Source of the DNA: Fictibacillus arsenicus
GTDB lineage: Bacteria; Bacillota; Bacilli; Bacillales; Fictibacillaceae
Reading direction: 5' to 3'
NCBI RefSeq assembly: GCF_001642935.1
Contig: NZ_CP016761.1
Span: forward strand, 1,488,001-1,552,000
Length of the DNA stretch: 64,000 nucleotides
Of the stretch, positions 1 to 64,000 are shown piece by piece. The translations under genes and the position numbers were made by a program. Below the pieces are notes generated by a model that saw only the letters and a list, made by a program, of their open reading frames with translations, was not told the DNA's origin and did not search any database. Positions within the stretch are counted from its first letter, which is position 1. Every line of letters starts with the position of its first letter.

Positions 1-1
1 C

Positions 2-406
2 TTTATCATGGAACTCCCTGACGGGTACGATACGATTTTAGGGGAGAGAGGGCTTGGTCTTTCTGGAGGACAAAAACAGAGGATTTCCATTGCCAGAGCC
101 ATCCTTATCGATCCAGCCATTCTCATATTAGATGATGCAACAAGTGCAGTTGATATGGAAACAGAGTTTGAAATACAGCGTGCTTTAAAAGAAGTCATGG
201 ATGATCGGACGACTTTTATTATCGCTCATCGTATTTCATCTTTAAAACATGCGGATGAAATATTGGTCCTTAATGAAGGGGCGGTCATAGAGCGGGGAAC
301 TCATGAGGAACTTATTCAGAAAGGGTCAGGAAACTATCGCAGAATCTATGACATCCAATATCAAGACAAAAATAAAGTGTTTCAAAATAACGGGCAGGGG
401 GTGTAG
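2..406 (+). CDS. ABC exporter half-transporter, C-terminal end (partial)
   Basis: Only the end of a nucleotide-binding domain is in the window; the frame is open from base 2 and the transmembrane part lies upstream. The ABC signature LSGGQ, the Walker B stretch [12 protein letters not shown] and the H-loop IIAHR are visible. The residue after the Walker B Asp is Asp, where an active exporter has catalytic Glu. The next gene starts 2 bases after this stop and encodes a partner with a canonical Glu but a degenerate signature. This is the pattern of heterodimeric multidrug exporters such as YfiBC or BmrCD, in which one ATP site is catalytically weak. The exact substrate cannot be told. Confidence 0.9.
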
Positions 407-408
407 AA

Positions 409-2217
409 ATGGATAAGAGAAAAAAATCAGCCCGTTTCCGTTATTCTTCCGAGCAGGTGATCGACAAACCGTTTAACTGGAGTCAGATCATCAGGCTGTT
501 CGGCTATATGAAACCATACAGCAAAAACCTGCTTCCTAAAGCGTTTTTAGCGATGATGGTCACAACTGCAGTCAGACTTGCTGTTCCTGTATTCATTGGG
601 GTGCTGACGTTTGATCATGCGATAAAGAACAAAGATACATCACTTCTAATTAAATTAATCATTGCTATATCGGCTCTTTATCTTATCTCATGGGGAGCGA
701 ATACACTCCGGATACGATGGATGAATTATCTGGGACAATATGTGATCTATGATATTCGCCAGCATCTGTTCAAACATATCCAGCGACTGTCACATCGTTT
801 CTTTGATCAGCGTTCGGCAGGATCGATACTCGTTCGGATCATCAACGATGTTAACTCCCTGCAGGATCTATTTACAAACGGTGTTATCAACGTACTTATG
901 GATGTAATCATGCTTTTTGGTATCATCGTAATCATGTTTGTGTACAGTCCAGAGCTGACTCTGGCAATAATGGTGATTTTACCGCTGATGTTCTTCATTT
1001 CTACAAGCTTAAGAAAGAAAATAAGACGTTCCTGGCAGGTTGTCCGCATTAAGCAGGCAAAGCTGAACTCGCATCTGAACGAAAGTATTCAGGGGATAAG
1101 AGTTACAAAGTCTTATACACAAGAAAAAGAAAACATGAGCTTTTTTAACGGAGTAAATAATGAGACATATGACAGCTGGAAAACGGCAACACAGCAAAAT
1201 GCTTTGTTCCGTCCTTTTGTAGAAATGTCTAACGCGATCGGTACAGCGATATTATTATGGTTTGGGGCTTACTTGATTCAGGGTGAAGCTTTGGAAATCG
1301 GTGTTTTTGTTACCTTTGCATTTTATCTGGGGATGTTCTGGGAGCCGATCTCCCGTTTAGGGCAAGTGTATAATCAGCTTTTAGTAGGAATGGCTTCATC
1401 TGAACGAATCTTTGAATTTTTGGATGAACAGCCTAATGTTCACGAGAAAAAAGGTGCCTTTGAGTTTTCAAGAATAAAAGGAGAAATTGAGTTTAAAAAC
1501 GTTGAATTCTCTTATGATGATAAACGAAAAGCATTAAAAGGAATCGACCTGACGATTGGGGCAGGTCAGACTGTAGCTCTTGTGGGTCATACAGGGTCAG
1601 GTAAGACCACGATCGCAAACCTGGTGAGCAGATTCTACGATCCAACTTCAGGTGATGTTTTGATCGACGGTGTAAACTTGAAAGATGCCAGCTTAGGCAG
1701 CCTTCGTGAAAAGGTGAGTGTAGTTCTTCAGGATACCTTCATCTTTTCGGGAACGATCATAGAGAACATCCGGTTCGGAAGACCTGATGCGACTGATGAA
1801 GAAGTTAAAAACGCTTCGAAAGCGGTAGGAGCACATGCTTTTATTGAAAAACTTTCTGATGGTTATGAAACAGAGGTTGAAGAGCGAGGGAATGTTTTAT
1901 CAGTAGGAGAGAGGCAGCTGCTTTCCTTTGCACGTGCTTTACTCGCTGACCCCGATATTCTAATTCTGGATGAAGCGACAGCAAGCATCGATACAGAATC
2001 TGAACAAAAAATCCAAACGGCTCTTATGACTTTACTGAATGGAAGAACAGCTATTATTATAGCGCACAGACTTTCCACAATCAGGGAAGCAGATAATATC
2101 GTTGTCCTGGATCATGGAGAAATCATTGAGCAAGGAAATCATAACGAACTCATGGATGATGAAGGGGTTTATTATCACCTCGTGGTTTCACAGTTTAAAA
2201 TGCTTGATGCGATTTAA
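409..2217 (+). CDS. Heterodimeric ABC multidrug exporter, second subunit (YfiC-like)
   Basis: This is a 602-residue half-transporter in the inner membrane: an N-terminal six-helix exporter domain (about residues 35-330) followed by an ATPase domain. It has Walker A GHTGSGKT, Q-loop VLQDTF, a degenerate signature LSVGE in place of LSGGQ, and a canonical Walker B ILILDEATASID with the catalytic Glu. Together with the preceding gene (Walker B Asp, good signature) it would form one degenerate and one active ATP site. The length matches B. subtilis YfiC (about 604 residues). The pair probably exports hydrophobic drugs or lipids, but the substrate is unknown. A copy of the dispersed repeat follows directly. 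Confidence 0.9.
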   Translation: MDKRKKSARFRYSSEQVIDKPFNWSQIIRLFGYMKPYSKNLLPKAFLAMMVTTAVRLAVPVFIGVLTFDHAIKNKDTSLLIKLIIAISALYLISWGANTLRIRWMNYLGQYVIYDIRQHLFKHIQRLSHRFFDQRSAGSILVRIINDVNSLQDLFTNGVINVLMDVIMLFGIIVIMFVYSPELTLAIMVILPLMFFISTSLRKKIRRSWQVVRIKQAKLNSHLNESIQGIRVTKSYTQEKENMSFFNGVNNETYDSWKTATQQNALFRPFVEMSNAIGTAILLWFGAYLIQGEALEIGVFVTFAFYLGMFWEPISRLGQVYNQLLVGMASSERIFEFLDEQPNVHEKKGAFEFSRIKGEIEFKNVEFSYDDKRKALKGIDLTIGAGQTVALVGHTGSGKTTIANLVSRFYDPTSGDVLIDGVNLKDASLGSLREKVSVVLQDTFIFSGTIIENIRFGRPDATDEEVKNASKAVGAHAFIEKLSDGYETEVEERGNVLSVGERQLLSFARALLADPDILILDEATASIDTESEQKIQTALMTLLNGRTAIIIAHRLSTIREADNIVVLDHGEIIEQGNHNELMDDEGVYYHLVVSQFKMLDAI

Positions 2218-2224
2218 AATCAAA

Positions 2225-2448
2225 GGCTGTTTTGGTAAGCTTTGTTGATTTTGAAGGTAGTTGATCTCCGTTTCAGGATGCTCGCTTTCCGCGGGGCGTG
2301 CGGTGAGCCACCTTGCTGCACAGCATCTGCTGTGTCTCACCTGTCACGCTGATCCCGCTGGAGTCTCGCACCTTACACTCCAATCAACCTGCCAATGGAG
2401 GCAAAATACAAAAAATCCACCAAAAGCAACAATCTTTTAGAAAAGAGT
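2225..2448 (-). repeat. Dispersed GC-rich intergenic repeat, copy 1
   Basis: Reverse orientation relative to the reference orientation used here (which runs from TCTAAAAGATTGTTGC to CGAAAACAGCC). It contains the conserved blocks GCTTTCCGCGGGGCG and GAGTCTCGCACC and the outer arms TTTGTTG and CAACAATC. The variable centre forms a hairpin with arms CACAGCA and TGCTGTG. It fills most of the gap between the ABC exporter and the convergent zinc gene. No coding potential is apparent. Confidence 0.85.
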
Positions 2449-2458
2449 CAAATCAAAA

Positions 2459-2492
2459 AAACGCCTGGGAAATGATTCCCAGGCGTTTTGCT
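2459..2492. terminator. Bidirectional intrinsic terminator
   Basis: Perfect 11-bp stem ACGCCTGGGAA / TTCCCAGGCGT with loop ATGA. It is flanked by an A-run on the left and a T-run on the right, so it can stop transcripts from both sides. It sits between the exporter operon and the convergent zinc-binding protein gene. Confidence 0.9.
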
Positions 2493-2494
2493 TT

Positions 2495-3454
2495 TTATTG
2501 AAGCGCTTTTGATAATGTTTCAATGTTTTCTTTCATGATGGAAAGATAATCACGGTCGTTCTTCAAATCGTCTTTTGTCAGTGTTTCAAGATTGTGCAGC
2601 GTCAATGTCTTGGCTCCGACTTCTTTATTGATCATCTCAGCCACTTTATTATTAACATTTTCTTCGAATAGGATATAACGGATCTTTTCTTTCTTAGCAC
2701 CTTGAATGATGTTTTCGATCTGATGCTGACTTGGTTCATGAGATGGTGAGAGCCCGCTGATCGCAATCTGTTCTAGATTGTAACGCTCAGCCCAATAACC
2801 ATAAGCAGCGTGAGATACAATAAAAGAGTTCTTTGGAGCTTCTACAACTTTACTCTTAAAAGAAGCGTCCAGCTCTTTTAAATCTTTAATCAATGCAGTA
2901 TGATTCTTTTTAAAATCCTCTTTTGCGTCAGGTTTGACTTTCACTAGACCGTTATAGATATTTTCCGCCATTTTTTGAGCTAGAACCGGGTCAAGCCAGA
3001 TATGAGGGTCCTGTGAGCCATGTTCGTGATGTTCTTCTTCATTCCCATGTGCTTCTTCACCTTCATCATGTGCACCTTCTTCTTCTTGCTCTTCTGTATG
3101 CGCGAGTTCTACTCCTTTTGCAGCATCTACAATTGGAACGTTTTCTTCTTTTAACGTATCCGCAACTGAAGAAGAGAACTCATCGGATTCCATCTTATTG
3201 TAAACAAACGCATCGCCTTCTGTTATCTCTACCATTTTCTTAGTCGATGGCTCATACGTATGTGCATCTGCTCCTGGTGGTATAATGGACGAAACCTCAA
3301 CATGCTTTCCACCAATTCTTTCAGTAAAATATTCTAAAGGATACATTGTTGTATATATATATAATGTTCCATCTTTTTTATCAGCACTTTTGTTCCCGCA
3401 AGCGGCAGTTGCGATCAAAAGAAAAATCATGCCTATCAAGCCTAGTCTTTTCAT
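2495..3454 (-). CDS. znuA: Zinc ABC transporter substrate-binding lipoprotein
   Basis: High-affinity zinc-binding protein of the ZnuA/AdcA (cluster A-I) family, anchored outside the membrane as a lipoprotein. The start is placed at the ATG preceded by AAAGGAG 10 bases upstream, giving 319 residues; an in-frame ATG 8 codons earlier has no such site. The signal peptide ends in a lipobox ATAACG. A His/Glu-rich acidic loop (around residues 118-145, HHEHG) followed by DPHIWLDP is the family hallmark of zinc rather than manganese binders. Later His and Glu ligands (VSHAAYGY, PSHEPS) are present. No permease or ATPase genes adjoin it. A Zur-like operator lies upstream. Confidence 0.92.
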   Translation of the reverse strand: MKRLGLIGMIFLLIATAACGNKSADKKDGTLYIYTTMYPLEYFTERIGGKHVEVSSIIPPGADAHTYEPSTKKMVEITEGDAFVYNKMESDEFSSSVADTLKEENVPIVDAAKGVELAHTEEQEEEGAHDEGEEAHGNEEEHHEHGSQDPHIWLDPVLAQKMAENIYNGLVKVKPDAKEDFKKNHTALIKDLKELDASFKSKVVEAPKNSFIVSHAAYGYWAERYNLEQIAISGLSPSHEPSQHQIENIIQGAKKEKIRYILFEENVNNKVAEMINKEVGAKTLTLHNLETLTKDDLKNDRDYLSIMKENIETLSKALQ

Positions 3455-3491
3455 CGGTTTCTCTCTCCTTTCAAACAATCCTTTTTTATTA

Positions 3492-3515
3492 TAAACGGAA
3501 TCATTACGATTTGCA
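3492..3515 (-). promoter_or_regulatory. Candidate Zur box upstream of znuA
   Basis: The bases read as an imperfect palindrome around GGAATCATTACGATTT, closely matching the Zur/Fur-family core TCGTAATNATTACGA. It lies about 40 bases before the znuA start, as expected for zinc-dependent repression. The gene product fits Zur rather than Fur or PerR. Not experimentally supported. Confidence 0.7.
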
Positions 3516-3534
3516 AAAGAATTTAACGGTTCAT

Positions 3535-3809
3535 TTCTAAAAGATTGTTGCTTTTGAACATTTTTGTGGAATATACTTCTTTGACTTGTTGATTGGAGCG
3601 CAAGGTGCGAGACTCCTCGAAAATGAAATTCACATTTTCTTCGTGCGATTTAAAGCTGCCGAAGCCTTCCTTGTCCTTCGGGATTAGCGGGCCAGGTGAG
3701 ACCCTGCAGGCTTGAAGAGCTAGGGGGCTCACCGCACGCCCCGCGGAAAGCGAGTCCTGTAGCGGAAATTAACCTCTTACAAAAGCAACAAAGTTTTCGA
3801 AAACAGCCT
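3535..3809 (+). repeat. Dispersed GC-rich intergenic repeat, copy 2 (insert-bearing subtype)
   Basis: Forward copy starting TCTAAAAGATTGTTGC and ending CGAAAACAGCC. Between GAGACTCCT and GATTAGCGGG it carries an extra segment of about 60 bp starting with a hairpin (GAAAATG ... CATTTTC). Copy 3 has the same segment. The central covarying hairpin is GGTGAG / CTCACC with inner CCCT / AGGG pairing. It occupies the gap between divergent znuA and the CBS gene; nothing else is evident there except the promoter below. Confidence 0.85.
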
Positions 3810-3900
3810 TTTTAAAAGCCTTGCACAAAGGAATGCGTTGAATGTAAGTGGAGATTTTAAAATAAGACAGTGGTTTAATAAAGCAGACCAAGTTCCTTTT

Positions 3901-3909
3901 TGATATAAT
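3901..3909 (+). promoter_or_regulatory. Extended -10 promoter for the CBS/crcB/dedA genes
   Basis: TGATATAAT is an extended -10 element (TGn plus a perfect TATAAT) about 70 bases before the CBS gene start. No convincing -35 hexamer precedes it, which is typical of extended -10 promoters. Confidence 0.6.
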
Positions 3910-3977
3910 GGAGTAGGTGTTAGAAAAAGCGTTTAATTAAGCGTGAATCATGCTTACAAAGGAGAGCGCGTACCAAC

Positions 3978-4400
3978 ATGAATATAGCTTTTTATTTGTT
4001 GCCTAAAGATGAAGTAAAGTACTTGAACCCTGAAGCAACTATGAGGCAGGCATTAGAGAAGTTATCTTATCACAAGTATACTTCAGTGCCGCTTGTATCT
4101 GAAGAAGGACGCTACATTGGAACGCTGACTGAAGGCGATCTTCTATGGAAGCTTAGGGAAGCTTTTGAAAAGGGTTATGATGAAGTTTTAAAGACAAAGT
4201 TAACTGATGTGCCGCAGCGTATAAATAATATATCCGTATCGATCAACTCAAATATGGAAGACCTTATTACTTTGTCTACTGACCAGAACTTTATTCCTGT
4301 TACCGATGACGATGGTCATTTCATCGGTATTATTAGAAGAAGAGATATCATCAAGTATTGTGCAAATTTAATTTGGAAAAAAGAACTGACAAAAGATTAA
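3978..4400 (+). CDS. CBS-domain pair protein
   Basis: A soluble protein of 140 residues made almost entirely of two CBS motifs (about residues 10-65 and 85-135: the first ends IGTLTEGDLLW, the second FIGIIRRRDII). Stand-alone CBS pairs bind adenine nucleotides and act as energy or second-messenger sensors; the ligand is not predictable here. It is preceded by AAAGGAG. A fluoride channel pair follows 46 bases downstream in the same direction, so co-transcription is possible, but a functional link is not known. It does not clearly match the c-di-AMP-binding DarB/CbpB sequence as I recall it. Confidence 0.85.
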   Translation: MNIAFYLLPKDEVKYLNPEATMRQALEKLSYHKYTSVPLVSEEGRYIGTLTEGDLLWKLREAFEKGYDEVLKTKLTDVPQRINNISVSINSNMEDLITLSTDQNFIPVTDDDGHFIGIIRRRDIIKYCANLIWKKELTKD

Positions 4401-4446
4401 GGCATGTGTCTTAATCTTTTTGTACATACAGGAGGAATAGTATAGG

Positions 4447-4836
4447 GTGAAAATCGCAGCAATCACTGCCGGTGGAATGCTTGGAGCTGTTCTCCGGTTT
4501 TGGATCGGTATCCTCCTTTATCAGCCCCATGCGCAGTTTCCGTTTCCCACCTTGGCGATAAATTTGATTGGAAGTTTTATTCTTGGGTGGTTTGTTGTTC
4601 ACGGATCTCAGCAAATAAAAAACAGAACACTCGTATTAGGAATTCAAACAGGATTTTTAGGTTCTTTCACGACGTTTTCAACATTTAATGCGGAGATTGT
4701 TCTGCTTTTGGATCAAGGACTTCATTCGATAGCTATCCAGTATTTCATAATCAGTGCAGTAATGGGTATTGGAGCGGTCTTACTCGGGATGAAATGCGGC
4801 TCAGTCCTTCTAGAGAAAGAAGGTGCTGAACAATGA
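4447..4836 (+). CDS. crcB: Fluoride channel subunit FluC/CrcB 1
   Basis: Small membrane protein (129 residues, four helices) of the CrcB/Fluc family, which exports fluoride through a dual-topology dimer. Family motifs NLIGSFILGW and GFLGSFTTFSTF are present. The start is GTG with GGAGG 10 bases upstream. It overlaps the next crcB gene by 4 bases (ATGA), so the pair is translationally coupled. Paired genes usually encode heterodimers whose two subunits insert in opposite orientation. I see no fluoride riboswitch upstream. Confidence 0.93.
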   Translation: MKIAAITAGGMLGAVLRFWIGILLYQPHAQFPFPTLAINLIGSFILGWFVVHGSQQIKNRTLVLGIQTGFLGSFTTFSTFNAEIVLLLDQGLHSIAIQYFIISAVMGIGAVLLGMKCGSVLLEKEGAEQ

Positions 4837-5180
4837 TATTAAGCTCTATTGCTGTGGCTGCCGGCGGAGCATGCGGTGCACTGGCTCGTTACTTTGTGAG
4901 TCAGCGATTAAATGGAGAAATTCCTTGGGGAACGTTTTGTGTTAATATTTTCGGATCGTTCTTATTAGGCTGGTATGTCGTGAATGAAGGACGGGAAATA
5001 CTAGATTCACTGTACGCAGCAGGTTTTCTAGGCGCCCTCACGACATTCTCGACACTTCAATTTGAAGTTGTTACACTTTATAAAAAAGATAAAAGAAAAG
5101 TTCTTTTTTATTTGGTCCTGACATACACATTAGGATTGATAGCTGCTTGGACAGGCTTTTTGGCAGCAGCAAAAATATAA
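4833..5180 (+). CDS. crcB: Fluoride channel subunit FluC/CrcB 2
   Basis: Second CrcB/Fluc paralog (115 residues, four helices) with NIFGSFLLGW and AGFLGALTTFSTL. The start overlaps the stop of the first crcB in the ATGA arrangement. Together they should form the heterodimeric inner-membrane fluoride channel. The DedA gene follows after 20 bases with its own ribosome binding site, so all three may share a transcript. Confidence 0.93.
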   Translation: MILSSIAVAAGGACGALARYFVSQRLNGEIPWGTFCVNIFGSFLLGWYVVNEGREILDSLYAAGFLGALTTFSTLQFEVVTLYKKDKRKVLFYLVLTYTLGLIAAWTGFLAAAKI

Positions 5181-5200
5181 TCAGAGGTTAAGGAGATACA

Positions 5201-5785
5201 ATGAAAGAATTAGTGATTTCACTGCTAGAATGGATTATGAGTTTAGGTCATTTAGGAATTGCACTTGGGTTGATGATTGAGGTCATTCCCAGTGAGCTTG
5301 TTCTATCTTACGGTGGGTACATGATTGCCAAAGGACATCTGAATTTCACCCTAGCTGTTATTGCCGGGACAATCGGCGGAACGCTGGCACAGCTTTTCTT
5401 ATATTGGATGGGCTATTATGGAGGACGACCGTTCTTAGAAAAGTACGGAAAATACATTCTAATCTCTAAAAAGCAAATTGACCTTTCAGAAAAGTGGTTT
5501 AATAAATATGGTACAGGCGTTATTTTCTTTGCTCGATTTATTCCGGTTGTAAGACATGCGATCAGCATCCCAGCGGGTATTGCAAAAATGTCATTTGCGA
5601 AGTTCACATTATTTACAACACTTGCTGTTATTCCATGGTCAATCTTCTTCATTGAATTAGGAAGCAGGCTTGGAAGCAACTGGGAAGACATCAAAACAAT
5701 CGCTGCCCCTTACACAAGAGGAATTATGATCGCAGCAGTCGTGATCATCTTCCTGTTTATCTTGTATAAAGTAAAAAAGAAATAA
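5201..5785 (+). CDS. DedA family membrane protein
   Basis: A 194-residue integral membrane protein of the DedA (SNARE-associated/VTT) family. The early acidic motif IEVIPSE and the conserved FARFIPVVRHAISIPAG stretch, including the essential Arg residues, are present, and the C-terminal helix ends in a Lys-rich tail. Members act in membrane homeostasis, and some flip undecaprenyl phosphate or phospholipids. The length and motifs resemble B. subtilis YngC. A ribosome binding site AAGGAG precedes the ATG. A terminator follows. Confidence 0.9.
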   Translation: MKELVISLLEWIMSLGHLGIALGLMIEVIPSELVLSYGGYMIAKGHLNFTLAVIAGTIGGTLAQLFLYWMGYYGGRPFLEKYGKYILISKKQIDLSEKWFNKYGTGVIFFARFIPVVRHAISIPAGIAKMSFAKFTLFTTLAVIPWSIFFIELGSRLGSNWEDIKTIAAPYTRGIMIAAVVIIFLFILYKVKKK

Positions 5786-5810
5786 GAAATAAGAATATGT
5801 TAATCAATGA

Positions 5811-5837
5811 GCCCACTTAATAATAAGCGGGTTTTTA
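5811..5837 (+). terminator. Intrinsic terminator after dedA
   Basis: Stem GCCCACTTA / TAAGCGGGT with one mismatch, loop ATAA, then a T-run. It ends the CBS-crcB-crcB-dedA unit. Confidence 0.75.
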
Positions 5838-5923
5838 TTTTGTTTAGAGGACAAATTCTAAGCGAATTCGTCCACATCATATATATCCCTACTGTGAAAA
5901 AATTTCTGAAGGAGGGAAGGGAT

Positions 5924-6115
5924 ATGGATACTTTCATAAAAAATTATCATGAAACCTATAATGCAGCAAAAGTGAACGAACTTTTGCTGCGGATTAAAGC
6001 TCATAATGAAAGGTCAGATATGACAGCGAAGGTCTCGGAAGCGATGCGGAACTGTGGTTTCAACAGCGGAGATATTGAGCAGGTGCTGAAGCAGCTCAGG
6101 GGGGACAGTCCCTAG
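5924..6115 (+). CDS. Small helical protein, unknown function
   Basis: A 63-residue protein with no signal peptide or membrane segment. The start is chosen at the ATG with AAGGAGGG 10 bases upstream; longer in-frame readings lack a ribosome binding site and overlap the preceding terminator. The sequence is rich in charged and amide residues and is probably all alpha-helical, with one Cys in RNCGFNSGD. I do not recognise the family. Confidence 0.7.
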   Translation: MDTFIKNYHETYNAAKVNELLLRIKAHNERSDMTAKVSEAMRNCGFNSGDIEQVLKQLRGDSP

Positions 6116-6164
6116 TCAATTACACTTAGCTGATTTTGTGTGTTTGGGAAGGACAGTCACGGTC

Positions 6165-6243
6165 AAGGCTCATAAATTAAAATGAAGGCTCATAAAAATT
6201 CCTGAAGGTTCATAAATCTTCACGAAGACACATAATAAACGTT
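6165..6243. repeat. Four degenerate 20-bp tandem units (AAGGCTCATAAA...)
   Basis: Units begin at 6165, 6185, 6205 and 6225. Each starts AAGG or AAGA followed by a CTCATAAA-like core, with a fixed 20-bp period and diverged tails. They lie in a 3' intergenic region just before a terminator. Similar short-period clusters occur at 24215-24283 and 37630-37800. Confidence 0.7.
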
Positions 6244-6290
6244 AAGCCGCTTCAAATTAGTGACTTCCACTAATGAGAGCGGCTTTTCCC
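6244..6290 (+). terminator. Intrinsic terminator
   Basis: Long hairpin with outer arms AAGCCGCT / AGCGGCTT and a nested ATTAGTG / CACTAAT stem, followed by TTTT. It ends transcription from the small helical protein gene. Confidence 0.8.
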
Positions 6291-6376
6291 GATGACTTTG
6301 AATGTATTTCCCACTTCAGACAAGCATTTTCTTCACGATTTAGGCAAAAATACGATATACTACACAGGAAGAGGTG

Positions 6377-6664
6377 ATGGCTTTGGAAATTACATTAAGC
6401 GCAAAAAAGTATATTGAAGAAGTGCTTGAAATGAATAACGCAAACGGAATCCGAGTTTATTTTGCAGGCATGGGCTGAGGAGGTCCAAAGCTTGGCCTGG
6501 CTCTGGATGAGCCGGAAAACTCAGATGTTATTGAAGAAATTAACGGAATTCGTGTTGCTTTTGACCAGAGAATTAAAGATCAGACAACTGCATTAAAGCT
6601 TGATTTTGAAGATTCTAAGCACGGCTCTGGATTAATTATGGTCGGGCAGGATGAATGCTGCTAA
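6377..6664 (+). CDS. HesB-like selenoprotein (TGA at codon 34 read as Sec)
   Basis: Reading through one TGA (6476-6478) gives a 95-residue HesB/IscA-like protein. The TGA lies in GMG-U-GGPKLGLAL, where HesB-like homologs have a Gly-Cys-Gly or Gly-Sec-Gly motif, and the frame continues open to CC-TAA. HesB-like proteins are an established bacterial selenoprotein family. A hairpin follows the TGA (separate entry). Two starts are possible: ATG at 6377, which is very close to the Shine-Dalgarno, or TTG at 6383, better spaced after AGAGGTG. Homologs bind or deliver iron or Fe-S clusters; the role of the Sec form is not known. A terminator shared with the convergent nuclease gene follows. Confidence 0.85.
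6497..6515 (+). promoter_or_regulatory. Candidate bacterial SECIS hairpin in the HesB-like gene
   Basis: Stem CTGGCTC / GAGCCGG (7 bp, one G-U pair) with loop TGGAU, G at loop position 2. The loop begins 25 nt after the TGA, within the range used for bacterial SECIS elements. An alternative, closer hairpin (AGG-U-CCAA / UUGG-CCU with a bulged U) covers 6481-6498. Confidence 0.6.
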
Positions 6665-6668
6665 AACA

Positions 6669-6709
6669 AAAACCGCTGTGACAGGAATTCCTGCCTCACA
6701 GCGGTTTTT
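6669..6709. terminator. Bidirectional terminator between hesB-like and nuclease genes
   Basis: Stem AACCGCTGTGA / TCACAGCGGTT with a second small palindrome CAGGAATTCCTG in the loop; A-run on the left, T-run on the right. Confidence 0.85.
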
Positions 6710-6718
6710 ATATTTCAC

Positions 6719-7426
6719 TTATTGCTGAGACTTCCGGAAACCGGCATCGATTGCTTCTTGCTCGCTGCAGAACCATTCTTCAGGTTTAGTAATTTTATAA
6801 TATCTGCCGCTTTCAACATGATAGATTTTTTCTCCGGAAGAGTTAATGTTCCCTTTAATCGTGCATTTTGAGTCAGCAGGCTCTTCGATTGGATCTTCTG
6901 CTTCTTCAGGAATATAACCATCCTCCTGTGAATAGTTCTCCAAACTCCAAATGCCATTCCCTTCTTTTTGAGCATGTTTTTGGATCTTCTCGTAGTCATC
7001 CACATATTTTGTGTTTGGCTCAAACACATAAGCCACTCGCGCAAATCCTTTTTCAAGCAGCGATTCTTGAACACTCTTATCGTCTGCATACACGTATGCT
7101 AAGAGTCTCCCGTACTTGTCCCGTTCACCAATTCCAAGCTCCAGCTCAACATTCGATCCGCTCAGCATGTTTTCGGTATGTTTGCTCGCTTCTTTACTAA
7201 ACGGCTGAACGGGTTTTTTTGGATGGACGCTCTCCGGGGTATCTACTAGTAAAAAGCGAACGGTTTCACTTTTACCATCGACTTTTACTTTTATCGTGTC
7301 ACCGTCGACTACGTCTAGAACTTGAACTGGAATTCTATCTTTTTCAGACGATAGCAACTGGCTGCATCCTGCGAGAACCAAGAAAATTGAAGAAAGAATC
7401 AGCCCAACTTTAAAGTTAAATTTCAT
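6719..7426 (-). CDS. Secreted thermonuclease-like lipoprotein
   Basis: A 235-residue extracellular lipoprotein. The signal peptide ends LVLAGC. The staphylococcal nuclease domain (about residues 30-160) shows VVDGDTIKV, the active-site Arg in VRFLLVDTPE, and a second Arg in ERDKYGRLLAYVY. The last 50 residues (from CTIKGNINSSG to EEWFCSE) form the small two-Cys C-terminal domain often attached to Bacillus nucleases. It resembles B. subtilis YncB/YokF. The start is the ATG spaced 8 bases after AAAGGA; another ATG three codons earlier overlaps that site. It probably degrades extracellular DNA for nutrition or competence. Confidence 0.9.
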   Translation of the reverse strand: MKFNFKVGLILSSIFLVLAGCSQLLSSEKDRIPVQVLDVVDGDTIKVKVDGKSETVRFLLVDTPESVHPKKPVQPFSKEASKHTENMLSGSNVELELGIGERDKYGRLLAYVYADDKSVQESLLEKGFARVAYVFEPNTKYVDDYEKIQKHAQKEGNGIWSLENYSQEDGYIPEEAEDPIEEPADSKCTIKGNINSSGEKIYHVESGRYYKITKPEEWFCSEQEAIDAGFRKSQQ

Positions 7427-7559
7427 ATGTATCATCCTTTAATAAGCCAATTTATTGTATATGAGTTACCCATATCTATTATAATAAAAGATAGATTGAA
7501 GAAATTATAGAATATCACATTACATGAAAAAAGTGGCGTATTCTAGAAAGGAGATTGCC

Positions 7560-8075
7560 TTGAAAAAGATACATAGATTATTTGCGATCTGTTTTGCAGT
7601 GATTTTAACACTGACAGCTACAGGCTGCGGGAATGACTCTAAGCTGAAAGAAGCGAAACTAGAAAACCAGAACGGTGAACCGGTAGCCGTATTTCCTTCA
7701 GACAAACCGTCATTAATTTTCTTATTTACAACTGCTGGCTGAGGACTCTGTCAAGCTCAGCTGGTTCAGCTGAAAGAGAATGTAAATAAGTTTGAAGATA
7801 TGGATGTTAATATGTATGCAGTGAGTTCTGATACGGTTGAACATTTATCAGCTCTTCATCAAGAAATGCAGCCGCCGTTCCCATTTTTGTCTGATCCTGA
7901 ATTTAAATTGATCGACCATCTGGATATGAAAGGCGAAGGCGTAGCAAAACGCGGTTATGCATTAGTCGATAAAAAAGGTAAAGTAATAGTTACGAAAGTA
8001 AACGACCACTGGGGAGAGCAGATCGACCAGACGTCAAAAGAAATTCATGAAGCTTATAAAAAGATGGAAAAGTAG
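7560..8075 (+). CDS. Peroxiredoxin/thioredoxin-fold selenoprotein lipoprotein (TGA at codon 61 = Sec)
   Basis: Reading through the TGA at 7740-7742 yields 171 residues. The TTG start is preceded by AAAGGAG 6 bases away. A signal peptide ends in a lipobox-like TATGC, so the protein is likely anchored outside the membrane. The mature part has the AhpC/TSA-type fold order; the TGA falls in FTTAG-U-GLCQAQ, matching the TxxC active site of peroxiredoxins with Sec for peroxidatic Cys and a Cys three residues later. The downstream half continues in frame (YAVSSDTVEHLSAL, PFPFLSD). It probably reduces peroxides or disulfides at the cell surface. Without Sec insertion the product would be a short useless stub. 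The CuA-type protein gene follows. Confidence 0.87.
7758..7772 (+). promoter_or_regulatory. Candidate bacterial SECIS hairpin in the peroxiredoxin-like gene
   Basis: Stem CAGCU / AGCUG with loop GGUUC; G occupies the first two loop positions. Exactly 20 nt separate the TGA from the loop, the same spacing as in the DsbA-like gene at 19898. Confidence 0.6.
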
Positions 8076-8103
8076 TCTGGTGAATATCACCGGGCTTTTT
8101 TCT
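8075..8103 (+). terminator. Intrinsic terminator after the selenoprotein gene
   Basis: Stem GTCTGGTGA / TCACCGGGC (9 bp with G-U pairs), loop ATA, then a T-run. Confidence 0.85.
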
Positions 8104-8104
8104 T

Positions 8105-8120
8105 TGTGACATCTGTCACA
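8105..8120 (+). promoter_or_regulatory. FNR/CRP-family operator (TGTGA-N6-TCACA)
   Basis: TGTGACATCTGTCACA is a perfect TGTGA-N6-TCACA palindrome, the consensus of B. subtilis Fnr (and E. coli CRP). If the -10 is TAAAAT at 8142-8147, the site centres near -41.5, the normal activator position; an alternative -10, TATAAT at 8153-8158, would put it near -52. Confidence 0.6.
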
Positions 8121-8189
8121 GATTCTCCATACTAGATGCATTAAAATAGGGTTATAATTACATTAGAAAGAATCAAGGAGGCAATTCAG

Positions 8190-8552
8190 ATGTTGAAAAA
8201 ATCATTGTGGCTTGCGGCAATCGCAGTTCTTGCTATCGGTATCCTGGCAGCTTGCGGTGGAGGTAAAGATAAAGAAGAAGGTTCTAAAAAAGCAGAAGAA
8301 ACAGTAACAATCGAAGCGAAGAACTTTGAGTTTGATCAAAAAGAATACAAAATCCCAGCAAATAAAGATGTTGCTCTAAAACTAGAAAACGTTGACGGAA
8401 ATCATGCTCTTATGATTGAAGGGGAAGATGTAAACATCGCAGGCGGATCGTCTGATGTTGTTAACTTAAAACCAGGTGAATATACACTTCGCTGCAGCAT
8501 TCCATGCGGAAACGGACATGCAGACATGGTTTCAACGCTTGTAGTTGAATGA
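8190..8552 (+). CDS. CuA-type cupredoxin lipoprotein
   Basis: A 120-residue lipoprotein (signal peptide ending LAACG) with a single cupredoxin domain. The C-terminal metal loop reads CSIPCGNGHADM, which is exactly C-x3-C-x3-H-x2-M, the binuclear CuA motif of cytochrome c oxidase subunit II and nitrous-oxide reductase; an upstream His is in GNHALMI. It lacks the two transmembrane helices of oxidase subunit II. A role in electron transfer, or in copper delivery to an oxidase or N2O reductase, is inferred. The FNR-like operator upstream would suit a respiratory role. AAGGAGG precedes the ATG, and a strong terminator follows. Confidence 0.87.
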   Translation: MLKKSLWLAAIAVLAIGILAACGGGKDKEEGSKKAEETVTIEAKNFEFDQKEYKIPANKDVALKLENVDGNHALMIEGEDVNIAGGSSDVVNLKPGEYTLRCSIPCGNGHADMVSTLVVE

Positions 8553-8559
8553 AAAAGTA

Positions 8560-8592
8560 AGCCCTCCGACTTGTGTCGGAGGGCTTTTTTTT
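8560..8592. terminator. Intrinsic terminator after the CuA protein gene
   Basis: Perfect stem AGCCCTCCGAC / GTCGGAGGGCT with loop TTGT and eight T. It lies against the 3' end of the convergent gene. Confidence 0.92.
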
Positions 8593-9326
8593 TAAGAAAG
8601 TGGCTGGATTTGTATAAGGTCTTTGTTGTATGGCAGTCCTTTCATAGTTGAGGCCCATAAGTTCCCGAGCAGACGCGGCATCATCTGATCCGAGGGAATG
8701 GAACCATTGTTATCGAGAAAATAAGAAAAATATAACAAGTATAGCCATGATGAAACAGGCATCAAAATATCATCCGCAAAATCACTGCTCTCTGTAATCG
8801 TAGCAAAAGAATGAGATTCCCACCCAGAAATGAAACGAGACCGTTTGCCATTAAGTTTAGACTCAATAAAATGCAGTGAATGAGCCACTTGCGGGTCATC
8901 ATCTCCATCGGCATGCGCTAACCTAGACTGCATCTCTAAAGAAATTTCATCAAGGTTGCCTGCTTCTGCAACCACATGGCATAATGACTTATCGTAATGA
9001 GCATTCAGTGGTACCCAATCATTCTTTTCTAATATCTCAACAAACGAAAGTTCTTGAGCAGGAATCTCCTTATAAGGCGGCCGGAATGTTTGTCTCCCAT
9101 ATTTCACGTTGTGCAAAGATTCTTTTACAAAATGAGCAGCAGCATACCATTGGTCGTTCTGATCTTTAAATAACCGTTCCCCGGAAGAGAGGGAATAGGC
9201 GGTAAATAAGTCTTTTTTATTAAACTCGTAATCAGGGAGCTTTTCTTGTGTCAAAAAATCAATAATCTGGTTGTCTGGTGCTTCTATTGCAGCTAGAACG
9301 AACGTATGAATGCGCAATAATGTCAC
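8592..9326 (-). CDS. Conserved-looking protein of unknown function, 244 residues
   Basis: Soluble protein without signal peptide or obvious membrane helices; a hydrophobic aromatic patch SWLYLLYFSYFL lies near residues 193-204. I recognise no motif. It begins 6 bases after the stop of the small membrane protein gene upstream on the same strand, so the two form a likely operon. It is convergent with the CuA protein gene. Confidence 0.75.
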   Translation of the reverse strand: MTLLRIHTFVLAAIEAPDNQIIDFLTQEKLPDYEFNKKDLFTAYSLSSGERLFKDQNDQWYAAAHFVKESLHNVKYGRQTFRPPYKEIPAQELSFVEILEKNDWVPLNAHYDKSLCHVVAEAGNLDEISLEMQSRLAHADGDDDPQVAHSLHFIESKLNGKRSRFISGWESHSFATITESSDFADDILMPVSSWLYLLYFSYFLDNNGSIPSDQMMPRLLGNLWASTMKGLPYNKDLIQIQPLS

Positions 9327-9332
9327 GATCCT

Positions 9333-9623
9333 CTAATTTTTTATTTTCTGAATGGTATCCTTTACGTCAGCAAAACCTTCTTTTACAGCCAAAAAGCTAT
9401 TCTTCTTTTGATATATATCATAACGAAGGTAATCTTTCTTTTCCTGCAGAAGCTGCTGCTGTGTTTTTACATCGTTCATGCGGGCAGTAATACTGTCTCC
9501 TGTACTTTTCATTTTTTGAACCGTAGTCATTGATTCCTTTATCGCTTTGAATGCCGGCACCAAAAAGAAAACAGCAACACCTGCACAGGCAGCTAAAAAT
9601 AGAAATAACCACATCATCATCAA
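9333..9623 (-). CDS. Small membrane protein with coiled coil, unknown function
   Basis: A 96-residue protein: one N-terminal transmembrane helix (about residues 3-24) followed by a highly charged helical region (residues 28-95) likely to form a coiled coil, resembling DUF948-type architecture without a firm match. GGAGG precedes a run of three ATG codons. It is the first gene of a two-gene operon with the unknown 244-residue protein. Confidence 0.7.
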   Translation of the reverse strand: MMMMWLFLFLAACAGVAVFFLVPAFKAIKESMTTVQKMKSTGDSITARMNDVKTQQQLLQEKKDYLRYDIYQKKNSFLAVKEGFADVKDTIQKIKN

Positions 9624-9687
9624 ACGCCTCCAATCATCTTTTCTTTACTAAAGTACCCGGAAACACACAAGAAAAAACAAAAAGCTC

Positions 9688-9964
9688 TTCTAAAAGAGAT
9701 TGTTGTTTTGGGATCATTTTGTTCTTTCTCTTCATTGACAGGTTGATTGGAGTGCAAGGTGCGAGACTCCTCGAAAATGAAAATCACATTTTCTTCGTGC
9801 GATGTTACGCTGTCGAAGCCTTCCTTGTCCTGTGAGATCAGCGGGACAGGTGAGCCCCCGTCAGTGCAAAGCGATAGGGAAGCTCACCGCACGCCCCGCG
9901 GAAAGCGAGCATCCTGTAACGGAAATCAACCACTTCAAAGAACATCAATTTTGCGAAAAAAGCC
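9688..9964 (+). repeat. Dispersed GC-rich intergenic repeat, copy 3 (insert-bearing subtype)
   Basis: Forward copy with the same extra segment as copy 2 after GAGACTCCT (hairpin GAAAATGAAAATCACATTTTC region, then GAAGCCTTCCTTGTCC). It carries the conserved blocks CTCACCGCACGCCCCGCGG and GAAAGCGAGCATCC. It fills the gap between the unknown operon and the siderophore operon end. Confidence 0.85.
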
Positions 9965-9967
9965 AAA

Positions 9968-9996
9968 CAAAAAACCCGGGCTGTTTTGCCGGGTTT
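9968..9996 (-). terminator. Terminator of the siderophore uptake operon
   Basis: Hairpin AAACCCGG / CCGGGTTT; read on the minus strand it follows the FhuF-like stop codon directly and ends in a T-run. Confidence 0.8.
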
Positions 9997-10763
9997 TATC
10001 TCTTGGGACATGTAGAACAGCAAGTCCCGTTTTCAGTTTTGTAATAAAGGCAGCACGTTTTGCGGATTTTCGTTGGTCCACAGCCTACAGGAGCCATAAA
10101 TCGGTGAAATGGATTCTTTGTTAATCCAAAATGATAAGCTTCTGCATCCATGAAAAATGCATAGTCTTCTTGAATGCGCTGTTTCACCTCATCTGGATGA
10201 TCCTCACTAAGCCATGTTTCGTAAATCCAGCGTATGTAGATCCAAGCATTTTCCCATAGTGTTGCTTTAGAGATACGTGCAGATTTTGCCACGTGGTTAA
10301 GCATCACTGAAATATTTTCTTTAAAAAGAGTTTCAATCACACTTGAGCGCCAGTCTTCTCTTGATTGTGAGGAGAGCTGTGCAGAAGCATCTTTTAATGT
10401 GAATGATGGAAGCCACATGGCATCGGAGTTATGGTCTATTAAGTATACGTTCTCAATATTCATGTCAAACGATTTATTTAACATAGTCATTCCGTACAGA
10501 GAAGAGGTAAGACTGCAGTAAGCATAGCGTTTAAAAAATAGCGATGCTGTAACGGGACGCTTACTAGAGCCAATTCGCGGACCTGTTTGATCCAAGAAAT
10601 CCAGCAAGTTGTCTTCGTTCAATAACTGTCCTGCAGAAATTACAGCTTCGTTCTCAAATGGTGCCTGAAAAGAAAATCGGTAGTTTGAGCTTATATGCTT
10701 TTTTTCATCTGCCGTCCATCCGTTAGACTTAGGCGTACTGAGGAGTATTGACATGTCGGACAA
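9996..10763 (-). CDS. FhuF-type ferric-siderophore reductase
   Basis: A 255-residue cytoplasmic protein of the FhuF/IucA-IucC-related siderophore reductase group. The C-terminus carries CC-x10-C-x2-C (CCLYYKTENGTCCSTC), the unusual Cys-Cys ligand set of the FhuF [2Fe-2S] cluster. It would reduce and release iron from imported ferric siderophores. It is the last gene of the divergent uptake operon, and its start overlaps the ATPase gene by 35 bases, implying translational coupling. An ATG three codons downstream is an alternative start. Confidence 0.88.
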   Translation of the reverse strand: MSDMSILLSTPKSNGWTADEKKHISSNYRFSFQAPFENEAVISAGQLLNEDNLLDFLDQTGPRIGSSKRPVTASLFFKRYAYCSLTSSLYGMTMLNKSFDMNIENVYLIDHNSDAMWLPSFTLKDASAQLSSQSREDWRSSVIETLFKENISVMLNHVAKSARISKATLWENAWIYIRWIYETWLSEDHPDEVKQRIQEDYAFFMDAEAYHFGLTKNPFHRFMAPVGCGPTKIRKTCCLYYKTENGTCCSTCPKR

Positions 10764-11547
10764 CCCGCCCCTTTCCGTATGGGATACACATTGGTGTTCC
10801 GAATACCGGATCCGGAATCACGGTACTGGACATCTGAAAGACATCTTCAACTAACTGTTCCGTCATGATTTCTTCTGGTGCACCTTGTGCATAAACTGAC
10901 TTATCTTGAATCGCTATAATATGGTGTGCATACCGGCAAGCTAAGTTCAGATCATGTAGTACCATCACTATTGTGCGCTTTTCCTTTTCGTTTAACTCGA
11001 ATAAAAGGTCCAGGATTTCTACTTGGTGTGTCATATCCAAATAGGTAGTTGGCTCATCCAGCAGAATTGTGTCAGTGCCTTGTGCGAGTGTCATAGCAAT
11101 CCAAGCACGCTGGCGCTGACCGCCAGAAAGAGAGTCAACAGGTGTTTCCATAAAAGGAAGCAGGTTTGTTGCTTTTAAAGCATTCATTACCGCTTTTTCA
11201 TCTTCTGGAGACCATTGGTGAAGCCAAGACTGATAAGGAAAACGACCTTGTTTCACGAGCTGCAGAACGGTTAATCCTTCAGGTGCTACAGGACCTTGCG
11301 GAAGGATGGCAAGCTCTTTGGCTACTTGTTTTGTGGAGCGTTTTGCAATGTCTTTTCCGTTTAACAGAACGCTTCCTGATTTCGGATTTAAAAGACGTGC
11401 CATAGATCGTAACAGGGTGGATTTACCGCATCCGTTGCTTCCGATAAAGACGGTGATTTTACCCTTTGGAATCTGCAGGTTCAATTCATCAATGATCGGT
11501 TCTTTTCCATAAGCTAACGTAAGGTTTGAGGTTGTTAAAACAGCCAT
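10729..11547 (-). CDS. Iron-siderophore ABC transporter ATPase
   Basis: A 272-residue FecE/FepC-type ATPase: Walker A GSNGCGKST (residues 37-45), signature LSGGQRQRAWIAM, Walker B TILLDEPT and H-loop VLHDLN. It powers the two permeases encoded just upstream. In B. subtilis the equivalent YfiZ/YfhA system borrows a distant ATPase (YusV); here the ATPase is in the operon. It is followed by the overlapping FhuF-like gene. Confidence 0.93.
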   Translation of the reverse strand: MAVLTTSNLTLAYGKEPIIDELNLQIPKGKITVFIGSNGCGKSTLLRSMARLLNPKSGSVLLNGKDIAKRSTKQVAKELAILPQGPVAPEGLTVLQLVKQGRFPYQSWLHQWSPEDEKAVMNALKATNLLPFMETPVDSLSGGQRQRAWIAMTLAQGTDTILLDEPTTYLDMTHQVEILDLLFELNEKEKRTIVMVLHDLNLACRYAHHIIAIQDKSVYAQGAPEEIMTEQLVEDVFQMSSTVIPDPVFGTPMCIPYGKGRVVRHVNTPQYA

Positions 11548-11563
11548 CTGTCATCCACTCCTG

Positions 11564-12607
11564 TTATTGGTTTTTAAATAATAGATAAATGAAGTACGGT
11601 GCACCGATTGCAGCTGTGAAAACACCAGCCGGCACCTCTAATGGTGAGAAAAGAGTTCTGCCAGCTAAGTCTGCTAGCACAACCATGATACCGCCGATTA
11701 ATGCTGAAGCAGGAAACAATCCGCCGAATGATGATCCGGTGATTCTCCTGGCGATATGCGGTCCGATCAATCCGACAAATCCCATTGCTCCTGCAAAGGC
11801 GATAGCAGATCCTGCTAAAGCTGTACATACCATTAAAAGCATGAAGCGTTCACGGTGAACCAAAATTCCTGCACCAGTTGTAAGGTCATCGCCAAAACCT
11901 TGAATGTTCAATCGCCTTACAAGAAGTATGAGAATCGGCAGCATTCCTAAAAACCAAGGAAGCATCGCTTTTACTTCTTTCCAAGAGGTGCCGTACACCG
12001 TTCCGGTCAGCCAGACAGTAGCCTGGCTTGCCCGGTAGATCGGTCCCATCAGCATCATTAATGTTGTTAATGCCTGAAAGAGAGCCATCAGGCCTATTCC
12101 GATCAAAATGAGCCTTATTGGCGTAACACCGTCTTTCCAAGCTAATCCGTATATTAAAAAGGCAACGATGGTCGCCCCGGCAAAAGCAAACAAAGGCAAA
12201 AAATTAATACTTAATAACAAGTTGTTGCTGTCATCACTGAACATAGTTAAAAAGGCAACTGCGGCAAATCCAGCTCCGCCTGTAATGCCAATCATGTCGG
12301 GTGAAGCAAGTGGATTCCTGATCACCCCTTGCAGGATAGCCCCTGATAGTGCAAGGGACGCGCCAGCAATAAATGCAACCATTACTCTCGGAAGTCTAAA
12401 CTCAGTTATGATCAGCTGATTCATTTCAAGACCTGATCCAATTAAAGCTGTAAATACATCAAATGGTGCGATGTATAGTTCACCGACGCCTATACTGACC
12501 AGCATTGAAAAGAGAGCAACCAATGTTAAAACTAAAATCGCAAATGTTGTTTTTTTATCAATTAAGTAAGAAAATGATTTTCGCTGTATTACCCAATACT
12601 TTCTCAT
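11564..12607 (-). CDS. Iron-siderophore ABC transporter permease (YfhA-like)
   Basis: A 347-residue FecCD-family permease with about ten membrane helices. Motifs typical of the family are visible: RLPRVMVAFIAGASLALSGAILQGVIRNPLASPDMIGITGGAG and GLIGPHIAR in the cytoplasmic coupling region. Its start overlaps the upstream permease stop by 4 bases. The pair forms the heterodimeric membrane pore for ferric siderophores, fed by the lipoprotein encoded divergently. Confidence 0.92.
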   Translation of the reverse strand: MRKYWVIQRKSFSYLIDKKTTFAILVLTLVALFSMLVSIGVGELYIAPFDVFTALIGSGLEMNQLIITEFRLPRVMVAFIAGASLALSGAILQGVIRNPLASPDMIGITGGAGFAAVAFLTMFSDDSNNLLLSINFLPLFAFAGATIVAFLIYGLAWKDGVTPIRLILIGIGLMALFQALTTLMMLMGPIYRASQATVWLTGTVYGTSWKEVKAMLPWFLGMLPILILLVRRLNIQGFGDDLTTGAGILVHRERFMLLMVCTALAGSAIAFAGAMGFVGLIGPHIARRITGSSFGGLFPASALIGGIMVVLADLAGRTLFSPLEVPAGVFTAAIGAPYFIYLLFKNQ

Positions 12608-13614
12608 CTTTGAAAAATTCCTTTACGAACAATGTAAATAAAGAACGGTGTACCGAGTAAAGCGGTAACTACTCCAACAGGAGCTTCTTCCGGCATGATG
12701 ATGTAACGTGCCCCGATGTCAGCGAGTACCAGCATGATTCCGCCTGTGAGTGCCGAAAAAGGGACAATCCATCGATGATCACTGCCGACTAGGTATCTTG
12801 CAAAATGCGGAACTACTATTCCTATAAAACTGATCGGTCCTGCAATAGCAACCGAACCTCCTGCAAGGAGAACGACCATTAGTGCAGCAGCAAATTTAAA
12901 GATCACAGTCTTCTGTCCTAAGCTGACTGCTACATCTTCTCCAAGCGCAAAAGCATTCAACTGCCGCGATAGGAGCATAGAAACAGTCCATGCTATTAAC
13001 AATGCCGGCATAACTGCTGCAAGCATGGAGAGCTTTCTGCCTTCTACAGAACCTGCCAGCCAAAACAAAACTTCATCAAGTGCTTTCTCGTTTGTTACCA
13101 GCATTCCTTGTGTAAGGGAAGCGAAAAGTGCTGCCATAACCGCTCCAGCCAATGTCAGTTTAACAGGTGTTAAACCGCCTCTTCCTGCAGACCCAAGAGC
13201 GTATGCAAGACCGGAAGCTACTGCAGCTCCAAGAAAACCGATCCACATGAATTGCTGAATAGAAGTGATGCCTAAGAAAGTAACACCAAATACAATAAAA
13301 AATCCCGCACCGGCATTTACGCCAAAAATATCAGGTGATGCGATTGGATTGCGGGTAAGTGCCTGCATAAGGACTCCTGCAATTCCTAAACTAATTCCTA
13401 CAGCCATTCCGACTAGTGCACGGGGAACTCGGGAAAGCTGTATGATTAAATGTTCATTTGAGCCGTTAAAAGCGGTGTATGCTTCAATTGCCATTGATAG
13501 CGAGGTATCTGTGTAACCTAATACAACACTCAACACCATCACGATAAAAGCGATGAATATCCCTATGATTAATACGGCTGTTCTAATTTTATTATCTTGT
13601 AATATTCCGTTCAT
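12604..13614 (-). CDS. Iron-siderophore ABC transporter permease (YfiZ-like)
   Basis: A 336-residue FecCD-family permease, first gene of the minus-strand operon. It shows LSRVPRALVGMAVGISLGIAGVLMQALTRNPIASPDIFGVNAGAG and the coupling motif GIVVPHFARYLVG. It is transcribed from the divergent Fur-box region at 13615-13799. Together with the YfhA-like subunit it resembles the hydroxamate (schizokinen/arthrobactin) transporter of B. subtilis, but the siderophore used here is not known. Confidence 0.92.
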   Translation of the reverse strand: MNGILQDNKIRTAVLIIGIFIAFIVMVLSVVLGYTDTSLSMAIEAYTAFNGSNEHLIIQLSRVPRALVGMAVGISLGIAGVLMQALTRNPIASPDIFGVNAGAGFFIVFGVTFLGITSIQQFMWIGFLGAAVASGLAYALGSAGRGGLTPVKLTLAGAVMAALFASLTQGMLVTNEKALDEVLFWLAGSVEGRKLSMLAAVMPALLIAWTVSMLLSRQLNAFALGEDVAVSLGQKTVIFKFAAALMVVLLAGGSVAIAGPISFIGIVVPHFARYLVGSDHRWIVPFSALTGGIMLVLADIGARYIIMPEEAPVGVVTALLGTPFFIYIVRKGIFQR

Positions 13615-13688
13615 CAGAGCCTCTTTTAATAATGAAAAATATTCTCATTTACAGTTTAAAAGTAAAATAGATATCTGTCAATGACTTT

Positions 13689-13707
13689 GAAAATCATTAT
13701 CATTTAG
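13689..13707. promoter_or_regulatory. Candidate Fur box 1
   Basis: GAAAATCATTATCATTTAG matches the Fur consensus GATAATGATTATCATTATC in its right half and core. It lies in the divergent promoter region of the siderophore system and could control either or both directions. Confidence 0.7.
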
Positions 13708-13710
13708 TTA

Positions 13711-13740
13711 TTGACAACGTATACATCCTCGTATTATGAT
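13711..13740 (+). promoter_or_regulatory. Sigma-A promoter of the siderophore-binding protein gene
   Basis: Perfect -35 TTGACA (13711-13716) and -10 TATGAT (13735-13740), spacer 18. One Fur box lies just upstream and one just downstream. Confidence 0.7.
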
Positions 13741-13752
13741 ACGAATTGTAAT

Positions 13753-13771
13753 TGATTCTCATTATCATTTA
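13753..13771. promoter_or_regulatory. Candidate Fur box 2
   Basis: TGATTCTCATTATCATTTA, a good Fur box, placed just after the expected transcription start of the binding-protein gene, where Fur would block transcription. Confidence 0.75.
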
Positions 13772-13799
13772 CACAATAAAAAAGGGGAGAGACAATAGA

Positions 13800-14762
13800 A
13801 TGAAAAAGATTACATACAAATGGCTAGCTCTTGTAGCCGTACTTACATTAATGCTCGCATTAGCAGCATGCGGCGGGAAAGACAAAGCGAAAGAAGAAGA
13901 AAAATCAGGCGGATCAAAAGATTCTTCTTATAAAGTAGAACATGCAATGGGCACAACAGAAGTTAAGAGCAACAAACGAGTTGTTGTTTTGACAAACGAA
14001 GGAACGGAAGCAGTTCTAGCACTTGGTGTAAAACCAGTCGGAGCCGTTAAGTCATGGTTAGGAGATCCTTGGTATGACCACATTAAGGACGATATGGAAG
14101 GCGTTGAAGTAGTTGGTAACGAGAGCGCAGTTAACGTTGAGAAAATTGCTTCATTAAAGCCAGATTTAATCATCGGTAACAAAATGCGTCAAGAAAAACA
14201 ATACGATGAACTAAACAAAATCGCACCAACTGTATTTGCAGAAGATCTTCGCGGTGACTGGAAAATTAATTTCGAGCTTTATTCTAAAGCATTAAATAAA
14301 GAAGAAAAAGGTAAAGAAGTATTAGCTGCATTCGATAAGCGTATCGAGGATTTTAAAGCAGAAGCTGGCGACAAGCTTAAAACTGAAGTATCTATGGTAC
14401 GTTTCATGCCTGGTAAATCTCGTATCTACCACCAAGATTCTTTCTCTGGTGTAATCCTTAAGCAGATCGGCTTTGCTCGTCCTGGAGACCAAAATAACCC
14501 TGACTTTGCAGAAGAAGTAACACAAGAACGCATTCCTGAAATGGATGGCGACATGCTGTTCTACTTCACATATGAAGCTGGTGACGGAAAGGCAACTGAA
14601 ACAGAAAAAGAATGGACAAATAACCCGCTTTGGAAGAACCTTGGAGCTGTAAAAGAAGGAAATGCACACAAAGTAAGTGATGCGATCTGGAACACAGCTG
14701 GCGGTGTAAAAGCTGCTAACCTTATGATTGATGATCTAGAGAAGTACTTTTTAGAAAAATAA
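13800..14762 (+). CDS. Iron-siderophore substrate-binding lipoprotein (YfiY-like)
   Basis: A 320-residue extracellular lipoprotein (signal peptide ending LALAACG) of the type III periplasmic-binding fold (FhuD/YfiY). Family landmarks: KRVVVLTNEGTEAVLALGVKPVG near the N-terminus, IASLKPDLIIGN, and an Arg at SKSR/RFMPGKSR typical of hydroxamate binders. AAAGGGGAGAG precedes the chosen ATG; 16 extra in-frame upstream codons cross the Fur box and are rejected. It is divergent from the permease-ATPase-FhuF operon, with two Fur boxes between. Confidence 0.93.
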   Translation: MKKITYKWLALVAVLTLMLALAACGGKDKAKEEEKSGGSKDSSYKVEHAMGTTEVKSNKRVVVLTNEGTEAVLALGVKPVGAVKSWLGDPWYDHIKDDMEGVEVVGNESAVNVEKIASLKPDLIIGNKMRQEKQYDELNKIAPTVFAEDLRGDWKINFELYSKALNKEEKGKEVLAAFDKRIEDFKAEAGDKLKTEVSMVRFMPGKSRIYHQDSFSGVILKQIGFARPGDQNNPDFAEEVTQERIPEMDGDMLFYFTYEAGDGKATETEKEWTNNPLWKNLGAVKEGNAHKVSDAIWNTAGGVKAANLMIDDLEKYFLEK

Positions 14763-14806
14763 TAACGAGACATAGGGGGAGCATAGTTTGCTTCCTCTAT
14801 TATTTT

Positions 14807-15019
14807 GGCTATTTTCATGTTGCTATTAGAAGTCGTTGATTTCCGCTCCAGGTGCTCCCTTTCCGCGGGGCGTGCGGTGAGCCCCCTAGGCTCTTCAAGC
14901 CTGACGGGGTCTCACCTGTCCCGCTAATCCCGCAGGAGTCTCGCACCTTGCGCTCCAATCAACTAGCCGAAGAAGCGTACTCCAAAAAATATTCAAAAGT
15001 AACAATCTTTTAGAATGAG
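14807..15019 (-). repeat. Dispersed GC-rich intergenic repeat, copy 4
   Basis: Reverse orientation, from GGCTATTTTCATGTTGC to AACAATCTTTTAGAA. The centre is GGTGAGCCCCC...GGGGTCTCACC with inner AGGCT / AGCCT, one of the clearest examples of the covarying hairpin. It separates the siderophore gene and the MFS gene. Confidence 0.88.
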
Positions 15020-15105
15020 AGAAAATATTAAATCAATGATCGTTTTCCTGTCTGAATTTTCCTATAATGAGTTTAGATAGAAAAAAGGTCAGGAGATTAA
15101 TTAAG

Positions 15106-16329
15106 ATGAAGCTTTCAGGGGAGATTTTTCGCAATAGAAGTTTTTTATATTTTTGGTTTAGTTCGATCTTAACAGCTATGGGCGACAGCTTTTTTATGAT
15201 CACATTAATGTGGCTGCTCGTTCAGATTTCTGGTTCACCTGTTATTGTTGGTACGTACATACTGCTTGTTACGCTGACGAAATTCTCGTTTGTTCTGTTT
15301 GGGGGAGCAATAGTAGACCGCTTCTCAGTAAAAAGACTGCTGATTGGATCGTCAATTGGAAGAGGAAGTATTTTGCTGCTCTTGTTTGCTGTTATTGCTG
15401 CAGGCGATCCTTCCATTTATTTCTTTTATATCACAGGGGTACTCTTTGGGCTGATTGATGCTGTAAGTGAGCCTGCAGGCATAACCTTCAGGACCCGGCT
15501 TGTCCCAGAAAAACATTACACACAGTCTATGAGCCTTTTGATGATGGCTGGTCAGGCGGCTAGTGTGGTCGGTCCAGCTCTTGGCGCAATGCTTTATGCA
15601 ATGTACGGAGCTAAAATGGCGTTCTTATTAAATGGTGTTGCATTCTTCACAGCTGCGGGCTTATTTATTTTTATTAGAGTTAATGACGAGGAGTCAGAAG
15701 AAAAAACGACTTCCTTTTTGGCTGGAATTAAAGAAGGATTTTCGTTCTTCGTTGGTGCTCCTGTTCTTGCCACGATGGCAGTGTTCGCCTTTTTTGCAAA
15801 TGCTGCGGTGGGTGCTGTCATGGTAAGTCTTCCTTTTTTAATGAAGGATTTAGATTTTGGAATAAAAGGGTACGGATGGGCTCATACTTCGCTTGCGGTT
15901 GGAAGTGTTGTAGCTGCAGTAATTTTCTCTTTATTTGTGATTCATAAACCTAAGCCTTACATGACGTTGTTAACTTGTTTCCTGCAGGGTGCAGGCATTT
16001 TCCTAATCGGTTTCTTTTCAAAAGAGCTGGCTGTTCTTCTGTTTTTGCTTGCTATGGTCGGCTTTCTTGAGGCAGCGGTTAATGTTATCGCACCGAGCGT
16101 AAATCATGCTTTAATTCCACCAAAGCTGTTCGGGCGTGTGATAGGAATCATGGTAATTATTATGGGAATTTCTGAACCCATTGCAGCAGGAACCGCGGGT
16201 TTTCTCATTGAAAAGATAGGAGCAGCAGATGTATTCGTTTGGGGAGGTTCTATGGAGATGCTAGTTGCTTTCCTCGTATTCTCACTTCCTTTCATAAGAA
16301 ATTTTAAAGGTGTTGAAAAGAGTTCGTAA
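15106..16329 (+). CDS. MFS exporter (MFS_3/EntS-like)
   Basis: A 407-residue major facilitator protein with about twelve helices. It begins FRNRSFLYFWFSSILTAMGDSFF, and has the cytoplasmic motif FGGAIVDRFSVKRLLIGSS (motif A-like) and EPAGITFRTRLVP between helices 4 and 5, as in the enterobactin-exporter-like MFS_3 group. The start is the ATG following AGGAG; 13 upstream in-frame codons are possible. Its position beside the siderophore uptake locus suggests, but does not prove, siderophore export. Confidence 0.87.
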   Translation: MKLSGEIFRNRSFLYFWFSSILTAMGDSFFMITLMWLLVQISGSPVIVGTYILLVTLTKFSFVLFGGAIVDRFSVKRLLIGSSIGRGSILLLLFAVIAAGDPSIYFFYITGVLFGLIDAVSEPAGITFRTRLVPEKHYTQSMSLLMMAGQAASVVGPALGAMLYAMYGAKMAFLLNGVAFFTAAGLFIFIRVNDEESEEKTTSFLAGIKEGFSFFVGAPVLATMAVFAFFANAAVGAVMVSLPFLMKDLDFGIKGYGWAHTSLAVGSVVAAVIFSLFVIHKPKPYMTLLTCFLQGAGIFLIGFFSKELAVLLFLLAMVGFLEAAVNVIAPSVNHALIPPKLFGRVIGIMVIIMGISEPIAAGTAGFLIEKIGAADVFVWGGSMEMLVAFLVFSLPFIRNFKGVEKSS

Positions 16330-16435
16330 TTTTTTCACAATTCTGCTACTAATCTGACATAACTTTCGCAAGGCAAATGGATGAGTTTACATAAAATATA
16401 TAGTAGAAGTAAATTTATTCCTGGAGGTTTTTACG

Positions 16436-16858
16436 ATGACTAAAAAACCGTCATATGAAAAGGAACTGCAGAAGCGCGAAATTCTAATGAAGGACGAGCA
16501 GACAAACGCCTGGTATTATGAAGACCATATCTCGGCAATCGTGAACCGTGCGCGAAAAGAAGGGGCTTTTGACAATCTGGAAGGTATGGGCAAACCGCTT
16601 AATATTGATGAAGACCTCGTTTACAATCCGGAAAAACGCCTGCACAAAGTAATGAAAGATAATAATGTTTTGCCGAATTGGGTGAAACTTGGCAAAGAGA
16701 TAGACGTATTAAAAGAAGAGCTAAAATCGTACACGGTAGAATATAACATCAAAAAAACAGTAGAGTCCATTAACCAAAAAGTGTTTCAGCATAACTTGAC
16801 GTGTCCGCCAACTGCACAGCGGATGAAAGTGAATCTGGAGGACGTTTTGAAGAAGTAA
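16436..16858 (+). CDS. DUF1992 (DnaJC28-like) protein
   Basis: A 140-residue soluble protein dominated by the DUF1992 domain, recognised by EDHISAIVNRARKEGAFDNLEGMGKPLNIDED. Human DNAJC28 shares the domain; its bacterial role is not defined. GGAGG precedes the ATG. The disrupted cupin gene begins 11 bases after its stop, so the two are probably co-transcribed. Confidence 0.88.
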   Translation: MTKKPSYEKELQKREILMKDEQTNAWYYEDHISAIVNRARKEGAFDNLEGMGKPLNIDEDLVYNPEKRLHKVMKDNNVLPNWVKLGKEIDVLKEELKSYTVEYNIKKTVESINQKVFQHNLTCPPTAQRMKVNLEDVLKK

Positions 16859-16869
16859 TTGGAGGATGT

Positions 16870-17244
16870 ATGTCTAAAATAAGCACGTTAAATGCTGAAC
16901 ATTATCAATGGGGAAATGCCTGTGACGGATGGCATCTCCTTAAACAGGATGACTTGAGTATCATCCACGAAAAAATGCCTCCGAAAACGGCAGAGGTTAG
17001 ACATTACCATGTGTTTTCTCGTTAATTTTTCTTTATTTTAAATGGTGCAATTATCATCGAAATAGATGGAGCAGAATGTGTGTTGAGTGCTCATCAAGGA
17101 TTAGAAATCCCTGCAGGTACACCTCATCAAGTGCGTAACGAAAGCGAAGTATCTGCTGAATTTCTAGTAACATCCCAGCCTCCTGCCCATGGTGATCGTG
17201 TCGTCGTTAAAAAAGTGAAAAGCATCAGTCATGTGACCCTTTAG
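16870..17244 (+). pseudogene. Cupin-domain gene interrupted by an in-frame TAA
   Basis: Without any frameshift the frame from the GGAGG-preceded ATG runs 125 codons, broken once by TAA at 17023-17025. The flanking text reads RHYHVFSR-stop-FFFILNGAIIIEIDG, where small cupins have HYH-x-x-SRQFFF; a CAA to TAA change of Gln explains the stop. The second half keeps cupin motif 2 (EIPAGTPHQVRN). TAA is not recoded as Sec, so this is a nonsense mutation, apparently recent since nothing else has decayed; a sequencing error is possible. Confidence 0.85.
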
Positions 17245-17270
17245 TATTTATTGCTATAGGGTCTTTTTCT
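17235..17270 (+). terminator. Intrinsic terminator after the cupin gene
   Basis: GACCCT / AGGGTC arms around a 17-base loop, then T-run. It overlaps the last codons of the cupin frame. Confidence 0.7.
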
Positions 17271-17352
17271 ATGGCTGATTTCGTAAACATTGTTGCTATT
17301 AAGATTCGATTCAAAGGGAAAGCTACTCAAAAAACGGACTGGAGCAGATTTG

Positions 17353-18288
17353 ATGCTGAAATACAAAAAAAACACGAACGAAACTATCCGGCTTGAGCAT
17401 TTTGAAGTTCCTGATCGCGATGAAACAATTTGGATATTTTATGATTCTCCTGAAGAAATGAAAAAAGACTCTATTCTCGAAAAAGTTGAACTTCATCATC
17501 TTGCAGCTTCTGCATTTACCACCTTTTCCGAACATCCTAGTATTAACGTGTATGCAAAACACGCTGTTGTTTCTACCTTTTATTTAGAAACGGAAAGCCT
17601 AGAACCGATTAGGATCAACCTTTTAATTGGAGAGCAATATTTGATCGTCATGTCTGAACGAAAGATACCGTTCAGAGGAGCGCTCGTAAAGGACTTTAAA
17701 GAAAATCCGGAACATATGCAGCACGTCAGCTATATGCTTTATTATTTCATGAAAGATATCGTGAATTCTTATTTAGAAGTGGTGGATCAGCTTTCAAATG
17801 AGTTTTTAGAGCTCGAAAAAAGAGTTTTTGTTGATCCGTTAAAACGTGAGATCGGACATAAAGTTTATCGCTGGAAAAGCCGGCTGCACAAATTAAGACA
17901 ATACGTGGAAGCAGAAGAGAGTATCATTCAAAAGATGGGACACGATGATTTTGAGTACGCCAATGAGGAATCAGGCTTTTATTTTAAGGATCTGCTCTCT
18001 GCTTTCTCAAGAGTGACAACTGCATTTGACAGTTTTAAAGAGAATCTAAAGGGTGTTCTAGATCTACAGATGTCATTAAAATCAGATCACATGAACCGCA
18101 TTATGAAGACCCTTACCCTTGTGAGTGCAGTCTTTGTACCCCTGACGTTTATCGCAGGTCTATATGGTATGAACTTTGAATATATCCCTGAGCTGAAATG
18201 GCGTTACGGCTATTTCTATGTATTAACGCTTTGTTTTTCTTTAGCTGTAATGATTATGGGTTATTTTAAGAAAAAAAGATGGTGGTAA
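17353..18288 (+). CDS. corA: CorA-like divalent cation transporter
   Basis: A 311-residue CorA/YfjQ-type inner-membrane Mg/Co channel subunit. A long cytoplasmic domain precedes two C-terminal helices, with the signature YGMNF at the end of the first helix (residues 271-275) and a basic tail KKKRWW. The chosen ATG has GGAG 8 bases upstream; a TTG 21 codons earlier lacks a convincing site. A second Mg transporter, mgtE, lies at 42610. Confidence 0.92.
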   Translation: MLKYKKNTNETIRLEHFEVPDRDETIWIFYDSPEEMKKDSILEKVELHHLAASAFTTFSEHPSINVYAKHAVVSTFYLETESLEPIRINLLIGEQYLIVMSERKIPFRGALVKDFKENPEHMQHVSYMLYYFMKDIVNSYLEVVDQLSNEFLELEKRVFVDPLKREIGHKVYRWKSRLHKLRQYVEAEESIIQKMGHDDFEYANEESGFYFKDLLSAFSRVTTAFDSFKENLKGVLDLQMSLKSDHMNRIMKTLTLVSAVFVPLTFIAGLYGMNFEYIPELKWRYGYFYVLTLCFSLAVMIMGYFKKKRWW

Positions 18289-18342
18289 TCGTTACATAAA
18301 AATTCGGCAGTGGCGGAAAATAAATAAAAAGGAGGGCGTAAC

Positions 18343-18693
18343 TTGGAGAAAAGACCTTATTATGTGAACGTTGAGAGCGGAGAAATTTTGCCGATAAAAA
18401 CTGCATCAACTTTTCAGTTTGAGATATCAGCTTCAGATGATGATGTGCGAAAACTCGAGAAAAAGTTTCAAGAGGTAGACAGCGCCGCATCAGATACTTT
18501 CGTAAGATCGCATGTACCATACGTTCCTTATTCAAATGATCCAGATAACGATCGCTATGATCAAAAATTACAAGAGGCTTATCGGATCATCCATGACCTT
18601 GGCCAAGACGAAACAAGACGGTTTATTGAAACGATGAGCTTCTGGAATCCGGAAAAACCTGAAGACATTGAAAAAAGGCCAGAGAATAATTAA
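18343..18693 (+). CDS. Conserved hypothetical protein, 116 residues
   Basis: Small acidic soluble protein starting at TTG after GGAGGG. It has no signal peptide or membrane helix and ends in a charged, Pro-rich tail (NPEKPEDIEKRPENN). I recognise no catalytic motif. It follows corA by 54 bases and is closed by a terminator overlapping its stop. Confidence 0.75.
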   Translation: MEKRPYYVNVESGEILPIKTASTFQFEISASDDDVRKLEKKFQEVDSAASDTFVRSHVPYVPYSNDPDNDRYDQKLQEAYRIIHDLGQDETRRFIETMSFWNPEKPEDIEKRPENN

Positions 18694-18708
18694 TCTCTTG
18701 GCCTTTTC
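18674..18708. terminator. Bidirectional intrinsic terminator
   Basis: Stem AAGGCCAGAGA / TCTC-T-TGGCCTT with one bulged T, A-rich left flank and TTTT on the right; shared by convergent genes. Confidence 0.8.
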
Positions 18709-18713
18709 TTTGG

Positions 18714-18941
18714 TTAATAAACGAAGAATGCAATGTAGATGATGAGGATCACCGCTATAGAAAATCCTGCTAATGCAATAAAAACGGGATTTAATAATGC
18801 AGTATGTCTTGAGACTGCAGGGTTTACTTCGTCTTCCGTATAAACTTTTTGTTTCTTTGCGACCTTCATTGTCCACCATAGTCCAGCAGCCGCTACAAGG
18901 ACAGCCAATAAGATAAAGAATAGTGTAAACAAAATGTTCAC
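18714..18941 (-). CDS. Small two-helix membrane protein
   Basis: 75 residues: a hydrophobic helix at residues 3-24, a charged cytoplasmic or external loop (KVAKKQKVYTEDE), and a second helix at residues 51-74. AAGGAG is correctly spaced before the ATG. Family not recognised. It lies downstream of the deoxynucleoside kinase gene on the same strand, 37 bases apart. Confidence 0.7.
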   Translation of the reverse strand: MNILFTLFFILLAVLVAAAGLWWTMKVAKKQKVYTEDEVNPAVSRHTALLNPVFIALAGFSIAVILIIYIAFFVY

Positions 18942-18978
18942 TCCTTAAAGCTTGATTGTCCATATAGTGTTTGTGGAT

Positions 18979-19647
18979 TTAGCGGGTTTCATGCATAACA
19001 GCAGAACGTTGTTCAAGGGACTCGAGACGCTGAAGTTCATTTTTAACAAGTGTCATAATTTTATCCTGATCATTCCTGTCAAAGATATTGTATTGGTCAC
19101 TTTCAATCATTAATACGGGTGTCTTATCATACGCTTTGATCCAGTCTTTATATTTTGCATGAAGCGTTTTGTAATAAGCTAGAAGTTCAGGATTCTCTTC
19201 AACCTGCTCATAAGAACGGCCTCTTTGTTTAATCCGGTTCAAAACGGTTTCCAAGTCACTGTCCAGATAAATAAGCAAGTCCTGACGTGACTTTGGAGTT
19301 TTGTCAATTTCGTTCATCATCGTTTCAAGCAGATCCTTATACGTATCAAATTCAAGCTGTGTCATATTGCCGGAATCAAAGTTCAGTTCTGCAAAAATCA
19401 GATCTTCATAAAGACTGCGGTCCAGGACGTTATCAGGACTTGTTCTTGCTTGGCGAATCGTTTTAAAGCGTGTGTTCAGAAAATAAATCTGAAGCGGGAA
19501 AGCCCATCGCTTCGGGTTTTTGTAATAATCGGGTAAAATAGGGTTATCAACGACACTTTCGTAAAAAATCTCGCTGCTTAGCTGCTCGCTCAGAAATTCA
19601 GCATACGTTGATTTGCCCGTTCCGATCATACCTGCCATTAAAATCAC
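18979..19647 (-). CDS. Deoxynucleoside kinase (dAK/dCK type)
   Basis: A 222-residue P-loop kinase of the dNK family. Walker A GMIGTGKST (residues 6-14), the DRS motif LDRSLYED (residues 75-82) and the LID Arg-rich segment RIKQRGRSYEQ are present. It phosphorylates deoxyadenosine, deoxycytidine or deoxyguanosine for salvage. Only one of the pair usually found in Bacillus (dck and dgk adjacent) is here, so substrate preference is left open. GGAGG precedes the ATG. Confidence 0.88.
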   Translation of the reverse strand: MILMAGMIGTGKSTYAEFLSEQLSSEIFYESVVDNPILPDYYKNPKRWAFPLQIYFLNTRFKTIRQARTSPDNVLDRSLYEDLIFAELNFDSGNMTQLEFDTYKDLLETMMNEIDKTPKSRQDLLIYLDSDLETVLNRIKQRGRSYEQVEENPELLAYYKTLHAKYKDWIKAYDKTPVLMIESDQYNIFDRNDQDKIMTLVKNELQRLESLEQRSAVMHETR

Positions 19648-19861
19648 GGTATATCCTCCTAAAATGAAATGCTAAAACACATTAATGTAAAAGCGTGGTT
19701 CATATGTATGTAAATCAATATATGGTATGTATGGCTTGTAAGCCCTTCTAAATATATCACGGAATACAAAAGGTGAACAGAGGCTGTTTGTCGGAAAATG
19801 GAGAATTTGGCCTAAAGTTTAATAACTAAGAAGTAAAGAGCAAGGAGAGGAGATAAGGGAT

Positions 19862-20494
19862 ATGACTATTAAAATCAGAGTTTATTCAGATTTCGTTTGA
19901 CCATATTGTTTTTTAGCGGAGGCTCCGCTATTAGAAGCAACAAAGGATAAAGATTTTGAAATAGAATGGATGCCATTTGAATTGCGTCCCTATCCAGAGG
20001 AGACGTTAAAGCCTGAAGGCAATTACATTCAGCGTGCATGGCAGGAATCTGTACTTCCACTTGCACAAAAGATGGGAGTAAAAATGATTCTGCCGGAAGT
20101 ATCACCTCAGCCTCATACACACCTGGCACATGAGGGTCTTTTATTTTCTAAAAAGCATAAGAAAGAGAAAGAATATGCACACCGTGTTTTTACCAGTTTC
20201 TATCAAGAAGGTAAAGACATAGGACAAATTGGAGTACTTCGCGGCATCGCTGAAGAGGTTGGGCTCGATGGAGAATCGTTTGAGCAGGCACTCGTTTCCC
20301 GTGAATTCTGCAGCGAGAGAGAAGAATACTTACGGCGAGCGTTTGAAGAGGTGCAAATTACAGCTGTTCCGACTATGTTTATCGGGGACAGAGTTTTAAA
20401 AGGGCTCCACCCGCAGGCAAATATTGAACGTGCTTTAAGAGGAGCGATCCGGGACGAGAAGATGGAATTTTGCGAAGGCGAAGAATGTGAATAA
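19862..20494 (+). CDS. DsbA/FrnE-like selenoprotein oxidoreductase (TGA at codon 13 = Sec)
   Basis: Reading the TGA at 19898-19900 as Sec gives a complete 210-residue DsbA-family protein of the cytoplasmic FrnE type. The active site is DFV-U-PYC, exactly replacing the CPYC/CPWC motif. The frame downstream shows the cis-Pro loop ITAVPTMFIGDRVLKG and a C-terminal CEGEECE tail. AGGAGAGGAG precedes the ATG. It probably catalyses thiol-disulfide exchange; FrnE of Deinococcus functions in oxidative stress. A conventional gene caller would start at an internal ATG near 19970, losing the active site. Confidence 0.9.
19914..19930 (+). promoter_or_regulatory. Candidate bacterial SECIS hairpin in the DsbA-like gene
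   Basis: Perfect 7-bp stem UAGCGGA / UCCGCUA with loop GGC; G at loop position 1. The loop begins 20 nt after the TGA. It is the clearest of the three hairpins. Confidence 0.7.
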
Positions 20495-20503
20495 AAATAG
20501 AAA

Positions 20504-20546
20504 AAAGAGCGCTTAGAAGGGTTTCCTTCTTTGCGCTCTTTCTCGT
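20504..20546 (+). terminator. Intrinsic terminator after the DsbA-like gene
   Basis: AAAGAGCGC / GCGCTCTTT outer stem with nested AGAAGG / CCTTCT. Confidence 0.85.
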
Positions 20547-20633
20547 TCTTAACAATGAAAAAAGGGGGTTGTTGATAGGGATGTATATAATATAGCAAGT
20601 CTTATAAAAATTATGAGGAATATGTGATTTTTT

Positions 20634-20662
20634 TGATAAACGTTATCACTTTGTGACAAAGT
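20634..20662. promoter_or_regulatory. Two adjacent palindromes, possible operators
   Basis: TGATAAACGTTATCA (nearly perfect dyad) is followed without gap by ACTTTGTGACAAAGT (perfect 7-bp arms around G). They lie in the 416-base gap upstream of the MFS gene, together with the repeat fragment at 20684 and a weak hairpin at 20753. No regulator family is assigned. Confidence 0.4.
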
Positions 20663-20683
20663 CGCGTTGACGGACTAAAGAGA

Positions 20684-20722
20684 AGGTGTGAGTTTCGCAC
20701 CTTCCGCTCCAATCAAATCAGC
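20684..20722 (-). repeat. Fragment of the dispersed repeat (copy 13)
   Basis: Only the segment resembling GAGTCTCGCACCTTGCGCTCCAATCAA remains (here GTGAGTTTCGCACCTTCCGCTCC). Neither the central hairpin nor the outer arms are present. Confidence 0.65.
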
Positions 20723-20752
20723 TTTTCATCACAGAAAAAACAAAAAGAAAAA

Positions 20753-20778
20753 AGCCCATGTAGGGGAGGGCTCTTTTC
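20753..20778 (+). terminator. Weak terminator-like hairpin
   Basis: AGCCC / GGGCT stem with flanking A- and T-runs, in a non-coding stretch; its role is unclear. Confidence 0.4.
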
Positions 20779-20910
20779 CGGGAAAGGGGGGTACACCTAT
20801 ATCAGACGAATCAAATAAAAGAAAGTTTCAAAAAATGTAAATTTTCTTTTCTATCTTTCTAAAAAAAGTGATAAAGTTATAAAACAGAAAAGATGAGAGA
20901 AGGAATGGGG

Positions 20911-22155
20911 ATGAACGGATTTTTTGCAAAATGGCATCCAGCTGTCATCGTTATAGTAACGGGAACTCTTTTTACTAGAGCAGCATTTTTTATGACAATG
21001 CCATTTTTAGCGATTTACTTGTACAGCGAAAAAGGAATAGAACCTGCTATGGTAGGATTGATTATCGGTGTGAGTGCACTTACAGGAACATTCGGGGGTT
21101 TCTTTGGAGGTTATCTCTCTGACCGAGTTGGAAGGCTTCCTGTTATGACAGCTGCAATTTTAACATGGAGTGCTGTTTTTGCAGGATTTGCGATTGCAGA
21201 ATATGTCTGGCACTTCTTTCTGCTGAATATGTTAAACGGCCTCTGCCGATCATGGTTTGAGCCGATTTCAAGAGCATTGCTTGCAGACGTTACTACGAAA
21301 GAAAATCGTCTTCGCGTTTTCAATGCCCGCTATTTTGCCATCAATGTAGGAGCAGCGATCGGACCTGTTGCTGGGACTCACCTTGGAACAAGTTCTTCAA
21401 CTGGTGCATTCTATATCACTGCTGCCGCATACCTCGTATACGGGCTATTAATCATCATTACGCTAAAAGGTTATTCAGCAGAACTAAAAGCCGGTGAAGA
21501 AAGGAAGTTTTCTATCAAATCTGCACTGACAGTCCTGTCAAAAGATAGAATCTTGGCATTTTTTCTAATAGGAAACACAATAGTGATGATGGCACAGTCA
21601 CAAATGGATACAACACTTGCGCAATATATAGGGAATGCCCCGCAATTTGAGAATGGTGTGAAGCTGTTTGCGTATCTTGTGGTTACAAATGCCGTAACGG
21701 TGTTAATACTACAGTTTCCGGTTACGAACTATGTTAAACGGTTTCAGCCGATGAACGCACTTCGCTTTGGAAGCATTGCCTTTAGTCTTGCGTTACTTGG
21801 ATTCGGGTTATCAACGAACTGGATCTTCCTTGTAATAAGCATGGTGTTTTTAACTGTAGGAGAAATAATCGTTTTCGTAATGAGTGACGTATTATTAGAC
21901 GACCTTGCTCCAGACCATATGAGAGGTACATATTTTGGAGCGATGTCATTTCGCTCGATCGGATTCAGCGCAGGACCATGGATTGGCGGTCTCCTTTTAA
22001 GTACGTTCGGCTTTGAACATGGATTCTATGTATTTGGGAGTCTGACGCTAATCTCGTTATTGTCACTTCCATTTTTTCAATATGGAGAAACGATTCGAAA
22101 GAATTTATCAGCTGAACATTCTGTTTCGACTCAAGAGAGGAGTTTACACACATGA
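20911..22155 (+). CDS. MFS transporter (MdtH/YttB-like multidrug type)
   Basis: A 414-residue twelve-helix major facilitator. Motif A appears as GGYLSDRVGRLPVM (around residues 66-79) and the helix-4 region has NGLCRSWFEPISRALLADV. The ATG preceded by AAGGAATGGGG is preferred to one six codons earlier that lacks a site. Its stop overlaps the following glyoxalase-fold gene (ATGA), so the two are translationally coupled; the link may be self-resistance to a small molecule, which is speculative. Confidence 0.87.
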   Translation: MNGFFAKWHPAVIVIVTGTLFTRAAFFMTMPFLAIYLYSEKGIEPAMVGLIIGVSALTGTFGGFFGGYLSDRVGRLPVMTAAILTWSAVFAGFAIAEYVWHFFLLNMLNGLCRSWFEPISRALLADVTTKENRLRVFNARYFAINVGAAIGPVAGTHLGTSSSTGAFYITAAAYLVYGLLIIITLKGYSAELKAGEERKFSIKSALTVLSKDRILAFFLIGNTIVMMAQSQMDTTLAQYIGNAPQFENGVKLFAYLVVTNAVTVLILQFPVTNYVKRFQPMNALRFGSIAFSLALLGFGLSTNWIFLVISMVFLTVGEIIVFVMSDVLLDDLAPDHMRGTYFGAMSFRSIGFSAGPWIGGLLLSTFGFEHGFYVFGSLTLISLLSLPFFQYGETIRKNLSAEHSVSTQERSLHT

Positions 22156-22526
22156 TTACAGGTATTGAACATACGGGAATTATGGTAACGAACATGGAAA
22201 AATCACTTTCGTTTTATACTGAAATTTTGGGATTAAATCTGCTGGACCGTTTTGATCATACAAGCGTCCCAGTGGAACTTGCTTTTTTAGGATTAGATGA
22301 AAAGGTCCTTGTTGAACTGATATCAGGTTATCCGGGAGAAGTAACGAACGAAGGAAAGGTTCACCATCTTGCTTTCTCTGTTACAAACATCGAAGAAAAG
22401 TTCGAGATCTTAAAGGAAAAAGGGGTTCAGCTAAAAGACAAAGAAATTACAGAACTGCCAAACGGAAAATACTTTTTCTTTTACGGTCCTGATGAAGAGT
22501 CGCTTGAATTCTTTGAAAGAAAATAA
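22152..22526 (+). CDS. VOC (glyoxalase/bleomycin-resistance) family protein
   Basis: A 124-residue single vicinal-oxygen-chelate unit of two beta-alpha-beta modules. Likely metal ligands are His7 (GIEHTG), Glu in VLVELIS, His in VHHLAF and Glu near the end (SLEFFE), matching glyoxalase I-type metal sites. It overlaps the MFS gene by 4 bases. Substrate unknown: methylglyoxal-glutathione analogs or an antibiotic are possible. Confidence 0.88.
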   Translation: MITGIEHTGIMVTNMEKSLSFYTEILGLNLLDRFDHTSVPVELAFLGLDEKVLVELISGYPGEVTNEGKVHHLAFSVTNIEEKFEILKEKGVQLKDKEITELPNGKYFFFYGPDEESLEFFERK

Positions 22527-22530
22527 AATG

Positions 22531-22566
22531 GAGGCTGCGGAGAAATTCTCTGCAGTCTCTTTTTTA
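22531..22566 (+). terminator. Intrinsic terminator after the VOC gene
   Basis: GAGGCTGCGGAGAA / TTCTCTGCAGTCTC stem, one-base loop plus breathing, followed by a T-run. Confidence 0.85.
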
Positions 22567-22627
22567 ATTTTTTGTAAAGGTATTGAGTTTTAGAAGGAAG
22601 GGATTTGAACAGAGAGAATTCTTCAGT

Positions 22628-22963
22628 TTAGATACCTGGGAGTGTTTCCTTTAAATATTGATTAGAGCAGTATTCGACTCCGTATTTGTAACGTTGTTCT
22701 CTTATATTTCTAGCTTTTTTTGGATCAATGGGAATACGTTTTATTTCTGGATAAGCCTCCATAATCTTTTGGGCGATTTTGTCACCAGGCTCATCAGGGT
22801 CTGTTAAAACGTACACCTCGTTACATATTATTAGTGCTTCTTCAATCGCTCTTCTTTCTTTATGACGAAATGAAATGCCATTTAATATAACGAAATGGGC
22901 ATGGGGGTCGACACTTTGTACTCTCAGTTGATCACTTTTGCCTTCAACAATGTATCCGGTCAT
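22628..22963 (-). CDS. Small TOPRIM-domain protein
   Basis: A 111-residue stand-alone TOPRIM domain: the first acidic motif is IVEGKSDQ, the second LTDPDEPGD (DxD type), as in RNase M5, primases and OLD nucleases. It lacks the C-terminal part of RNase M5. The start is the ATG 5 bases after AGGAGG; 21 upstream in-frame codons are possible. A role in nucleic-acid cleavage or nucleotidyl transfer is inferred only from the fold. Confidence 0.85.
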   Translation of the reverse strand: MTGYIVEGKSDQLRVQSVDPHAHFVILNGISFRHKERRAIEEALIICNEVYVLTDPDEPGDKIAQKIMEAYPEIKRIPIDPKKARNIREQRYKYGVEYCSNQYLKETLPGI

Positions 22964-23065
22964 AGCGCCTCCTGTAAAACTTGGATTCACTATGATTTTA
23001 TGGAGTGCATATTGATAATAGTACAACTTCTAGAAAATTACTCATAAAAAAGGGGATTATACATT

Positions 23066-24145
23066 TTGAACAGGCTTTATCTTATCACGAAAACATTTTG
23101 TTACTGCGTATGTTTAATATTATTGCTTTATGGTTTGTTTCTTCTAACGGATCAATTATCAGGATTTTTGCTCGGTGTGATCTTGATCATTTCAAGTATT
23201 AAATTTTATTTGGCTAAGAGACTAACTAAATCTAAAGCTGAAAGAATCAGCTTTTTATCCATCGTTATAACCGTTGTTTTATCCTCCGCTCTTTTTTCTT
23301 CCTTCAATTTTTTCCTTCATCATACCTTAACTCAAGATTTACCTGCACGGGCTAAAAATCAGTTTTATACGAAATCACTTTTGTATGATAATCAATTCTT
23401 GTTTAAGAGAATTGATTTCCTTAAAACGCTCAGCGTAAAATCATCAAAAGAGGCGGTCGTATTCTATCGACCAGGAGATGATCATTTCGCAAACCTCGCC
23501 ATACAGCATATACGAAAAGTTATCTCAATGAATGAAAAGTTGATCGATATTCATCAACCAGTCCCGGTTACGGTCATTCTATATCGAAATCCGGAGAATT
23601 TTCAAAACCAATTACCCGTTCATTCCTATGAAAATTTACATGGCATGTATGTTCCGACAGAAGAAACGATCCATCTTTTAGTTACTAAGCAAATGGAGGA
23701 GAATGATGAACCATTTTTAGAACTAACGGCTCATGAGTATACCCATCATTGGATTGTAAGCTATCTAGGACAAAGGGGTCTTGTTAACGGGCATTTACCT
23801 CGATGGTTTGAAGAAGGAATAGCGGAGTATGCTGGATTGGCAAGTATAGAAAAAATCCCCAGATTTATGCCACTTCAATTCATTCCTTTTACAAGAATTC
23901 AAAGTGTTAGTGATTGGGCAAATGAAAACAGCAGAAATTCTCCTCATCTTCCATACCGCCAAAGCTATTATGCGATCGATCAACTAATCAGAGACGGCAA
24001 TCAGTCAAAAATTAAGAATTTACTGCTGGAAAACAACCAAAACTTCTATCAAACGTTCCAAAATGAGCTCGCTGAATCCATGGTAGAATTTGAGTTGCGA
24101 TTTTTAAGGGATGAAATGAGAGAATACAGAGAGAACACAGACTGA
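23066..24145 (+). CDS. Membrane-anchored gluzincin metalloprotease
   Basis: A 359-residue protein: three N-terminal membrane helices (about residues 5-100), then an external domain with zinc motif HEYTHHW and downstream third ligand EEGIAEYAG, the arrangement of the peptidase MA-like gluzincins. TTG start with AAGGGG upstream. The substrate is unknown; such proteins may process extracytoplasmic peptides. It is divergent from the TOPRIM gene. Confidence 0.86.
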   Translation: MNRLYLITKTFCYCVCLILLLYGLFLLTDQLSGFLLGVILIISSIKFYLAKRLTKSKAERISFLSIVITVVLSSALFSSFNFFLHHTLTQDLPARAKNQFYTKSLLYDNQFLFKRIDFLKTLSVKSSKEAVVFYRPGDDHFANLAIQHIRKVISMNEKLIDIHQPVPVTVILYRNPENFQNQLPVHSYENLHGMYVPTEETIHLLVTKQMEENDEPFLELTAHEYTHHWIVSYLGQRGLVNGHLPRWFEEGIAEYAGLASIEKIPRFMPLQFIPFTRIQSVSDWANENSRNSPHLPYRQSYYAIDQLIRDGNQSKIKNLLLENNQNFYQTFQNELAESMVEFELRFLRDEMREYRENTD

Positions 24146-24214
24146 AAGAGACAAGAATGGAGTAAGGGTGCCAGTAAATTGAAAAAACAATACAAATAAA
24201 TCTCTATTACTTAA

Positions 24215-24283
24215 TCCACGAGATTTGGTAATAAGCCCACGAGATTTAGTATCATTTTATCCACGAGTTCGCGATCCTCGACA
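24215..24283. repeat. Three degenerate ~22-bp units (TCCACGAGATTT...)
   Basis: Units begin TCCACGAG/CCCACGAG at 24215, 24236 and 24260. They resemble in design the 20-bp clusters at 6165 and 37630. The 215-base gap between the protease gene and the small peptide gene holds nothing else apart from the terminator. Confidence 0.6.
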
Positions 24284-24325
24284 GATATCGATAAGCAATC
24301 ATCAGATACTATGCCGAACAACCTC

Positions 24326-24354
24326 AAAAAAAAAAGACCCAGTGAATATGGGTC
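24326..24354 (-). terminator. Terminator of the 35-residue peptide gene
   Basis: On the minus strand GACCCA / TGGGTC is followed by ten T; it lies 7 bases after the peptide stop codon. Confidence 0.8.
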
Positions 24355-24360
24355 ATTTCA

Positions 24361-24468
24361 TTATCTGCTTTTTAGTTTTCGTTTAATGATTGGCAGCAAT
24401 CTCTTTTTTCCTTGTTTGATTAAATGGGCAACCGCCATTCCTTTTATACCTTTACTAATGCGTCCCAT
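24361..24468 (-). CDS. 35-residue strongly cationic peptide
   Basis: ATG preceded by GAAGGAGG at good spacing, 35 codons, then TAA and a strong terminator, so this short frame looks genuinely expressed. The product starts MGRISKGIKGMAVAHLIKQG and ends KRKLKSR, with 12 Lys/Arg and no acidic residue. It could be an amphipathic membrane-active or nucleic-acid-binding peptide; no family is recognised. Confidence 0.65.
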   Translation of the reverse strand: MGRISKGIKGMAVAHLIKQGKKRLLPIIKRKLKSR

Positions 24469-24632
24469 TTTTTCAGCCTCCTTCAAAAACATAGGTGTTT
24501 CATGTAATATACCCTAAACAATAGAACAGCAATCCAATTTATTTGGAATTACGGGATACTTGTCTATACGTTTGGGTTAATAGATGAATAAACTAAATCG
24601 AGCACAAACAACATATACAGGAGATGAATATT

Positions 24633-25082
24633 TTGACGCAAAGATATTTTCCTTTCTTTCCGGGTCAAGGCGGTGGTCAAGGTGGAGGCCAAGGGTTTGG
24701 ACCTCCAGGCGGGGGTCAGGGATTCGGACCACCGGGACCTCCTCCAGGTGGACCAGGCGGAAAAGGAGCAGGCGGCGGTGGAGGCGGGGGAATGGCGCCA
24801 ACATCAGCACCGCCAGGTTTTACTCCTTCACAATCACAAGCGTATAGCTTTGGTGGCGGCGGAGGTGGTGGCGGCCAGTTTGGTGTCTATGCAGTTGATC
24901 CAGGAGCAATAAGACCTTGTCTGTATCAATTCATTTACATTTGGCCATCATGGGGACCTGGTTTTTGGGCATGGCTAACTTTTGTAGGACGTCGTTCTGT
25001 CGCTGGTTTCCGCTGGAACGGACGCCGCTGGGTATACTTCGGAATGGACACTCGCCAGATTAATTCATTTTATTGCTATTAA
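24633..25082 (+). CDS. Gly/Pro-rich protein with aromatic C-terminal domain
   Basis: 149 residues. The first 85 are low-complexity Gly, Pro and Gln (several runs of 7-8 Gly). The last 60 form a compact aromatic domain (CLYQFIYIWPSWGPGFWAWL ... FRWNGRRWVYFGMD) ending in Cys-Tyr. The TTG start is chosen because AGGAG directly abuts the ATG at 24624, too close to use, but is 9 bases from the TTG. No signal peptide. Such proteins in Bacillus may be surface or spore-layer components; this is inference. Its terminator is split by the IS element. Confidence 0.75.
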   Translation: MTQRYFPFFPGQGGGQGGGQGFGPPGGGQGFGPPGPPPGGPGGKGAGGGGGGGMAPTSAPPGFTPSQSQAYSFGGGGGGGGQFGVYAVDPGAIRPCLYQFIYIWPSWGPGFWAWLTFVGRRSVAGFRWNGRRWVYFGMDTRQINSFYCY

Positions 25083-25114
25083 AAAAGCCGCCATTATAGA
25101 CTAACCTAGGTAGA
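25083..25114. terminator. Left half of a terminator hairpin split by the IS
   Basis: Starts at the stop codon of the Gly-rich gene with AAAAAGCCGCC-ATTA-TAGACT-AA-CCTAG. The complementary arm CTAGG-CC-AGTCTA-ATTA-GGCGG and T-run lie beyond the IS at 26374-26400. Joined, they form a bidirectional terminator with a loop of about ten bases. Confidence 0.7.
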
Positions 25115-25127
25115 TGAGACACAATAA

Positions 25128-25175
25128 AACACCTCCGAAATGATACACTTATTCTAAGTGATAATCGGAGGTGTT
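25128..25175 (+). promoter_or_regulatory. IS leader hairpin: terminator plus RBS sequestration
   Basis: Arms AACACCTCCGA / TCGGAGGTGTT with an inner CACTTA / TAAGTG stem, followed by a T-run and then the orfA ATG. The right arm contains the GGAGGTG ribosome binding site. The hairpin can stop transcripts entering from outside and hide the site in read-through RNA. Confidence 0.7.
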
Positions 25176-25180
25176 TTTGC

Positions 25181-25498
25181 ATGGGCAAAAACGTATATTC
25201 AAAAGAAACAAAGTGGGCTGTTGTTAAGGATAAAATGAGTGGCCAATTTACGAATGAAGAAATTATGAATAAGTATGGCATTAAAAATGTTTCGCAAATA
25301 AAAACATGGGTGAAATGGTATCGTGAAAATCAAGTACACCGGTTTAATCAGCCAATAGGCAAACAATACTCTTACGGTCTTGGACCTGATTCAGCTAGTG
25401 AAGAGGAAAAAAAGGACCGTCAATTCAATCACTATAAACAGGAGAATGAAATCTTAAAAAAGTATTTGGAGATCGAAAAGGAGTTGAAAAAGAAGTAG
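25181..25498 (+). CDS. IS3-family transposase OrfA
   Basis: 105 residues with an N-terminal helix-turn-helix (KETKWAVVKDKMSGQFTNEE ... VSQIKTWVKWY) that binds the IS ends, and a C-terminal leucine-zipper-like helix (ENEILKKYLEIEKELKKK). Inside its 3' part an in-frame slippery heptamer A-AAA-AAG at 25456-25462, with AGGAG 11 bases upstream as a stimulator, would shift ribosomes -1 into orfB to make the full transposase. Confidence 0.9.
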   Translation: MGKNVYSKETKWAVVKDKMSGQFTNEEIMNKYGIKNVSQIKTWVKWYRENQVHRFNQPIGKQYSYGLGPDSASEEEKKDRQFNHYKQENEILKKYLEIEKELKKK

Positions 25499-25506
25499 TT
25501 CTCCGT

Positions 25507-26343
25507 TTGGTAAAAAAATTACGAAAAAAGTACACGGTTACGGCTATTCTAAGCGCGCTAAACGTTCCAAGGTCCACATACTATCGTTGGGTGTCTACTC
25601 CATCTAATGATTTGTCTAAATCAGAGAAGGTCATTATCTCACTTTGTGAAGAGACTAACTATCGGTATGGACATCGTAAAATTAAGAATTTACTTAAACG
25701 TCGATATCAAATTAGTTTGAATCGAAATTCGGTGCAACGTATTATGCAAAAGCATCATCTACAGTGCCGTGTAAAGCCAAAGCGCAAGTGGAAATCTCAA
25801 GGGGAATCCATCATTGTCGCACCAAACATTTTAAATCGAGATTTTTCAGCAGCTCGACCTAATCAAAAGTGGGTAACAGATATAACATATGTTCAATATG
25901 GTTCTATTACATTGTACCTATCGACCATAATGGATTTATTTAATAATCAAATTGTGGCTCACAAGCTCTATACCCATCAACAAGTTCCTCTTGTGGCAGA
26001 TACCTTAAAAGCAGCTTTGGAATCACGAGGGAACCCCAAAGGGGTTATAATCCACTCAGATCAAGGAAGTGTGTATACATCCTATGGGTATCAACAACTA
26101 ATAAAGGATAGGAAATTGGTCAGCAGTATGTCCAGAAGAGGAAATTGTTGGGATAATGCGGTTATTGAGTCCTTCCATTCCAATCTAAAATCTGAAGAAT
26201 TTCAATATGTGAAGTTTAATTCTATGCCGATAGATAAAATCAGGGAAAAAGTAGATCAGTACATGAAGTATTATAATGAAGAGCGTATACAAGAAAAATT
26301 AGGCTACCACACCCCAATTGAATTTGGTAGTATGGCAGCCTAA
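25507..26343 (+). CDS. IS3-family transposase OrfB (DDE integrase)
   Basis: 278 residues counted from the TTG at 25507; the biological product is probably the OrfAB fusion, because the frame is open backwards to the slippery site. The HTH_21 region (ETNYRYGHRKIKNLL) precedes an rve domain with catalytic Asp in WVTDITYV, Asp in IIHSDQGSVY and Glu in AVIESFHSNLKSE. The frame is uninterrupted, so the element may be active. Confidence 0.93.
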   Translation: MVKKLRKKYTVTAILSALNVPRSTYYRWVSTPSNDLSKSEKVIISLCEETNYRYGHRKIKNLLKRRYQISLNRNSVQRIMQKHHLQCRVKPKRKWKSQGESIIVAPNILNRDFSAARPNQKWVTDITYVQYGSITLYLSTIMDLFNNQIVAHKLYTHQQVPLVADTLKAALESRGNPKGVIIHSDQGSVYTSYGYQQLIKDRKLVSSMSRRGNCWDNAVIESFHSNLKSEEFQYVKFNSMPIDKIREKVDQYMKYYNEERIQEKLGYHTPIEFGSMAA

Positions 26344-26373
26344 CTGGTGGTGTTTTATTATTGTCTCATTTGA

Positions 26374-26400
26374 CTAGGCCAGTCTAATTAGGCGGTTTTT
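26374..26400. terminator. Right half of the terminator hairpin split by the IS
   Basis: CTAGG-CC-AGTCTA-ATTA-GGCGG followed by TTTTTT, complementary to 25087-25109. It abuts the end of the NUDIX gene on the other strand. Confidence 0.7.
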
Positions 26401-26888
26401 TATTTATACTTTGGCAGCTGCAGAACTTCCCATGTATGATAAGACTTTCTTTCAGCTGGTATCTTCTTTTCTAAAAGATAGTGTTTTGCTTCACTAACAA
26501 GGGGAGAACACCAATCTTCTTTCAAAAATTCAGTTTCCATCCATAAGACACCCTTCGAATCTTGATCGGGAATATCTGCTAAAGAAATTTTATTTGTTTC
26601 ATCCACGGTACATAAATAATAGACAGCAGTATGCTGAGATTGTGTTCAATGTTTGTAATTCCACGGAAGTTCATAAGACCTTTCACCGGCTCTAACTGCT
26701 GTCAGCACCTTATAACCGGTTTCTTCTAACACCTCTCGCTCAACGGTTTCGATTTCTGTTTCACCACTTTCAGGTGTCCCGCCCGGAAGGTCAAGGCGGT
26801 TCTTGTACGGGCCGCCGCTCTTTTCCACAGTGAGCAGGTGACCAATGTCATTTGTGCAGATGCAATAAATTCCTTTATGTTTATGCAT
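26400..26888 (-). pseudogene. NUDIX hydrolase gene with an in-frame TGA
   Basis: One frame of 163 codons broken only by a TGA at 26646-26648, between PWNYKH and TQSQHTAVYYLC. The Nudix box (G-x5-E-x7-REVLEETGY, starting GGTPESGE) is intact in the first part. No Cys or redox motif neighbours the TGA; the following hairpin (CAGCA / TGCTG, loop TAC) lacks G at the loop start and its loop is only 14 nt from the TGA. A Trp to stop mutation is the simplest reading, so the gene is called a pseudogene. Confidence 0.75.
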
Positions 26889-26944
26889 AATAATCTCCTT
26901 AAAAAAACCTTTTCACTTTAACATGAAAAGGCATTTCCGTAATT

Positions 26945-28420
26945 TTATTCTTTTACAAGTTCATTCAATTCGGCCGTTAGCGATTCGAATTTGTTGAAAC
27001 TCTCAACTACTTCTTCCACACATCTGTGCTGCTCTTCTACACTTGCGAGTACTTCTTCAACAGCTCCGCTAGATGTTTCAGCAGTCCCAGAAACAGACTG
27101 GATTTCTCCAACGATGTATCCTGTTGATTCATACAGTTGATTGATCAATGTTTGTACTTGAGAGGATTGAGTCGCTACTTGATCTGTGTTTATTAGAATA
27201 CGCCCGAAGTTGTCTGCTGTTTTCTGGGTTGCTTCAAGACTCGAGGTAACAACACCTTGTGAGCCGTCAACGAATTGTGCAGCCTGTTTTGCTTTATTGC
27301 GGATCTCACCAAGGATGCTGGCGATTTGTTTAGTAGAGTTTTGTGAGTCTTCCGCCAACCTGCGAACCTCATCAGCGACCACTGCAAAACCGCGGCCTTG
27401 TTCACCAGCACGTGCAGCTTCAATGGCTGCATTCAGTGCAAGAAGATTTGTTTGTGAAGAAATTTCTTCAATCGTTGTCAGAATCCCTTCAATTGATTCA
27501 CTTTGTTCGTTTAGTTCGTGCATTAATGAGTTCGTTTGGTGCATCAGTTTGCTTACTTCTTCCATCTTGGCCGACAGTTCCGAAACCTGGCTTTCTCCTG
27601 CCTTAGTTACTTGAGCTGTTTCTTCAGATAATTTTTTCATGTCGCTTGAGTGCTGATAAAGTCCTTTTGCAACATCGTTTGTATTAGTTACAGACTCGTT
27701 CATCCCGCCAACACTAACTGCCTGGGACTCAACTCCTTTAGCCACTTCTGTAAAGGCGTATGTAATGTTACTTGAGATCTCACCGGTTCTCGTAACATTT
27801 TCTCTTACGGACTGACTGAAGATGTGCAGATTTTCAGTTGCTTCTTTTACCTTCGCCAATAGATGTTCAAGCTTGATCTTATCATTTTCGGCCTGCTTTT
27901 CAGCTTTTCGAATATTTTCCTGCATGCGCTGACCCATTTTTGCCTGGGCAACAAGAGCGCCCGTAATGACAATTAGAAAAACATTCAGTGAAATGATTAT
28001 CTTGGGATCTTGCCCGGCAAACATGGAATCTTTATATTGAAAAAAGAAAAAATTGGTTAACAATACTCCGCATACACCCGATAGTAAGATAGAAATGTAA
28101 TTATGATATAGCGTAATAACAGCAAGGCACACATATGTCATCAAATAAGTGGAAATTTTTGGATTCGAGTGTGCCATGACAACGGTTAAGATCGTTAGAC
28201 CAAATACGACGTAATATTGAACAGCATGTGGCGCCCATTTTCGGTAAGTCCAAATTGTGAGTGTGAGAAGAATCACTAATCCTGATAAACCGTAAAACAT
28301 AACACTGTTAATGGTTTTTGTACTTGCATATGTACTTCCGAGTCCAAGAAAGTACATTCCCCATAACATTTTCGTTACAAGCTTGTTCGTTTGTAAATTT
28401 GAGGCAAATGATGGATTCAA
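26945..28420 (-). CDS. Methyl-accepting chemotaxis protein without a ligand-binding ectodomain
   Basis: 491 residues. The N-terminal 175 residues hold about six closely spaced membrane helices with no large extracellular domain, so it probably senses membrane state or a small molecule within the bilayer. A coiled-coil signalling domain follows, with the hairpin tip containing [20 protein letters not shown], which docks CheA/CheW. The start is TTG after GGAG. A sigma-D-like -10 lies upstream. Chemotaxis genes themselves are not in the window. Confidence 0.92.
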
Positions 28421-28461
28421 AATTTTTCATCTCCGTTTTAGAATGTATAAGTACTGTTTTT

Positions 28462-28468
28462 ATATCGA
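28462..28468 (-). promoter_or_regulatory. Sigma-D-like -10 element of the chemoreceptor gene
   Basis: On the minus strand TCGATAT resembles the sigma-D -10 CCGATAT. The -35 candidate TTAA or TAAT 15-16 bases upstream is only a fair match to TAAA. Chemoreceptor genes are typical sigma-D targets. Confidence 0.45.
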
Positions 28469-28554
28469 CATATTTTTTTAAGTATTAAAGGCGTAATTGC
28501 CAGTATGTAACAATTTTTTTATAAGTATCGTCTAAATTAATGAGGTGATGAGTC

Positions 28555-29418
28555 ATGACAACAAAGACTTGGATGAAGAGCTCTATACTTGCACTTGCGG
28601 TATTATTATCGGCGTGCAGCGGTAACGTACAGGAAACAGAGAAAAAAGAAGCATCTAAGAAGACAGCAGAACCGGCGGAAGTTGCAGATCAAAAGGAAGA
28701 ACCAGCCGAAGAACCAGCTGCATCTATTGAAGAGGAAGGTATTTATATCGGGCAAATCGATAATAATTCTATTGAAGTAGAAGCATCGGGTGATACACTT
28801 GTCCTCCGATTGTCTGATGAAGTGCGAGACACTGTTGCAAATTTAGAAGATGGGTCAAAAGTTTCGATCGTTTACAAGAAAAACGAGAATGATCAATGGA
28901 TTCTTGAAAAGATTACAGCTGCTGACTCTGGAACAGGAGAGCCGGCTGCCTCACAAACTCTTAAATATACAGTCAATGGAATTACCGTTGAGAAGGAAGC
29001 TGCTCTAACAGAGAGTGAACAAGATTACTACTTTTATAAAATAGATGATTTTGAGTTTACAGCCGAAGAACCGCGAAAAGATTTGATGTTTGCTACAGAG
29101 TTTGCGGAAACTTTCGTCAGAATAGAACCGCTTTCAGAAGATGCATCTATTGAAGATCTTAAAAAGTGGGCAAACGATGAACTTGCGGCTGTTGGAGAAG
29201 TAAAAGAAGTGAATGGAGTAGAAACAGCTGGTCCTGCTTTTGAATCTACCCAACTATTTATTACGGCATCAAAAGATTCCTTTAAGAAATATATCGTCAT
29301 CCAAGAGCTGGAGAGCGGAGACAAAGTGAAATACACGATTAATCTTCCGCAGCATAAAAAAACAGCCGAGTGGGAGCAGGCAATCTGGGCAATGCTATCC
29401 ACATTAAATATGAGGTAA
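28555..29418 (+). CDS. Uncharacterised lipoprotein, 287 residues
   Basis: Signal peptide ending in lipobox LLSAC, then an acidic Lys/Glu/Ala/Pro linker (residues 22-60). A short beta-rich region follows (IYIGQIDNNSIEV ... KITA), then a mixed domain to the end (WEQAIWAMLSTLNMR). No catalytic motif is seen. GAGGTG precedes the ATG. It is divergent from the chemoreceptor gene; no link is evident. Confidence 0.8.
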   Translation: MTTKTWMKSSILALAVLLSACSGNVQETEKKEASKKTAEPAEVADQKEEPAEEPAASIEEEGIYIGQIDNNSIEVEASGDTLVLRLSDEVRDTVANLEDGSKVSIVYKKNENDQWILEKITAADSGTGEPAASQTLKYTVNGITVEKEAALTESEQDYYFYKIDDFEFTAEEPRKDLMFATEFAETFVRIEPLSEDASIEDLKKWANDELAAVGEVKEVNGVETAGPAFESTQLFITASKDSFKKYIVIQELESGDKVKYTINLPQHKKTAEWEQAIWAMLSTLNMR

Positions 29419-29428
29419 GTAATATAAG

Positions 29429-29457
29429 AGGCGTTCTTAATGGACGTTTTTTTATTT
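29429..29457 (+). terminator. Weak intrinsic terminator
   Basis: GGCGTTC / GGACGTT arms paired partly through G-U, then seven T. Confidence 0.5.
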
Positions 29458-29591
29458 GTGTAAAAGGATTTCTTTAAATAATAAGGAATTTAAGGACATT
29501 ATTTCGAAAATTAGAAGCATTAAAGTAGCATGTGGCATATAATATTTGCAAAGGTTAAAAAAGTTTCCTTAAGGAAAGATAGGTGAATGCC

Positions 29592-29732
29592 ATGTGGTAC
29601 AAAGAAAGTTCTTTGTTTAAACTGCAGCAATATACGCTGATCCTGCATAAGCTCGGTATATTTTCGCAGGAAGATAAGGCAGACATATTAGGGAAGATCG
29701 AAAGCTACAAATCAAAAATACGATTTAAATAG
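29592..29732 (+). CDS. 46-residue small protein
   Basis: ATG preceded by AGGTG at usable spacing, 46 codons, stop TAG, and a terminator directly behind. The product (MWYKESSLFKLQQYTLILHK...) looks like two amphipathic helices with a basic tail KSKIRFK. Too short for family assignment; a sporulation or regulatory small protein is possible. Confidence 0.6.
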   Translation: MWYKESSLFKLQQYTLILHKLGIFSQEDKADILGKIESYKSKIRFK

Positions 29733-29733
29733 T

Positions 29734-29767
29734 AGAGGTCCTATCCGGGGAGCCTCTTCTTTTTATT
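29734..29767 (+). terminator. Intrinsic terminator after the 46-residue gene
   Basis: AGAGG-TCC / GGGGA-GCCTCT stem followed by a T-rich tract. Confidence 0.75.
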
Positions 29768-29792
29768 TCAAAAAAAATTCTATTTGCGTACA

Positions 29793-29996
29793 CATTGTTG
29801 CTATTGGAAGTGGTTGATTTCCGCTCCAGGATGCTCGCGTTCCGCGGGGCGGGCGGTGAGCCCCCTAGGCTATTAAGCATGCCGTGGTCTCACCTGTCCC
29901 GCTGATCCCGCAGGAGTCTCGCACCCTGCGCTTCAATCAACTAGTCAAAGAAGCGTACTCCAAAAAATGTTCAAAAACAACAAATCTTTTAGAAAT
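29793..29996 (-). repeat. Dispersed GC-rich intergenic repeat, copy 5
   Basis: Reverse orientation, ATTGTTGCTATTGG to AACAAATCTTTTAG. Centre GGTGAGCCCCCTAGGC...TGGTCTCACC. It lies between the small gene and the cold shock gene. The rest of this 327-base gap is the csp terminator. Confidence 0.85.
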
Positions 29997-30013
29997 AAAT
30001 AAAAACAACCAAA

Positions 30014-30042
30014 GAAAAAAACCGGCAACAGTATGCCGGTTT
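30014..30042 (-). terminator. Terminator of the cold shock gene
   Basis: AAACCGGCA / TGCCGGTTT stem; on the minus strand it is followed by a T-run. Confidence 0.85.
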
Positions 30043-30059
30043 CGTATATAAGTTTAAAC

Positions 30060-30260
30060 TTATTTTTTAGTTACGTTAGCTGCTTGTGGTCCGCGAGCTC
30101 CGTCAACGATTTCGAATTCTACTTCTTGACCTTCGTCAAGTGATTTGAATCCTTCAGATTGGATAGCTGAAAAGTGTACGAATACGTCGTCTCCACCTTC
30201 AACTTCGATGAAACCAAAACCTTTTTCTGCGTTAAACCATTTTACTTTACCTGTTTGCAT
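30060..30260 (-). CDS. Cold shock protein (CspA/CspD family)
   Basis: 66-residue single OB-fold RNA chaperone. RNP1 is KGFGFIEV and RNP2 VFVHFSAI, both intact; the start [10 protein letters not shown] resembles CspC/CspD more than CspB. It binds single-stranded RNA, melting structures in the cold. GGAGG precedes the ATG, and about 90 bases of upstream sequence before the next feature could be the long 5' leader typical of csp genes. Confidence 0.95.
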
Positions 30261-30438
30261 GTGAATGCCTCCTAGAACGTTTGCACATTTGTGCCGTAAT
30301 TACCAAACAACTTTCAAACTCTTATTTAAGATGTAATCCAGTCCGGAATGGTTGTCACAAATATATCACAAAGTGGTTTGTCCCGCAAGGAACTATTCTG
30401 AAAAATAGGAATAAAGAGACACGTGCATTTTATTAAAG

Positions 30439-30658
30439 GCTCTTCTCTAAAAGATTGTTCTTAGAGAAGGGTTTTGTTCGATTCTCTCCTTCGAGAAGTT
30501 GATTGGAGTGCAAGGTGTGAGACTCCTACGGGATCAGCGGGACAGGTGAGACTCCTGACAGCGCAGAGCGCTAGGAGGCTCACCGCACACCCCGAGGAAA
30601 GCGAGCATCCTGGAGCGGAAATCAACTCTTTCAAGACCAACAAAGTTTGCAAAAATAG
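30439..30658 (+). repeat. Dispersed GC-rich intergenic repeat, copy 6
   Basis: Forward copy. The central hairpin is nearly perfect: GGTGAG-A-CTCCT-GAC-AGCGC, loop AGA, GCGCT-AGGAG-G-CTCACC. It sits in the 429-base gap upstream of csp, whose remaining part is the csp leader. Confidence 0.9.
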
Positions 30659-30678
30659 TTTAATTAAAAACTAAAGAA

Positions 30679-30713
30679 AAAACCATCTTCTACTCTTGGG
30701 AGGAGGATGGTTT
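30679..30713 (-). terminator. Terminator of the ComFB-like gene
   Basis: AACCATC / GATGGTT hairpin overlapping the gene end; T-run on the minus strand. Confidence 0.7.
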
Positions 30714-30980
30714 TAAGTCATGTGAAGGACGCGTTGCTACGATGCCTGTTGCCTTAACGATCTGGTTCAGAATATTTACTCGTGATTGGTCATCAAAGTT
30801 TTGTGCTTTTACGTATGCATAGCCATCTTCATTTGATACATAGCGGGGAGGCAAATTGTTGAGTGTAATAGCAAAAACATCTGCTTTACAAATCTCACAT
30901 TTACAAGGAAGCTGAAGTTGTCCCCAATAATTCCGTAATGCTTCATCTACTAGTATTTCCATTGCATTTTTCACATTCAT
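30690..30980 (-). CDS. ComFB-family protein
   Basis: 96-residue homolog of B. subtilis ComFB. Conserved features are NAMEILVDEAL at the N-terminus, the Cys cluster CKCEICKADV (probable zinc site) and LNNLPPRYV. ComFB proteins have been reported to bind cyclic dinucleotides; B. subtilis ComFB lies between comFA and comFC, whereas this copy stands alone. With the c-di-GMP riboswitch and GGDEF genes at 54-56 kb, a signalling role is plausible. Confidence 0.85.
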   Translation of the reverse strand: MNVKNAMEILVDEALRNYWGQLQLPCKCEICKADVFAITLNNLPPRYVSNEDGYAYVKAQNFDDQSRVNILNQIVKATGIVATRPSHDLKPSSSQE

Positions 30981-31122
30981 GGGTTTGTTACCCCTTTATA
31001 CACAATCTATATGAATAGAATAGCTTATTCTTACTATATGTGTAAACTTCTAAACTCTTTAACATGACCTTATTACTAGTATAATTTTAAATATATCCCG
31101 AAAACGTTACTATCTTACTAAA

Positions 31123-31173
31123 TTGACAATAATATATGATTTTTCTGAAAATAAACTTGAAATCATATATGAT
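31123..31173 (+). promoter_or_regulatory. Promoter and GntR-type operator of the hpa operon
   Basis: TTGACA at 31123-31128 is followed by two copies of ATATATGATTT-like sequence: 31132-31142 and the perfect palindrome ATCATATATGAT at 31162-31173. The half-sites are 30 bp apart centre to centre, consistent with autoregulation by the FCD-GntR repressor encoded just downstream. Confidence 0.6.
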
Positions 31174-31192
31174 TTGAGATTAACATAGGATT

Positions 31193-31849
31193 ATGAATAC
31201 TCAACAAAAACCCAACAAGCAGCAATATGCTTATCAAGTCATCCGTTCCCGCATCTTAGATGGAAGATATCCGCCTGGCCACAAACTCGTAATTGACCAG
31301 CTGGCAAGGGAGCTTCAAACGAGTGCCATACCTGTTCGTGAAGCGATCAGGCTGCTCGAAGCTGATTCCCTTATTTCTTTCAAACCTTATTCAGGAGCGA
31401 TCGTTACCCCCTTTGATGAAGAGGCATATTTAGAGACATTGTCTGTACTTGCCGTACTAGAAGGCTTTGCAACAGCAGAATCATCTAAGTCCTTTCCTCG
31501 CGAAAAACTCGATGAACTAAGAGCGTACACCAAGTTAATGGAAGAAGCACTTGATTCACTTGATTTTTCTCTTTTCTCAAACTACAACAAAGAATTTCAC
31601 AAACTAACCTACAAATATTGCTCAAACCAGTTTTTAATGGAACAAATTCATTCAACTTGGGAGAGACTTGGTACAGTCCGAAAGAGCGGTATGACTATGA
31701 AACCTTCCAGAATGAAACGATCCATTGCTGAACATTACCTGTTAATTGAAATGATTGAAAAGAGAGAAGATCCGGAGAAAATTGAGTCTTTTACACGCAA
31801 TCATAAGTTGAACACGCTGAAAGCTTTTCTTGAGGACAAATCAAGTTAG
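31193..31849 (+). CDS. GntR-family (FCD) transcriptional regulator of the hpa genes
   Basis: 218 residues: N-terminal winged helix (YAYQVIRSRILDGRYPPGHK ... TSAIPVREAIRLLEADSLI) and C-terminal all-helical FCD ligand domain (about residues 80-215). It is the first gene of the aromatic-degradation operon and probably represses it until an aromatic acid or pathway intermediate binds. The DapA-like gene begins 34 bases later. No strong ribosome binding site precedes the ATG. Confidence 0.9.
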   Translation: MNTQQKPNKQQYAYQVIRSRILDGRYPPGHKLVIDQLARELQTSAIPVREAIRLLEADSLISFKPYSGAIVTPFDEEAYLETLSVLAVLEGFATAESSKSFPREKLDELRAYTKLMEEALDSLDFSLFSNYNKEFHKLTYKYCSNQFLMEQIHSTWERLGTVRKSGMTMKPSRMKRSIAEHYLLIEMIEKREDPEKIESFTRNHKLNTLKAFLEDKSS

Positions 31850-31883
31850 CCCAAAACGATCAATTACTAAGGAGATGAAAAGA

Positions 31884-32807
31884 ATGAATGCAGAAGAAGC
31901 AAAAAAGACGCTACGTGGATCCATCGCGCCTATCATTACCCCTTTCCATGATGATGAATCACTTGATCTTGATACGCTTAAAAGTTTAATAGACTGGCAT
32001 ATCCAGTCAGGGAGTCATGGTATATCTGTAACCGGAACAACAGGAGAGCCCTCCTCACTAACGCTGAAAGAACGCGAACAAGTGATGGAAACAGCCATTA
32101 AGGCTGTAAACAAACGTGTACCGATCGTCCCGGGTACAGGCTCAACAAACCACCAAGAATCACTTCATCTCACAAAACTCGCACAAGAAATGGGAGCAGA
32201 TGCTGCTATGGTCATCGTCCCATACTACAACAAGCCTTCACAGCATGCTTTGTACAAACATTTTAAGACAATTGCAGACAGTGTGGATATCCCGCTAATC
32301 ATCTATAACATTCCAGGAAGAACAGCCGTTAACCTTGAAGTGAAAACACTTGCCCGCCTTAACGAAGATTGTCCGAATATTATCGGTGTAAAAGAATCGA
32401 ATAAAGACTTTGAACACATTAATCGTGTGCTATTAAACTGCGGACGTGACTTTATGCTGTATTCAGGAATCGAACTGCTTTGCTATCCGATGCTTGCAAT
32501 CGGTGGAGCTGGATACATATCCGCAACAGCAAACGTGCTGCCATCAAAAGTAGCTGAAGTATATAACGCATGGGAAGCTGGCAATGTAGAAGAAGCAATG
32601 AAGCTTCATTATGATCTTATGCCATTGAACGATGTTCTCTTTAAAGACACGAACCCAGCACCTTTAAAAGCTGCACTTGGAATGATGGGGAAAATCAATC
32701 CAACATTGAGAATGCCAATGGACTTGCCGGCAGAAACCTTGCAGAAGGAAATCAGATCTGTACTTGCTGACTATGGATTAGTAGAAAAAATAGGGAGTGA
32801 AGCGTAA
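31884..32807 (+). CDS. DapA-family aldolase of the homoprotocatechuate pathway
   Basis: 307-residue class I aldolase/lyase of the DHDPS/N-acetylneuraminate lyase family. It has GTTGEPSSL, catalytic Tyr in IIYNIPGRT and Schiff-base Lys in IIGVKESN. AAGGAG lies before the chosen ATG; an 18-codon longer frame is rejected. In this operon the final step normally needs HpaI, a metal-dependent aldolase splitting 2,4-dihydroxyhept-2-ene-dioate to pyruvate and succinic semialdehyde; no hpaI is present, so this enzyme may do that job (inference). Lysine biosynthesis is unlikely in this context. Confidence 0.88.
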   Translation: MNAEEAKKTLRGSIAPIITPFHDDESLDLDTLKSLIDWHIQSGSHGISVTGTTGEPSSLTLKEREQVMETAIKAVNKRVPIVPGTGSTNHQESLHLTKLAQEMGADAAMVIVPYYNKPSQHALYKHFKTIADSVDIPLIIYNIPGRTAVNLEVKTLARLNEDCPNIIGVKESNKDFEHINRVLLNCGRDFMLYSGIELLCYPMLAIGGAGYISATANVLPSKVAEVYNAWEAGNVEEAMKLHYDLMPLNDVLFKDTNPAPLKAALGMMGKINPTLRMPMDLPAETLQKEIRSVLADYGLVEKIGSEA

Positions 32808-33599
32808 ATGAAACATGCGAGAGTGATATATGAAGGAAGAGAACAAAAAGGCACGGTAACAGACGAAGTCATTACATTTTCATCAGGAAAAACAGCAAGC
32901 ATAAAGGACATTGAAACATGGCTTCCGCCTTTTCAGCCAAATAAGATGATCGGACTTGCACTGAACTATGCTGACCATGCAGATGAACTCGGCCTCGAAA
33001 AGCCAGCTGAACCCGTTCTTTTTATCAAACCAAATTCATCTCTAGTCGGACATAAAGGGCAAGTGTTCTATCCAGACGGAGCAACTTACATGCATTATGA
33101 AAACGAACTTGCCGTTGTGATCGGTAAAGAAGGAAGAAACATTAAAACTGAAAATGCGATGGATTTTGTAAGCGGTTACACAATTGCGAATGATGTAACG
33201 GTCCGTGACTTCGTTAACAACTGGTACCGTCCGCCTGTACGTGCAAAGGGACATGATACGTTTGGTCCGATGGGTCCCTTTTATGTGGATGCTGCAGATA
33301 TTCCTGATGTAACAAACCTTGAACTCCGCACATATGTGAACGGTGAACTCAGACAGCAAGGCAACACGAAAGACTTGATGTATTCCATTCCTGAAATCAT
33401 CGAGTTCGTGTCTTCATTTATGACGCTAGAGCCGAACGATGTGATCTGGACGGGAACACCGAAAGGAATCTCCCACGTACATCCAGGAGATGTTGTAAGA
33501 CTTGAAATCGACTATCTTGGCGCATTGGAAAACACCATTGTTGATGGCCGTTCAGAAAAGGTGCCAACGGGAGGGAAGGACAATGAAGCCAGAAGTTAA
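32808..33599 (+). CDS. hpaG: Fumarylacetoacetate-hydrolase-family decarboxylase/isomerase (HpaG)
   Basis: 263-residue FAH-fold enzyme. Metal ligands appear as MHYENELAVVIG (E-x-E) and ANDVTVRDF (Asp); GTPKGISHVHPGD near the end is family-typical. HpaG decarboxylates 5-oxopent-3-ene-1,2,5-tricarboxylate and isomerises the product. The length matches a single FAH domain rather than the fused two-domain E. coli enzyme. The ATG follows the previous TAA directly and the gene overlaps hpaE by 17 bases. Confidence 0.87.
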   Translation: MKHARVIYEGREQKGTVTDEVITFSSGKTASIKDIETWLPPFQPNKMIGLALNYADHADELGLEKPAEPVLFIKPNSSLVGHKGQVFYPDGATYMHYENELAVVIGKEGRNIKTENAMDFVSGYTIANDVTVRDFVNNWYRPPVRAKGHDTFGPMGPFYVDAADIPDVTNLELRTYVNGELRQQGNTKDLMYSIPEIIEFVSSFMTLEPNDVIWTGTPKGISHVHPGDVVRLEIDYLGALENTIVDGRSEKVPTGGKDNEARS

Positions 33600-35097
33600 C
33601 GAGACGATCCGTCATTATATTAACGGACAATTCGTTTCAGGCCATACCGGTGAATTCTTTGTAAACTTGAACCCTTTTACAAATGAAAAAATAAATACAG
33701 TCAGTGAAGGGACAAAGGAAGATATTAACCTCGCTGCAAAAGCGGCAAAAGAAGCCTTCAAAAGAGGACCTTGGGGGAAGATGAAGCAAGAGAAGCGTCT
33801 TCAGTACATCTATAAAATTGCGGATTTAATCGATCGTGACATTGAAGAGATCGCCTTGCTGGAGTCCTATGACACAGGTCTTCCGATTGCACAAACAAGA
33901 AAGATGGTCGGCCGTGCAGCAGATAACTTCAGATTTTATGCGGAGATGGTAAAGAACCGCATGTCTGGTGAAGCGTATCACGTGGATGACGAGTTCATGA
34001 ACTACACCATTCAAAAGCCTGTTGGTGTTGCAGGACTGATCACACCATGGAATGCTCCATTCATGCTTGAAACGTGGAAAATCGCTCCAGCTCTGGCGAC
34101 GGGAAACACAGTTATTTTAAAACCAGCCGAGTGGTCGCCACTGACAGCTAACAAGCTAGCGGAACTGGTTGATGAAGCAGGATTGCCACAAGGTGTCTTC
34201 AACGTTGTTCACGGATTTGGTGAGAAAGCCGGAGCTTCCCTTGTCGCGCATCCGGACGTGCAGCTTATCTCTTTTACAGGGGAGACGAAGACAGGATCGG
34301 AAATTATGAAGAACGGAGCGGATTCTTTAAAACGCTTCTCGATGGAACTTGGCGGCAAATCTCCAATTATCGTATTTGATGACTGTGACATGGAACGCGC
34401 AATGGATGCTTGTGTTTGGGGAATCTTCTCTTTTAACGGTGAGAGATGCACAGCGAACTCCCGTTTGTTTGTGCAGGAATCTATTAAAGATGAATTCGTG
34501 GCCAAGCTGAAAGAGAGAGTTGACAACATTATTGTCGGTGACCCATCCGATCCTGATACAGAAGTTGGACCGCTCATTCATAATGATCATTATGAAAATG
34601 TGAAACGCTATTTGAAGATTGCAGAAGATGAAGGGGCTGAAGTCTACAGCCAGCAGCTCTCTGAATCTCATAAAAAAGGAAACTTTGTAGCTCCTACTCT
34701 TTTATTAAATGTAAAAAATGATATGACTGTTGCTCAAGAAGAAATTTTCGGTCCGGTACTCTCAGTAATGACCTTTAAGGATGAAGCAGAAGTCATCGAC
34801 TATGCAAATGACATTAAGTACGGCCTTGCGGGTTATGTCTGGACAAATGATATGAAAAAAGGCCTTCGTGTGGCAAACGCTGTTGAAGCAGGCATGCTGT
34901 GGGTGAATTCGCAGAACGTACGTGATCTTCGCATTCCGTTCGGAGGTTCAAAAAATTCAGGAATCGGCCGTGAAGGCGGGCATTACGCGTTTGAATTTTA
35001 CACAGAAATGAAAGTTGTGCATGTGGCGCTCGCTGACCATCACATTCAGCAGTTCGGTAAGAAAAAACAACCGCTTCAGACCGAAGCAAAACACTAA
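33583..35097 (+). CDS. hpaE: 5-carboxymethyl-2-hydroxymuconate semialdehyde dehydrogenase
   Basis: 504-residue NAD-dependent aldehyde dehydrogenase. Catalytic Cys is in FNGERCTANSR and Glu in SMELGGKSP; WNAPFMLETWK is the substrate and cofactor pocket segment. It oxidises the ring-cleavage semialdehyde made by HpaD. The ATG with GGGAGGGAAGG upstream is chosen, overlapping hpaG by 17 bases; 27 more in-frame codons upstream lie wholly inside hpaG. Assignment to HpaE rests on the operon. Confidence 0.92.
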   Translation: MKPEVNETIRHYINGQFVSGHTGEFFVNLNPFTNEKINTVSEGTKEDINLAAKAAKEAFKRGPWGKMKQEKRLQYIYKIADLIDRDIEEIALLESYDTGLPIAQTRKMVGRAADNFRFYAEMVKNRMSGEAYHVDDEFMNYTIQKPVGVAGLITPWNAPFMLETWKIAPALATGNTVILKPAEWSPLTANKLAELVDEAGLPQGVFNVVHGFGEKAGASLVAHPDVQLISFTGETKTGSEIMKNGADSLKRFSMELGGKSPIIVFDDCDMERAMDACVWGIFSFNGERCTANSRLFVQESIKDEFVAKLKERVDNIIVGDPSDPDTEVGPLIHNDHYENVKRYLKIAEDEGAEVYSQQLSESHKKGNFVAPTLLLNVKNDMTVAQEEIFGPVLSVMTFKDEAEVIDYANDIKYGLAGYVWTNDMKKGLRVANAVEAGMLWVNSQNVRDLRIPFGGSKNSGIGREGGHYAFEFYTEMKVVHVALADHHIQQFGKKKQPLQTEAKH

Positions 35098-35109
35098 GGA
35101 GGGATTTCT

Positions 35110-36585
35110 TTGCCTGCACGTACGGGGGAACAATATATTCAAGGAATCAAGAAGGCAAAAAATAACGTTTGGATTCATGGTAAAAAAGTTGATGATGTAC
35201 CTTCACATCCAGCATTCCGAAACATTGTGAGATCCATTGCCAACCTGTATGACCTCCAGCATGAAAAAGCAGACAAGATGTTATATACCTCTGAGAAAAC
35301 AGGCGATCAGGTAGGCCTGTCCTTCATCGCGCCTAAAACAGTTGAAGATCTGATCCGCCGCCGTGAGATGATTTCCGAATGGGCAGGATACACGGGCGGA
35401 ATGATGGGACGTACGCCGGATTATTTGAATACAAGTGTGATGGCGTTTGGTACATCGGGAAGCTTCTTTGCTCAAGATGATCCGATGTTCGCAGAAAATG
35501 CAAAAAAGTATTATGAATATTGCCGGGAGAATGACATCAGCTTAACGCATACGCTCATTCATCCGCAAACAAACCGTTCAAAAAGGCAATCCGAACAAAA
35601 AGACCCATATTTATCAGCTCGTATCGTTGAAAAGAACAAAGATGGAATCGTTGTAAAGGGAGCCAGATTGCTTGCAACACTTGGGGGAGTTACTGATGAG
35701 ATCGTTGTATTCCCTTCAACGTTAAACAAGGCGTCCTCTGATGATGATCCATACGCAATGGCATTTGCGATTCCGAACAACACAGATGGTCTTAAGTTCT
35801 TATGCCGTGAATCTTTCGATCAAGGCAGAAGCCAGTGGGATCATCCCTTAAGCTCTCGTTTTGAAGAGAGTGACGCAATTGTTGTATTTGATAATGTTCT
35901 CGTTCCATGGGAGCGTGTTTTTGTCAGCGGCAACTCTGACATCTGCAACCGCACATATGTGGAGACGAACGCGATTGTTCATATGGCACATCAAGTTATT
36001 GCGAAGAATACAGTTAAAACAGAATTCGTCCTAGGGGTAATCTTGAACATGATGGAATCCATCGGAATAGATGTGTTCCCGCATGTAAAAGAAAAAGCGT
36101 CTGAAGTCATGCTCATCTTAGAGACAATGCGTTCTCACTTATACCGTGCAGAACACAATGCATCGATCGATAAATATGGCAACATGACACCAGACTTTGC
36201 CCCATTAAACGCAGCGCGTAACTGGTATCCGAAGATGTATCAGCGTATTGTGGAGATCGTGAAAATTCTTGGTGCATCCGGCTTAATGGGAATACCGACT
36301 GAAGCAGACTTTAATGCTGATGACATCGGTGAGCTCGTTCACCGCTATACCCAAGGCGCAAATATTGATGGATATGAGCGTACTCAATTATTCCGTTTAG
36401 CATGGGATATTTCGATCAGCACGTTCGGCGGACGCCAAGCTCTTTATGAATATTATTTCTTTGGCGACCCGGCGCGTATGTCAAATATCTATTATGATCA
36501 ATTCAACAAAGAGCCTTATAAAGCAATGGTGAAAGACTTTTTAAATCGTGTGAAATCCTCAAATCACAATTATACGAGTGTATAG
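35110..36585 (+). CDS. hpaB: 4-hydroxyphenylacetate 3-monooxygenase, oxygenase component
   Basis: 491-residue flavin-dependent hydroxylase of the HpaB family (acyl-CoA dehydrogenase-like fold). It uses FADH2 supplied by a separate reductase, HpaC, which is not in the window. Recognised by TGGMMGRTPDYLNTSVMAF and the HTLIHPQTNRSK flavin and substrate region. The TTG start is 8 bases after AAGGAGGG. It converts 4-hydroxyphenylacetate to homoprotocatechuate, the first pathway step. Confidence 0.93.
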   Translation: MPARTGEQYIQGIKKAKNNVWIHGKKVDDVPSHPAFRNIVRSIANLYDLQHEKADKMLYTSEKTGDQVGLSFIAPKTVEDLIRRREMISEWAGYTGGMMGRTPDYLNTSVMAFGTSGSFFAQDDPMFAENAKKYYEYCRENDISLTHTLIHPQTNRSKRQSEQKDPYLSARIVEKNKDGIVVKGARLLATLGGVTDEIVVFPSTLNKASSDDDPYAMAFAIPNNTDGLKFLCRESFDQGRSQWDHPLSSRFEESDAIVVFDNVLVPWERVFVSGNSDICNRTYVETNAIVHMAHQVIAKNTVKTEFVLGVILNMMESIGIDVFPHVKEKASEVMLILETMRSHLYRAEHNASIDKYGNMTPDFAPLNAARNWYPKMYQRIVEIVKILGASGLMGIPTEADFNADDIGELVHRYTQGANIDGYERTQLFRLAWDISISTFGGRQALYEYYFFGDPARMSNIYYDQFNKEPYKAMVKDFLNRVKSSNHNYTSV

Positions 36586-36598
36586 GGAGGTAGAGACG

Positions 36599-37582
36599 TT
36601 GGATTTTAACATTATACGTATCGCGCGAGTTGTCATGAACGTGACTGATCTCAACGCTTCCCGTGATTTTTATGTAAACGCACTAGGGTTCATTGAAACG
36701 GCATCTACTTCAGAATGGATGGCTTTAAGAGGATTAGAAGAGCATTGTCATCATAGCCTTCTTTTGAAAAAAGCCGAAAAACCAGGCGTGCATGCCGTGA
36801 GCTATAAAGTGTGGGAAGATGGTCACTTGAATGCTTTAGAGTCCTTTTTTAAAGGAAAAGGGGCGAAAGTACTTTGGAAAGAAGCTGATATGTCGGTTGG
36901 AATCGGCAAAACGCTGTGTGTGGAAGACCCTTCAGGCATTCCTCTCGAGTTTTTCGTCGAAATGGAAGGTGCTGAGCGCTGCATTCAAAAGTATGATTTA
37001 TACCGCGGTGCCCGTGTTCAGCGCATCGATCATATCAACTGTATGGTTCCTGATGTGGAAGCAGCTGTAGCATTCTATACGGATGAACTCGGATTTAGGG
37101 TTTCAGAGTATACAGCTACGGAAGATGACAGGACTTGGGCTGCATGGCTTCACCGAAAACCAACCGTCCACGACGTAGCATTCATGAATGGTGAAGGTCC
37201 GCGTCTTCATCATGTCGGTTTCTGGCTGTCAGATCCGATGAGTCTCATTCATTGCTGTGATGTGATGGCAAGTATGGGCTATGCAGACAATATCGAACGC
37301 GGTCCAGGCCGTCATGGATTATCAAATGCCTTTTTCCTTTACATTCGTGACCCGGATGGAAACCGCATCGAATTGTATAATGGGGATTACTTAACAAGTG
37401 ATCCAGATTTTAAGCCTGTTAAGTGGGATATTAACGATCCGAGAAGGCAGACGTTTTGGGGACATAAAGCCCCTGATAGCTGGTTTAATGAGGCGACTTC
37501 GTTTTTAGATATGGAAACTGGCGAGCCAGTGAAGCAAAAAAGCCCGACTTTGGCGCAGCGCAAGCCGGACTTTGTAACGTGA
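36599..37582 (+). CDS. hpaD: 3,4-dihydroxyphenylacetate 2,3-dioxygenase (extradiol, VOC type)
   Basis: 327 residues, two VOC modules as in the Fe/Mn homoprotocatechuate 2,3-dioxygenases. The C-terminal module holds the metal triad: His in RIDHINCMV, His in RLHHVGFW and Glu in NRIELYNGDY. It opens the aromatic ring to 5-carboxymethyl-2-hydroxymuconate semialdehyde, the HpaE substrate. TTG start 8 bases after GGGAGG. It is the last gene of the operon; a strong terminator follows. Confidence 0.93.
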   Translation: MDFNIIRIARVVMNVTDLNASRDFYVNALGFIETASTSEWMALRGLEEHCHHSLLLKKAEKPGVHAVSYKVWEDGHLNALESFFKGKGAKVLWKEADMSVGIGKTLCVEDPSGIPLEFFVEMEGAERCIQKYDLYRGARVQRIDHINCMVPDVEAAVAFYTDELGFRVSEYTATEDDRTWAAWLHRKPTVHDVAFMNGEGPRLHHVGFWLSDPMSLIHCCDVMASMGYADNIERGPGRHGLSNAFFLYIRDPDGNRIELYNGDYLTSDPDFKPVKWDINDPRRQTFWGHKAPDSWFNEATSFLDMETGEPVKQKSPTLAQRKPDFVT

Positions 37583-37596
37583 TTATATAAAAAGGG

Positions 37597-37635
37597 AAGC
37601 TGACTCGGATTTTTGCTCGAGTCAGCTTCTTTGCT
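37597..37635 (+). terminator. Terminator of the hpa operon
   Basis: AAGCTGACTCG / CGAGTCAGCTT, an 11-bp perfect stem with a ten-base loop, followed by a short T-rich tail. Confidence 0.85.
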
Positions 37636-37800
37636 CGTCCAGCGAGATTTATACTCGCTGGACGGAATTTATGAGCGCTTAATGGAATTTGTGCTCGCCA
37701 TACGGATTTTGTGCTCGCCATGCAGAATTTATGCTCGCCATACGGATTTTACGAGCACCATACGTAATTTATGAGCAACATACAAATTGTGAGTCCACAA
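37630..37800. repeat. Eight degenerate ~20-bp tandem units (GCCATACGGATTTTGTGCTC-like)
   Basis: Eight units of 20-22 bp, core GCTCGCCATACGG-ATTT. The first two units face each other as a 10-bp palindrome (GTCCAGCGAG / CTCGCTGGAC). The units directly abut one another with no unique spacers, so this is not a CRISPR. The rest of this 321-base gap to iadA shows only an A/T-rich promoter region. Confidence 0.75.
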
Positions 37801-37903
37801 GAAGTAAATTTTACATTTACCTTTATGGTCTTTTTCATTGATAATAGATTTATTATTATAAATCATGCATTTTAAGAAATAGGTAATAAAAAGGACTGAT
37901 ATT

Positions 37904-39076
37904 ATGTTTACAATGATTAATGGCGGCGAGGTATATGCACCTCATCATCTTGGAAAAAAGGACATATTAATAGCTGCAGGAAAAATCGCAAAAATCTCAG
38001 ATCACATCGAATGGCAATCATCCGATATTGACATCCATGTGATCGATGCAACAAACAAGATTGTTACACCTGGATTTATTGATGCTCACGTTCATATTAC
38101 AGGGGGCGGCGGAGAAGGCGGATACAAAACAAGAACGCCAGAGATTTATTTGTCCGACGTAACTCTTGCTGGTGTCACGACCATTGTCGGAGTAATTGGT
38201 ACTGATGGCACTGCCCGCACGATGACAAATTTAATCGCAAAAGCGAAAGCGCTTAAAGAAGAAGGAATCTCTTGCTATGTACACACTGGCTCTTATCAGG
38301 TGCCTGTAAAAACGCTGACAGGAAGCATCGAAACCGACATCATGATGATTGATGAGGTTATCGGAGTTGGAGAGATTGCTATTGCCGATCATCGATCCTC
38401 TCAGCCCCAGGCTCATGAACTCGCAAGGCTAGCCTCGCAAGCACGTGTTGCAGGCATGCTGTCTGGGAAAGCGGGTGTAGTCAACATCCACCTCGGTGAT
38501 TCAAAAAGTATGCTTTCGTTAATTGAAGAAGTAATTGAAACGACGGATCTCCCAGTTTCTCAGTTTTATCCGACGCATATCAACCGCAATTCATATGTGT
38601 TTGAAGCGGGGATCGAGTACGCCAAAAATGGTGGCTATGTAGACTTTACAACAAGTACAACGAAACAGTTTATTGAAGAAGGCGAAGTGAAATGCAGCGC
38701 GGGGTTAAAGCGAATGATTGATGCGGGAGTGCCTAGTGAACTCATTACATTCACCTCTGATGCACAAGGAAGTTTGCCTGCTTTTAATGAACGGGGAGAA
38801 TTTACCGGACTTCGTATCGGTAAAGTGAATTCGCTATATAAAGAAGTAAAAGATGCTGTCCTTCATGAGGGGATACCGCTTGAAACCGCCTTGCAGACGA
38901 TTACAAGCAACCCTGCGCGAGTTCTAAAGCTTAAAGAAAAAGGAGTTCTTGCAGAGGGACTTCATGCTGATCTTGTTCTTCTGAAGAAGGATGACCTGAA
39001 CATTGATTCTGTAATTGCACTCGGTCAAGTGATGGTTCTGGACGGAAAAGCGATAATAAGAGGAATATTTGAGTAA
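37904..39076 (+). CDS. iadA: Isoaspartyl dipeptidase
   Basis: 390-residue amidohydrolase of the IadA family. The first metal pair is in PGFIDAHVHITGGGGEGG; the bridging carboxylate Glu appears in VGEIAIADHRSS, later His in VNIHLGD and FYPTHINRN, and the catalytic Asp in FTSDAQGS. It hydrolyses beta-aspartyl dipeptides from damaged proteins. Single gene with its own terminator. Confidence 0.93.
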   Translation: MFTMINGGEVYAPHHLGKKDILIAAGKIAKISDHIEWQSSDIDIHVIDATNKIVTPGFIDAHVHITGGGGEGGYKTRTPEIYLSDVTLAGVTTIVGVIGTDGTARTMTNLIAKAKALKEEGISCYVHTGSYQVPVKTLTGSIETDIMMIDEVIGVGEIAIADHRSSQPQAHELARLASQARVAGMLSGKAGVVNIHLGDSKSMLSLIEEVIETTDLPVSQFYPTHINRNSYVFEAGIEYAKNGGYVDFTTSTTKQFIEEGEVKCSAGLKRMIDAGVPSELITFTSDAQGSLPAFNERGEFTGLRIGKVNSLYKEVKDAVLHEGIPLETALQTITSNPARVLKLKEKGVLAEGLHADLVLLKKDDLNIDSVIALGQVMVLDGKAIIRGIFE

Positions 39077-39077
39077 C

Positions 39078-39103
39078 GGAAGCTCACTTCAGCTTCCTTT
39101 TTC
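39078..39103 (+). terminator. Terminator of iadA
   Basis: GGAAGCT / AGCTTCC, loop CACTTC, then TTTTT. Confidence 0.88.
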
Positions 39104-39171
39104 ATTTTTCTGAAGAGAAATATATGGTAAAATAGACAGCATACATACAAAAAAATTAAGGTGGCGATCAC

Positions 39172-39627
39172 ATGGCGAAACAGGAAACACCAACAAAGTT
39201 AAGTCCTGAATTGTTTGAACACCTGCAAGGCGAGCAGCTTGTATTGCTTGGTACAGTTGACGCAGAATCCAATGCTCCATCCGTAAATGCAATTTCCTGG
39301 GTAAAGAGTTTATCAGAAGAAAAAATCCGTTTTACAGTAACAAACAATTCCCGAATCGTTACTAACATTCAAGCCAATTCTAATGTAGTGATGACAGTTG
39401 TCGGGCTTGAAACCGTTTATTCGATTAACGGAAAAGCCAATATTCTGGAAAACGCTATGGCGGATGTACCTCTTAAGCTTGCAAAAATTGAAGTAGATAT
39501 TGAACACGTATTTGAGAGCATGTTCTGGGGTGCTAAGATCGTCCAAGAACCTGTATATGAAAAAACGTATAACGAAAAGAAAGCGAAAGAGCTGGATGAG
39601 CAGGTATATGCAGCTCTTATGAAGTAA
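39172..39627 (+). CDS. Pyridoxamine 5'-phosphate oxidase-fold flavoprotein
   Basis: 151-residue FMN-binding split-barrel protein. The region LVLLGTVDAESNAPSVNAISWV is the typical opening of the family. The fold binds FMN, heme or F420 in different members; the substrate is unknown here. AGGTGG precedes the ATG. Single gene, terminator behind. Confidence 0.82.
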   Translation: MAKQETPTKLSPELFEHLQGEQLVLLGTVDAESNAPSVNAISWVKSLSEEKIRFTVTNNSRIVTNIQANSNVVMTVVGLETVYSINGKANILENAMADVPLKLAKIEVDIEHVFESMFWGAKIVQEPVYEKTYNEKKAKELDEQVYAALMK

Positions 39628-39662
39628 AAAGCCACCCAGAAATTATGAGGAATCATCAGGGG

Positions 39663-39692
39663 CCGTCTTACAGCATATTAAGGCGGTTTTTA
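39663..39692 (+). terminator. Intrinsic terminator
   Basis: CCGTCTTA / TAAGGCGG stem with one G-U pair and TTTTT. Confidence 0.82.
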
Positions 39693-39719
39693 TTATACCG
39701 AAAAAAGAGGGTGACTGAA

Positions 39720-40109
39720 ATGAAAGCTGCCTGGCGTATGCTGCTCTTTTCTGGATTGATATCAGTCTTTACCGGTATTTTCTTTGTAACGGACTTGTTA
39801 AAAACTAAGTCAGCGGCAGGGATGGGAGTATGGGGCTACTTTCTTTTATTTTGGGGGATAGCGGCTGTCATGATCTCGTTTAAACGGCTGCCGTTTTTTT
39901 GGTTGATGAAAGTTTTAGCTGCAGCAGGTATTTTCCTTCATGGATCACTTGTTTTATATTGGCTTCTGTTTCCTGAGGGTCTTGGACAGGAATTGGGTAA
40001 GGGAAATTCATTTTATGGGATAACCTCAGGGCTTTCAGCTGTTTTCTGCATCTTTATAATCGGGAAAAAGACGAAGAAAAAAATCCGTTCGCATTCAATT
40101 TCTAAATAG
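39720..40109 (+). CDS. Four-helix membrane protein, unknown function
   Basis: 129 residues with about four membrane helices and a strongly basic C-terminus (KKTKKKIRSHSISK), probably cytoplasmic. The ATG after GAGGGTG is preferred; a longer frame would run into the preceding terminator. No family recognised. Confidence 0.75.
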   Translation: MKAAWRMLLFSGLISVFTGIFFVTDLLKTKSAAGMGVWGYFLLFWGIAAVMISFKRLPFFWLMKVLAAAGIFLHGSLVLYWLLFPEGLGQELGKGNSFYGITSGLSAVFCIFIIGKKTKKKIRSHSISK

Positions 40110-40232
40110 TGTGCTTTTTTGGATTATGATAAAATTATAGAATGAACGACTCCTTGTTTTTCCTCGATTCCGTTTTAAAAGTGTTAACGATGGCAACGAT
40201 GAGGGTATGAGGAAGAAAAGGGTGAGAGAACG

Positions 40233-40838
40233 ATGGACTGGAAAAACTGGCAGCATTATTTTACTGAAGAAAATATACTAAAATTACTTGAGCAATACCG
40301 CGACCTTGGCTTTTTGCCCGGCATTTTACTGCCAATGCTTGAATCATTCATTCCCATTTTGCCATTATTCCTTTTTGTAGCGGGTAATGCGGCTGCGTAT
40401 GGATTTTGGTTAGGTTTTATCTATTCGTGGATCGGCGTTTGTTTAGGTTCAGCTATTGTCTTTTTGTTAGTTCGGAGATTCGGGCAAAAACGATTCTTGA
40501 ACTTCTTAAACAGGCATACTAACACAACCCGGATGCTGAACTGGGTGGAGCGCCACGGATTTGGAATGCTCTTCTTAATTTATTGTTTTCCTTTCACGCC
40601 TTCAGCATTAGTTAACGTCGTTGGCGGACTTTCCCGAATTAATATTAAAACTTTTTTATTAGCTTTAACGCTTGGTAAACTAGTAATGATCGCGATCGTA
40701 TCATTCATTGGCTACGATTTTGTAGATGTTTTGAAGAGTCCATTAAAATTAGGATTAATCGTGTTCGGAATATTTGTTCTATGGCTAGGCGGCAAAGTAG
40801 TTGAATCCAGATTAAAACAATCGGAACATCAGGCTTAA
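40233..40838 (+). CDS. TVP38/TMEM64 (VTT) family membrane protein
   Basis: 201 residues, about five or six helices. The VTT signature shows as FLLVRRFGQKRF and FLIYCFPFTPSALVNVVGGLS. Relatives include B. subtilis YhjE and YtxB; distant to DedA, another of which lies at 5201. Members are scramblase- or flippase-like. The ATG has a GAGAG site upstream. Terminator overlaps the stop. Confidence 0.87.
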   Translation: MDWKNWQHYFTEENILKLLEQYRDLGFLPGILLPMLESFIPILPLFLFVAGNAAAYGFWLGFIYSWIGVCLGSAIVFLLVRRFGQKRFLNFLNRHTNTTRMLNWVERHGFGMLFLIYCFPFTPSALVNVVGGLSRINIKTFLLALTLGKLVMIAIVSFIGYDFVDVLKSPLKLGLIVFGIFVLWLGGKVVESRLKQSEHQA

Positions 40839-40859
40839 TTTATAGCCTGGTGTTTTTTT
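40827..40859 (+). terminator. Intrinsic terminator
   Basis: CATCAGGCT / AGCCTGGTG stem with eight-base loop and seven T; the left arm lies in the last codons of the VTT gene. Confidence 0.88.
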
Positions 40860-40865
40860 ATTATA

Positions 40866-41047
40866 GGCTTTTCTAAAAGATTGTTGCTATGAACTTTTTT
40901 TGTTGAGTACGCTTCTTTGACTAGTTGATTGGAGCGCAAGGTGTGAGACTCCTAACAGCGCAGAGCGCTAGGAGGCTCACCGCCCACCCCGCGGAAAGCG
41001 AGCATCCTGGAGCGGAAATCAACTACTTCCAATAGCAACTAAGTTAA
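40866..41047 (+). repeat. Dispersed GC-rich intergenic repeat, copy 7
   Basis: Short forward copy (about 180 bp). The ACAGGTGAG half of the outer central stem is missing, but CTCCT-AAC-AGCGC / GCGCT-AGGAG pairing is intact. It lies between the VTT gene and map; the remaining ~80 bases before map are featureless. Confidence 0.88.
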
Positions 41048-41129
41048 AACGGGCGACCTTAATCATACAATTTTTCACGCAGAACTTTTCCTCGGAATAT
41101 AGTTTAAAAAGAGGAAGGGAGAGGGCGGT

Positions 41130-41879
41130 TTGGTTGAGATCAAATCCGATAAACAAATAGAGAAAATGAAACATGCAGGAGCGATCCTTGCTGAATGTCA
41201 TAAAGCTTTAAGCAAAATGGTTTTGCCAGGAATCACAACGTTAGAACTTGATCAATTTGTGGAGCGCTTTCTTCAAGAGAGAGGTGCAAAGCCTGCGCAA
41301 AAAGGATATATGGGTTATCCATTTGCAACGTGTTCATCTGTAAACAATGAGGTCTGCCATGGCCTTCCGAATAGAAGACCTTTAAAAAATGGAGATATAA
41401 TTACCGTCGATTTTGTTGTGAATCATGATGGATGGCTTGCAGACTCAGCATGGTCATATGGAGTTGGGAAAATCGCACCAGAAGCACAAAGGTTAATGAA
41501 AGCAACTAGAAAAGCATTATATAAAGGGATCGAACAAGCACAAGTCGGCAACCGATTAGGAGATATAGGGAACGCGATCGAATCTTATGCTGACAGAAAA
41601 GGCTATTCTATTGTTAGAGAATTTATCGGACATGGTATTGGGCGAAAAATACATGAAGAACCTCAAGTTCATCATGTTGGGAACCGGAACACAGGAATTA
41701 AACTAAAAGAAGGTATGGTCATAACGATAGAGCCAATTTTCAATCAAGGGCTTCCTTATATCACGATGGGATCAGATGGATGGACGGCATTGACGTACGA
41801 TGGAAGCTTATCTGCTCAATATGAACATACTGTTGCCATTACAAGAAATGGACCGATTATTTTAACTGAACAAGCTTAA
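41130..41879 (+). CDS. map: Methionine aminopeptidase, type I
   Basis: 249 residues, pita-bread fold. Dinuclear metal ligands: two Asp in ITVDFVVNHDGWLADSAW, His in FIGHGIGRKIHEEP, Glu in TIEPIF and Glu in YEHTVAIT. It removes N-terminal Met from new proteins. The length equals B. subtilis YflG (MapB), the second, auxiliary enzyme, and the gene is not in the ribosomal protein cluster, so it is likely the accessory copy. TTG start after GGGAGAGGG. Confidence 0.93.
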   Translation: MVEIKSDKQIEKMKHAGAILAECHKALSKMVLPGITTLELDQFVERFLQERGAKPAQKGYMGYPFATCSSVNNEVCHGLPNRRPLKNGDIITVDFVVNHDGWLADSAWSYGVGKIAPEAQRLMKATRKALYKGIEQAQVGNRLGDIGNAIESYADRKGYSIVREFIGHGIGRKIHEEPQVHHVGNRNTGIKLKEGMVITIEPIFNQGLPYITMGSDGWTALTYDGSLSAQYEHTVAITRNGPIILTEQA

Positions 41880-41885
41880 AACTGG

Positions 41886-41929
41886 ATTAGCCGCATATTC
41901 TTTATAAAAGGATTGCGGTAATTTTTTTT
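41886..41929 (+). terminator. Terminator of map
   Basis: ATTA-G-CCGCA / TGCGG-TAAT with inner pairing and eight T. Confidence 0.8.
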
Positions 41930-41956
41930 GATCTTATAATTATTTTTTAAAGTTAC

Positions 41957-41986
41957 TTGACATAGACAAGTTACATATCGTAATAT
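41957..41986 (+). promoter_or_regulatory. Sigma-A promoter of the DoxX gene
   Basis: TTGACA at 41957 and TAATAT at 41981, spacer 18. Confidence 0.6.
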
Positions 41987-42034
41987 ACTAACATAAAGTA
42001 AGTAAAATAAACTTAAGAAAGAGGGAATCATTAT

Positions 42035-42436
42035 ATGTTATCTTTAGGATTACTCATTATTCGTCTAGTAGTTGGTCTTGCTCTTGCAGCACATGGAGCG
42101 CAAAAGTTATTCGGCTGGTTTGGAGGCTATGGTTTAAAAGGAACAGGAGGCTGGCTGGAATCAATTGGAATAAAACCAGGCTACACGATGGCTCTAATAG
42201 CTGGTCTTGCGGAATTTGGCGGGGGATTGCTTTTTGCTGCAGGACTCTTTACAGAAATAGGGGCGGTCTTAATCGCAGCCACTATGCTTGTAGCCATCCT
42301 TAAAGTCCATTTACAAAACGGCTTTTGGGTGACAGCTAACGGATACGAATTCAATCTTGTACTCATTGCAGTAGTGGTTGGAGTTGCCTTAACAGGCGCC
42401 GGTACTTATTCGCTGGATTATTTATGGCTGAAATAG
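42035..42436 (+). CDS. DoxX family membrane protein
   Basis: 133 residues, four helices. Typical DoxX text: GLALAAHGAQKLFGWFGGYGLKGTGGWLESIG near the N-terminus. In Bacillus these genes are often induced by thiol or quinone stress; the molecular role is unclear. A strong promoter and its own terminator make it a single-gene unit. Confidence 0.9.
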   Translation: MLSLGLLIIRLVVGLALAAHGAQKLFGWFGGYGLKGTGGWLESIGIKPGYTMALIAGLAEFGGGLLFAAGLFTEIGAVLIAATMLVAILKVHLQNGFWVTANGYEFNLVLIAVVVGVALTGAGTYSLDYLWLK

Positions 42437-42460
42437 GGAAATAGAATAAAACTAGAGAGG

Positions 42461-42487
42461 AAACCATCTATTTAAGGTGGTTTTTTC
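42461..42487 (+). terminator. Terminator of the DoxX gene
   Basis: AAACCATCT / AGGTGGTTT, loop ATTTA, then T-run. Confidence 0.82.
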
Positions 42488-42609
42488 TTTGTGAAAAGCG
42501 ATATGCTATGAATAGGTTTAAAAAGCGTGATGTTGCATCATTTCTTTCATAGTCACACATGAAAAAATCACTTATAATGAATGAGTATTTTATAAGGAGG
42601 TGACGTTCC

Positions 42610-43968
42610 TTGTTTAAAGAGATGTCAGAGAATCAAATCTTATTGTATGTCATTAAAAACCTGAAAGAACTTAGAAAAAGAGAATTTCAGCTGCTTATTG
42701 ATGAACTTCATCCTTACGACATTGCCAATGTATATAAGAACTTGCCTGAAAAGCACAGACATAAGTTTGTAACGTTTTTGACTACCAGACAGATTGCATC
42801 ATTGATTCAAGAATTAGACAGTGACTTGCAGATGGAGATTCTGCACAAATTAGGCATCGAACGTTCATCTCATATCATGAACTTGATGGAAAACGATGAC
42901 CTTGCTGACTTGCTTGGTAATTTGGATGTAAATGAAATTCAGGATTTCTTATCTTCAATGAAAGCGGATGAATCAAAAAGTGTTCAGAGTTTGATGCAAT
43001 ATGACTCTGATACTGCCGGCGGAATTATGACCAACCGATTTGTCTGGATTCCGAAAGTCTATACGGTTCGGGATGCGGTCGAAAAATTAAAAACATTCGC
43101 AGGTTTTGCTGAGAACATTTATTATCTCTATGTTATTGATGATGAAAAAAAACTGGTTGGGGTTGTTTCGTACAGAGACTTACTTCTGGCAGAAATGGAT
43201 GAAAAGATTGAAGAGATCATGTACAGCAGGGTTATTGCTGTACCTGCCGAAACGGATCAGGAAGAAGTAGCCAGAACGATTGAGCGGTATGACTTTATTG
43301 CGGTTCCGGTTATTGATGATCAGGAACGATTGATCGGGATTGTAACCGTCGATGATGTTCTCGACGTCTTAATTGAAGAAGCGAATGAAGACATTGAAAA
43401 GCTATCAGCAACTGGTAAATCAATTGACTTTCAAACAAGTGCAATTGTAGCATCATATCGCCGCCTGCCTTGGCTGATCTTGTTGCTCTTTATTGGAATA
43501 TTATCTGGAAGCATCATCAGTACATTTGAAGGCACCATTGAAAAAGCTGTTGCCTTGACCTATTTTATGCCCATGATTGCTGGAATGACGGGGAACACGG
43601 GTACACAGTCGCTTGCCGTTGTGGTTCGTGGATTAGTGTCCCATGATATTGACCGGGCAACGATCGTAAAGCTGATCATGCGTGAGTTTGGTGTAGGCTT
43701 TATTATAGGAATAACATGCGGGATTTTAATTGCGATTGTCGCTTTTTTATGGAAAGGCAACCTCATTTTAGGTCTTGTTGTAGGAAGTTCTTTATTTTTC
43801 ACCTTAATTATAGGGACACTTGCCGGTACACTAATTCCCTTACTTCTGTATCGTTTTAAGGTAGATCCGGCTGTTGCATCAGGACCTCTGATTACAACGC
43901 TGAATGATATTTTCTCCTTATTTGTTTATTTTGGAACAGCAACAATGTTTTTATCTCATCTATTATAA
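42610..43968 (+). CDS. mgtE: Magnesium transporter MgtE
   Basis: 452 residues: MgtE N-domain (about 1-125), a pair of CBS domains (about 130-255), a plug helix, and a membrane domain of five helices (about 280-450) with GMTGNTGTQSLAVVVRG, the conserved pore segment. Cytoplasmic Mg binding closes the channel. TTG start with a perfect AAGGAGGTGA 7 bases upstream. I see no M-box riboswitch in the 170 bases before it. Confidence 0.95.
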   Translation: MFKEMSENQILLYVIKNLKELRKREFQLLIDELHPYDIANVYKNLPEKHRHKFVTFLTTRQIASLIQELDSDLQMEILHKLGIERSSHIMNLMENDDLADLLGNLDVNEIQDFLSSMKADESKSVQSLMQYDSDTAGGIMTNRFVWIPKVYTVRDAVEKLKTFAGFAENIYYLYVIDDEKKLVGVVSYRDLLLAEMDEKIEEIMYSRVIAVPAETDQEEVARTIERYDFIAVPVIDDQERLIGIVTVDDVLDVLIEEANEDIEKLSATGKSIDFQTSAIVASYRRLPWLILLLFIGILSGSIISTFEGTIEKAVALTYFMPMIAGMTGNTGTQSLAVVVRGLVSHDIDRATIVKLIMREFGVGFIIGITCGILIAIVAFLWKGNLILGLVVGSSLFFTLIIGTLAGTLIPLLLYRFKVDPAVASGPLITTLNDIFSLFVYFGTATMFLSHLL

Positions 43969-44061
43969 AAGGTTAGTTAATAGGTACTATATTCATATAC
44001 GTCTTTTGTGCAATAGAAACGGCTTAACTGAAATGCGATAATATTAAAAAACATGGTTTTT

Positions 44062-44109
44062 CCGGAATTGGTCAGCGGCGTAAGTCATTCGACTAATTTC
44101 GGTTTTTTT
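44062..44109 (+). terminator. Terminator of mgtE
   Basis: 12-bp stem CCGGAATTGGTC / GACTAATTTCGG (two G-U pairs), 17-base loop, then seven T. Confidence 0.85.
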
Positions 44110-44216
44110 ACGCTCTATTTTCTCTAGCACATTCACCACATTTTGGAGGAGAATGTCTGCTAAATAGCTATGTTATAATAAATTGACTGAATTTTTTATA
44201 AAAAGAGGTGGGAAAA

Positions 44217-46043
44217 GTGGGTTTGAATCGGGAGGCAACAGCAAGTAAATTTGTTTCGGCTATCATTTTAGCTGGGATCATTATTTGGATTTATAGTGCA
44301 TTTTCTATCACGAAATATCCTGATCTGCTAATTTTTTCAACATTATTGCTGTTTCTATTTATTACAGAATACTTTCCGATTCCGATTTGGAAAGGACTTA
44401 GTGCTTTAAGCTTTCCTTTGCTATATACGATTGAACTTCTATATGGCTGGGGATTAACTGTTGTCGTATTTGGCGTAATGGTTTGTCTTGTTCATGCGTT
44501 GAATAAGCGTCCGCTTCGTATCGTTCTATTCAATCCAGCACAGCTACTAATCAGCTTTTTTGGTGCTGTTCTTGCTGCAGAATTTATTATTTTATTCTTA
44601 GAAGCTGGATTGAGCGCTTTCTGGTATGCAGAAGTAAGAATGATCCTGATCGCTGGAATGTACTATATTTTTAATAACCTTATCGTAGACGCTGTTTTAC
44701 TGATTCGGCCCCAAACATACCCATTAAAAATATGGAAAACAAAAACGTTATCTGAAAGTCTTGTAACACTCTTTTCCATAGCTTATATTACCTTAATGTT
44801 CTTGTTAGGCAGCCAAAACCGTGGTGTGGTAGATGTATTCTCCTATATCTTTTTCTTTTCTCCGCTTGTGGCGATCGCACTTATCTCTTCATTTATTGCG
44901 AGGCTGCACCAAGAGAGAAACCGTTTAAAGGCTTTATACAAAATTAGTACAACCTTCAATGCTCATCTTCCATCGAAAGATTGGCTTCAGCAAGCGGAGC
45001 TCCCATTTTTAGAGTTTCTCGGAACTGATGCGGTGTTATTGTTTCTTAATGATGGACACTCATGGAAAAAAGCATATGAAAACGGCGTGATATCCGTTGA
45101 AAAAGAAATTTGTACTGATTTTATCAATCTGCTGGAATCTAATCCTTCCATGCATCTATTTAACAAAAAGAATGAGAACAACGTGTGGGGATTTTCTTTC
45201 TTTCCCGATTCCATTAAGTCTGTCATGCTTGCGCCGCTAATGGCGGAAGAAGAGATAACGGGGGTACTTATTACTGGCAGAACGAGATCGCATTCTTTTT
45301 CTGCAGTTGATACACAATCGATGGCAACTTTAGTAAACCAGCTGGCAGTTGCCTGGAAAACAAAATTGCTGATTTCTGAACGTGAAAAACGGGTTTTATT
45401 AGAAGAACGAAACCGTATTGCGCGTGAAATACATGATGGAATTGCACAGACACTGGCTGGGTCTGTCATGCAGCTTGAAACGGCGCAGCGTGTTTTTACC
45501 ATGAAACCCGAAAGAACAAAACAATTGGTAGCAGTCAGTACAGAGAAACTGAGGGGGAGTTTGAAGGAACTCCGGGAGTCTATCTATGCATTAAGACCTT
45601 ATCCAACTGAAAGAATTGGGCTTCACCAAGCAATTAAAGCGAAGATAAGTGCAGTAAAAGAAGAAGGACACCTCATTCAAATTCATTTTCAGGAGCGTGG
45701 AACTCCTAGCAGATTGAGTACAATGGTTGAAAAAGTGATCTTTGATATTTTTCAAGAAAGCCTTCAAAACGTCTTAAAGCATGCAAAAGCTACTAAGGTG
45801 AGCATCCTGCTAAGCTATTCAAATGATCAAGTAATTTTTAGGATTAAAGATGACGGTGTTGGATTTTCTCTTTATGAATCGATGATTAAAGCACGGCAAG
45901 AACCGCATTACGGCATACTAAACATGAATGAACAGTCAGATACTTTGGGGGCATCTCTTCATATTGATTCTGCCAAAGGAAAAGGAACAGAAATTAAACT
46001 TCAAATCCCTCAATTAGAAACAAAGGAGGCTCACATAACATGA
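44217..46043 (+). CDS. Membrane sensor histidine kinase (NarL-type partner)
   Basis: 608 residues. About six or seven membrane helices (residues 10-215) form an integral sensor, followed by a GAF-like domain (about 225-375), a HisKA_3 dimerisation segment with the phospho-acceptor in [19 protein letters not shown], and an HATPase_c domain ([31 protein letters not shown]). GTG start 6 bases after AGAGGTG; another GTG three codons earlier overlaps that site. It overlaps the response regulator by 4 bases. The signal is unknown. Confidence 0.92.
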
Positions 46044-46678
46044 TTTCTATATTACTAGTAGATGACCATGCTATTTTAAGAGACGGATTAAAAAATATAC
46101 TATCTTTTGAAGATGATATAAAAGTTATTGGAGAAGCGATCTCTGGTGAGGAAGCACTCAAACTAACAGAAGAATTGTCACCAGATGTGATCATTATGGA
46201 TATTAATCTTCCAGGTATGAATGGAGTCGAAACAACAGCAGTTATTAAAGAAAAAAATCCTGATGCCAGGATACTCGTTTTAACGATGTACACACACGAT
46301 GAGTATTTAATGTCTGCTTTAAAAGCAGGAGCCGATGGATATTTATTAAAAGATGCTCCTTCTGAACATGTTGTTGATGCGATAAATGCGGTTTACCGCG
46401 GCGAATCTATGATTACGCCGAGCATGACCAAGAAACTGGTAAATATTCACCTGCAGCAAACCCAAGTGAAGAAAGATGAATCCAACCTGACCGACAGGGA
46501 ACAGGAAGTGCTGATTGGCCTAGTAGAAGGGCTGAGCAATAAAGAAATCGCAGAAAAGCTTTTTATCAGTGATAAAACAGTAAAAATCCACGTTAGTAAA
46601 ATCTTTAAAAAACTAGAAGTTAAGAGCCGTTCCCAAGCCGTCATCTATGCGGTACAAAACCATCTCGTTTCTATGTAA
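46040..46678 (+). CDS. LuxR/NarL-family response regulator
   Basis: 212 residues: receiver domain with DD near the N-terminus (LVDDHAI), phospho-acceptor Asp in [10 protein letters not shown], Thr in ILVLTMY and Lys in LLKDAPS. A LuxR helix-turn-helix follows ([20 protein letters not shown] ... [16 protein letters not shown]). Translationally coupled to the kinase (ATGA). The pair resembles LiaSR/DegSU-type systems; target genes are not evident. Confidence 0.95.
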
Positions 46679-46707
46679 ACCAGTCCATAGGCTGGTTTAT
46701 TTTTTTC
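46677..46707 (+). terminator. Terminator of the two-component operon
   Basis: AAACCAG / CTGGTTT stem followed by A then seven T. Confidence 0.82.
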
Positions 46708-46930
46708 GCTCTTTTCTAAAAGATTGTTGCAACTAAGAGATTTTGTCGAAATTCTTCATTGAATAGTTAATTGGAGCGAAAGGACGAGACTCCTGCAGGA
46801 TGAGTGGACAGGTGAGACCACTCAATGTCGCGAGGCGGCGAGGGGGCTCACCGCACACCCTGCGGAAAGCGAGTCCTGTAGCGGAAATTAACCTCTTCAC
46901 AAAAGCAACAAAGTTTACGAAAACATCCAT
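46708..46930 (+). repeat. Dispersed GC-rich intergenic repeat, copy 8
   Basis: Forward copy starting directly after the terminator T-run. Variable centre GGTGAG-ACCACTCAATGTCGC ... GGCGAGGGGGCTCACC. Somewhat diverged (CACACCCTGCGG instead of CACGCCCCGCGG) and most similar to copy 11. Confidence 0.87.
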
Positions 46931-47007
46931 TTTTTAATGAAAAAATTGTTGCATTTTTCCATCTTGAAGCTAAAATTAATAGAAACATATGAGAGGGGAA
47001 CAGTCAG

Positions 47008-47840
47008 ATGATTGTTAAAGCAGATCAGACGATGCATGAGAAAGTGATGAATTATTTGAGTGATGAACCAGCTCTTAATCTATTCATCATCGCAGATATT
47101 GAGAATTTTGGCTATGAAACTGATTTTCAGGATATCTGGATAGACCTTGATGAGGCAGGAGAAATACAAGGGATATTGCTCCGCTATATGGGGAACTATT
47201 TGCCATATGCAAAAGGAACCATTAACGCAAAAGATTTCTCAGAGATCATAAACAAAGATACGACATATGAGATGCTCTCAGGAAAAAAGGAGATTACTGA
47301 ACAGTTCCGTCCTTATGTTAAGTTTGAACAAACAAAAGAAACCTATTTTGCTGAACTTAAAGATAATAGCTTGTTAAATAAAAACAGCAGCCGAGAGGGA
47401 ATTCAGCAAGCCGGCCTTAAAGATGTGGATTCTTTAATAGAACTGAAACTGCAGATAAAAGAATTCACGATTAGAGCGACTGCAAGACAAAGTTTAGAGC
47501 AGGCTCTGAAAACAAAAACGGGACGTACCTATTTTATGAAGGAAGGTAATATTGTCGTTTCATGCGCCTCAACAACTGCAGAAAATTATCCGCTATGATC
47601 GTTGGTGTATGTTCACATCCCGAAAAAAGAAACCAAGGTCTTGCAACCCAATGCATGGAGGCACTTTGTCACGATGTTCTTTCAGAAGGAAAAGCACTTT
47701 GCCTTTTCTACGATAATCCAAAAGCAGGTTCTATCTATAAAAGACTTGGATTTAAAGATATTGGCATGTGGAGTATGAATTTTCCTGTTCATATGACTGT
47801 TCCAGAGAATAGTTCAACTGAAGAAACACTGATAAAATAA
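47008..47840 (+). pseudogene. GNAT acetyltransferase gene with a frameshift
   Basis: The first frame (47008-47598) has the N-terminal domain and runs to VVSCASTTAEN; the acetyl-CoA-binding part continues in another frame from about 47580 (SAMIVGVCSHPEKRNQGLAT ... SIYKRLGFKDIGMW). Loss of one base near 47583 in GAAAATTATCCG would explain the break. Both parts remain otherwise intact, so the change is recent or a sequencing error. The intact protein would be about 277 residues. Confidence 0.83.
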
Positions 47841-47842
47841 GA

Positions 47843-47948
47843 CTGCTGTTTTCGTAAACTCTGTTGTTCTTGAAAGGGTTGATTTCCGCTCTAGGTACAA
47901 TCAACTTGTCCAAGAAGAGACTAAAGTAACAATCTTTTAGAAAAAGCC
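47843..47948 (-). repeat. Dispersed repeat, copy 9 (internal deletion derivative)
   Basis: Both ends are present (CTGTTTTCGTAAACTCTGTTG and AACAATCTTTTAG), with TTGATTTCCGCTCTAGG joined straight to CAATCAACTTG; the GC-rich middle is missing. Confidence 0.82.
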
Positions 47949-47957
47949 AAAATAAAA

Positions 47958-47995
47958 AAGACGGCGGAGAAAATAATTCTCCTGCCGTCTTTTCT
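47958..47995. terminator. Bidirectional terminator
   Basis: AAGACGGC-GGAGAA / TTCTCC-T-GCCGTCTT stem with A-run left and T-run right. Confidence 0.88.
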
Positions 47996-49597
47996 TTATG
48001 CGGATTGATCTTTTAATTCTTCTTTGCTTTCATTTGATGTTCTTAGCGGTATTTCTTTTAAGAAGAAGAACGTAAGCAGCAGGGCAGTTCCGATCACGAG
48101 TGCTCCTGTCAGGAAAACGCCATTTAAGGCATAGCTTAACGATTCTCGCAGTATCTCCATGACTTGTTTTAAGAAAACAACAGATTCTGGAGGCAAGTTG
48201 CTGAACTTTGCCATCACAGCTTCTTGATTCAACAGTACTTGAGGATTCGCCAGATCCTTAATTTGCTCACTCATCTCAGGAGTAACATTTGGAGTGGAAG
48301 CGATCAGTTTTTGAGAATTTTCGCTGAAGTGATCTGCCAGTGTGTTGTTCATTACACTTCCCATGATTGAAACACCGATTGTTCCTCCTAACTGACGGAA
48401 CAACTGTACAGAGGAAGTGGAAACCCCTAAATATTTATGTTCAACTGCATTTTGAACGGTTAACGTAAAGATAGGGAACGTGATTCCAAGACCTGCTCCA
48501 ACTAGAATCATATTTAGAGTAGCTGTCATATTCGTAGTTTCCGTATCCATGAAATGCATACTCGTCATTCCGCTTGCCATGATGAATAATCCCAGCATGG
48601 CAAGTTTTTTATATTTGCCGGTCTTTGTTACAATCTGGCCGCTGATCGTACTTCCGGCAACCATCGCAAGTGTCAGGGGCATCATAACAAATCCTGATTT
48701 TGTAGCTGACGTGCCCATTACGCCTTGGATAAAAAACGGCATATACATAATTGACCCAAACATTCCTGCACCTAAGAATAGTCCGATAATGTTTGAGATA
48801 GTAAAAACTTTATTTTTAAACATATCAAGCGGAAGAACAGGACTCTTGACACGTTTTTCTGTACGGATAAACAAAATGAATGCAACGATTGTTACCCCAA
48901 AAAGTCCTATGATCTCAGGCGATAGCCATTCATATTGATTTCCGGCCCATGTGAACGAAAGCAGAAGCGGAACTACTGTTATCGTTAAAAGCAGAGACCC
49001 GGTATAATCAATAGATTCCTTTTCTTTTCTTTGTACAGATGGAAAAAGTAAATAAATAGCCGCAAAAGCTACTAAACCGAACGGAAGAAAGATCCAGAAC
49101 ACCCAATGCCAATGAAAATGATCAACGATATAGCCGCCAAGGGTTGGTCCGAAAACGCTGGCCAATCCGAAAACACTGCTCATGATCCCTTGCCATTTAC
49201 CGCGTTCACGTGGAGGGAAAAGGTCTCCTACAGCTGTAAAAGCTGTTGACATGATCATCCCTCCGCCAAATCCTTGAATACCCCGGTATAGAATAAGTTC
49301 AAGGATGCTGTCTGAAACACCGCAAAGCAGTGATCCGACAGTGAAAACTCCAATACCAATAAGTATAAAAGGCTTGCGGCCGTATATATCGGAGAGTTTT
49401 CCTACAAGTATAGCTGTAATGCTGGATGTTAACATGAAAATCGTAAATACCCAGCTGTAATATTCAATGCCGCCAAGATCGGCGATTATCCTTGGCAGTG
49501 AAGTTCCTACGATCGTTTGATTTAAAGCTGCAAAAAGCATGGCAGCCATAATAGAAATCATGATTATGATTTTCCGCCGGAGTTCAAGATGTTCCAT
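47996..49597 (-). CDS. DHA2-family (14-helix) drug efflux MFS transporter
   Basis: 533 residues. Motif A is GKLSDIYGRKPFIL, motif C-like GPTLGGYIVDHFHW, and RGIQGFGGGMIMSTAF is typical of EmrB/QacA proteins. Fourteen helices are expected from the length. The MarR gene lies 72 bases upstream on the same strand, as in B. subtilis yusO-yusP (mdtR-mdtP). It probably exports antibiotics or other hydrophobic compounds. Confidence 0.92.
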   Translation of the reverse strand: MEHLELRRKIIIMISIMAAMLFAALNQTIVGTSLPRIIADLGGIEYYSWVFTIFMLTSSITAILVGKLSDIYGRKPFILIGIGVFTVGSLLCGVSDSILELILYRGIQGFGGGMIMSTAFTAVGDLFPPRERGKWQGIMSSVFGLASVFGPTLGGYIVDHFHWHWVFWIFLPFGLVAFAAIYLLFPSVQRKEKESIDYTGSLLLTITVVPLLLSFTWAGNQYEWLSPEIIGLFGVTIVAFILFIRTEKRVKSPVLPLDMFKNKVFTISNIIGLFLGAGMFGSIMYMPFFIQGVMGTSATKSGFVMMPLTLAMVAGSTISGQIVTKTGKYKKLAMLGLFIMASGMTSMHFMDTETTNMTATLNMILVGAGLGITFPIFTLTVQNAVEHKYLGVSTSSVQLFRQLGGTIGVSIMGSVMNNTLADHFSENSQKLIASTPNVTPEMSEQIKDLANPQVLLNQEAVMAKFSNLPPESVVFLKQVMEILRESLSYALNGVFLTGALVIGTALLLTFFFLKEIPLRTSNESKEELKDQSA

Positions 49598-49669
49598 AAA
49601 TCTGCTTCCCCCTATTCATCTAGCAAATAATTAATAAAGTGAAGTATCTAACAAAAGCAAAACTGCCTA

Positions 49670-50107
49670 TTAATCAAGCAGTTTTGTAGAAGCAGCTACC
49701 ATGAGCTTCATTTCTTCTTCTGATAAATTAGTGAACTTTTTAGCTAAATACTCGTTTTTTATTTGATCCATTTCATCTGCAATTTTCTTGCCGTCTTCAG
49801 TAATTTCCAAGTAAACAATTCTGCGGTCAGAATCCGAACGTACACGCTGAATATAGTTCTTTCCAACAAGCCGGTCAGTAACAGCTGTTATATGGCTCGA
49901 TGAAACCTTTAATTCATTGGCGATCTCAGAAGCCATTAGAGGACTGTTCTTGTGAAGAGTCTGCAGAACTGCAAATTCATTGCTGGGAATATAATCGGTA
50001 TAAACTTCATTCAAACCTTTTCTGAGAGTCCGAAAAAGTCTTCGTAAACTCATTTCCAATTCGCGTTCTAAGTTATTTCTTGATTGGGACTGCTCGTTAT
50101 TTTCCAT
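49670..50107 (-). CDS. MarR-family transcriptional regulator
   Basis: 145-residue winged-helix regulator: helix-turn-helix SPLMASEIANELKVSSSHITAVTDRLVGKNYIQR and beta-wing DSDRRIVYLEITEDG. Likely represses itself and the downstream efflux gene and is released by ligand or oxidant; it contains no Cys. Similar in arrangement to MdtR (YusO). Confidence 0.93.
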   Translation of the reverse strand: MENNEQSQSRNNLERELEMSLRRLFRTLRKGLNEVYTDYIPSNEFAVLQTLHKNSPLMASEIANELKVSSSHITAVTDRLVGKNYIQRVRSDSDRRIVYLEITEDGKKIADEMDQIKNEYLAKKFTNLSEEEMKLMVAASTKLLD

Positions 50108-50197
50108 ATTAACACCCTTGCTTTTTGTTTCTTCTCTAAGTATATGATAATTTATATTTAATAAGAAAGAAAGTAAAAGGGTTAAGGGGAATACTAG

Positions 50198-50305
50198 ATG
50201 AAGAATTCAACATTGTTTTTTGTGCTTCTTGGTTTTGGTTTTTTAGTAGGCATCGCCTATTGGATATGGGCAATTACAACTCAATCGCCGCCGGGCGGAA
50301 TGTGA
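50198..50305 (+). CDS. 35-residue single-helix membrane peptide
   Basis: ATG after AAGGGG, 35 codons, TGA. One hydrophobic helix (residues 5-26, LFFVLLGFGFLVGIAYWIWA) and a short Pro/Gly tail. Divergent from marR. It could be a small subunit of a membrane complex; nothing specific is recognised. Confidence 0.6.
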   Translation: MKNSTLFFVLLGFGFLVGIAYWIWAITTQSPPGGM

Positions 50306-50310
50306 AAACA

Positions 50311-50500
50311 GCTCTTTTCTAAAAAGTTGTAGCTTCTGGTATTTTGTTACGTTTCTTCATTGACAAGTTGATTGGAGCGCAAGGTGCGAGACTCCTGAAG
50401 GCGCAAAGCGCCAGGATGCTCACCGCCCGCCCCGCGGAAAGCGAGCATCCTGGAGCGGAAATCAAACACTAACAAGAACACCGAAGAAACGCAAAAACTG
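50311..50500 (+). repeat. Dispersed GC-rich intergenic repeat, copy 10
   Basis: Forward, short form like copy 7: GAGACTCCTGAAGGCGC, loop AAA, GCGCCAGGATGCTCACC. The hairpin arms GGCGC / GCGCC replace AGCGC / GCGCT of other copies, keeping pairing. Confidence 0.88.
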
Positions 50501-50510
50501 TAAAAAAGTT

Positions 50511-50532
50511 GAGCCGTTATGGCTCTTTTTTT
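50511..50532 (+). terminator. Intrinsic terminator
   Basis: GAGCC / GGCTC, loop GTTAT, then seven T. Confidence 0.7.
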
Positions 50533-50581
50533 ATGCAGAAAAACATTTATAAATGAAGGTTATTAATTTGGAGGTGTAACT

Positions 50582-51238
50582 TTGAAGGAGAAATACTTGA
50601 TTACAAACCAGCATGTCAAAAAGGAACTTAAGCAGCGTCCAGGCGGAAACCGGACTCCTCGTTATGCAGTTGCTCATGATACAGGAAACCCAGGTTCAAC
50701 AGCCAGGCAAAATTTTAACTATTTTAACAGCAAACCACTGGAGGCCTCTGCACATGTGTTTATTGACGATAAAGAAATTCTTGTAATCATTCCGCTGCAT
50801 GAAAAGGCTTGGCATGTTCGTTCAAACGTTTCAGATGCGAATGATTGGGCGATTGGGGTAGAGCTATGCTATGGGTCTTCAATTGATTTCTCTGAAGCTT
50901 ACAGCCGCTACGTTTGGTTTTTTGCTTATTTGTGTGAGAAATATCAATGGAATCCAGAGACCCATATAAAAGGACACTTTCAGCTTGATCCGAAGCGAAG
51001 AACAGACCCGTTAAATAGTTTTCATCAATATGATAAAAGTTTTCCTTTCTTTATTGAAGATGTTAAATATGAATTAAAAAAACACCTGGTTAATCTTGAA
51101 GAATTTAAAGATACAGCAACTGCACCGGGCAACCTATTTAAAGTGCAGATCGGGGCGTTTTCATCCAGGGAGAACGCACAAAAACTTGCAGCCAAAGCTA
51201 AGGCGGCTGGTTTTGCCGTTTACATTGAGCATATTTAA
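50582..51238 (+). CDS. N-acetylmuramoyl-L-alanine amidase with SPOR domain
   Basis: 218 residues: Amidase_2/PGRP domain (about 20-165) with zinc ligands His in AVAHDTGNPGS and His/Asp in HIKGHFQLDPKRRTDP, then a C-terminal SPOR-like peptidoglycan-binding repeat (LFKVQIGAFSSRENAQKLAA). Cleaves the sugar-peptide bond of peptidoglycan. No signal peptide is seen, as in CwlA/XlyA-type lysins, so export would need another route or lysis. TTG start after GGAGGTG. Confidence 0.92.
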   Translation: MKEKYLITNQHVKKELKQRPGGNRTPRYAVAHDTGNPGSTARQNFNYFNSKPLEASAHVFIDDKEILVIIPLHEKAWHVRSNVSDANDWAIGVELCYGSSIDFSEAYSRYVWFFAYLCEKYQWNPETHIKGHFQLDPKRRTDPLNSFHQYDKSFPFFIEDVKYELKKHLVNLEEFKDTATAPGNLFKVQIGAFSSRENAQKLAAKAKAAGFAVYIEHI

Positions 51239-51597
51239 ATCGTTTGTTTTTCTTTTTTCCACGTATAATACACCAGGCAGATTCCAGCTAAAACAAATAA
51301 AGGCTCTAGCACATTTGCTTCAGGCCCGCTCGTTACTCTATGCAGCTGAAAAATCCAATGAAACAGAATGTTATCTACAGTTAAAAACAATCCAATAGCA
51401 GCTAAGAATCCGTGAAAAAAAGAAGAATTATAACGTTTATAAATGAACAATAAAATTAACACTAATATAGTGATTCCGAAAAAAACAGCCCCTATGCGTT
51501 CACCCATACTTTCCGCCTTTAATTCCCAGGCAAAAGCGTATGTTGACCAATGAGACATTGCAAAAATCCCCAAAATAAATCCAAACCAAATTTTCAT
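51235..51597 (-). CDS. Four-helix membrane protein (DUF2243-like)
   Basis: 120 residues with four membrane helices; the motif VDNILFHWIFQLHRV suggests DUF2243, though the match is from memory. Its stop overlaps that of the convergent amidase gene. GGAGG precedes the ATG. Function unknown. Confidence 0.75.
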   Translation of the reverse strand: MKIWFGFILGIFAMSHWSTYAFAWELKAESMGERIGAVFFGITILVLILLFIYKRYNSSFFHGFLAAIGLFLTVDNILFHWIFQLHRVTSGPEANVLEPLFVLAGICLVYYTWKKEKQTI

Positions 51598-51651
51598 AGT
51601 ACCTCCTTACTAGTAAAAGAACAAAATCCGACATCAAATTTAAAAAAACAG

Positions 51652-51677
51652 GTTTAACTTATGTATAATAATGGTAT
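51652..51677 (+). promoter_or_regulatory. Sigma-B-like promoter of the RsbR paralog
   Basis: GTTTAA at 51652-51657, 14-base spacer, TGGTAT at 51672-51677; consensus is GTTTAA-N13-15-GGGTAT, so only one mismatch. A sigma-A -10 (TATAAT at 51664) overlaps. Confidence 0.6.
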
Positions 51678-51731
51678 ATAGATAAGTGGTATGCAATCAT
51701 TTTTTATTTTTATAGGGGGATTATAGATAAG

Positions 51732-52562
51732 ATGGAACGTCAATTACACGAATTGGGGCAAAAGATTCTTATACATAAATACGATCTTGCCAGAAAAATT
51801 GATGAAGTAAAAGCTGAACACGGTGAACCCGTATCTGAGCTTACTGATCATGTACTGCAGCTTCGGGGAGATTTATTTGGCTATTTTGGGAAATCGCTTT
51901 TTGAAGATTTGGCAGAAGTTGAACCTCTGTTTATAGAATGGGGAAAAAAGAGCGGGGAACTAGCAGTCCAATACGAAGTTCCTTTAGACATGGCATTAAA
52001 AAGCACCCGTTTCTTCCGGATTGTCTTATGGGATTTTATACGGAACGAGATTCAAACTGAAAGTTTTTCAATAGAGACGGTACTTAAAGCAGCTTCTGTC
52101 ATTGACCCGCTATTAGATGAAACGGTTCATGCTTTCAGTGTGGCTTATGTTGAAAACAACAACAGAGTGCTAGGACTGGCACGTGAAGCGATTGAGGAGC
52201 TTTCTGTACCTGTTGTCAGATTAACAAGAACTGTTGCGGTCCTGCCGCTTGTTGGTACAATTGATACACACCGTTCTAAGTTAATCATGGAAACGTCTCT
52301 GCAGAAATGTACAGAATTGCAAGTTGAACACTTATTTATCGACTTATCAGGAGTACCTGTCATTGATACGATGGTCGCTCACAACCTGTTTAAGGTTATC
52401 AATTCGCTTAAGCTTTTAGGAGTAAAAGTTACATTGAGCGGAATGCGCCCAGAATTGGCGCAAACAGTTGTATCCTTAGGAATCAGCTTTGAAGGAATCT
52501 CAATATCAGGAAACCTTTATCAGGAGCTTGAAGCAATGGGAATCGCTCAGCAGCCGAAATAA
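51732..52562 (+). CDS. RsbR-type stressosome protein (STAS domain)
   Basis: 276 residues: N-terminal helical globin-like RsbR_N domain (about 1-140) and C-terminal STAS domain (about 160-270). The phosphorylation sites align with RsbRA: Thr in VGTIDTHRSK (Thr171 equivalent) and Ser in FIDLSGVPVIDTM where RsbRA has Thr205. Such paralogs co-assemble in the stressosome with RsbS and RsbT to control sigma-B. The upstream sigma-B-like promoter would give feedback. Confidence 0.9.
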   Translation: MERQLHELGQKILIHKYDLARKIDEVKAEHGEPVSELTDHVLQLRGDLFGYFGKSLFEDLAEVEPLFIEWGKKSGELAVQYEVPLDMALKSTRFFRIVLWDFIRNEIQTESFSIETVLKAASVIDPLLDETVHAFSVAYVENNNRVLGLAREAIEELSVPVVRLTRTVAVLPLVGTIDTHRSKLIMETSLQKCTELQVEHLFIDLSGVPVIDTMVAHNLFKVINSLKLLGVKVTLSGMRPELAQTVVSLGISFEGISISGNLYQELEAMGIAQQPK

Positions 52563-52568
52563 TCATAT

Positions 52569-52602
52569 AATACCTGTCATTTTATGGGCAGGTATTTTTT
52601 TC
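52569..52602 (+). terminator. Terminator of the RsbR-like gene
   Basis: AATACCTG / CAGGTATT stem, 12-base loop, T-run. Confidence 0.85.
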
Positions 52603-52654
52603 TTGTATAAAAAGAACATTTGTTCGCATATAATAAAAAAAAGGAGGTTTTTTC

Positions 52655-52864
52655 ATGACGAATTTGTTAATGAGATGCATCCAGGAAAGGGCAGCCATCG
52701 AGATGATTTATTTATCTGAGAAAGGTGTGATCAGCCATAGACTTATTACGCCATACTCGTTTGACGGAAAATTGATAACGGCCTATTGCGCAGTTCGCAA
52801 ACAAATTAGAACATTCGAGCTGAAAAATATTTTATCTGTGCAATTCCGTTTTTTGCCTTCATAG
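52655..52864 (+). CDS. Small WYL-like protein, 69 residues
   Basis: Text RAAIEMIYLSEKGVISHRLITPYSF ... TAYCAVRKQIRTFELKNILSV looks like a minimal WYL-type beta domain without a helix-turn-helix. Excellent AAGGAGG before the ATG. The next gene begins 15 bases later. WYL domains sense ligands or bind nucleic acid; the role here is unknown. Confidence 0.75.
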   Translation: MTNLLMRCIQERAAIEMIYLSEKGVISHRLITPYSFDGKLITAYCAVRKQIRTFELKNILSVQFRFLPS

Positions 52865-52879
52865 AATGGAGGGATAGAC

Positions 52880-53239
52880 ATGCAATATGGAAACGAGGAA
52901 GAGCGCTCACTTATTGAAAAATATGTGATGTATCCAATTATGCTGGCCTTGTTTGACCGGGACTTGAAGGTAGTGAACCGTTCTCCGTTTAAACTGAAAC
53001 AGCCTTACATTGCTTTATTGGAACAGATTATGAATCAGGTGAGCAAAGACCTTCATGACGTGCGCATCGAGCTTCGGAAGAGAAAAATAAAGGTTATGGA
53101 TGGACGAAGAGATCATGATATTACTGAATATGAGATATTTATCCGGGGATATCGTGAAATTATGCGATTTCCGAACGTCCATTTAAAAAACAAAGCAGAA
53201 ACCCTCATGCTGTCATATCTTCGAGTGGCATCAAAATAA
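52880..53239 (+). CDS. Conserved hypothetical protein (YhjD-like), 119 residues
   Basis: Soluble, helical and basic (ELRKRKIKVMDGRRDHD). From memory it resembles B. subtilis YhjD-type proteins of about 120 residues. GGAGGG precedes the ATG, and it is probably co-transcribed with the WYL-like gene. No enzymatic motif is seen. Confidence 0.7.
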   Translation: MQYGNEEERSLIEKYVMYPIMLALFDRDLKVVNRSPFKLKQPYIALLEQIMNQVSKDLHDVRIELRKRKIKVMDGRRDHDITEYEIFIRGYREIMRFPNVHLKNKAETLMLSYLRVASK

Positions 53240-53240
53240 T

Positions 53241-53462
53241 GGCTCTTTCCTAAAGATTGTTGCTAAGGAGAGATTTTAAAAAATTCTTCGTTGAATAGTT
53301 AATTGGAGCGGAAGGGCGAGACTCCAGCAGGATGAGTGGGACAGGAGAGACCATTCAATGACGCAAAGCGGCGAATGGGCTCACCGCACACCCTGCGGAA
53401 AGCGAGTCCAAAGAGCGGAAATTGGCCTCTTTCAAAAAGTAACAAAGTTTACGAAAACAGCC
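53241..53462 (+). repeat. Dispersed GC-rich intergenic repeat, copy 11
   Basis: Forward copy. Variable stem CCATTC / GAATGG inside GAGA...GCTCACC, a pairing preserved with sequence different from copies 6 and 7. It ends TTTACGAAAACAGCC. Confidence 0.87.
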
Positions 53463-53498
53463 TTGTTAAAGTTTCCTTTTTGACTCCATCTGTATACA

Positions 53499-54209
53499 AT
53501 GAACGTAATGCACAATGATATCATTACTGAAGAATATCAGAAATTGAGGAAACACATGGAACACTTTATCCAGCTGACACGACAATTAAATAGAGAGATA
53601 ATAATTGAAAGCCGGAACCCGTTTGATCCCGTATGTCCTGTAAATACACCTTTCCCTTGGAAGATACTTGGATGCGGCAATTATGCTGCGGTATTTTACC
53701 ACCCTGACTATCCTTTATATGTTGTCAAAATCTACGGGAGAGATGAACATGGTCTTCTAGAAGAAAAGAAGGCTTATGAACGTTTAGGTGAACATCCGGG
53801 CTATTCCGTTTGCTATTATACAGAGAACAGGTTTTTGATTTTAAAGAGAATAGAAGGAATCACGCTTTATGATTGTGTTCATAAAGGTATCAGAATTCCC
53901 GAAAGTATCATCCGTGATATTGACAAGGCTTTGGAATATGCAGAAGAAAGAGGACTTTTCCCTAGTGATGTACATGGCAAGAACGTCATGATATCAAAAG
54001 GCAAAGGTATAATAGTTGATGTTTCTGACTTTTATAAGAAAGAACCTTGCCGCAAGTGGAAGGATCTACGAAAGGCTTATTTCAGCATTTATAAGCCTGT
54101 TTTTTACCGTTTTCCCATTCGAATTCCGTATTTTGTTTTGAATATGATCAGAATGGGGTATAGGTATTATCGAAAGTTAAAATTATCCATAAACAAGGGT
54201 AAAAAATAA
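53499..54209 (+). CDS. Protein kinase-like protein (YrzF-like)
   Basis: 236 residues with a minimal Ser/Thr-kinase-like fold: glycine-rich strand ILGCGNYAAVF, Lys in YVVKIYG, catalytic loop SDVHGKNVMI and metal-binding VDVSDF in place of DFG. Resembles Bacillus YrzF/YbdM-type proteins. The tail is basic and aromatic. No strong ribosome binding site precedes the ATG; the ATG three codons later is equally possible. The target is unknown. Confidence 0.8.
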   Translation: MNVMHNDIITEEYQKLRKHMEHFIQLTRQLNREIIIESRNPFDPVCPVNTPFPWKILGCGNYAAVFYHPDYPLYVVKIYGRDEHGLLEEKKAYERLGEHPGYSVCYYTENRFLILKRIEGITLYDCVHKGIRIPESIIRDIDKALEYAEERGLFPSDVHGKNVMISKGKGIIVDVSDFYKKEPCRKWKDLRKAYFSIYKPVFYRFPIRIPYFVLNMIRMGYRYYRKLKLSINKGKK

Positions 54210-54234
54210 TGGTATTAAAGACCTATAAAAAACA

Positions 54235-54264
54235 TTGGCACAATTTACCTATGTAGGATATAAT
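54235..54264 (+). promoter_or_regulatory. Promoter of the c-di-GMP riboswitch leader
   Basis: TTGGCA at 54235-54240 and a perfect TATAAT at 54259-54264, spacer 18. The aptamer begins 32 bases beyond. Confidence 0.75.
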
Positions 54265-54296
54265 ATCTATAAACGAATAGGAAACCTTTGTTTAAA

Positions 54297-54373
54297 GGCA
54301 AACCAGTTGAAAAACTGGGACGCAAAGCTATGGGCCTAAAGTATGAACGAACATACAATGGCAGCCGGTTGCC
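54297..54373 (+). ncRNA. Cyclic di-GMP-I (GEMM-I) riboswitch aptamer
   Basis: Closing stem GGCAAACC / GGTTGCC, a stem capped by a GAAA tetraloop (AGTTGAAAAACT), the invariant core GGGACGCAAAGCTATGGGCC, a TAAAG junction, a TATG / CATA hairpin and ATGGCAGCC. This matches the class I c-di-GMP aptamer in all conserved positions I remember. The leader continues about 190 nt to a terminator before a diguanylate cyclase gene. Confidence 0.92.
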
Positions 54374-54567
54374 AAAGGGGAACGGATAATTAATGTTTCT
54401 TAGCAAGAGGATTGAGTCTTTGAAGACAGAACGTAAATCACGGAAACAATGCACCTGCGATTACTCGGTGCAACTCGCAGTTTTCGTGCAACCTTCGCTC
54501 GTCACCAACGATGAGATCCGACGCTTAAAAACATTAAATTAATGTTTTAGAAGTTATCAAACATTAA
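54374..54567 (+). other. Structured leader between aptamer and terminator
   Basis: CACGGAAAC (54439) pairs with GTTTTCGTG (54480), enclosing TGCACC / GGTGCA (54450 and 54467); CTGCGA (54455) could alternatively pair with TCGCAG (54475) in a pseudoknot-like or competing arrangement. A 49-codon frame (54393-54542) exists but is poorly initiated. It is probably part of the expression platform or a second RNA domain. Confidence 0.5.
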
Positions 54568-54605
54568 AAGCCATTTCCCTTTATTTAAGGGTAATGGCTT
54601 TTTGT
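54568..54605 (+). terminator. Leader terminator before the diguanylate cyclase gene
   Basis: AAGCCATT-TCCCTT / AAGGGT-AATGGCTT hairpin, then TTTTG. Position fits riboswitch-controlled termination. Confidence 0.82.
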
Positions 54606-54638
54606 ATGCAAATTTTTAAGATTTGAGGGGTTGCAATA

Positions 54639-55574
54639 ATGGAAAACTTCCAACTAGAATTACGCACACTCAAAAAAAGCTTATTTAAGGAATTCATGAA
54701 GTCGATTCCAGCGATGATACATACACATAAAGAACACTTAAGTCAATTTGATGACTTCAGCTCATTTATGAACGGTTTTGTTGAACAATATGAAGAAATA
54801 TTAGAGAAATTTTTGCGTGGAATCGTACATGCAGTATTTTTGAAGGAAGAACGTTTTCAGCATTTCTTGAAACAAGCTGAACAGAAAGCATTCCGCTCAG
54901 GGATCCATTTCTTAAGACACCAGCGAATTCCTCACCAAGCGCTAGCTTGTTTTTCTACAAGTATAAGAGAATCAGTTCTGCAAGAAATGAAAAGAGTAAC
55001 CGTTTCCGACTCGCTTCCAGTGCAGCTATTTATGTTAGATCGCTGGAACATGGTAGCACATCGTACGATTACAGGTTTCTTAAGCGGATTTTCATCTCAG
55101 CAGTTTAAAGATTTAAAAGAGATCAGTATCCGTGATCCGCTTACTAATCTATATAATCGCCGTTATTTTTATGATTGTCTTGAAAAAGAAATTGGTAAAG
55201 CTCAAAAACAAGAGATGCCGATTACACTAGTTATGTTTGATATAAATAACTTCAAACAGATCAATGATGAGTATGGCCATCATGCTGGAGATGAGCTTTT
55301 ACAGCAGATCGCGGAATTATCCAAGCGATTAAAACTTTTATCAGGTTTCCGGTTTGGGGGAGATGAATTTGTCTTCTTGCTGCCGGGAATAACAGAAGAG
55401 GACGCTTACAAACTGGTTGAAAAGATGGAAAGCCAGCTAATGGCATGGAACAAATCTATTTCATTAGCATACGGTGCGATCGAACTGTTAGGCGATGCAT
55501 GTGAAAATATTGATTATTACCTGCAGCTTGCTGATGAACGGATGTACAGCAATAAAAGAGAAGTTAAAGCATAA
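54639..55574 (+). CDS. Diguanylate cyclase with novel N-terminal domain
   Basis: 311 residues. The N-terminal 150 residues are soluble and helical, with His/Phe-rich segments (FQHFLKQAEQKAFRSGIHFL), possibly a sensor; residues 160-311 are a GGDEF domain (DPLTNLYNRRYF, FRFGGDEFVF, YGAIEL, ADERMYSNK). The GGDEF motif is intact, so it should make c-di-GMP. The position of the inhibitory I-site (RxxD five residues before GGDEF) reads LKLL, so product feedback must come from elsewhere, plausibly the riboswitch upstream. The ATG follows GAGGGG. Confidence 0.9.
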   Translation: MENFQLELRTLKKSLFKEFMKSIPAMIHTHKEHLSQFDDFSSFMNGFVEQYEEILEKFLRGIVHAVFLKEERFQHFLKQAEQKAFRSGIHFLRHQRIPHQALACFSTSIRESVLQEMKRVTVSDSLPVQLFMLDRWNMVAHRTITGFLSGFSSQQFKDLKEISIRDPLTNLYNRRYFYDCLEKEIGKAQKQEMPITLVMFDINNFKQINDEYGHHAGDELLQQIAELSKRLKLLSGFRFGGDEFVFLLPGITEEDAYKLVEKMESQLMAWNKSISLAYGAIELLGDACENIDYYLQLADERMYSNKREVKA

Positions 55575-55578
55575 TATC

Positions 55579-56520
55579 AGAGACTTATTCCCGGTTCTTT
55601 TTACAATAGGGATCCTTTATATGACATCTACACAAATCGTCTTGAACGATTTCCTGAAAAGTCCTTCTATTACCTGATTTTTACTAGAGGCGGAATCCTT
55701 TTTGATTATATTGCTTATGTTTGGCTGATGCAGTTGACTGGAGGCTCGGAAAGTCCATTCATGCCTGTAGGTTATTTGATTGTTATTCATGCCGCTCTTT
55801 ACTGGAGGTTAAGGTTCTTTTATCGTTGGAGGAGCCAGTTTTGCTGTTATTCTGTATTTCTTTTTAAGAGATGGAGGCTATCAGGACACAACAGAGTTTT
55901 TTCAGTTCTTTATGGATACGTCATTCTTATGGCTGATTGCCCTGTATGGAGGTGTAATTGCATCTAAAGAAAGACAGTATTATTTCGAGGAAAATATGTA
56001 CTAGCTGCAATCTCTCCAGGATTATCTTACAGGGTTATTAAACCACAGAAAGTTCCAGGAGGATGTCTTAGAGAAAACGAAACAGAAAGCTCCTTTCGCG
56101 CTAGTCCTTTGTGAAATAGATTATTTTAAAGAGTTTAACGATAAACATGGACATGTTTTAGGTGACGAAGTCCTCAAACTCGTTGCCGCAGGATTCGAGC
56201 GGTATTTGCCAGCAAAAGAAGGTAAAGCTTATCGATATGGCGGAGAGGAATTTGCGTGGATCATGGAAACGGCAGTAGAATCAGAAGTTACAGAAACGAT
56301 CCAGCAGATAAATACTCATCTGCAGATGTATCCGTATACACTTGAAGATGGAAAACTTCCTGTTACTTTAAATTATGGAATTGCTTTTTATCAAAAGGGA
56401 GAACGTCCGGCAGAAATTATACAGCGTGCAGATACGCTCCTTTATGGAGCAAAGGCAGCAGGGGGAAACACATTAAAATTTGATCATAAAAAAAATGAGG
56501 AAAAGCAGCTGATCATGTAG
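55579..56520 (+). pseudogene. Decayed membrane GGDEF gene
   Basis: Reading across frames gives RDLFPVLFTIGILYMTSTQIV, IFTRGGILFDYIAYVWLMQL, GGASFAVILYFFLRDGGYQD, then a linker and a GGDEF domain (YRYGGEEFAWI intact). At least two frameshifts break the membrane part, and a TAG at 56002-56004 precedes the catalytic half. It immediately follows the intact cyclase, so the two were probably an operon. The catalytic frame from 56005 could still be translated if an internal start is used. Confidence 0.83.
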
Positions 56521-56529
56521 CTGTTTTTC
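56506..56529 (+). terminator. Intrinsic terminator after the GGDEF pseudogene
   Basis: CAGCT / AGCTG stem around GATCATGT, then TTTTT. Confidence 0.65.
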
Positions 56530-56540
56530 TTTTTTAGTAA

Positions 56541-56833
56541 GGCTATTCTCTAAAAAATTGTTGCTTTTAGGTCATTTTTCATTTTCTTCATTGGGCAAGT
56601 TGATTGGAGAGCAAGGTGCGTGCCAACTACCTGATTACTCTTCTCGCAAGGCATGCGACGAGGAAGCCCGCTTCGATAGGATTTCTAGCAGACGCAGGAG
56701 CACACATGCTTCCTTGAATATAACACCCCACAGGCTTATATACCGAGGAGGCTCACCGCACACCCCGCGGAAAGCGAGCAACCTGGAGCGGAAATCAACC
56801 ACTTTCAAGAGCTACAAAGTTTAGGGTACAGTC
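56541..56833 (+). repeat. Dispersed GC-rich intergenic repeat, copy 12 (divergent middle)
   Basis: Both flanks are typical (TTGATTGGAGAGCAAGGTGCG and GAGGCTCACCGCACACCCCGCGG ... GCGGAAATCAACC). The central ~110 bases are unlike other copies, suggesting replacement or insertion. The remaining part of the 441-base gap holds the addAB promoter region. Confidence 0.83.
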
Positions 56834-56897
56834 TTATTTTCTAGCAGGAATCCTTTAAATACCAGTCATATTTCCTTCGTTTTGAGTATACTAGCCT

Positions 56898-56925
56898 TTG
56901 CCCTGCTGGTAGATTGTGAGATAAT
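56898..56925 (+). promoter_or_regulatory. Possible addBA promoter
   Basis: TTGCCC (56898) and GATAAT (56920), spacer 16, about 38 bases before the addB start. Each hexamer deviates from consensus. Confidence 0.45.
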
Positions 56926-56962
56926 AAAAGCAGAATTTGTGTTCGGAACAGGGGATGAAAAT

Positions 56963-59900
56963 ATGAGTTTGCAATTTATTTTGGGACGATCCGGCAGCGG
57001 AAAGTCCCACTCTGTCTTTCAAGAGATACGTGAAAAACTTGCAGAGGACCCGATGGGGAGTCCCATTATCTACTTAGTGCCAGATCAGATGACCTTTCAA
57101 TCTGAGTATAAGCTTGCATCAACTCCCGGATTAAATGGGATGATTCGTGCCCAAGTTTATAGTTTTTCACGTTTGGCTTGGCGCGTTCTTGGTGAAACAG
57201 GCGGGATGACAAGAATGCACATCACAAGCACTGGTGTGAGAATGATGCTCCGCAAAATTATTGAGAGTAAAAAAGAAGAACTGAAAATATTTAAAAAAGC
57301 TTCTGAACAGAGCGGTTTTTATGAATTGCTCGAGCTTATGACAACAGAATTAAAGCGGTATTGTGTATCCTCAGAAGATCTTTCCTGGAATGCAGAAACG
57401 CTGCTTTCACTTGGTCAAAAAGAAAATAACAAAAAAGTTCTTAAAGACAAGCTGTCTGACTTAAGCATCATTTCAGGCGCTCTTGAAAAAGCTCTTGCTG
57501 GAAAATACTTAGACTCTGAAGATTATTTAAAACTCCTGCAGGAGAAAATACCTTATTCAAATACGATAAAGGATTGCGAGATTTACATAGACGGTTTCCA
57601 TTCTTTTACACCGCAAGAACTTGAAGCAGCTGCTGGTCTCATGGCACATGCAAAGAAAGTGACGATTGCTCTGACTTCCGAGGAATCATATCGTACGGAC
57701 ACTGATCCGCATGAACTGGATCTCTTTTATATGACAAAGAAGACAGCACAAGTTCTCACACAAAAAGCGAAAGAGCTGAATGTGGAGATAGAAGAGCCAA
57801 TCGTGCTCTCTCATATGCCAAAATTTATTTCTCCTGCGATTGCCCATATTGAAAAACAATATGATGCGAGACCTGCGATCAGCTATTCGAACCCAGAGGG
57901 GATACACTTAGCAGCTGGGGTCAATTTAAGATCAGAGGTTGAAGGTGCAGCGAGAAAAATTATTGAACTTGTCCGTGATGAAGGGTACAGATACCGGGAT
58001 ATTGCTGTAACGGTAAGAAATGCGGGCAGTTATCAGCCTCTTATTGAAACAGTATTTGCCGATTATGGGATACCTGTTTTTCTAGACCAAAAAAAATCGA
58101 TGCTTCATCATCCGCTCATTGAACTGATCCGGTCTTCACTGGATGTTGTTTTAAAGAATTGGCGGTATGAAGCTGTATTTCGTGCTGTGAAAACGGATAT
58201 GCTTTATCCGCTTGATGAGATGAGAAAAACAACATCAGAGATTAGAAGATGCATGGACGACCTGGAAAACTATGTATTGGCTCTCGGTATTCAAGGCAGC
58301 AGATGGACAGATTCAAAACCTTGGAAGTATAAGAGATTCAGAGGATTTGAAGCTGATGATTTCGGAAAAACGAGCCGGGATGATGAAAAAGAACAGCTGA
58401 TCAATGATCTTAGAGATATGATCGTGTCACCGATGAAAAGACTTTCTAGAGATTTATCTAAGAGCATAACCGTAGCAGATTTTTGTACATCACTTTATAA
58501 ATATTTAGAAGACCTCTCCGTTCCTATGAAACTAGAACGCTTAAGGCTTCATGCTGAATCTGAAGGGAAGCTTAGAGCTGCACGTGAGCATGGACAGGTG
58601 TGGAATGCAGTGCTTGGCCTTTTAGATGAAATGGTAGAGCTGACCGGAAGCGAGAAGCTTTCCAAAGAAACATGGATGCAGATGCTTGAGACGGGTCTTG
58701 AAAGTATGAAGTTTGCTCTTGTTCCGCCATCACTGGATCAGGTTCTGGCAGGAACTTTGGAGCGTTCACGCTTTACAGATGTGAAAGTTAACTTTTTATT
58801 AGGGGTTAACGATGGAATCATACCGCTTAAACCAAAAGATGATGGTCTGTTATCTGAAGACGAAAGAGAAGCACTTGAAAGAAACGGTGTTGTGCTGGCA
58901 CCTTCAGCAAGAAGAAAGCTGCTGGACGAACAATTTATGATCTACCTGGCATTAACGAACGGCAGTGACCGGTTGTTCGTATCGTATGCGCTGGCTGATG
59001 AAGAAGGAAAAACATTGCAGCCATCAATGGTCATTCAAAGGATGCGGGATCTATTCCCTGATCTAAAAGAGCATCTATATCAAAATGAACCTGGTGTTAA
59101 AGAAGATTTATCTTTTGTTCAGCATCCTGTGAAGAGTGTGTCCTATTTAAGTGCACAGCTTCGCGAATGGAAAAAGGGATATCCGATCTCGCCTGTTTGG
59201 TGGGATGTCTATAATTGGATCATTACCGATGATCAGTACGACCACTATGCAAAAAAAGCGATATCGAGTTTGTTTTACTTTAACCGTGAAGCACCTTTAA
59301 GCCCTTCCGTATCAAAGGATCTTTATGGAGAAAGCATCTTAACGAGTATTTCCCGCATGGAGTTATTTCAATCTTGTCCGTTTTCACAGTTTATGTCATA
59401 TGGATTGAAACTGCGGGAGCGTCAGATGTACAAACTGGAAGCTCCTGATATCGGACAGCTGTTCCATGCTGCTTTAAAACAGATGAATGATGCGTTGCAG
59501 CAGAGGAGAGTCCAGTGGAGCGATCTGTCAAAAGGAGATTGTTACCGTATGGCAGGAGATATCGTTGATCTCTTGGCTCCTAAGCTTCAGCATGAGATTC
59601 TGCTAAGCTCCAATCGCCACCTTTATATTAAGAAAAAGTTGAAAGAAGTTGTTGGCAAGGCTTCGCATATTTTAAGCGAGCATGCAAAGGCAAGCGGATT
59701 TACTCCAGCAGGTCTTGAACTTGCATTTGGCACAGGCGGAACGCTGCCTCCTTTAGTCTACAAGCTGCCTAACGGCACAACGATGGAGGTAGTCGGACGT
59801 ATTGACCGAGTGGATACTGCCGCTAGTTCAAAAGGTCTCTTAATGCGTGTTATCGACTATAAATCGAGTTCAACAGGATTAAATCTTGCTGAGCTGTATC

Positions 59901-60466
59901 ATGGCATCGCTCTTCAGATGCTCACATATCTGGATGTAGCAGTAGAACATTCAGGGAAATGGCTGGGACAAGAATCGATTCCTGCCGGTGTGCTTTATTT
60001 CCATGTTCATAACCCTCTTTTAAATCAAAAGAAGCTATTGACTGCTGAGGAGATAGAAAAAGAAGTGCTGAAGAAATTCAAGATGAAAGGTCTTGTTTTA
60101 GCAGAGGAAGAAGCCGTGCAATTAATGGACAGCACGATGGATAAGCGTTCTAACATTATTCCTGTTGCACTTACGAATAATGGATTCCATAAGTCCCACT
60201 CGTCTGTGGCTTCGGCATCTAATTTTGAAACGATGAGACATCACGCACGAAAAATGGCTGTAAGCTCCGGAACAGGTATTACGGACGGAGTGATTGACAT
60301 ATCGCCTTATGAAATGAAAAAGAAGGTGCCTTGCACGTTCTGTTCATATAAACCAGTATGTCAGTTTGATCAGACATTTGAAGAAAATCAATACCGTCAG
60401 CTGAAACTAGAAAAAGATGAAATCATTTTAGAAAAAATGCAGGAGGAAGGAGGCAGCCGCGTTTGA
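56963..60466 (+). CDS. addB: ATP-dependent helicase/nuclease subunit B
   Basis: 1167 residues, matching B. subtilis AddB (about 1166). It has Walker A GRSGSGKS (residues 8-15) and a degenerate helicase core. The C-terminal nuclease shows VVGRIDRVD and VIDYKSS; the four Fe-S cluster Cys are in FQSCPFSQF and CTFCSYKPVC. With AddA it resects double-strand ends and recognises Chi for recombination. ATG preceded by AGGGGATG; 27 extra upstream codons are rejected on length. It overlaps addA by 4 bases (TTGA). Confidence 0.96.
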   Translation: MSLQFILGRSGSGKSHSVFQEIREKLAEDPMGSPIIYLVPDQMTFQSEYKLASTPGLNGMIRAQVYSFSRLAWRVLGETGGMTRMHITSTGVRMMLRKIIESKKEELKIFKKASEQSGFYELLELMTTELKRYCVSSEDLSWNAETLLSLGQKENNKKVLKDKLSDLSIISGALEKALAGKYLDSEDYLKLLQEKIPYSNTIKDCEIYIDGFHSFTPQELEAAAGLMAHAKKVTIALTSEESYRTDTDPHELDLFYMTKKTAQVLTQKAKELNVEIEEPIVLSHMPKFISPAIAHIEKQYDARPAISYSNPEGIHLAAGVNLRSEVEGAARKIIELVRDEGYRYRDIAVTVRNAGSYQPLIETVFADYGIPVFLDQKKSMLHHPLIELIRSSLDVVLKNWRYEAVFRAVKTDMLYPLDEMRKTTSEIRRCMDDLENYVLALGIQGSRWTDSKPWKYKRFRGFEADDFGKTSRDDEKEQLINDLRDMIVSPMKRLSRDLSKSITVADFCTSLYKYLEDLSVPMKLERLRLHAESEGKLRAAREHGQVWNAVLGLLDEMVELTGSEKLSKETWMQMLETGLESMKFALVPPSLDQVLAGTLERSRFTDVKVNFLLGVNDGIIPLKPKDDGLLSEDEREALERNGVVLAPSARRKLLDEQFMIYLALTNGSDRLFVSYALADEEGKTLQPSMVIQRMRDLFPDLKEHLYQNEPGVKEDLSFVQHPVKSVSYLSAQLREWKKGYPISPVWWDVYNWIITDDQYDHYAKKAISSLFYFNREAPLSPSVSKDLYGESILTSISRMELFQSCPFSQFMSYGLKLRERQMYKLEAPDIGQLFHAALKQMNDALQQRRVQWSDLSKGDCYRMAGDIVDLLAPKLQHEILLSSNRHLYIKKKLKEVVGKASHILSEHAKASGFTPAGLELAFGTGGTLPPLVYKLPNGTTMEVVGRIDRVDTAASSKGLLMRVIDYKSSSTGLNLAELYHGIALQMLTYLDVAVEHSGKWLGQESIPAGVLYFHVHNPLLNQKKLLTAEEIEKEVLKKFKMKGLVLAEEEAVQLMDSTMDKRSNIIPVALTNNGFHKSHSSVASASNFETMRHHARKMAVSSGTGITDGVIDISPYEMKKKVPCTFCSYKPVCQFDQTFEENQYRQLKLEKDEIILEKMQEEGGSRV

Positions 60467-63400
60467 AAACATTAATTCCAAAACCCGAAGGATCAACTTG
60501 GACTGATGAACAATGGCAAGCAATCCAGGCACGAGGAGAAAATATACTCGTTGCAGCAGCGGCCGGTTCAGGAAAAACAGCCGTTCTTGTTGAAAGAATT
60601 ATTACGATGATAAGAGAGCGGTCTGCAGATGTTGACAGATTGCTCATCGTTACATTTACAAATGCTGCAGCTGCAGAAATGCGCAAACGTATTGGGGAAG
60701 CCATCGATAAAGAGCTGACTCATCATCCTTCTTCGCTGCATCTTAGAAGACAATTAAATTTATTGAACAAAGCTTCCATCTCTACACTCCATTCTTTTTG
60801 TATTGAAGTTTTAAGAAAGTATTATTATGAAACAGATCTTGATCCAGGGTTCAGGGTAGCAGAAGAAACAGAAGCTGAACTTATCCGTCAGGAAGTGATC
60901 GAGGAGCTTTTTGAAGAAGAGTACAGCAAAGGAGAAGAACATATTTTTTATCAGGTGGTTGATGCCTATAGCTCAGATCGGAATGATATGGATCTTCAGA
61001 AGCTTGTTCTTTCACTCTATGATTTTGCAAGGAGCCATCCAGACCCTGAAGGCTGGCTCGATCAAATGGCTGATACTTACGAGATCAATGCTTCGTCCAT
61101 CGATGACCTTCCTTGGACAAAAGAACTTCTTGCGGATATTTCCCTGCAATTAGAAGGACTGCAAGCTATGGCCGTTCGTGCGCGTGATCTGGCAGAAGTC
61201 CCGGGAGGACCCCTTCCTTATGCAGCGACACTGGAAGAAGACTTGGACTTTTTAAAGTCTCTGAATCGTGTGAAAGAGAGTTGGAGCGAATTATATGAGG
61301 TTTTCCAAACCTATGAACCTCCAAAGCTAAAAGCGGTCAGAGGAAAAGATGTTGATGAAGAACTAAAGAATAAAGTAAAAGCAATGAGAGATACCATTAA
61401 AAAGAAAATGGGCAGTTTGAAAGAAGAATTCTTTGAACGACATCCTGATTCCTATGTTGCACATATAGAAGAGATGGCACCGATCGTAAGAGAGCTGTCA
61501 TCTCTTGTAAAAGCATTCGGCCGCAGATATTCATTGGCAAAGCGCGAAAAATCACTCGTCGATTTTGGAGATCTTGAGCATTATTGCCTGCAGGTATTAA
61601 AAGGTGAAGGTTCAACAATGGAAAATCCGGTTCCTTCTGATGCAGCAACTGAATACCGTGAGCGGTTTGTCGAAGTTTTAGTAGATGAATATCAAGATAC
61701 AAACTTTGTTCAGGAATCCATTGTCCGTCTCGTTTCAAAGGACTCGGATTCAGGAAACATGTTCATGGTTGGAGATGTGAAACAGTCTATCTACCGTTTC
61801 AGGCTTGCTGAACCGCTTCTCTTTTTATCAAAGTATAAGCAGTTCACAAAAGAAGGCGGGAATGGACTCCGAATCGATCTTGCCAAAAATTTCAGAAGCC
61901 GAAACGGAGTACTTCAGGCTACGAACTATTTGTTCAGGCAGATTATGAACGAAACAGTCGGAGAGATTGAATACAGTGAAGATGCTGAACTTAAATTAGG
62001 AGCAGATTATTACCCGGATCAGCCGGGGAATGAACCTGAACTGATTTTGATTAATAAAAGCCAGCCTGTTGTTGATGAGGAAGGTCTTGAGAGCGGTGAA
62101 CTGGAAAAGTCAGACCTTGAGACTGTTCAGCTGGAAGCGCGTGTGATCGCTGAAAGAATAAAAGAAATAGTCGGGACAACAGGGAATTCTCCTCATCTTG
62201 TTTTTGATAAAAAAACAAAGATGATGCGTCTAGCAAAGTACAAAGACATTGTCATGCTTTTTAGAGCAACCTCACAATGGGCGCCTGTTATATTAGAAGA
62301 ATTTAAACAGCAGGGAATTCCTGCACATGCGGAACTTTCAACTGGATATTTTGACGTGACGGAAATCCATGTGATGATGTCACTTCTGAAAGTAATCGAT
62401 AATCCTCTTCAAGATATCCCGCTTGCAGCAGTTCTCCGATCTCCGATTGTAGGTCTGACAGGTGAAGAGCTTGCGATCGTCCGGCTCATTCAAAAAAAGG
62501 ACAGCTATCTTGGAGCAGTCGAGCTATACAGCCAAGAAGGAGATAATTCAGAGATCAAAGAGAAGGTTTCACTATTCTTAAAACAGCTCGAATCATGGCG
62601 TCATCAGGCTCGTCAAGGTTCACTGGCAGATCTGATCTGGGACATTTATAGAGAAACAGGTTACTTTGATTATGTTGGCGGTCTTGCTGGAGGTAAACAA
62701 AGACAAGCAAACTTAAGGGCGTTATACGACCGTGCAAAAATGTATGAAAGCACATCTTTCCGCGGGCTGTTTCGTTTTCTTCGTTTTATCGAAAGGATGC
62801 AGGAACGCGGCAAAGATCTTGGAGCAGCAAGAGCGCTCGGTGAACAAGAAGACGTTGTGCGCATTATGACCATTCATAAAAGTAAAGGTCTCGAATTTCC
62901 GATCGTTTTTGTTGGCGGCTTAAACAAGCAGTTCAACACGAGAGACCTGAAAGAAAAAGTGCTGCTTCATAAAGAGCTTGGTCTCGGAACGCAATATATT
63001 AATCCGGTATACCGTGTAACCTATCCGACACTTCCCCGATTAGCGATAATCGGCAGAAAAAAGATGGAGCTTATCGCCGAAGAAATGCGTGTCCTTTATG
63101 TAGCACTGACACGTGCGAAGGAAAAATTGTATCTGGTCGGAACAGTGAATGACATCGAAAAATCGGTTGAAAGCTGGAGTGATTCTCTTTATGAAGAGAG
63201 CTGGCTGCTTCCGGACCATGAACGTGCGGGAGTGAAAAGTTATCTGGATTGGATCGGGCGTGCGGTTATCCGGCATAAAAATGCGGGCCCTCTATTATCT
63301 GTTCTAGGTACTGGTGAACGAGGAAGAGGAGAAGTTTTCATAGATGAAACAGATTGGAAGATTACGATCCTTCCAGCGAGTGATTATGAAGAACTTGAAA

Positions 63401-64000
63401 TGGCACAAGAGCAGAAACAAGAAGAGCTCCTTTTAAAACTGCAAAAATTCGAGCCGGTGGACATTGCTAGTGATTCGAAAGATGAGATCAGCCATCGTCT
63501 AGAGTGGCAATATCAACATAAGTCTTCAACTGCAACGCGTTCTAAGCAATCAGTTACAGAGTTAAAAAAGCAATTTCAAACAGCAGATGAATACAGCAGT
63601 ACGGATCTAGTAAAAGCGGCACAGCCTGCAATTCATGAACGTCCTCGATTCATGCAGGAATCTCAGTTGAATGCCGCTGAAGCCGGTACAGCTATGCATA
63701 TGGTTATGCAGCATGTAGATTTTACGAAATCTCAAACTCTTGAAGACTTGCAGGAACAGCTTGCAACAATGGAGGCTAGAGAGCTTCTGACTGGTGAACA
63801 AGCCCGTTATATACAGTTAGATCAAATAAAAGAATTTATAGATGGACCACTCGGACAAAGAATCATAGACAACGGCAGTTTTCAGAGGGAGATTCCCTTT
63901 AGCATGGCTCTTCCCCTCTCGGAAATTAAAGAGAACTGGAGCGGGGAAGAGGAGCATGTTCTCGTTCAGGGTGTAATTGACTGTTTAGTTGAAGAAGATG
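60463..64000 (+). CDS. addA: ATP-dependent helicase/nuclease subunit A (partial, runs off window)
   Basis: TTG start with AGGAGGAAGGAGG upstream, overlapping the addB stop. About 1179 codons are present and open to the window end; the family length is near 1230-1240, so some 60 residues are missing. UvrD-like motifs are Walker A AAAAGSGKT, motif II VDEYQDT, GDVKQSIYRFR, and motifs V/VI HKSKGLEFPIVF and VLYVALTRAKEKL. The nuclease domain begins near the end (QGVIDCLVEED). AddA provides the active helicase motor and one nuclease of the AddAB complex. Confidence 0.96.
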   Translation, partial: MKTLIPKPEGSTWTDEQWQAIQARGENILVAAAAGSGKTAVLVERIITMIRERSADVDRLLIVTFTNAAAAEMRKRIGEAIDKELTHHPSSLHLRRQLNLLNKASISTLHSFCIEVLRKYYYETDLDPGFRVAEETEAELIRQEVIEELFEEEYSKGEEHIFYQVVDAYSSDRNDMDLQKLVLSLYDFARSHPDPEGWLDQMADTYEINASSIDDLPWTKELLADISLQLEGLQAMAVRARDLAEVPGGPLPYAATLEEDLDFLKSLNRVKESWSELYEVFQTYEPPKLKAVRGKDVDEELKNKVKAMRDTIKKKMGSLKEEFFERHPDSYVAHIEEMAPIVRELSSLVKAFGRRYSLAKREKSLVDFGDLEHYCLQVLKGEGSTMENPVPSDAATEYRERFVEVLVDEYQDTNFVQESIVRLVSKDSDSGNMFMVGDVKQSIYRFRLAEPLLFLSKYKQFTKEGGNGLRIDLAKNFRSRNGVLQATNYLFRQIMNETVGEIEYSEDAELKLGADYYPDQPGNEPELILINKSQPVVDEEGLESGELEKSDLETVQLEARVIAERIKEIVGTTGNSPHLVFDKKTKMMRLAKYKDIVMLFRATSQWAPVILEEFKQQGIPAHAELSTGYFDVTEIHVMMSLLKVIDNPLQDIPLAAVLRSPIVGLTGEELAIVRLIQKKDSYLGAVELYSQEGDNSEIKEKVSLFLKQLESWRHQARQGSLADLIWDIYRETGYFDYVGGLAGGKQRQANLRALYDRAKMYESTSFRGLFRFLRFIERMQERGKDLGAARALGEQEDVVRIMTIHKSKGLEFPIVFVGGLNKQFNTRDLKEKVLLHKELGLGTQYINPVYRVTYPTLPRLAIIGRKKMELIAEEMRVLYVALTRAKEKLYLVGTVNDIEKSVESWSDSLYEESWLLPDHERAGVKSYLDWIGRAVIRHKNAGPLLSVLGTGERGRGEVFIDETDWKITILPASDYEELEMAQEQKQEELLLKLQKFEPVDIASDSKDEISHRLEWQYQHKSSTATRSKQSVTELKKQFQTADEYSSTDLVKAAQPAIHERPRFMQESQLNAAEAGTAMHMVMQHVDFTKSQTLEDLQEQLATMEARELLTGEQARYIQLDQIKEFIDGPLGQRIIDNGSFQREIPFSMALPLSEIKENWSGEEEHVLVQGVIDCLVEED

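Follow-up and report, generated by a model that had tools for sequence, protein, structure and literature searches.

Three predicted selenoprotein genes with bSECIS-type hairpins in a Fictibacillus chromosome

A 64,000-nucleotide stretch (the window) of a 4.06 Mb Fictibacillus chromosome carries, within 14 kb, three reading frames that each contain a single in-frame TGA, which raises the question of whether these codons are read as selenocysteine (Sec) or mark broken genes. We conclude that the HesB-like, Prx-like and DsbA-like genes are almost certainly genuine selenoprotein genes, with Sec insertion deduced from the established bacterial pathway, because the genome holds a complete sel set, the TGA codons are conserved, Cys occupies the DsbA site in homologues and the hairpins behind the TGAs fit the bSECIS model. 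As the earlier note had proposed, the TGA stands at the catalytic thiol position in three thiol-redox families (motifs UxGP, UxxC and UxxC), all three of which are already known selenoprotein families. Such proteins will be missed or cut short by gene callers that treat every TGA as a stop.

The machinery for decoding these codons is encoded on the same chromosome. Profile searches recovered selB (361 bits against a cut-off of 242), selA (538 against 268) and selD (408 against 125), the last with an in-frame TGA of its own and thus a Sec-containing selD, and both ARAGORN and Rfam found a tRNA-Sec with the anticodon TCA. The four are grouped about 0.46 Mb from the window. This complete set agrees with the active Sec system that the earlier note had predicted, from which Sec decoding would follow; the absence of selD-selA-selB-selC, which the note had named as the finding that would count against it, is not what the genome shows. 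In having all four parts above curated cut-offs the region resembles the bacterial SelA/SelB/SelD/tRNA-Sec decoding trait, but it differs in that a glycosyltransferase and a PhnDEC-like ABC transporter lie between selB and selD.

The HesB/IscA-like gene (6377..6664, + strand) has its TGA at 6476-6478, which places Sec at residue 34 of the translation, and the true start may be the TTG at 6383, which is better spaced from the Shine-Dalgarno-like AGAGGTG. Residues 34-37 read UGGP and so match the UxGP motif of HesB-like selenoproteins, as described in an excerpt of PMC13188914. The two best NCBIfam models, NF038090 (60 bits) and TIGR01911 HesB_rel_seleno (52.5 bits against a curated cut-off of 66.35), are both of the IscA/HesB selenoprotein type, but the protein falls below both cut-offs; it resembles TIGR01911 while lying outside the model, and represents a divergent branch. 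All 28 close matches (E<=3e-28, 26 genomes) contain one internal TGA, and in the 26 of them that were fetched its position was confirmed at the U34 site; four fetched distant paralogues have TGC (three) or AAT (one) there. The hairpin CTGGCTC-TGGAT-GAGCCGG (6497..6515, + strand) has a 7-bp stem, a UGA-to-loop distance of 25 nt and a stability of -12.6 kcal/mol when folded alone. Its core, TGGCTCTGGATGAGCC, is identical in all 24 distinct sequences (L080-L105), although the proteins diverge to 53-57% identity, and being invariant it is uninformative on covariation. Going by its family alone, the protein most likely has an Fe-S or metal-related role.

The Prx/redoxin-like gene (7524..8075, + strand) carries its TGA at 7740-7742 (U73) within the motif UGLC, and its start is likely the TTG at 7560 behind AAAGGAG. 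The protein scores above gathering for AhpC-TSA (PF00578; 70.7 bits against 26) and Redoxin (PF08534; 54.6 against 26.6), and shares the catalytic UxxC of Prx-like thiol:disulfide oxidoreductase selenoproteins; a redoxin family protein with UxxC is among the selenoproteins in an excerpt of PMC13188914. It differs from these in carrying a lipoprotein-type signal, LTATGC (judged by eye), and in matching no NCBIfam model at cut-off. The TGA is retained in all 33 related named loci, from Fictibacillus, Cytobacillus, Neobacillus, Halalkalibacter, Alkalihalobacillus and unclassified Bacillus, so that no Cys orthologue exists among them and the catalytic position of the TGA is assigned solely from the AhpC/redoxin profile match. 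The hairpin TCAGCTG-GTT-CAGCTGA (7757..7773, + strand; 7-bp stem, UGA-to-loop 21 nt, -8.3 kcal/mol alone) shows modest covariation. Two of its seven pairs have compensatory changes and four are invariant; both-side changes occur in 16 cells, a value reached by none of 500 shuffles, and 92.9% of cells are paired, a share that falls to 11-34% once the partner is slid. Neither the number of covarying pairs (equalled in 210 of 500 shuffles) nor the number of pair types (319 of 500) exceeds the shuffles, and 12 of 28 rows lack pairing at the loop-closing position. The lipoprotein most likely performs UxxC disulfide exchange outside the membrane. A conserved pairing of this gene with the downstream cupredoxin lipoprotein was considered and rejected, since the cupredoxin accompanies only 9 of the 33 Prx loci, all of them in Fictibacillus.

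The DsbA/FrnE-like gene (19862..20494, + strand; TGA 19898-19900, U13) encodes UPYC within a PF01323 DSBA domain (102 bits against a gathering score of 25.6), the arrangement of form 1 of the DsbA-like selenoproteins (PF01323, UxxC) in an excerpt of PMC13188914; here, however, the nearest solved structures are FrnE chains, the best PDB matches, at only E 9e-9. This protein appears to be cytosolic, and its role is most likely UxxC disulfide exchange. Among 30 fetched homologous loci the site codon is TGA in 11, TGT in 13 and TGC in 6, giving Cys in 19. The hairpin TAGCGGA-GGC-TCCGCTA (19914..19930, + strand) has a 7-bp stem, a UGA-to-loop distance of 20 nt and an energy alone of -8.5 kcal/mol. 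Hairpins scoring 16-19 lie behind the codon in all 11 TGA loci, and one scoring at least 15 in just one of the 19 Cys loci (L050, from genome G013), in which TGT is followed by an intact 7-bp stem in a gene nested within the Sec clade. Weaker hairpins (scores 12-13) occur in the Cys-type genes L055, L063, L065 and L066, and that of L063, in nearly the same place as in the TGA genes, could be a decayed one. On sequence grounds the DsbA site has switched between Sec and Cys, including one recent change from Sec to Cys in which the hairpin was retained. The G013 gene, with its TGT and intact stem, is reminiscent of the fossil SECIS-like structures in Cys homologues reported in PMC1794560, but the two cases that a figure legend of that paper names come from a different family and lineage. 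The presence of Sec and Cys versions in one genus, one of the latter with a retained hairpin, offers a natural test case for the retention and loss of Sec.

All three hairpins satisfy every bSECIS constraint given in an excerpt of PMC13188914 (loop of 3-9 nt, G in loop positions 1-2, UGA-to-loop 16-37 nt, MFE <= -7.5). Compared with all 2647 TGA trinucleotides on both strands of the window, each falls in the top 0.7-0.9%, or the top 1.2-1.4% with a wider search range. The earlier note had given distances of 20, 20 and 25 nt; the range holds, but the order is 25, 21 and 20 nt for HesB, Prx and DsbA. A scan of the window for a hairpin with an open frame on both sides returned 17 candidates, among which the three genes rank second to fourth; the first, at 20654, is a long, fully paired stem preceded by a very short ORF and is probably a terminator. 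Two other in-frame stops serve as internal controls, as had been suggested. The best hairpins behind the cupin TAA (17023) and the NUDIX TGA (26648, - strand) are weak, and at the cupin site the frame is intact in nine of nine Fictibacillus relatives. A strict NUDIX-box pattern had no match, and a relaxed pattern recovered the NUDIX gene.

The closeness of the three genes invites the reading that they form a functional selenoprotein island or regulon. By rough arithmetic the chance of three of eight genes falling within 14 kb is about 0.002, and HesB adjoins Prx in nine of nine named Fictibacillus loci. Yet the 11-14 kb spacing of HesB and DsbA persists in 17 of 18 Fictibacillus genomes while the DsbA codon is TGA in 5 of these 17 and codes for Cys in 12; in four sister-genus genomes with both genes on one contig (G026, G028, G031, G032) they lie 365-548 kb apart; and the 24 named non-Fictibacillus Prx loci have no HesB nearby (up to 10 kb on each side, shorter for L026 and L044). 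Between HesB and Prx, moreover, sits an opposite-strand nuclease gene, itself found in 9 of the 33 Prx loci, all nine in Fictibacillus. We therefore regard an island as very improbable; the comparison of gene order indicates that the genes lie close because their order was inherited, and not because they form a unit. Of the earlier claim of three selenoprotein genes within 14 kb, the genes thus stand, but the clustering is no more than this inherited order, and HesB and DsbA are unlinked in the sister genus.

A reading of the TGAs as nonsense mutations or sequencing errors in pseudogenes has some precedent, as such breaks do occur: the cupin gene has one, and in G005 the Prx homologue is broken. 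It is nevertheless exceedingly improbable here, given that different genera share the same TGA codon, followed by an open frame, that the hairpins are kept (in Prx with compensatory change) and that the genome encodes the Sec machinery. Translation of TGA as Trp, or low-level read-through by near-cognate tRNAs, has only the open frames in its favour and is scarcely credible against Cys at the DsbA site in 19 of 30 loci, hairpins that fit the bSECIS model, a tRNA-Sec with a TCA anticodon and a TGA that still works as a stop, as in the sel-region glycosyltransferase gene, whose terminal TGA shares bases with the start of the gene that follows.

For genuine selenoprotein genes, the established pathway suggests a model in which SelD would make selenophosphate, SelA would convert Ser-tRNA-Sec to Sec-tRNA-Sec, and SelB would bring the latter to the ribosome. 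The hairpin, starting 13-18 nt 3' of the in-frame UGA, would recruit SelB, and the UGA would then direct insertion of selenocysteine at the redox-active site.

The expectation of more selenoproteins elsewhere was borne out by at least five further genes outside the window, all of known kinds. Seven of the eight selenoprotein genes of the genome satisfy the bare-hairpin energy limit (MFE <= -7.5), the exception being a peroxiredoxin at 409 kb (-6.0); the loop range used at first did not reach the SelD hairpin, which scored after widening. The Sec trait is maintained in this genome even though no TGA occurs in any of its three molybdopterin oxidoreductase matches. We consider it possible, if rather doubtful, that spore-formers of this family keep Sec for at least eight mostly thiol-redox selenoproteins and not for formate dehydrogenase, fed by a dedicated selenium-oxyanion ABC importer (PhnDEC-like) and a SenB-like glycosyltransferase between selB and selD in a combined Sec and selenosugar module. 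Two results count against this reading: PhnE and PhnC score above phosphonate-transporter cut-offs, and the glycosyltransferase/transporter block is missing from three of eight sel regions compared. No published description of such a module was found among the matches listed, and the term GPMC appeared in none of the 8 papers listed out of 29,711 for a search that included that system. A search with most subscription journals outside its reach found no publication on selenocysteine in Fictibacillus or Neobacillus and, for selenoprotein and selenocysteine together with Bacillaceae, a single paper, apparently on tick flora.

Sec use had been described as sparse in Bacilli; in the GTDB family of this genome it is common, with selA and tRNA-Sec both present in 32 of 34 genomes and both absent from two, which marks Sec coding as characteristic of the whole family, a Bacillaceae-type lineage near the well-studied Bacillus. 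One of the two, G021, has a DsbA match without TGA and no HesB-Sec match. The other, G029, weighs against the main reading: selA and tRNA-Sec are not above cut-offs there, DNA queries from two related sel regions gave only short scattered matches, with neither the cluster nor clear flanks, and two fetched stretches contained no sel gene, which may reflect an assembly gap or a real loss; yet its HesB and DsbA genes retain TGA, with their hairpins intact.

The window (bases 1488001-1552000 of a genome assembled as a single contig of 4,055,461 bases) holds three genes with an in-frame TGA, each of which gives a complete frame when the TGA is read as selenocysteine (U): HesB (window 6377-6664, 95 aa, U34), the Prx lipoprotein (window 7524-8075, 183 aa, U73) and DsbA (window 19862-20494, 210 aa, U13). 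Profile searches matched these frames to HesB/IscA, AhpC-TSA/Redoxin and DSBA models respectively. The bSECIS model described in PMC13188914 has a loop of 3-9 nt with a G in its first two positions, a stem of 4-16 bp, a UGA-to-loop distance of 16-37 nt and an energy no higher than -7.5; the hairpins of all three genes fit this model, with distances of 25, 21 and 20 nt for HesB, Prx and DsbA, and folded by themselves they give -12.6, -8.3 and -8.5 kcal/mol in the same order. The proposal of three selenoprotein genes within 14 kb is borne out. The hairpin scores lie in the top 0.9% of the 2647 TGA trinucleotides on both strands of the window (top 1.4% of window TGAs with a wider search range), and the three genes take ranks 2 to 4 among 17 candidates in a scan for a hairpin with an open frame.

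Two other in-frame stops had served the earlier note as internal controls. The cupin gene (window 16870-17244, forward strand; TAA at 17023) is intact in 9/9 Fictibacillus relatives, and its stop is an ordinary nonsense mutation. The NUDIX gene has a TGA after the NUDIX box (window 26646-26648, reverse strand) followed by only a weak hairpin, and is probably broken.

The hairpins are kept across relatives. Under one scoring rule they reach 14-17.5 in 35/35 HesB and 13-19 in 48/48 Prx loci with TGA (some species are counted twice in each set, and the broken Prx copy of one genome, G005, which has no residue at the site, was left out), and 16-19 in 11/11 DsbA loci with TGA. The same rule gives a score of at least 15 in 1/19 Cys-type DsbA loci and in none of four distant HesB paralogues. 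In the alignment of the Prx hairpin (33 loci, 28 distinct), 92.9% of cells are paired, against 11-34% in slid controls, and both sides have changed at two pairs in 16 cells, a total reached by 0/500 shuffles; neither the number of pairs changed on both sides (210/500 shuffles) nor the count of pair types (319/500) stands out, and in 12/28 rows the two loop-closing bases do not pair. The HesB hairpin core shows no variation among 24 distinct rows.

The earlier note had predicted an active selenocysteine system, and its refuting condition, a genome lacking the synthesis genes, does not hold: the stretch at 2,017-2,026 kb contains selB (361 bits), selA (538 bits) and selD, which scores 408 bits and itself has a TGA (in GGUGCK), and tRNA-Sec lies at 2,016 kb. 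Further selenoprotein genes had also been anticipated, and besides SelD we found four beyond the window with TGA at a thiol-redox site and a hairpin: a second DsbA (near 1,175.5 kb; UPFC), a peroxiredoxin (near 409.4 kb; FTPGU), an AhpC-type protein (near 716.3 kb; UPFC), whose best NCBIfam model is SelL-related (93 bits, cut-off 120), and a thioredoxin (near 1,977.1 kb; WUPGC). The second DsbA keeps TGA and hairpin in six of seven fetched Fictibacillus relatives; the seventh, G001, has no TGA. The bare hairpin of the peroxiredoxin (-6.0 kcal/mol) misses the -7.5 limit, and inspection of the thioredoxin gene by eye found no ordinary in-frame start codon in the interval from the preceding TGA to the thioredoxin domain. 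Three molybdopterin oxidoreductase matches in the genome contain no internal stop. From its sequence the genome is predicted to encode at least eight selenoproteins, a lower bound because only chosen families were searched.

The 2026 catalogue includes HesB-like (TIGR01911, UxGP), DsbA-like form 1 (UxxC) and Redoxin (UxxC) families (PMC13188914), a 2016 survey also counts HesB-like, Prx and DsbA-like selenoproteins (PMC5029168), and a 2006 survey lists three selenoproteins from three families in Bacillales (PMC1794560). These kinds of selenoprotein are therefore already known; their spread throughout the family and the total of eight in one genome extend the picture. Our text searches found no paper on selenocysteine with Fictibacillus or Neobacillus.

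Among 34 genomes of the GTDB family, selA and tRNA-Sec exceed their cut-offs in the same 32, and neither does so in G021 or G029. HesB matches at E 3e-28 or better number 28 in 26 genomes, every one with a single internal TGA, whose position at the site was confirmed in the 26 that were fetched. The Prx site is TGA in 33/33 named loci; the closest of these are from Fictibacillus (74-95% identity), and on this ground our genome is assigned to that genus. G029 has TGA and intact hairpins in both HesB (L104) and DsbA (L069); queries made from the G030 and G032 sel regions recovered neither cluster nor flanks there, only short scattered matches, and such a search matched both in G028, of the same genus. 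Its missing sel genes may reflect an assembly gap, or a real loss that stranded the selenoprotein genes.

The DsbA site varies, being TGA in 11, TGT in 13 and TGC in 6 of 30 fetched loci, and a tree built with this site masked requires at least three Sec/Cys changes, forced by its starred branches. The Cys-type locus L050 (genome G013), the one high-scoring exception noted above, is nested in a Sec clade with our genome (support 95/84) and retains all seven stem pairs at the corresponding position, with loop AGC in place of GGC or GGT. The best reading is that Sec gave way to Cys recently in this locus and that the hairpin persists as a fossil. The same phenomenon has been described in other families (PMC1794560). 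In a second Cys-type locus, L063 (G018), a hairpin very close to the bSECIS position scores lower (12.5) and may be a bSECIS in decay.

A distance of 11-14 kb separates HesB from DsbA in 17/18 Fictibacillus genomes; G001, the remaining one, has no close DsbA match. Only five of these 17 have TGA in DsbA (our genome, G002, G006, G007 and G014), and in the four genomes of the sister genus with both genes on one contig the spacing is 365-548 kb. The 14-kb grouping is inherited gene order. A cupredoxin-like lipoprotein gene with a CxxxCGxxHxxM stretch (window 8190-8552, forward strand) adjoins Prx, an arrangement seen only in the nine Fictibacillus loci among the 33 Prx loci.

Between selB and selD lies a block encoding a glycosyltransferase and a PhnD-PhnE-PhnC-like ABC transporter (7095-10527 of L130, our own sel region; about 2,019-2,022.5 kb). 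The glycosyltransferase falls under the cut-offs of NF038229 (231 bits, cut-off 400) and the SenB model TIGR04348 (75.6, cut-off 300). The PhnD-like protein falls under those of the putative selenate-binding model TIGR04553 (189, cut-off 250) and of PhnD TIGR03431 (221, cut-off 261) and exceeds that of the general subfamily TIGR01098; PhnE (248, cut-off 217) and PhnC (282, cut-off 266) exceed their phosphonate cut-offs. On the strength of its position and these weak matches, our guess is that the block serves selenium uptake or selenosugar synthesis. It is found in five of eight compared sel regions (L130, L150, L153, L155 and L156) and missing from L151, L152 and L154. In L154, which shares its genome with L150, there are two short PhnC-like pieces. 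Elsewhere in the window, Rfam matches mark a cspA thermoregulator (30013-30411, reverse strand) and a c-di-GMP-I riboswitch (54287-54376, forward strand).
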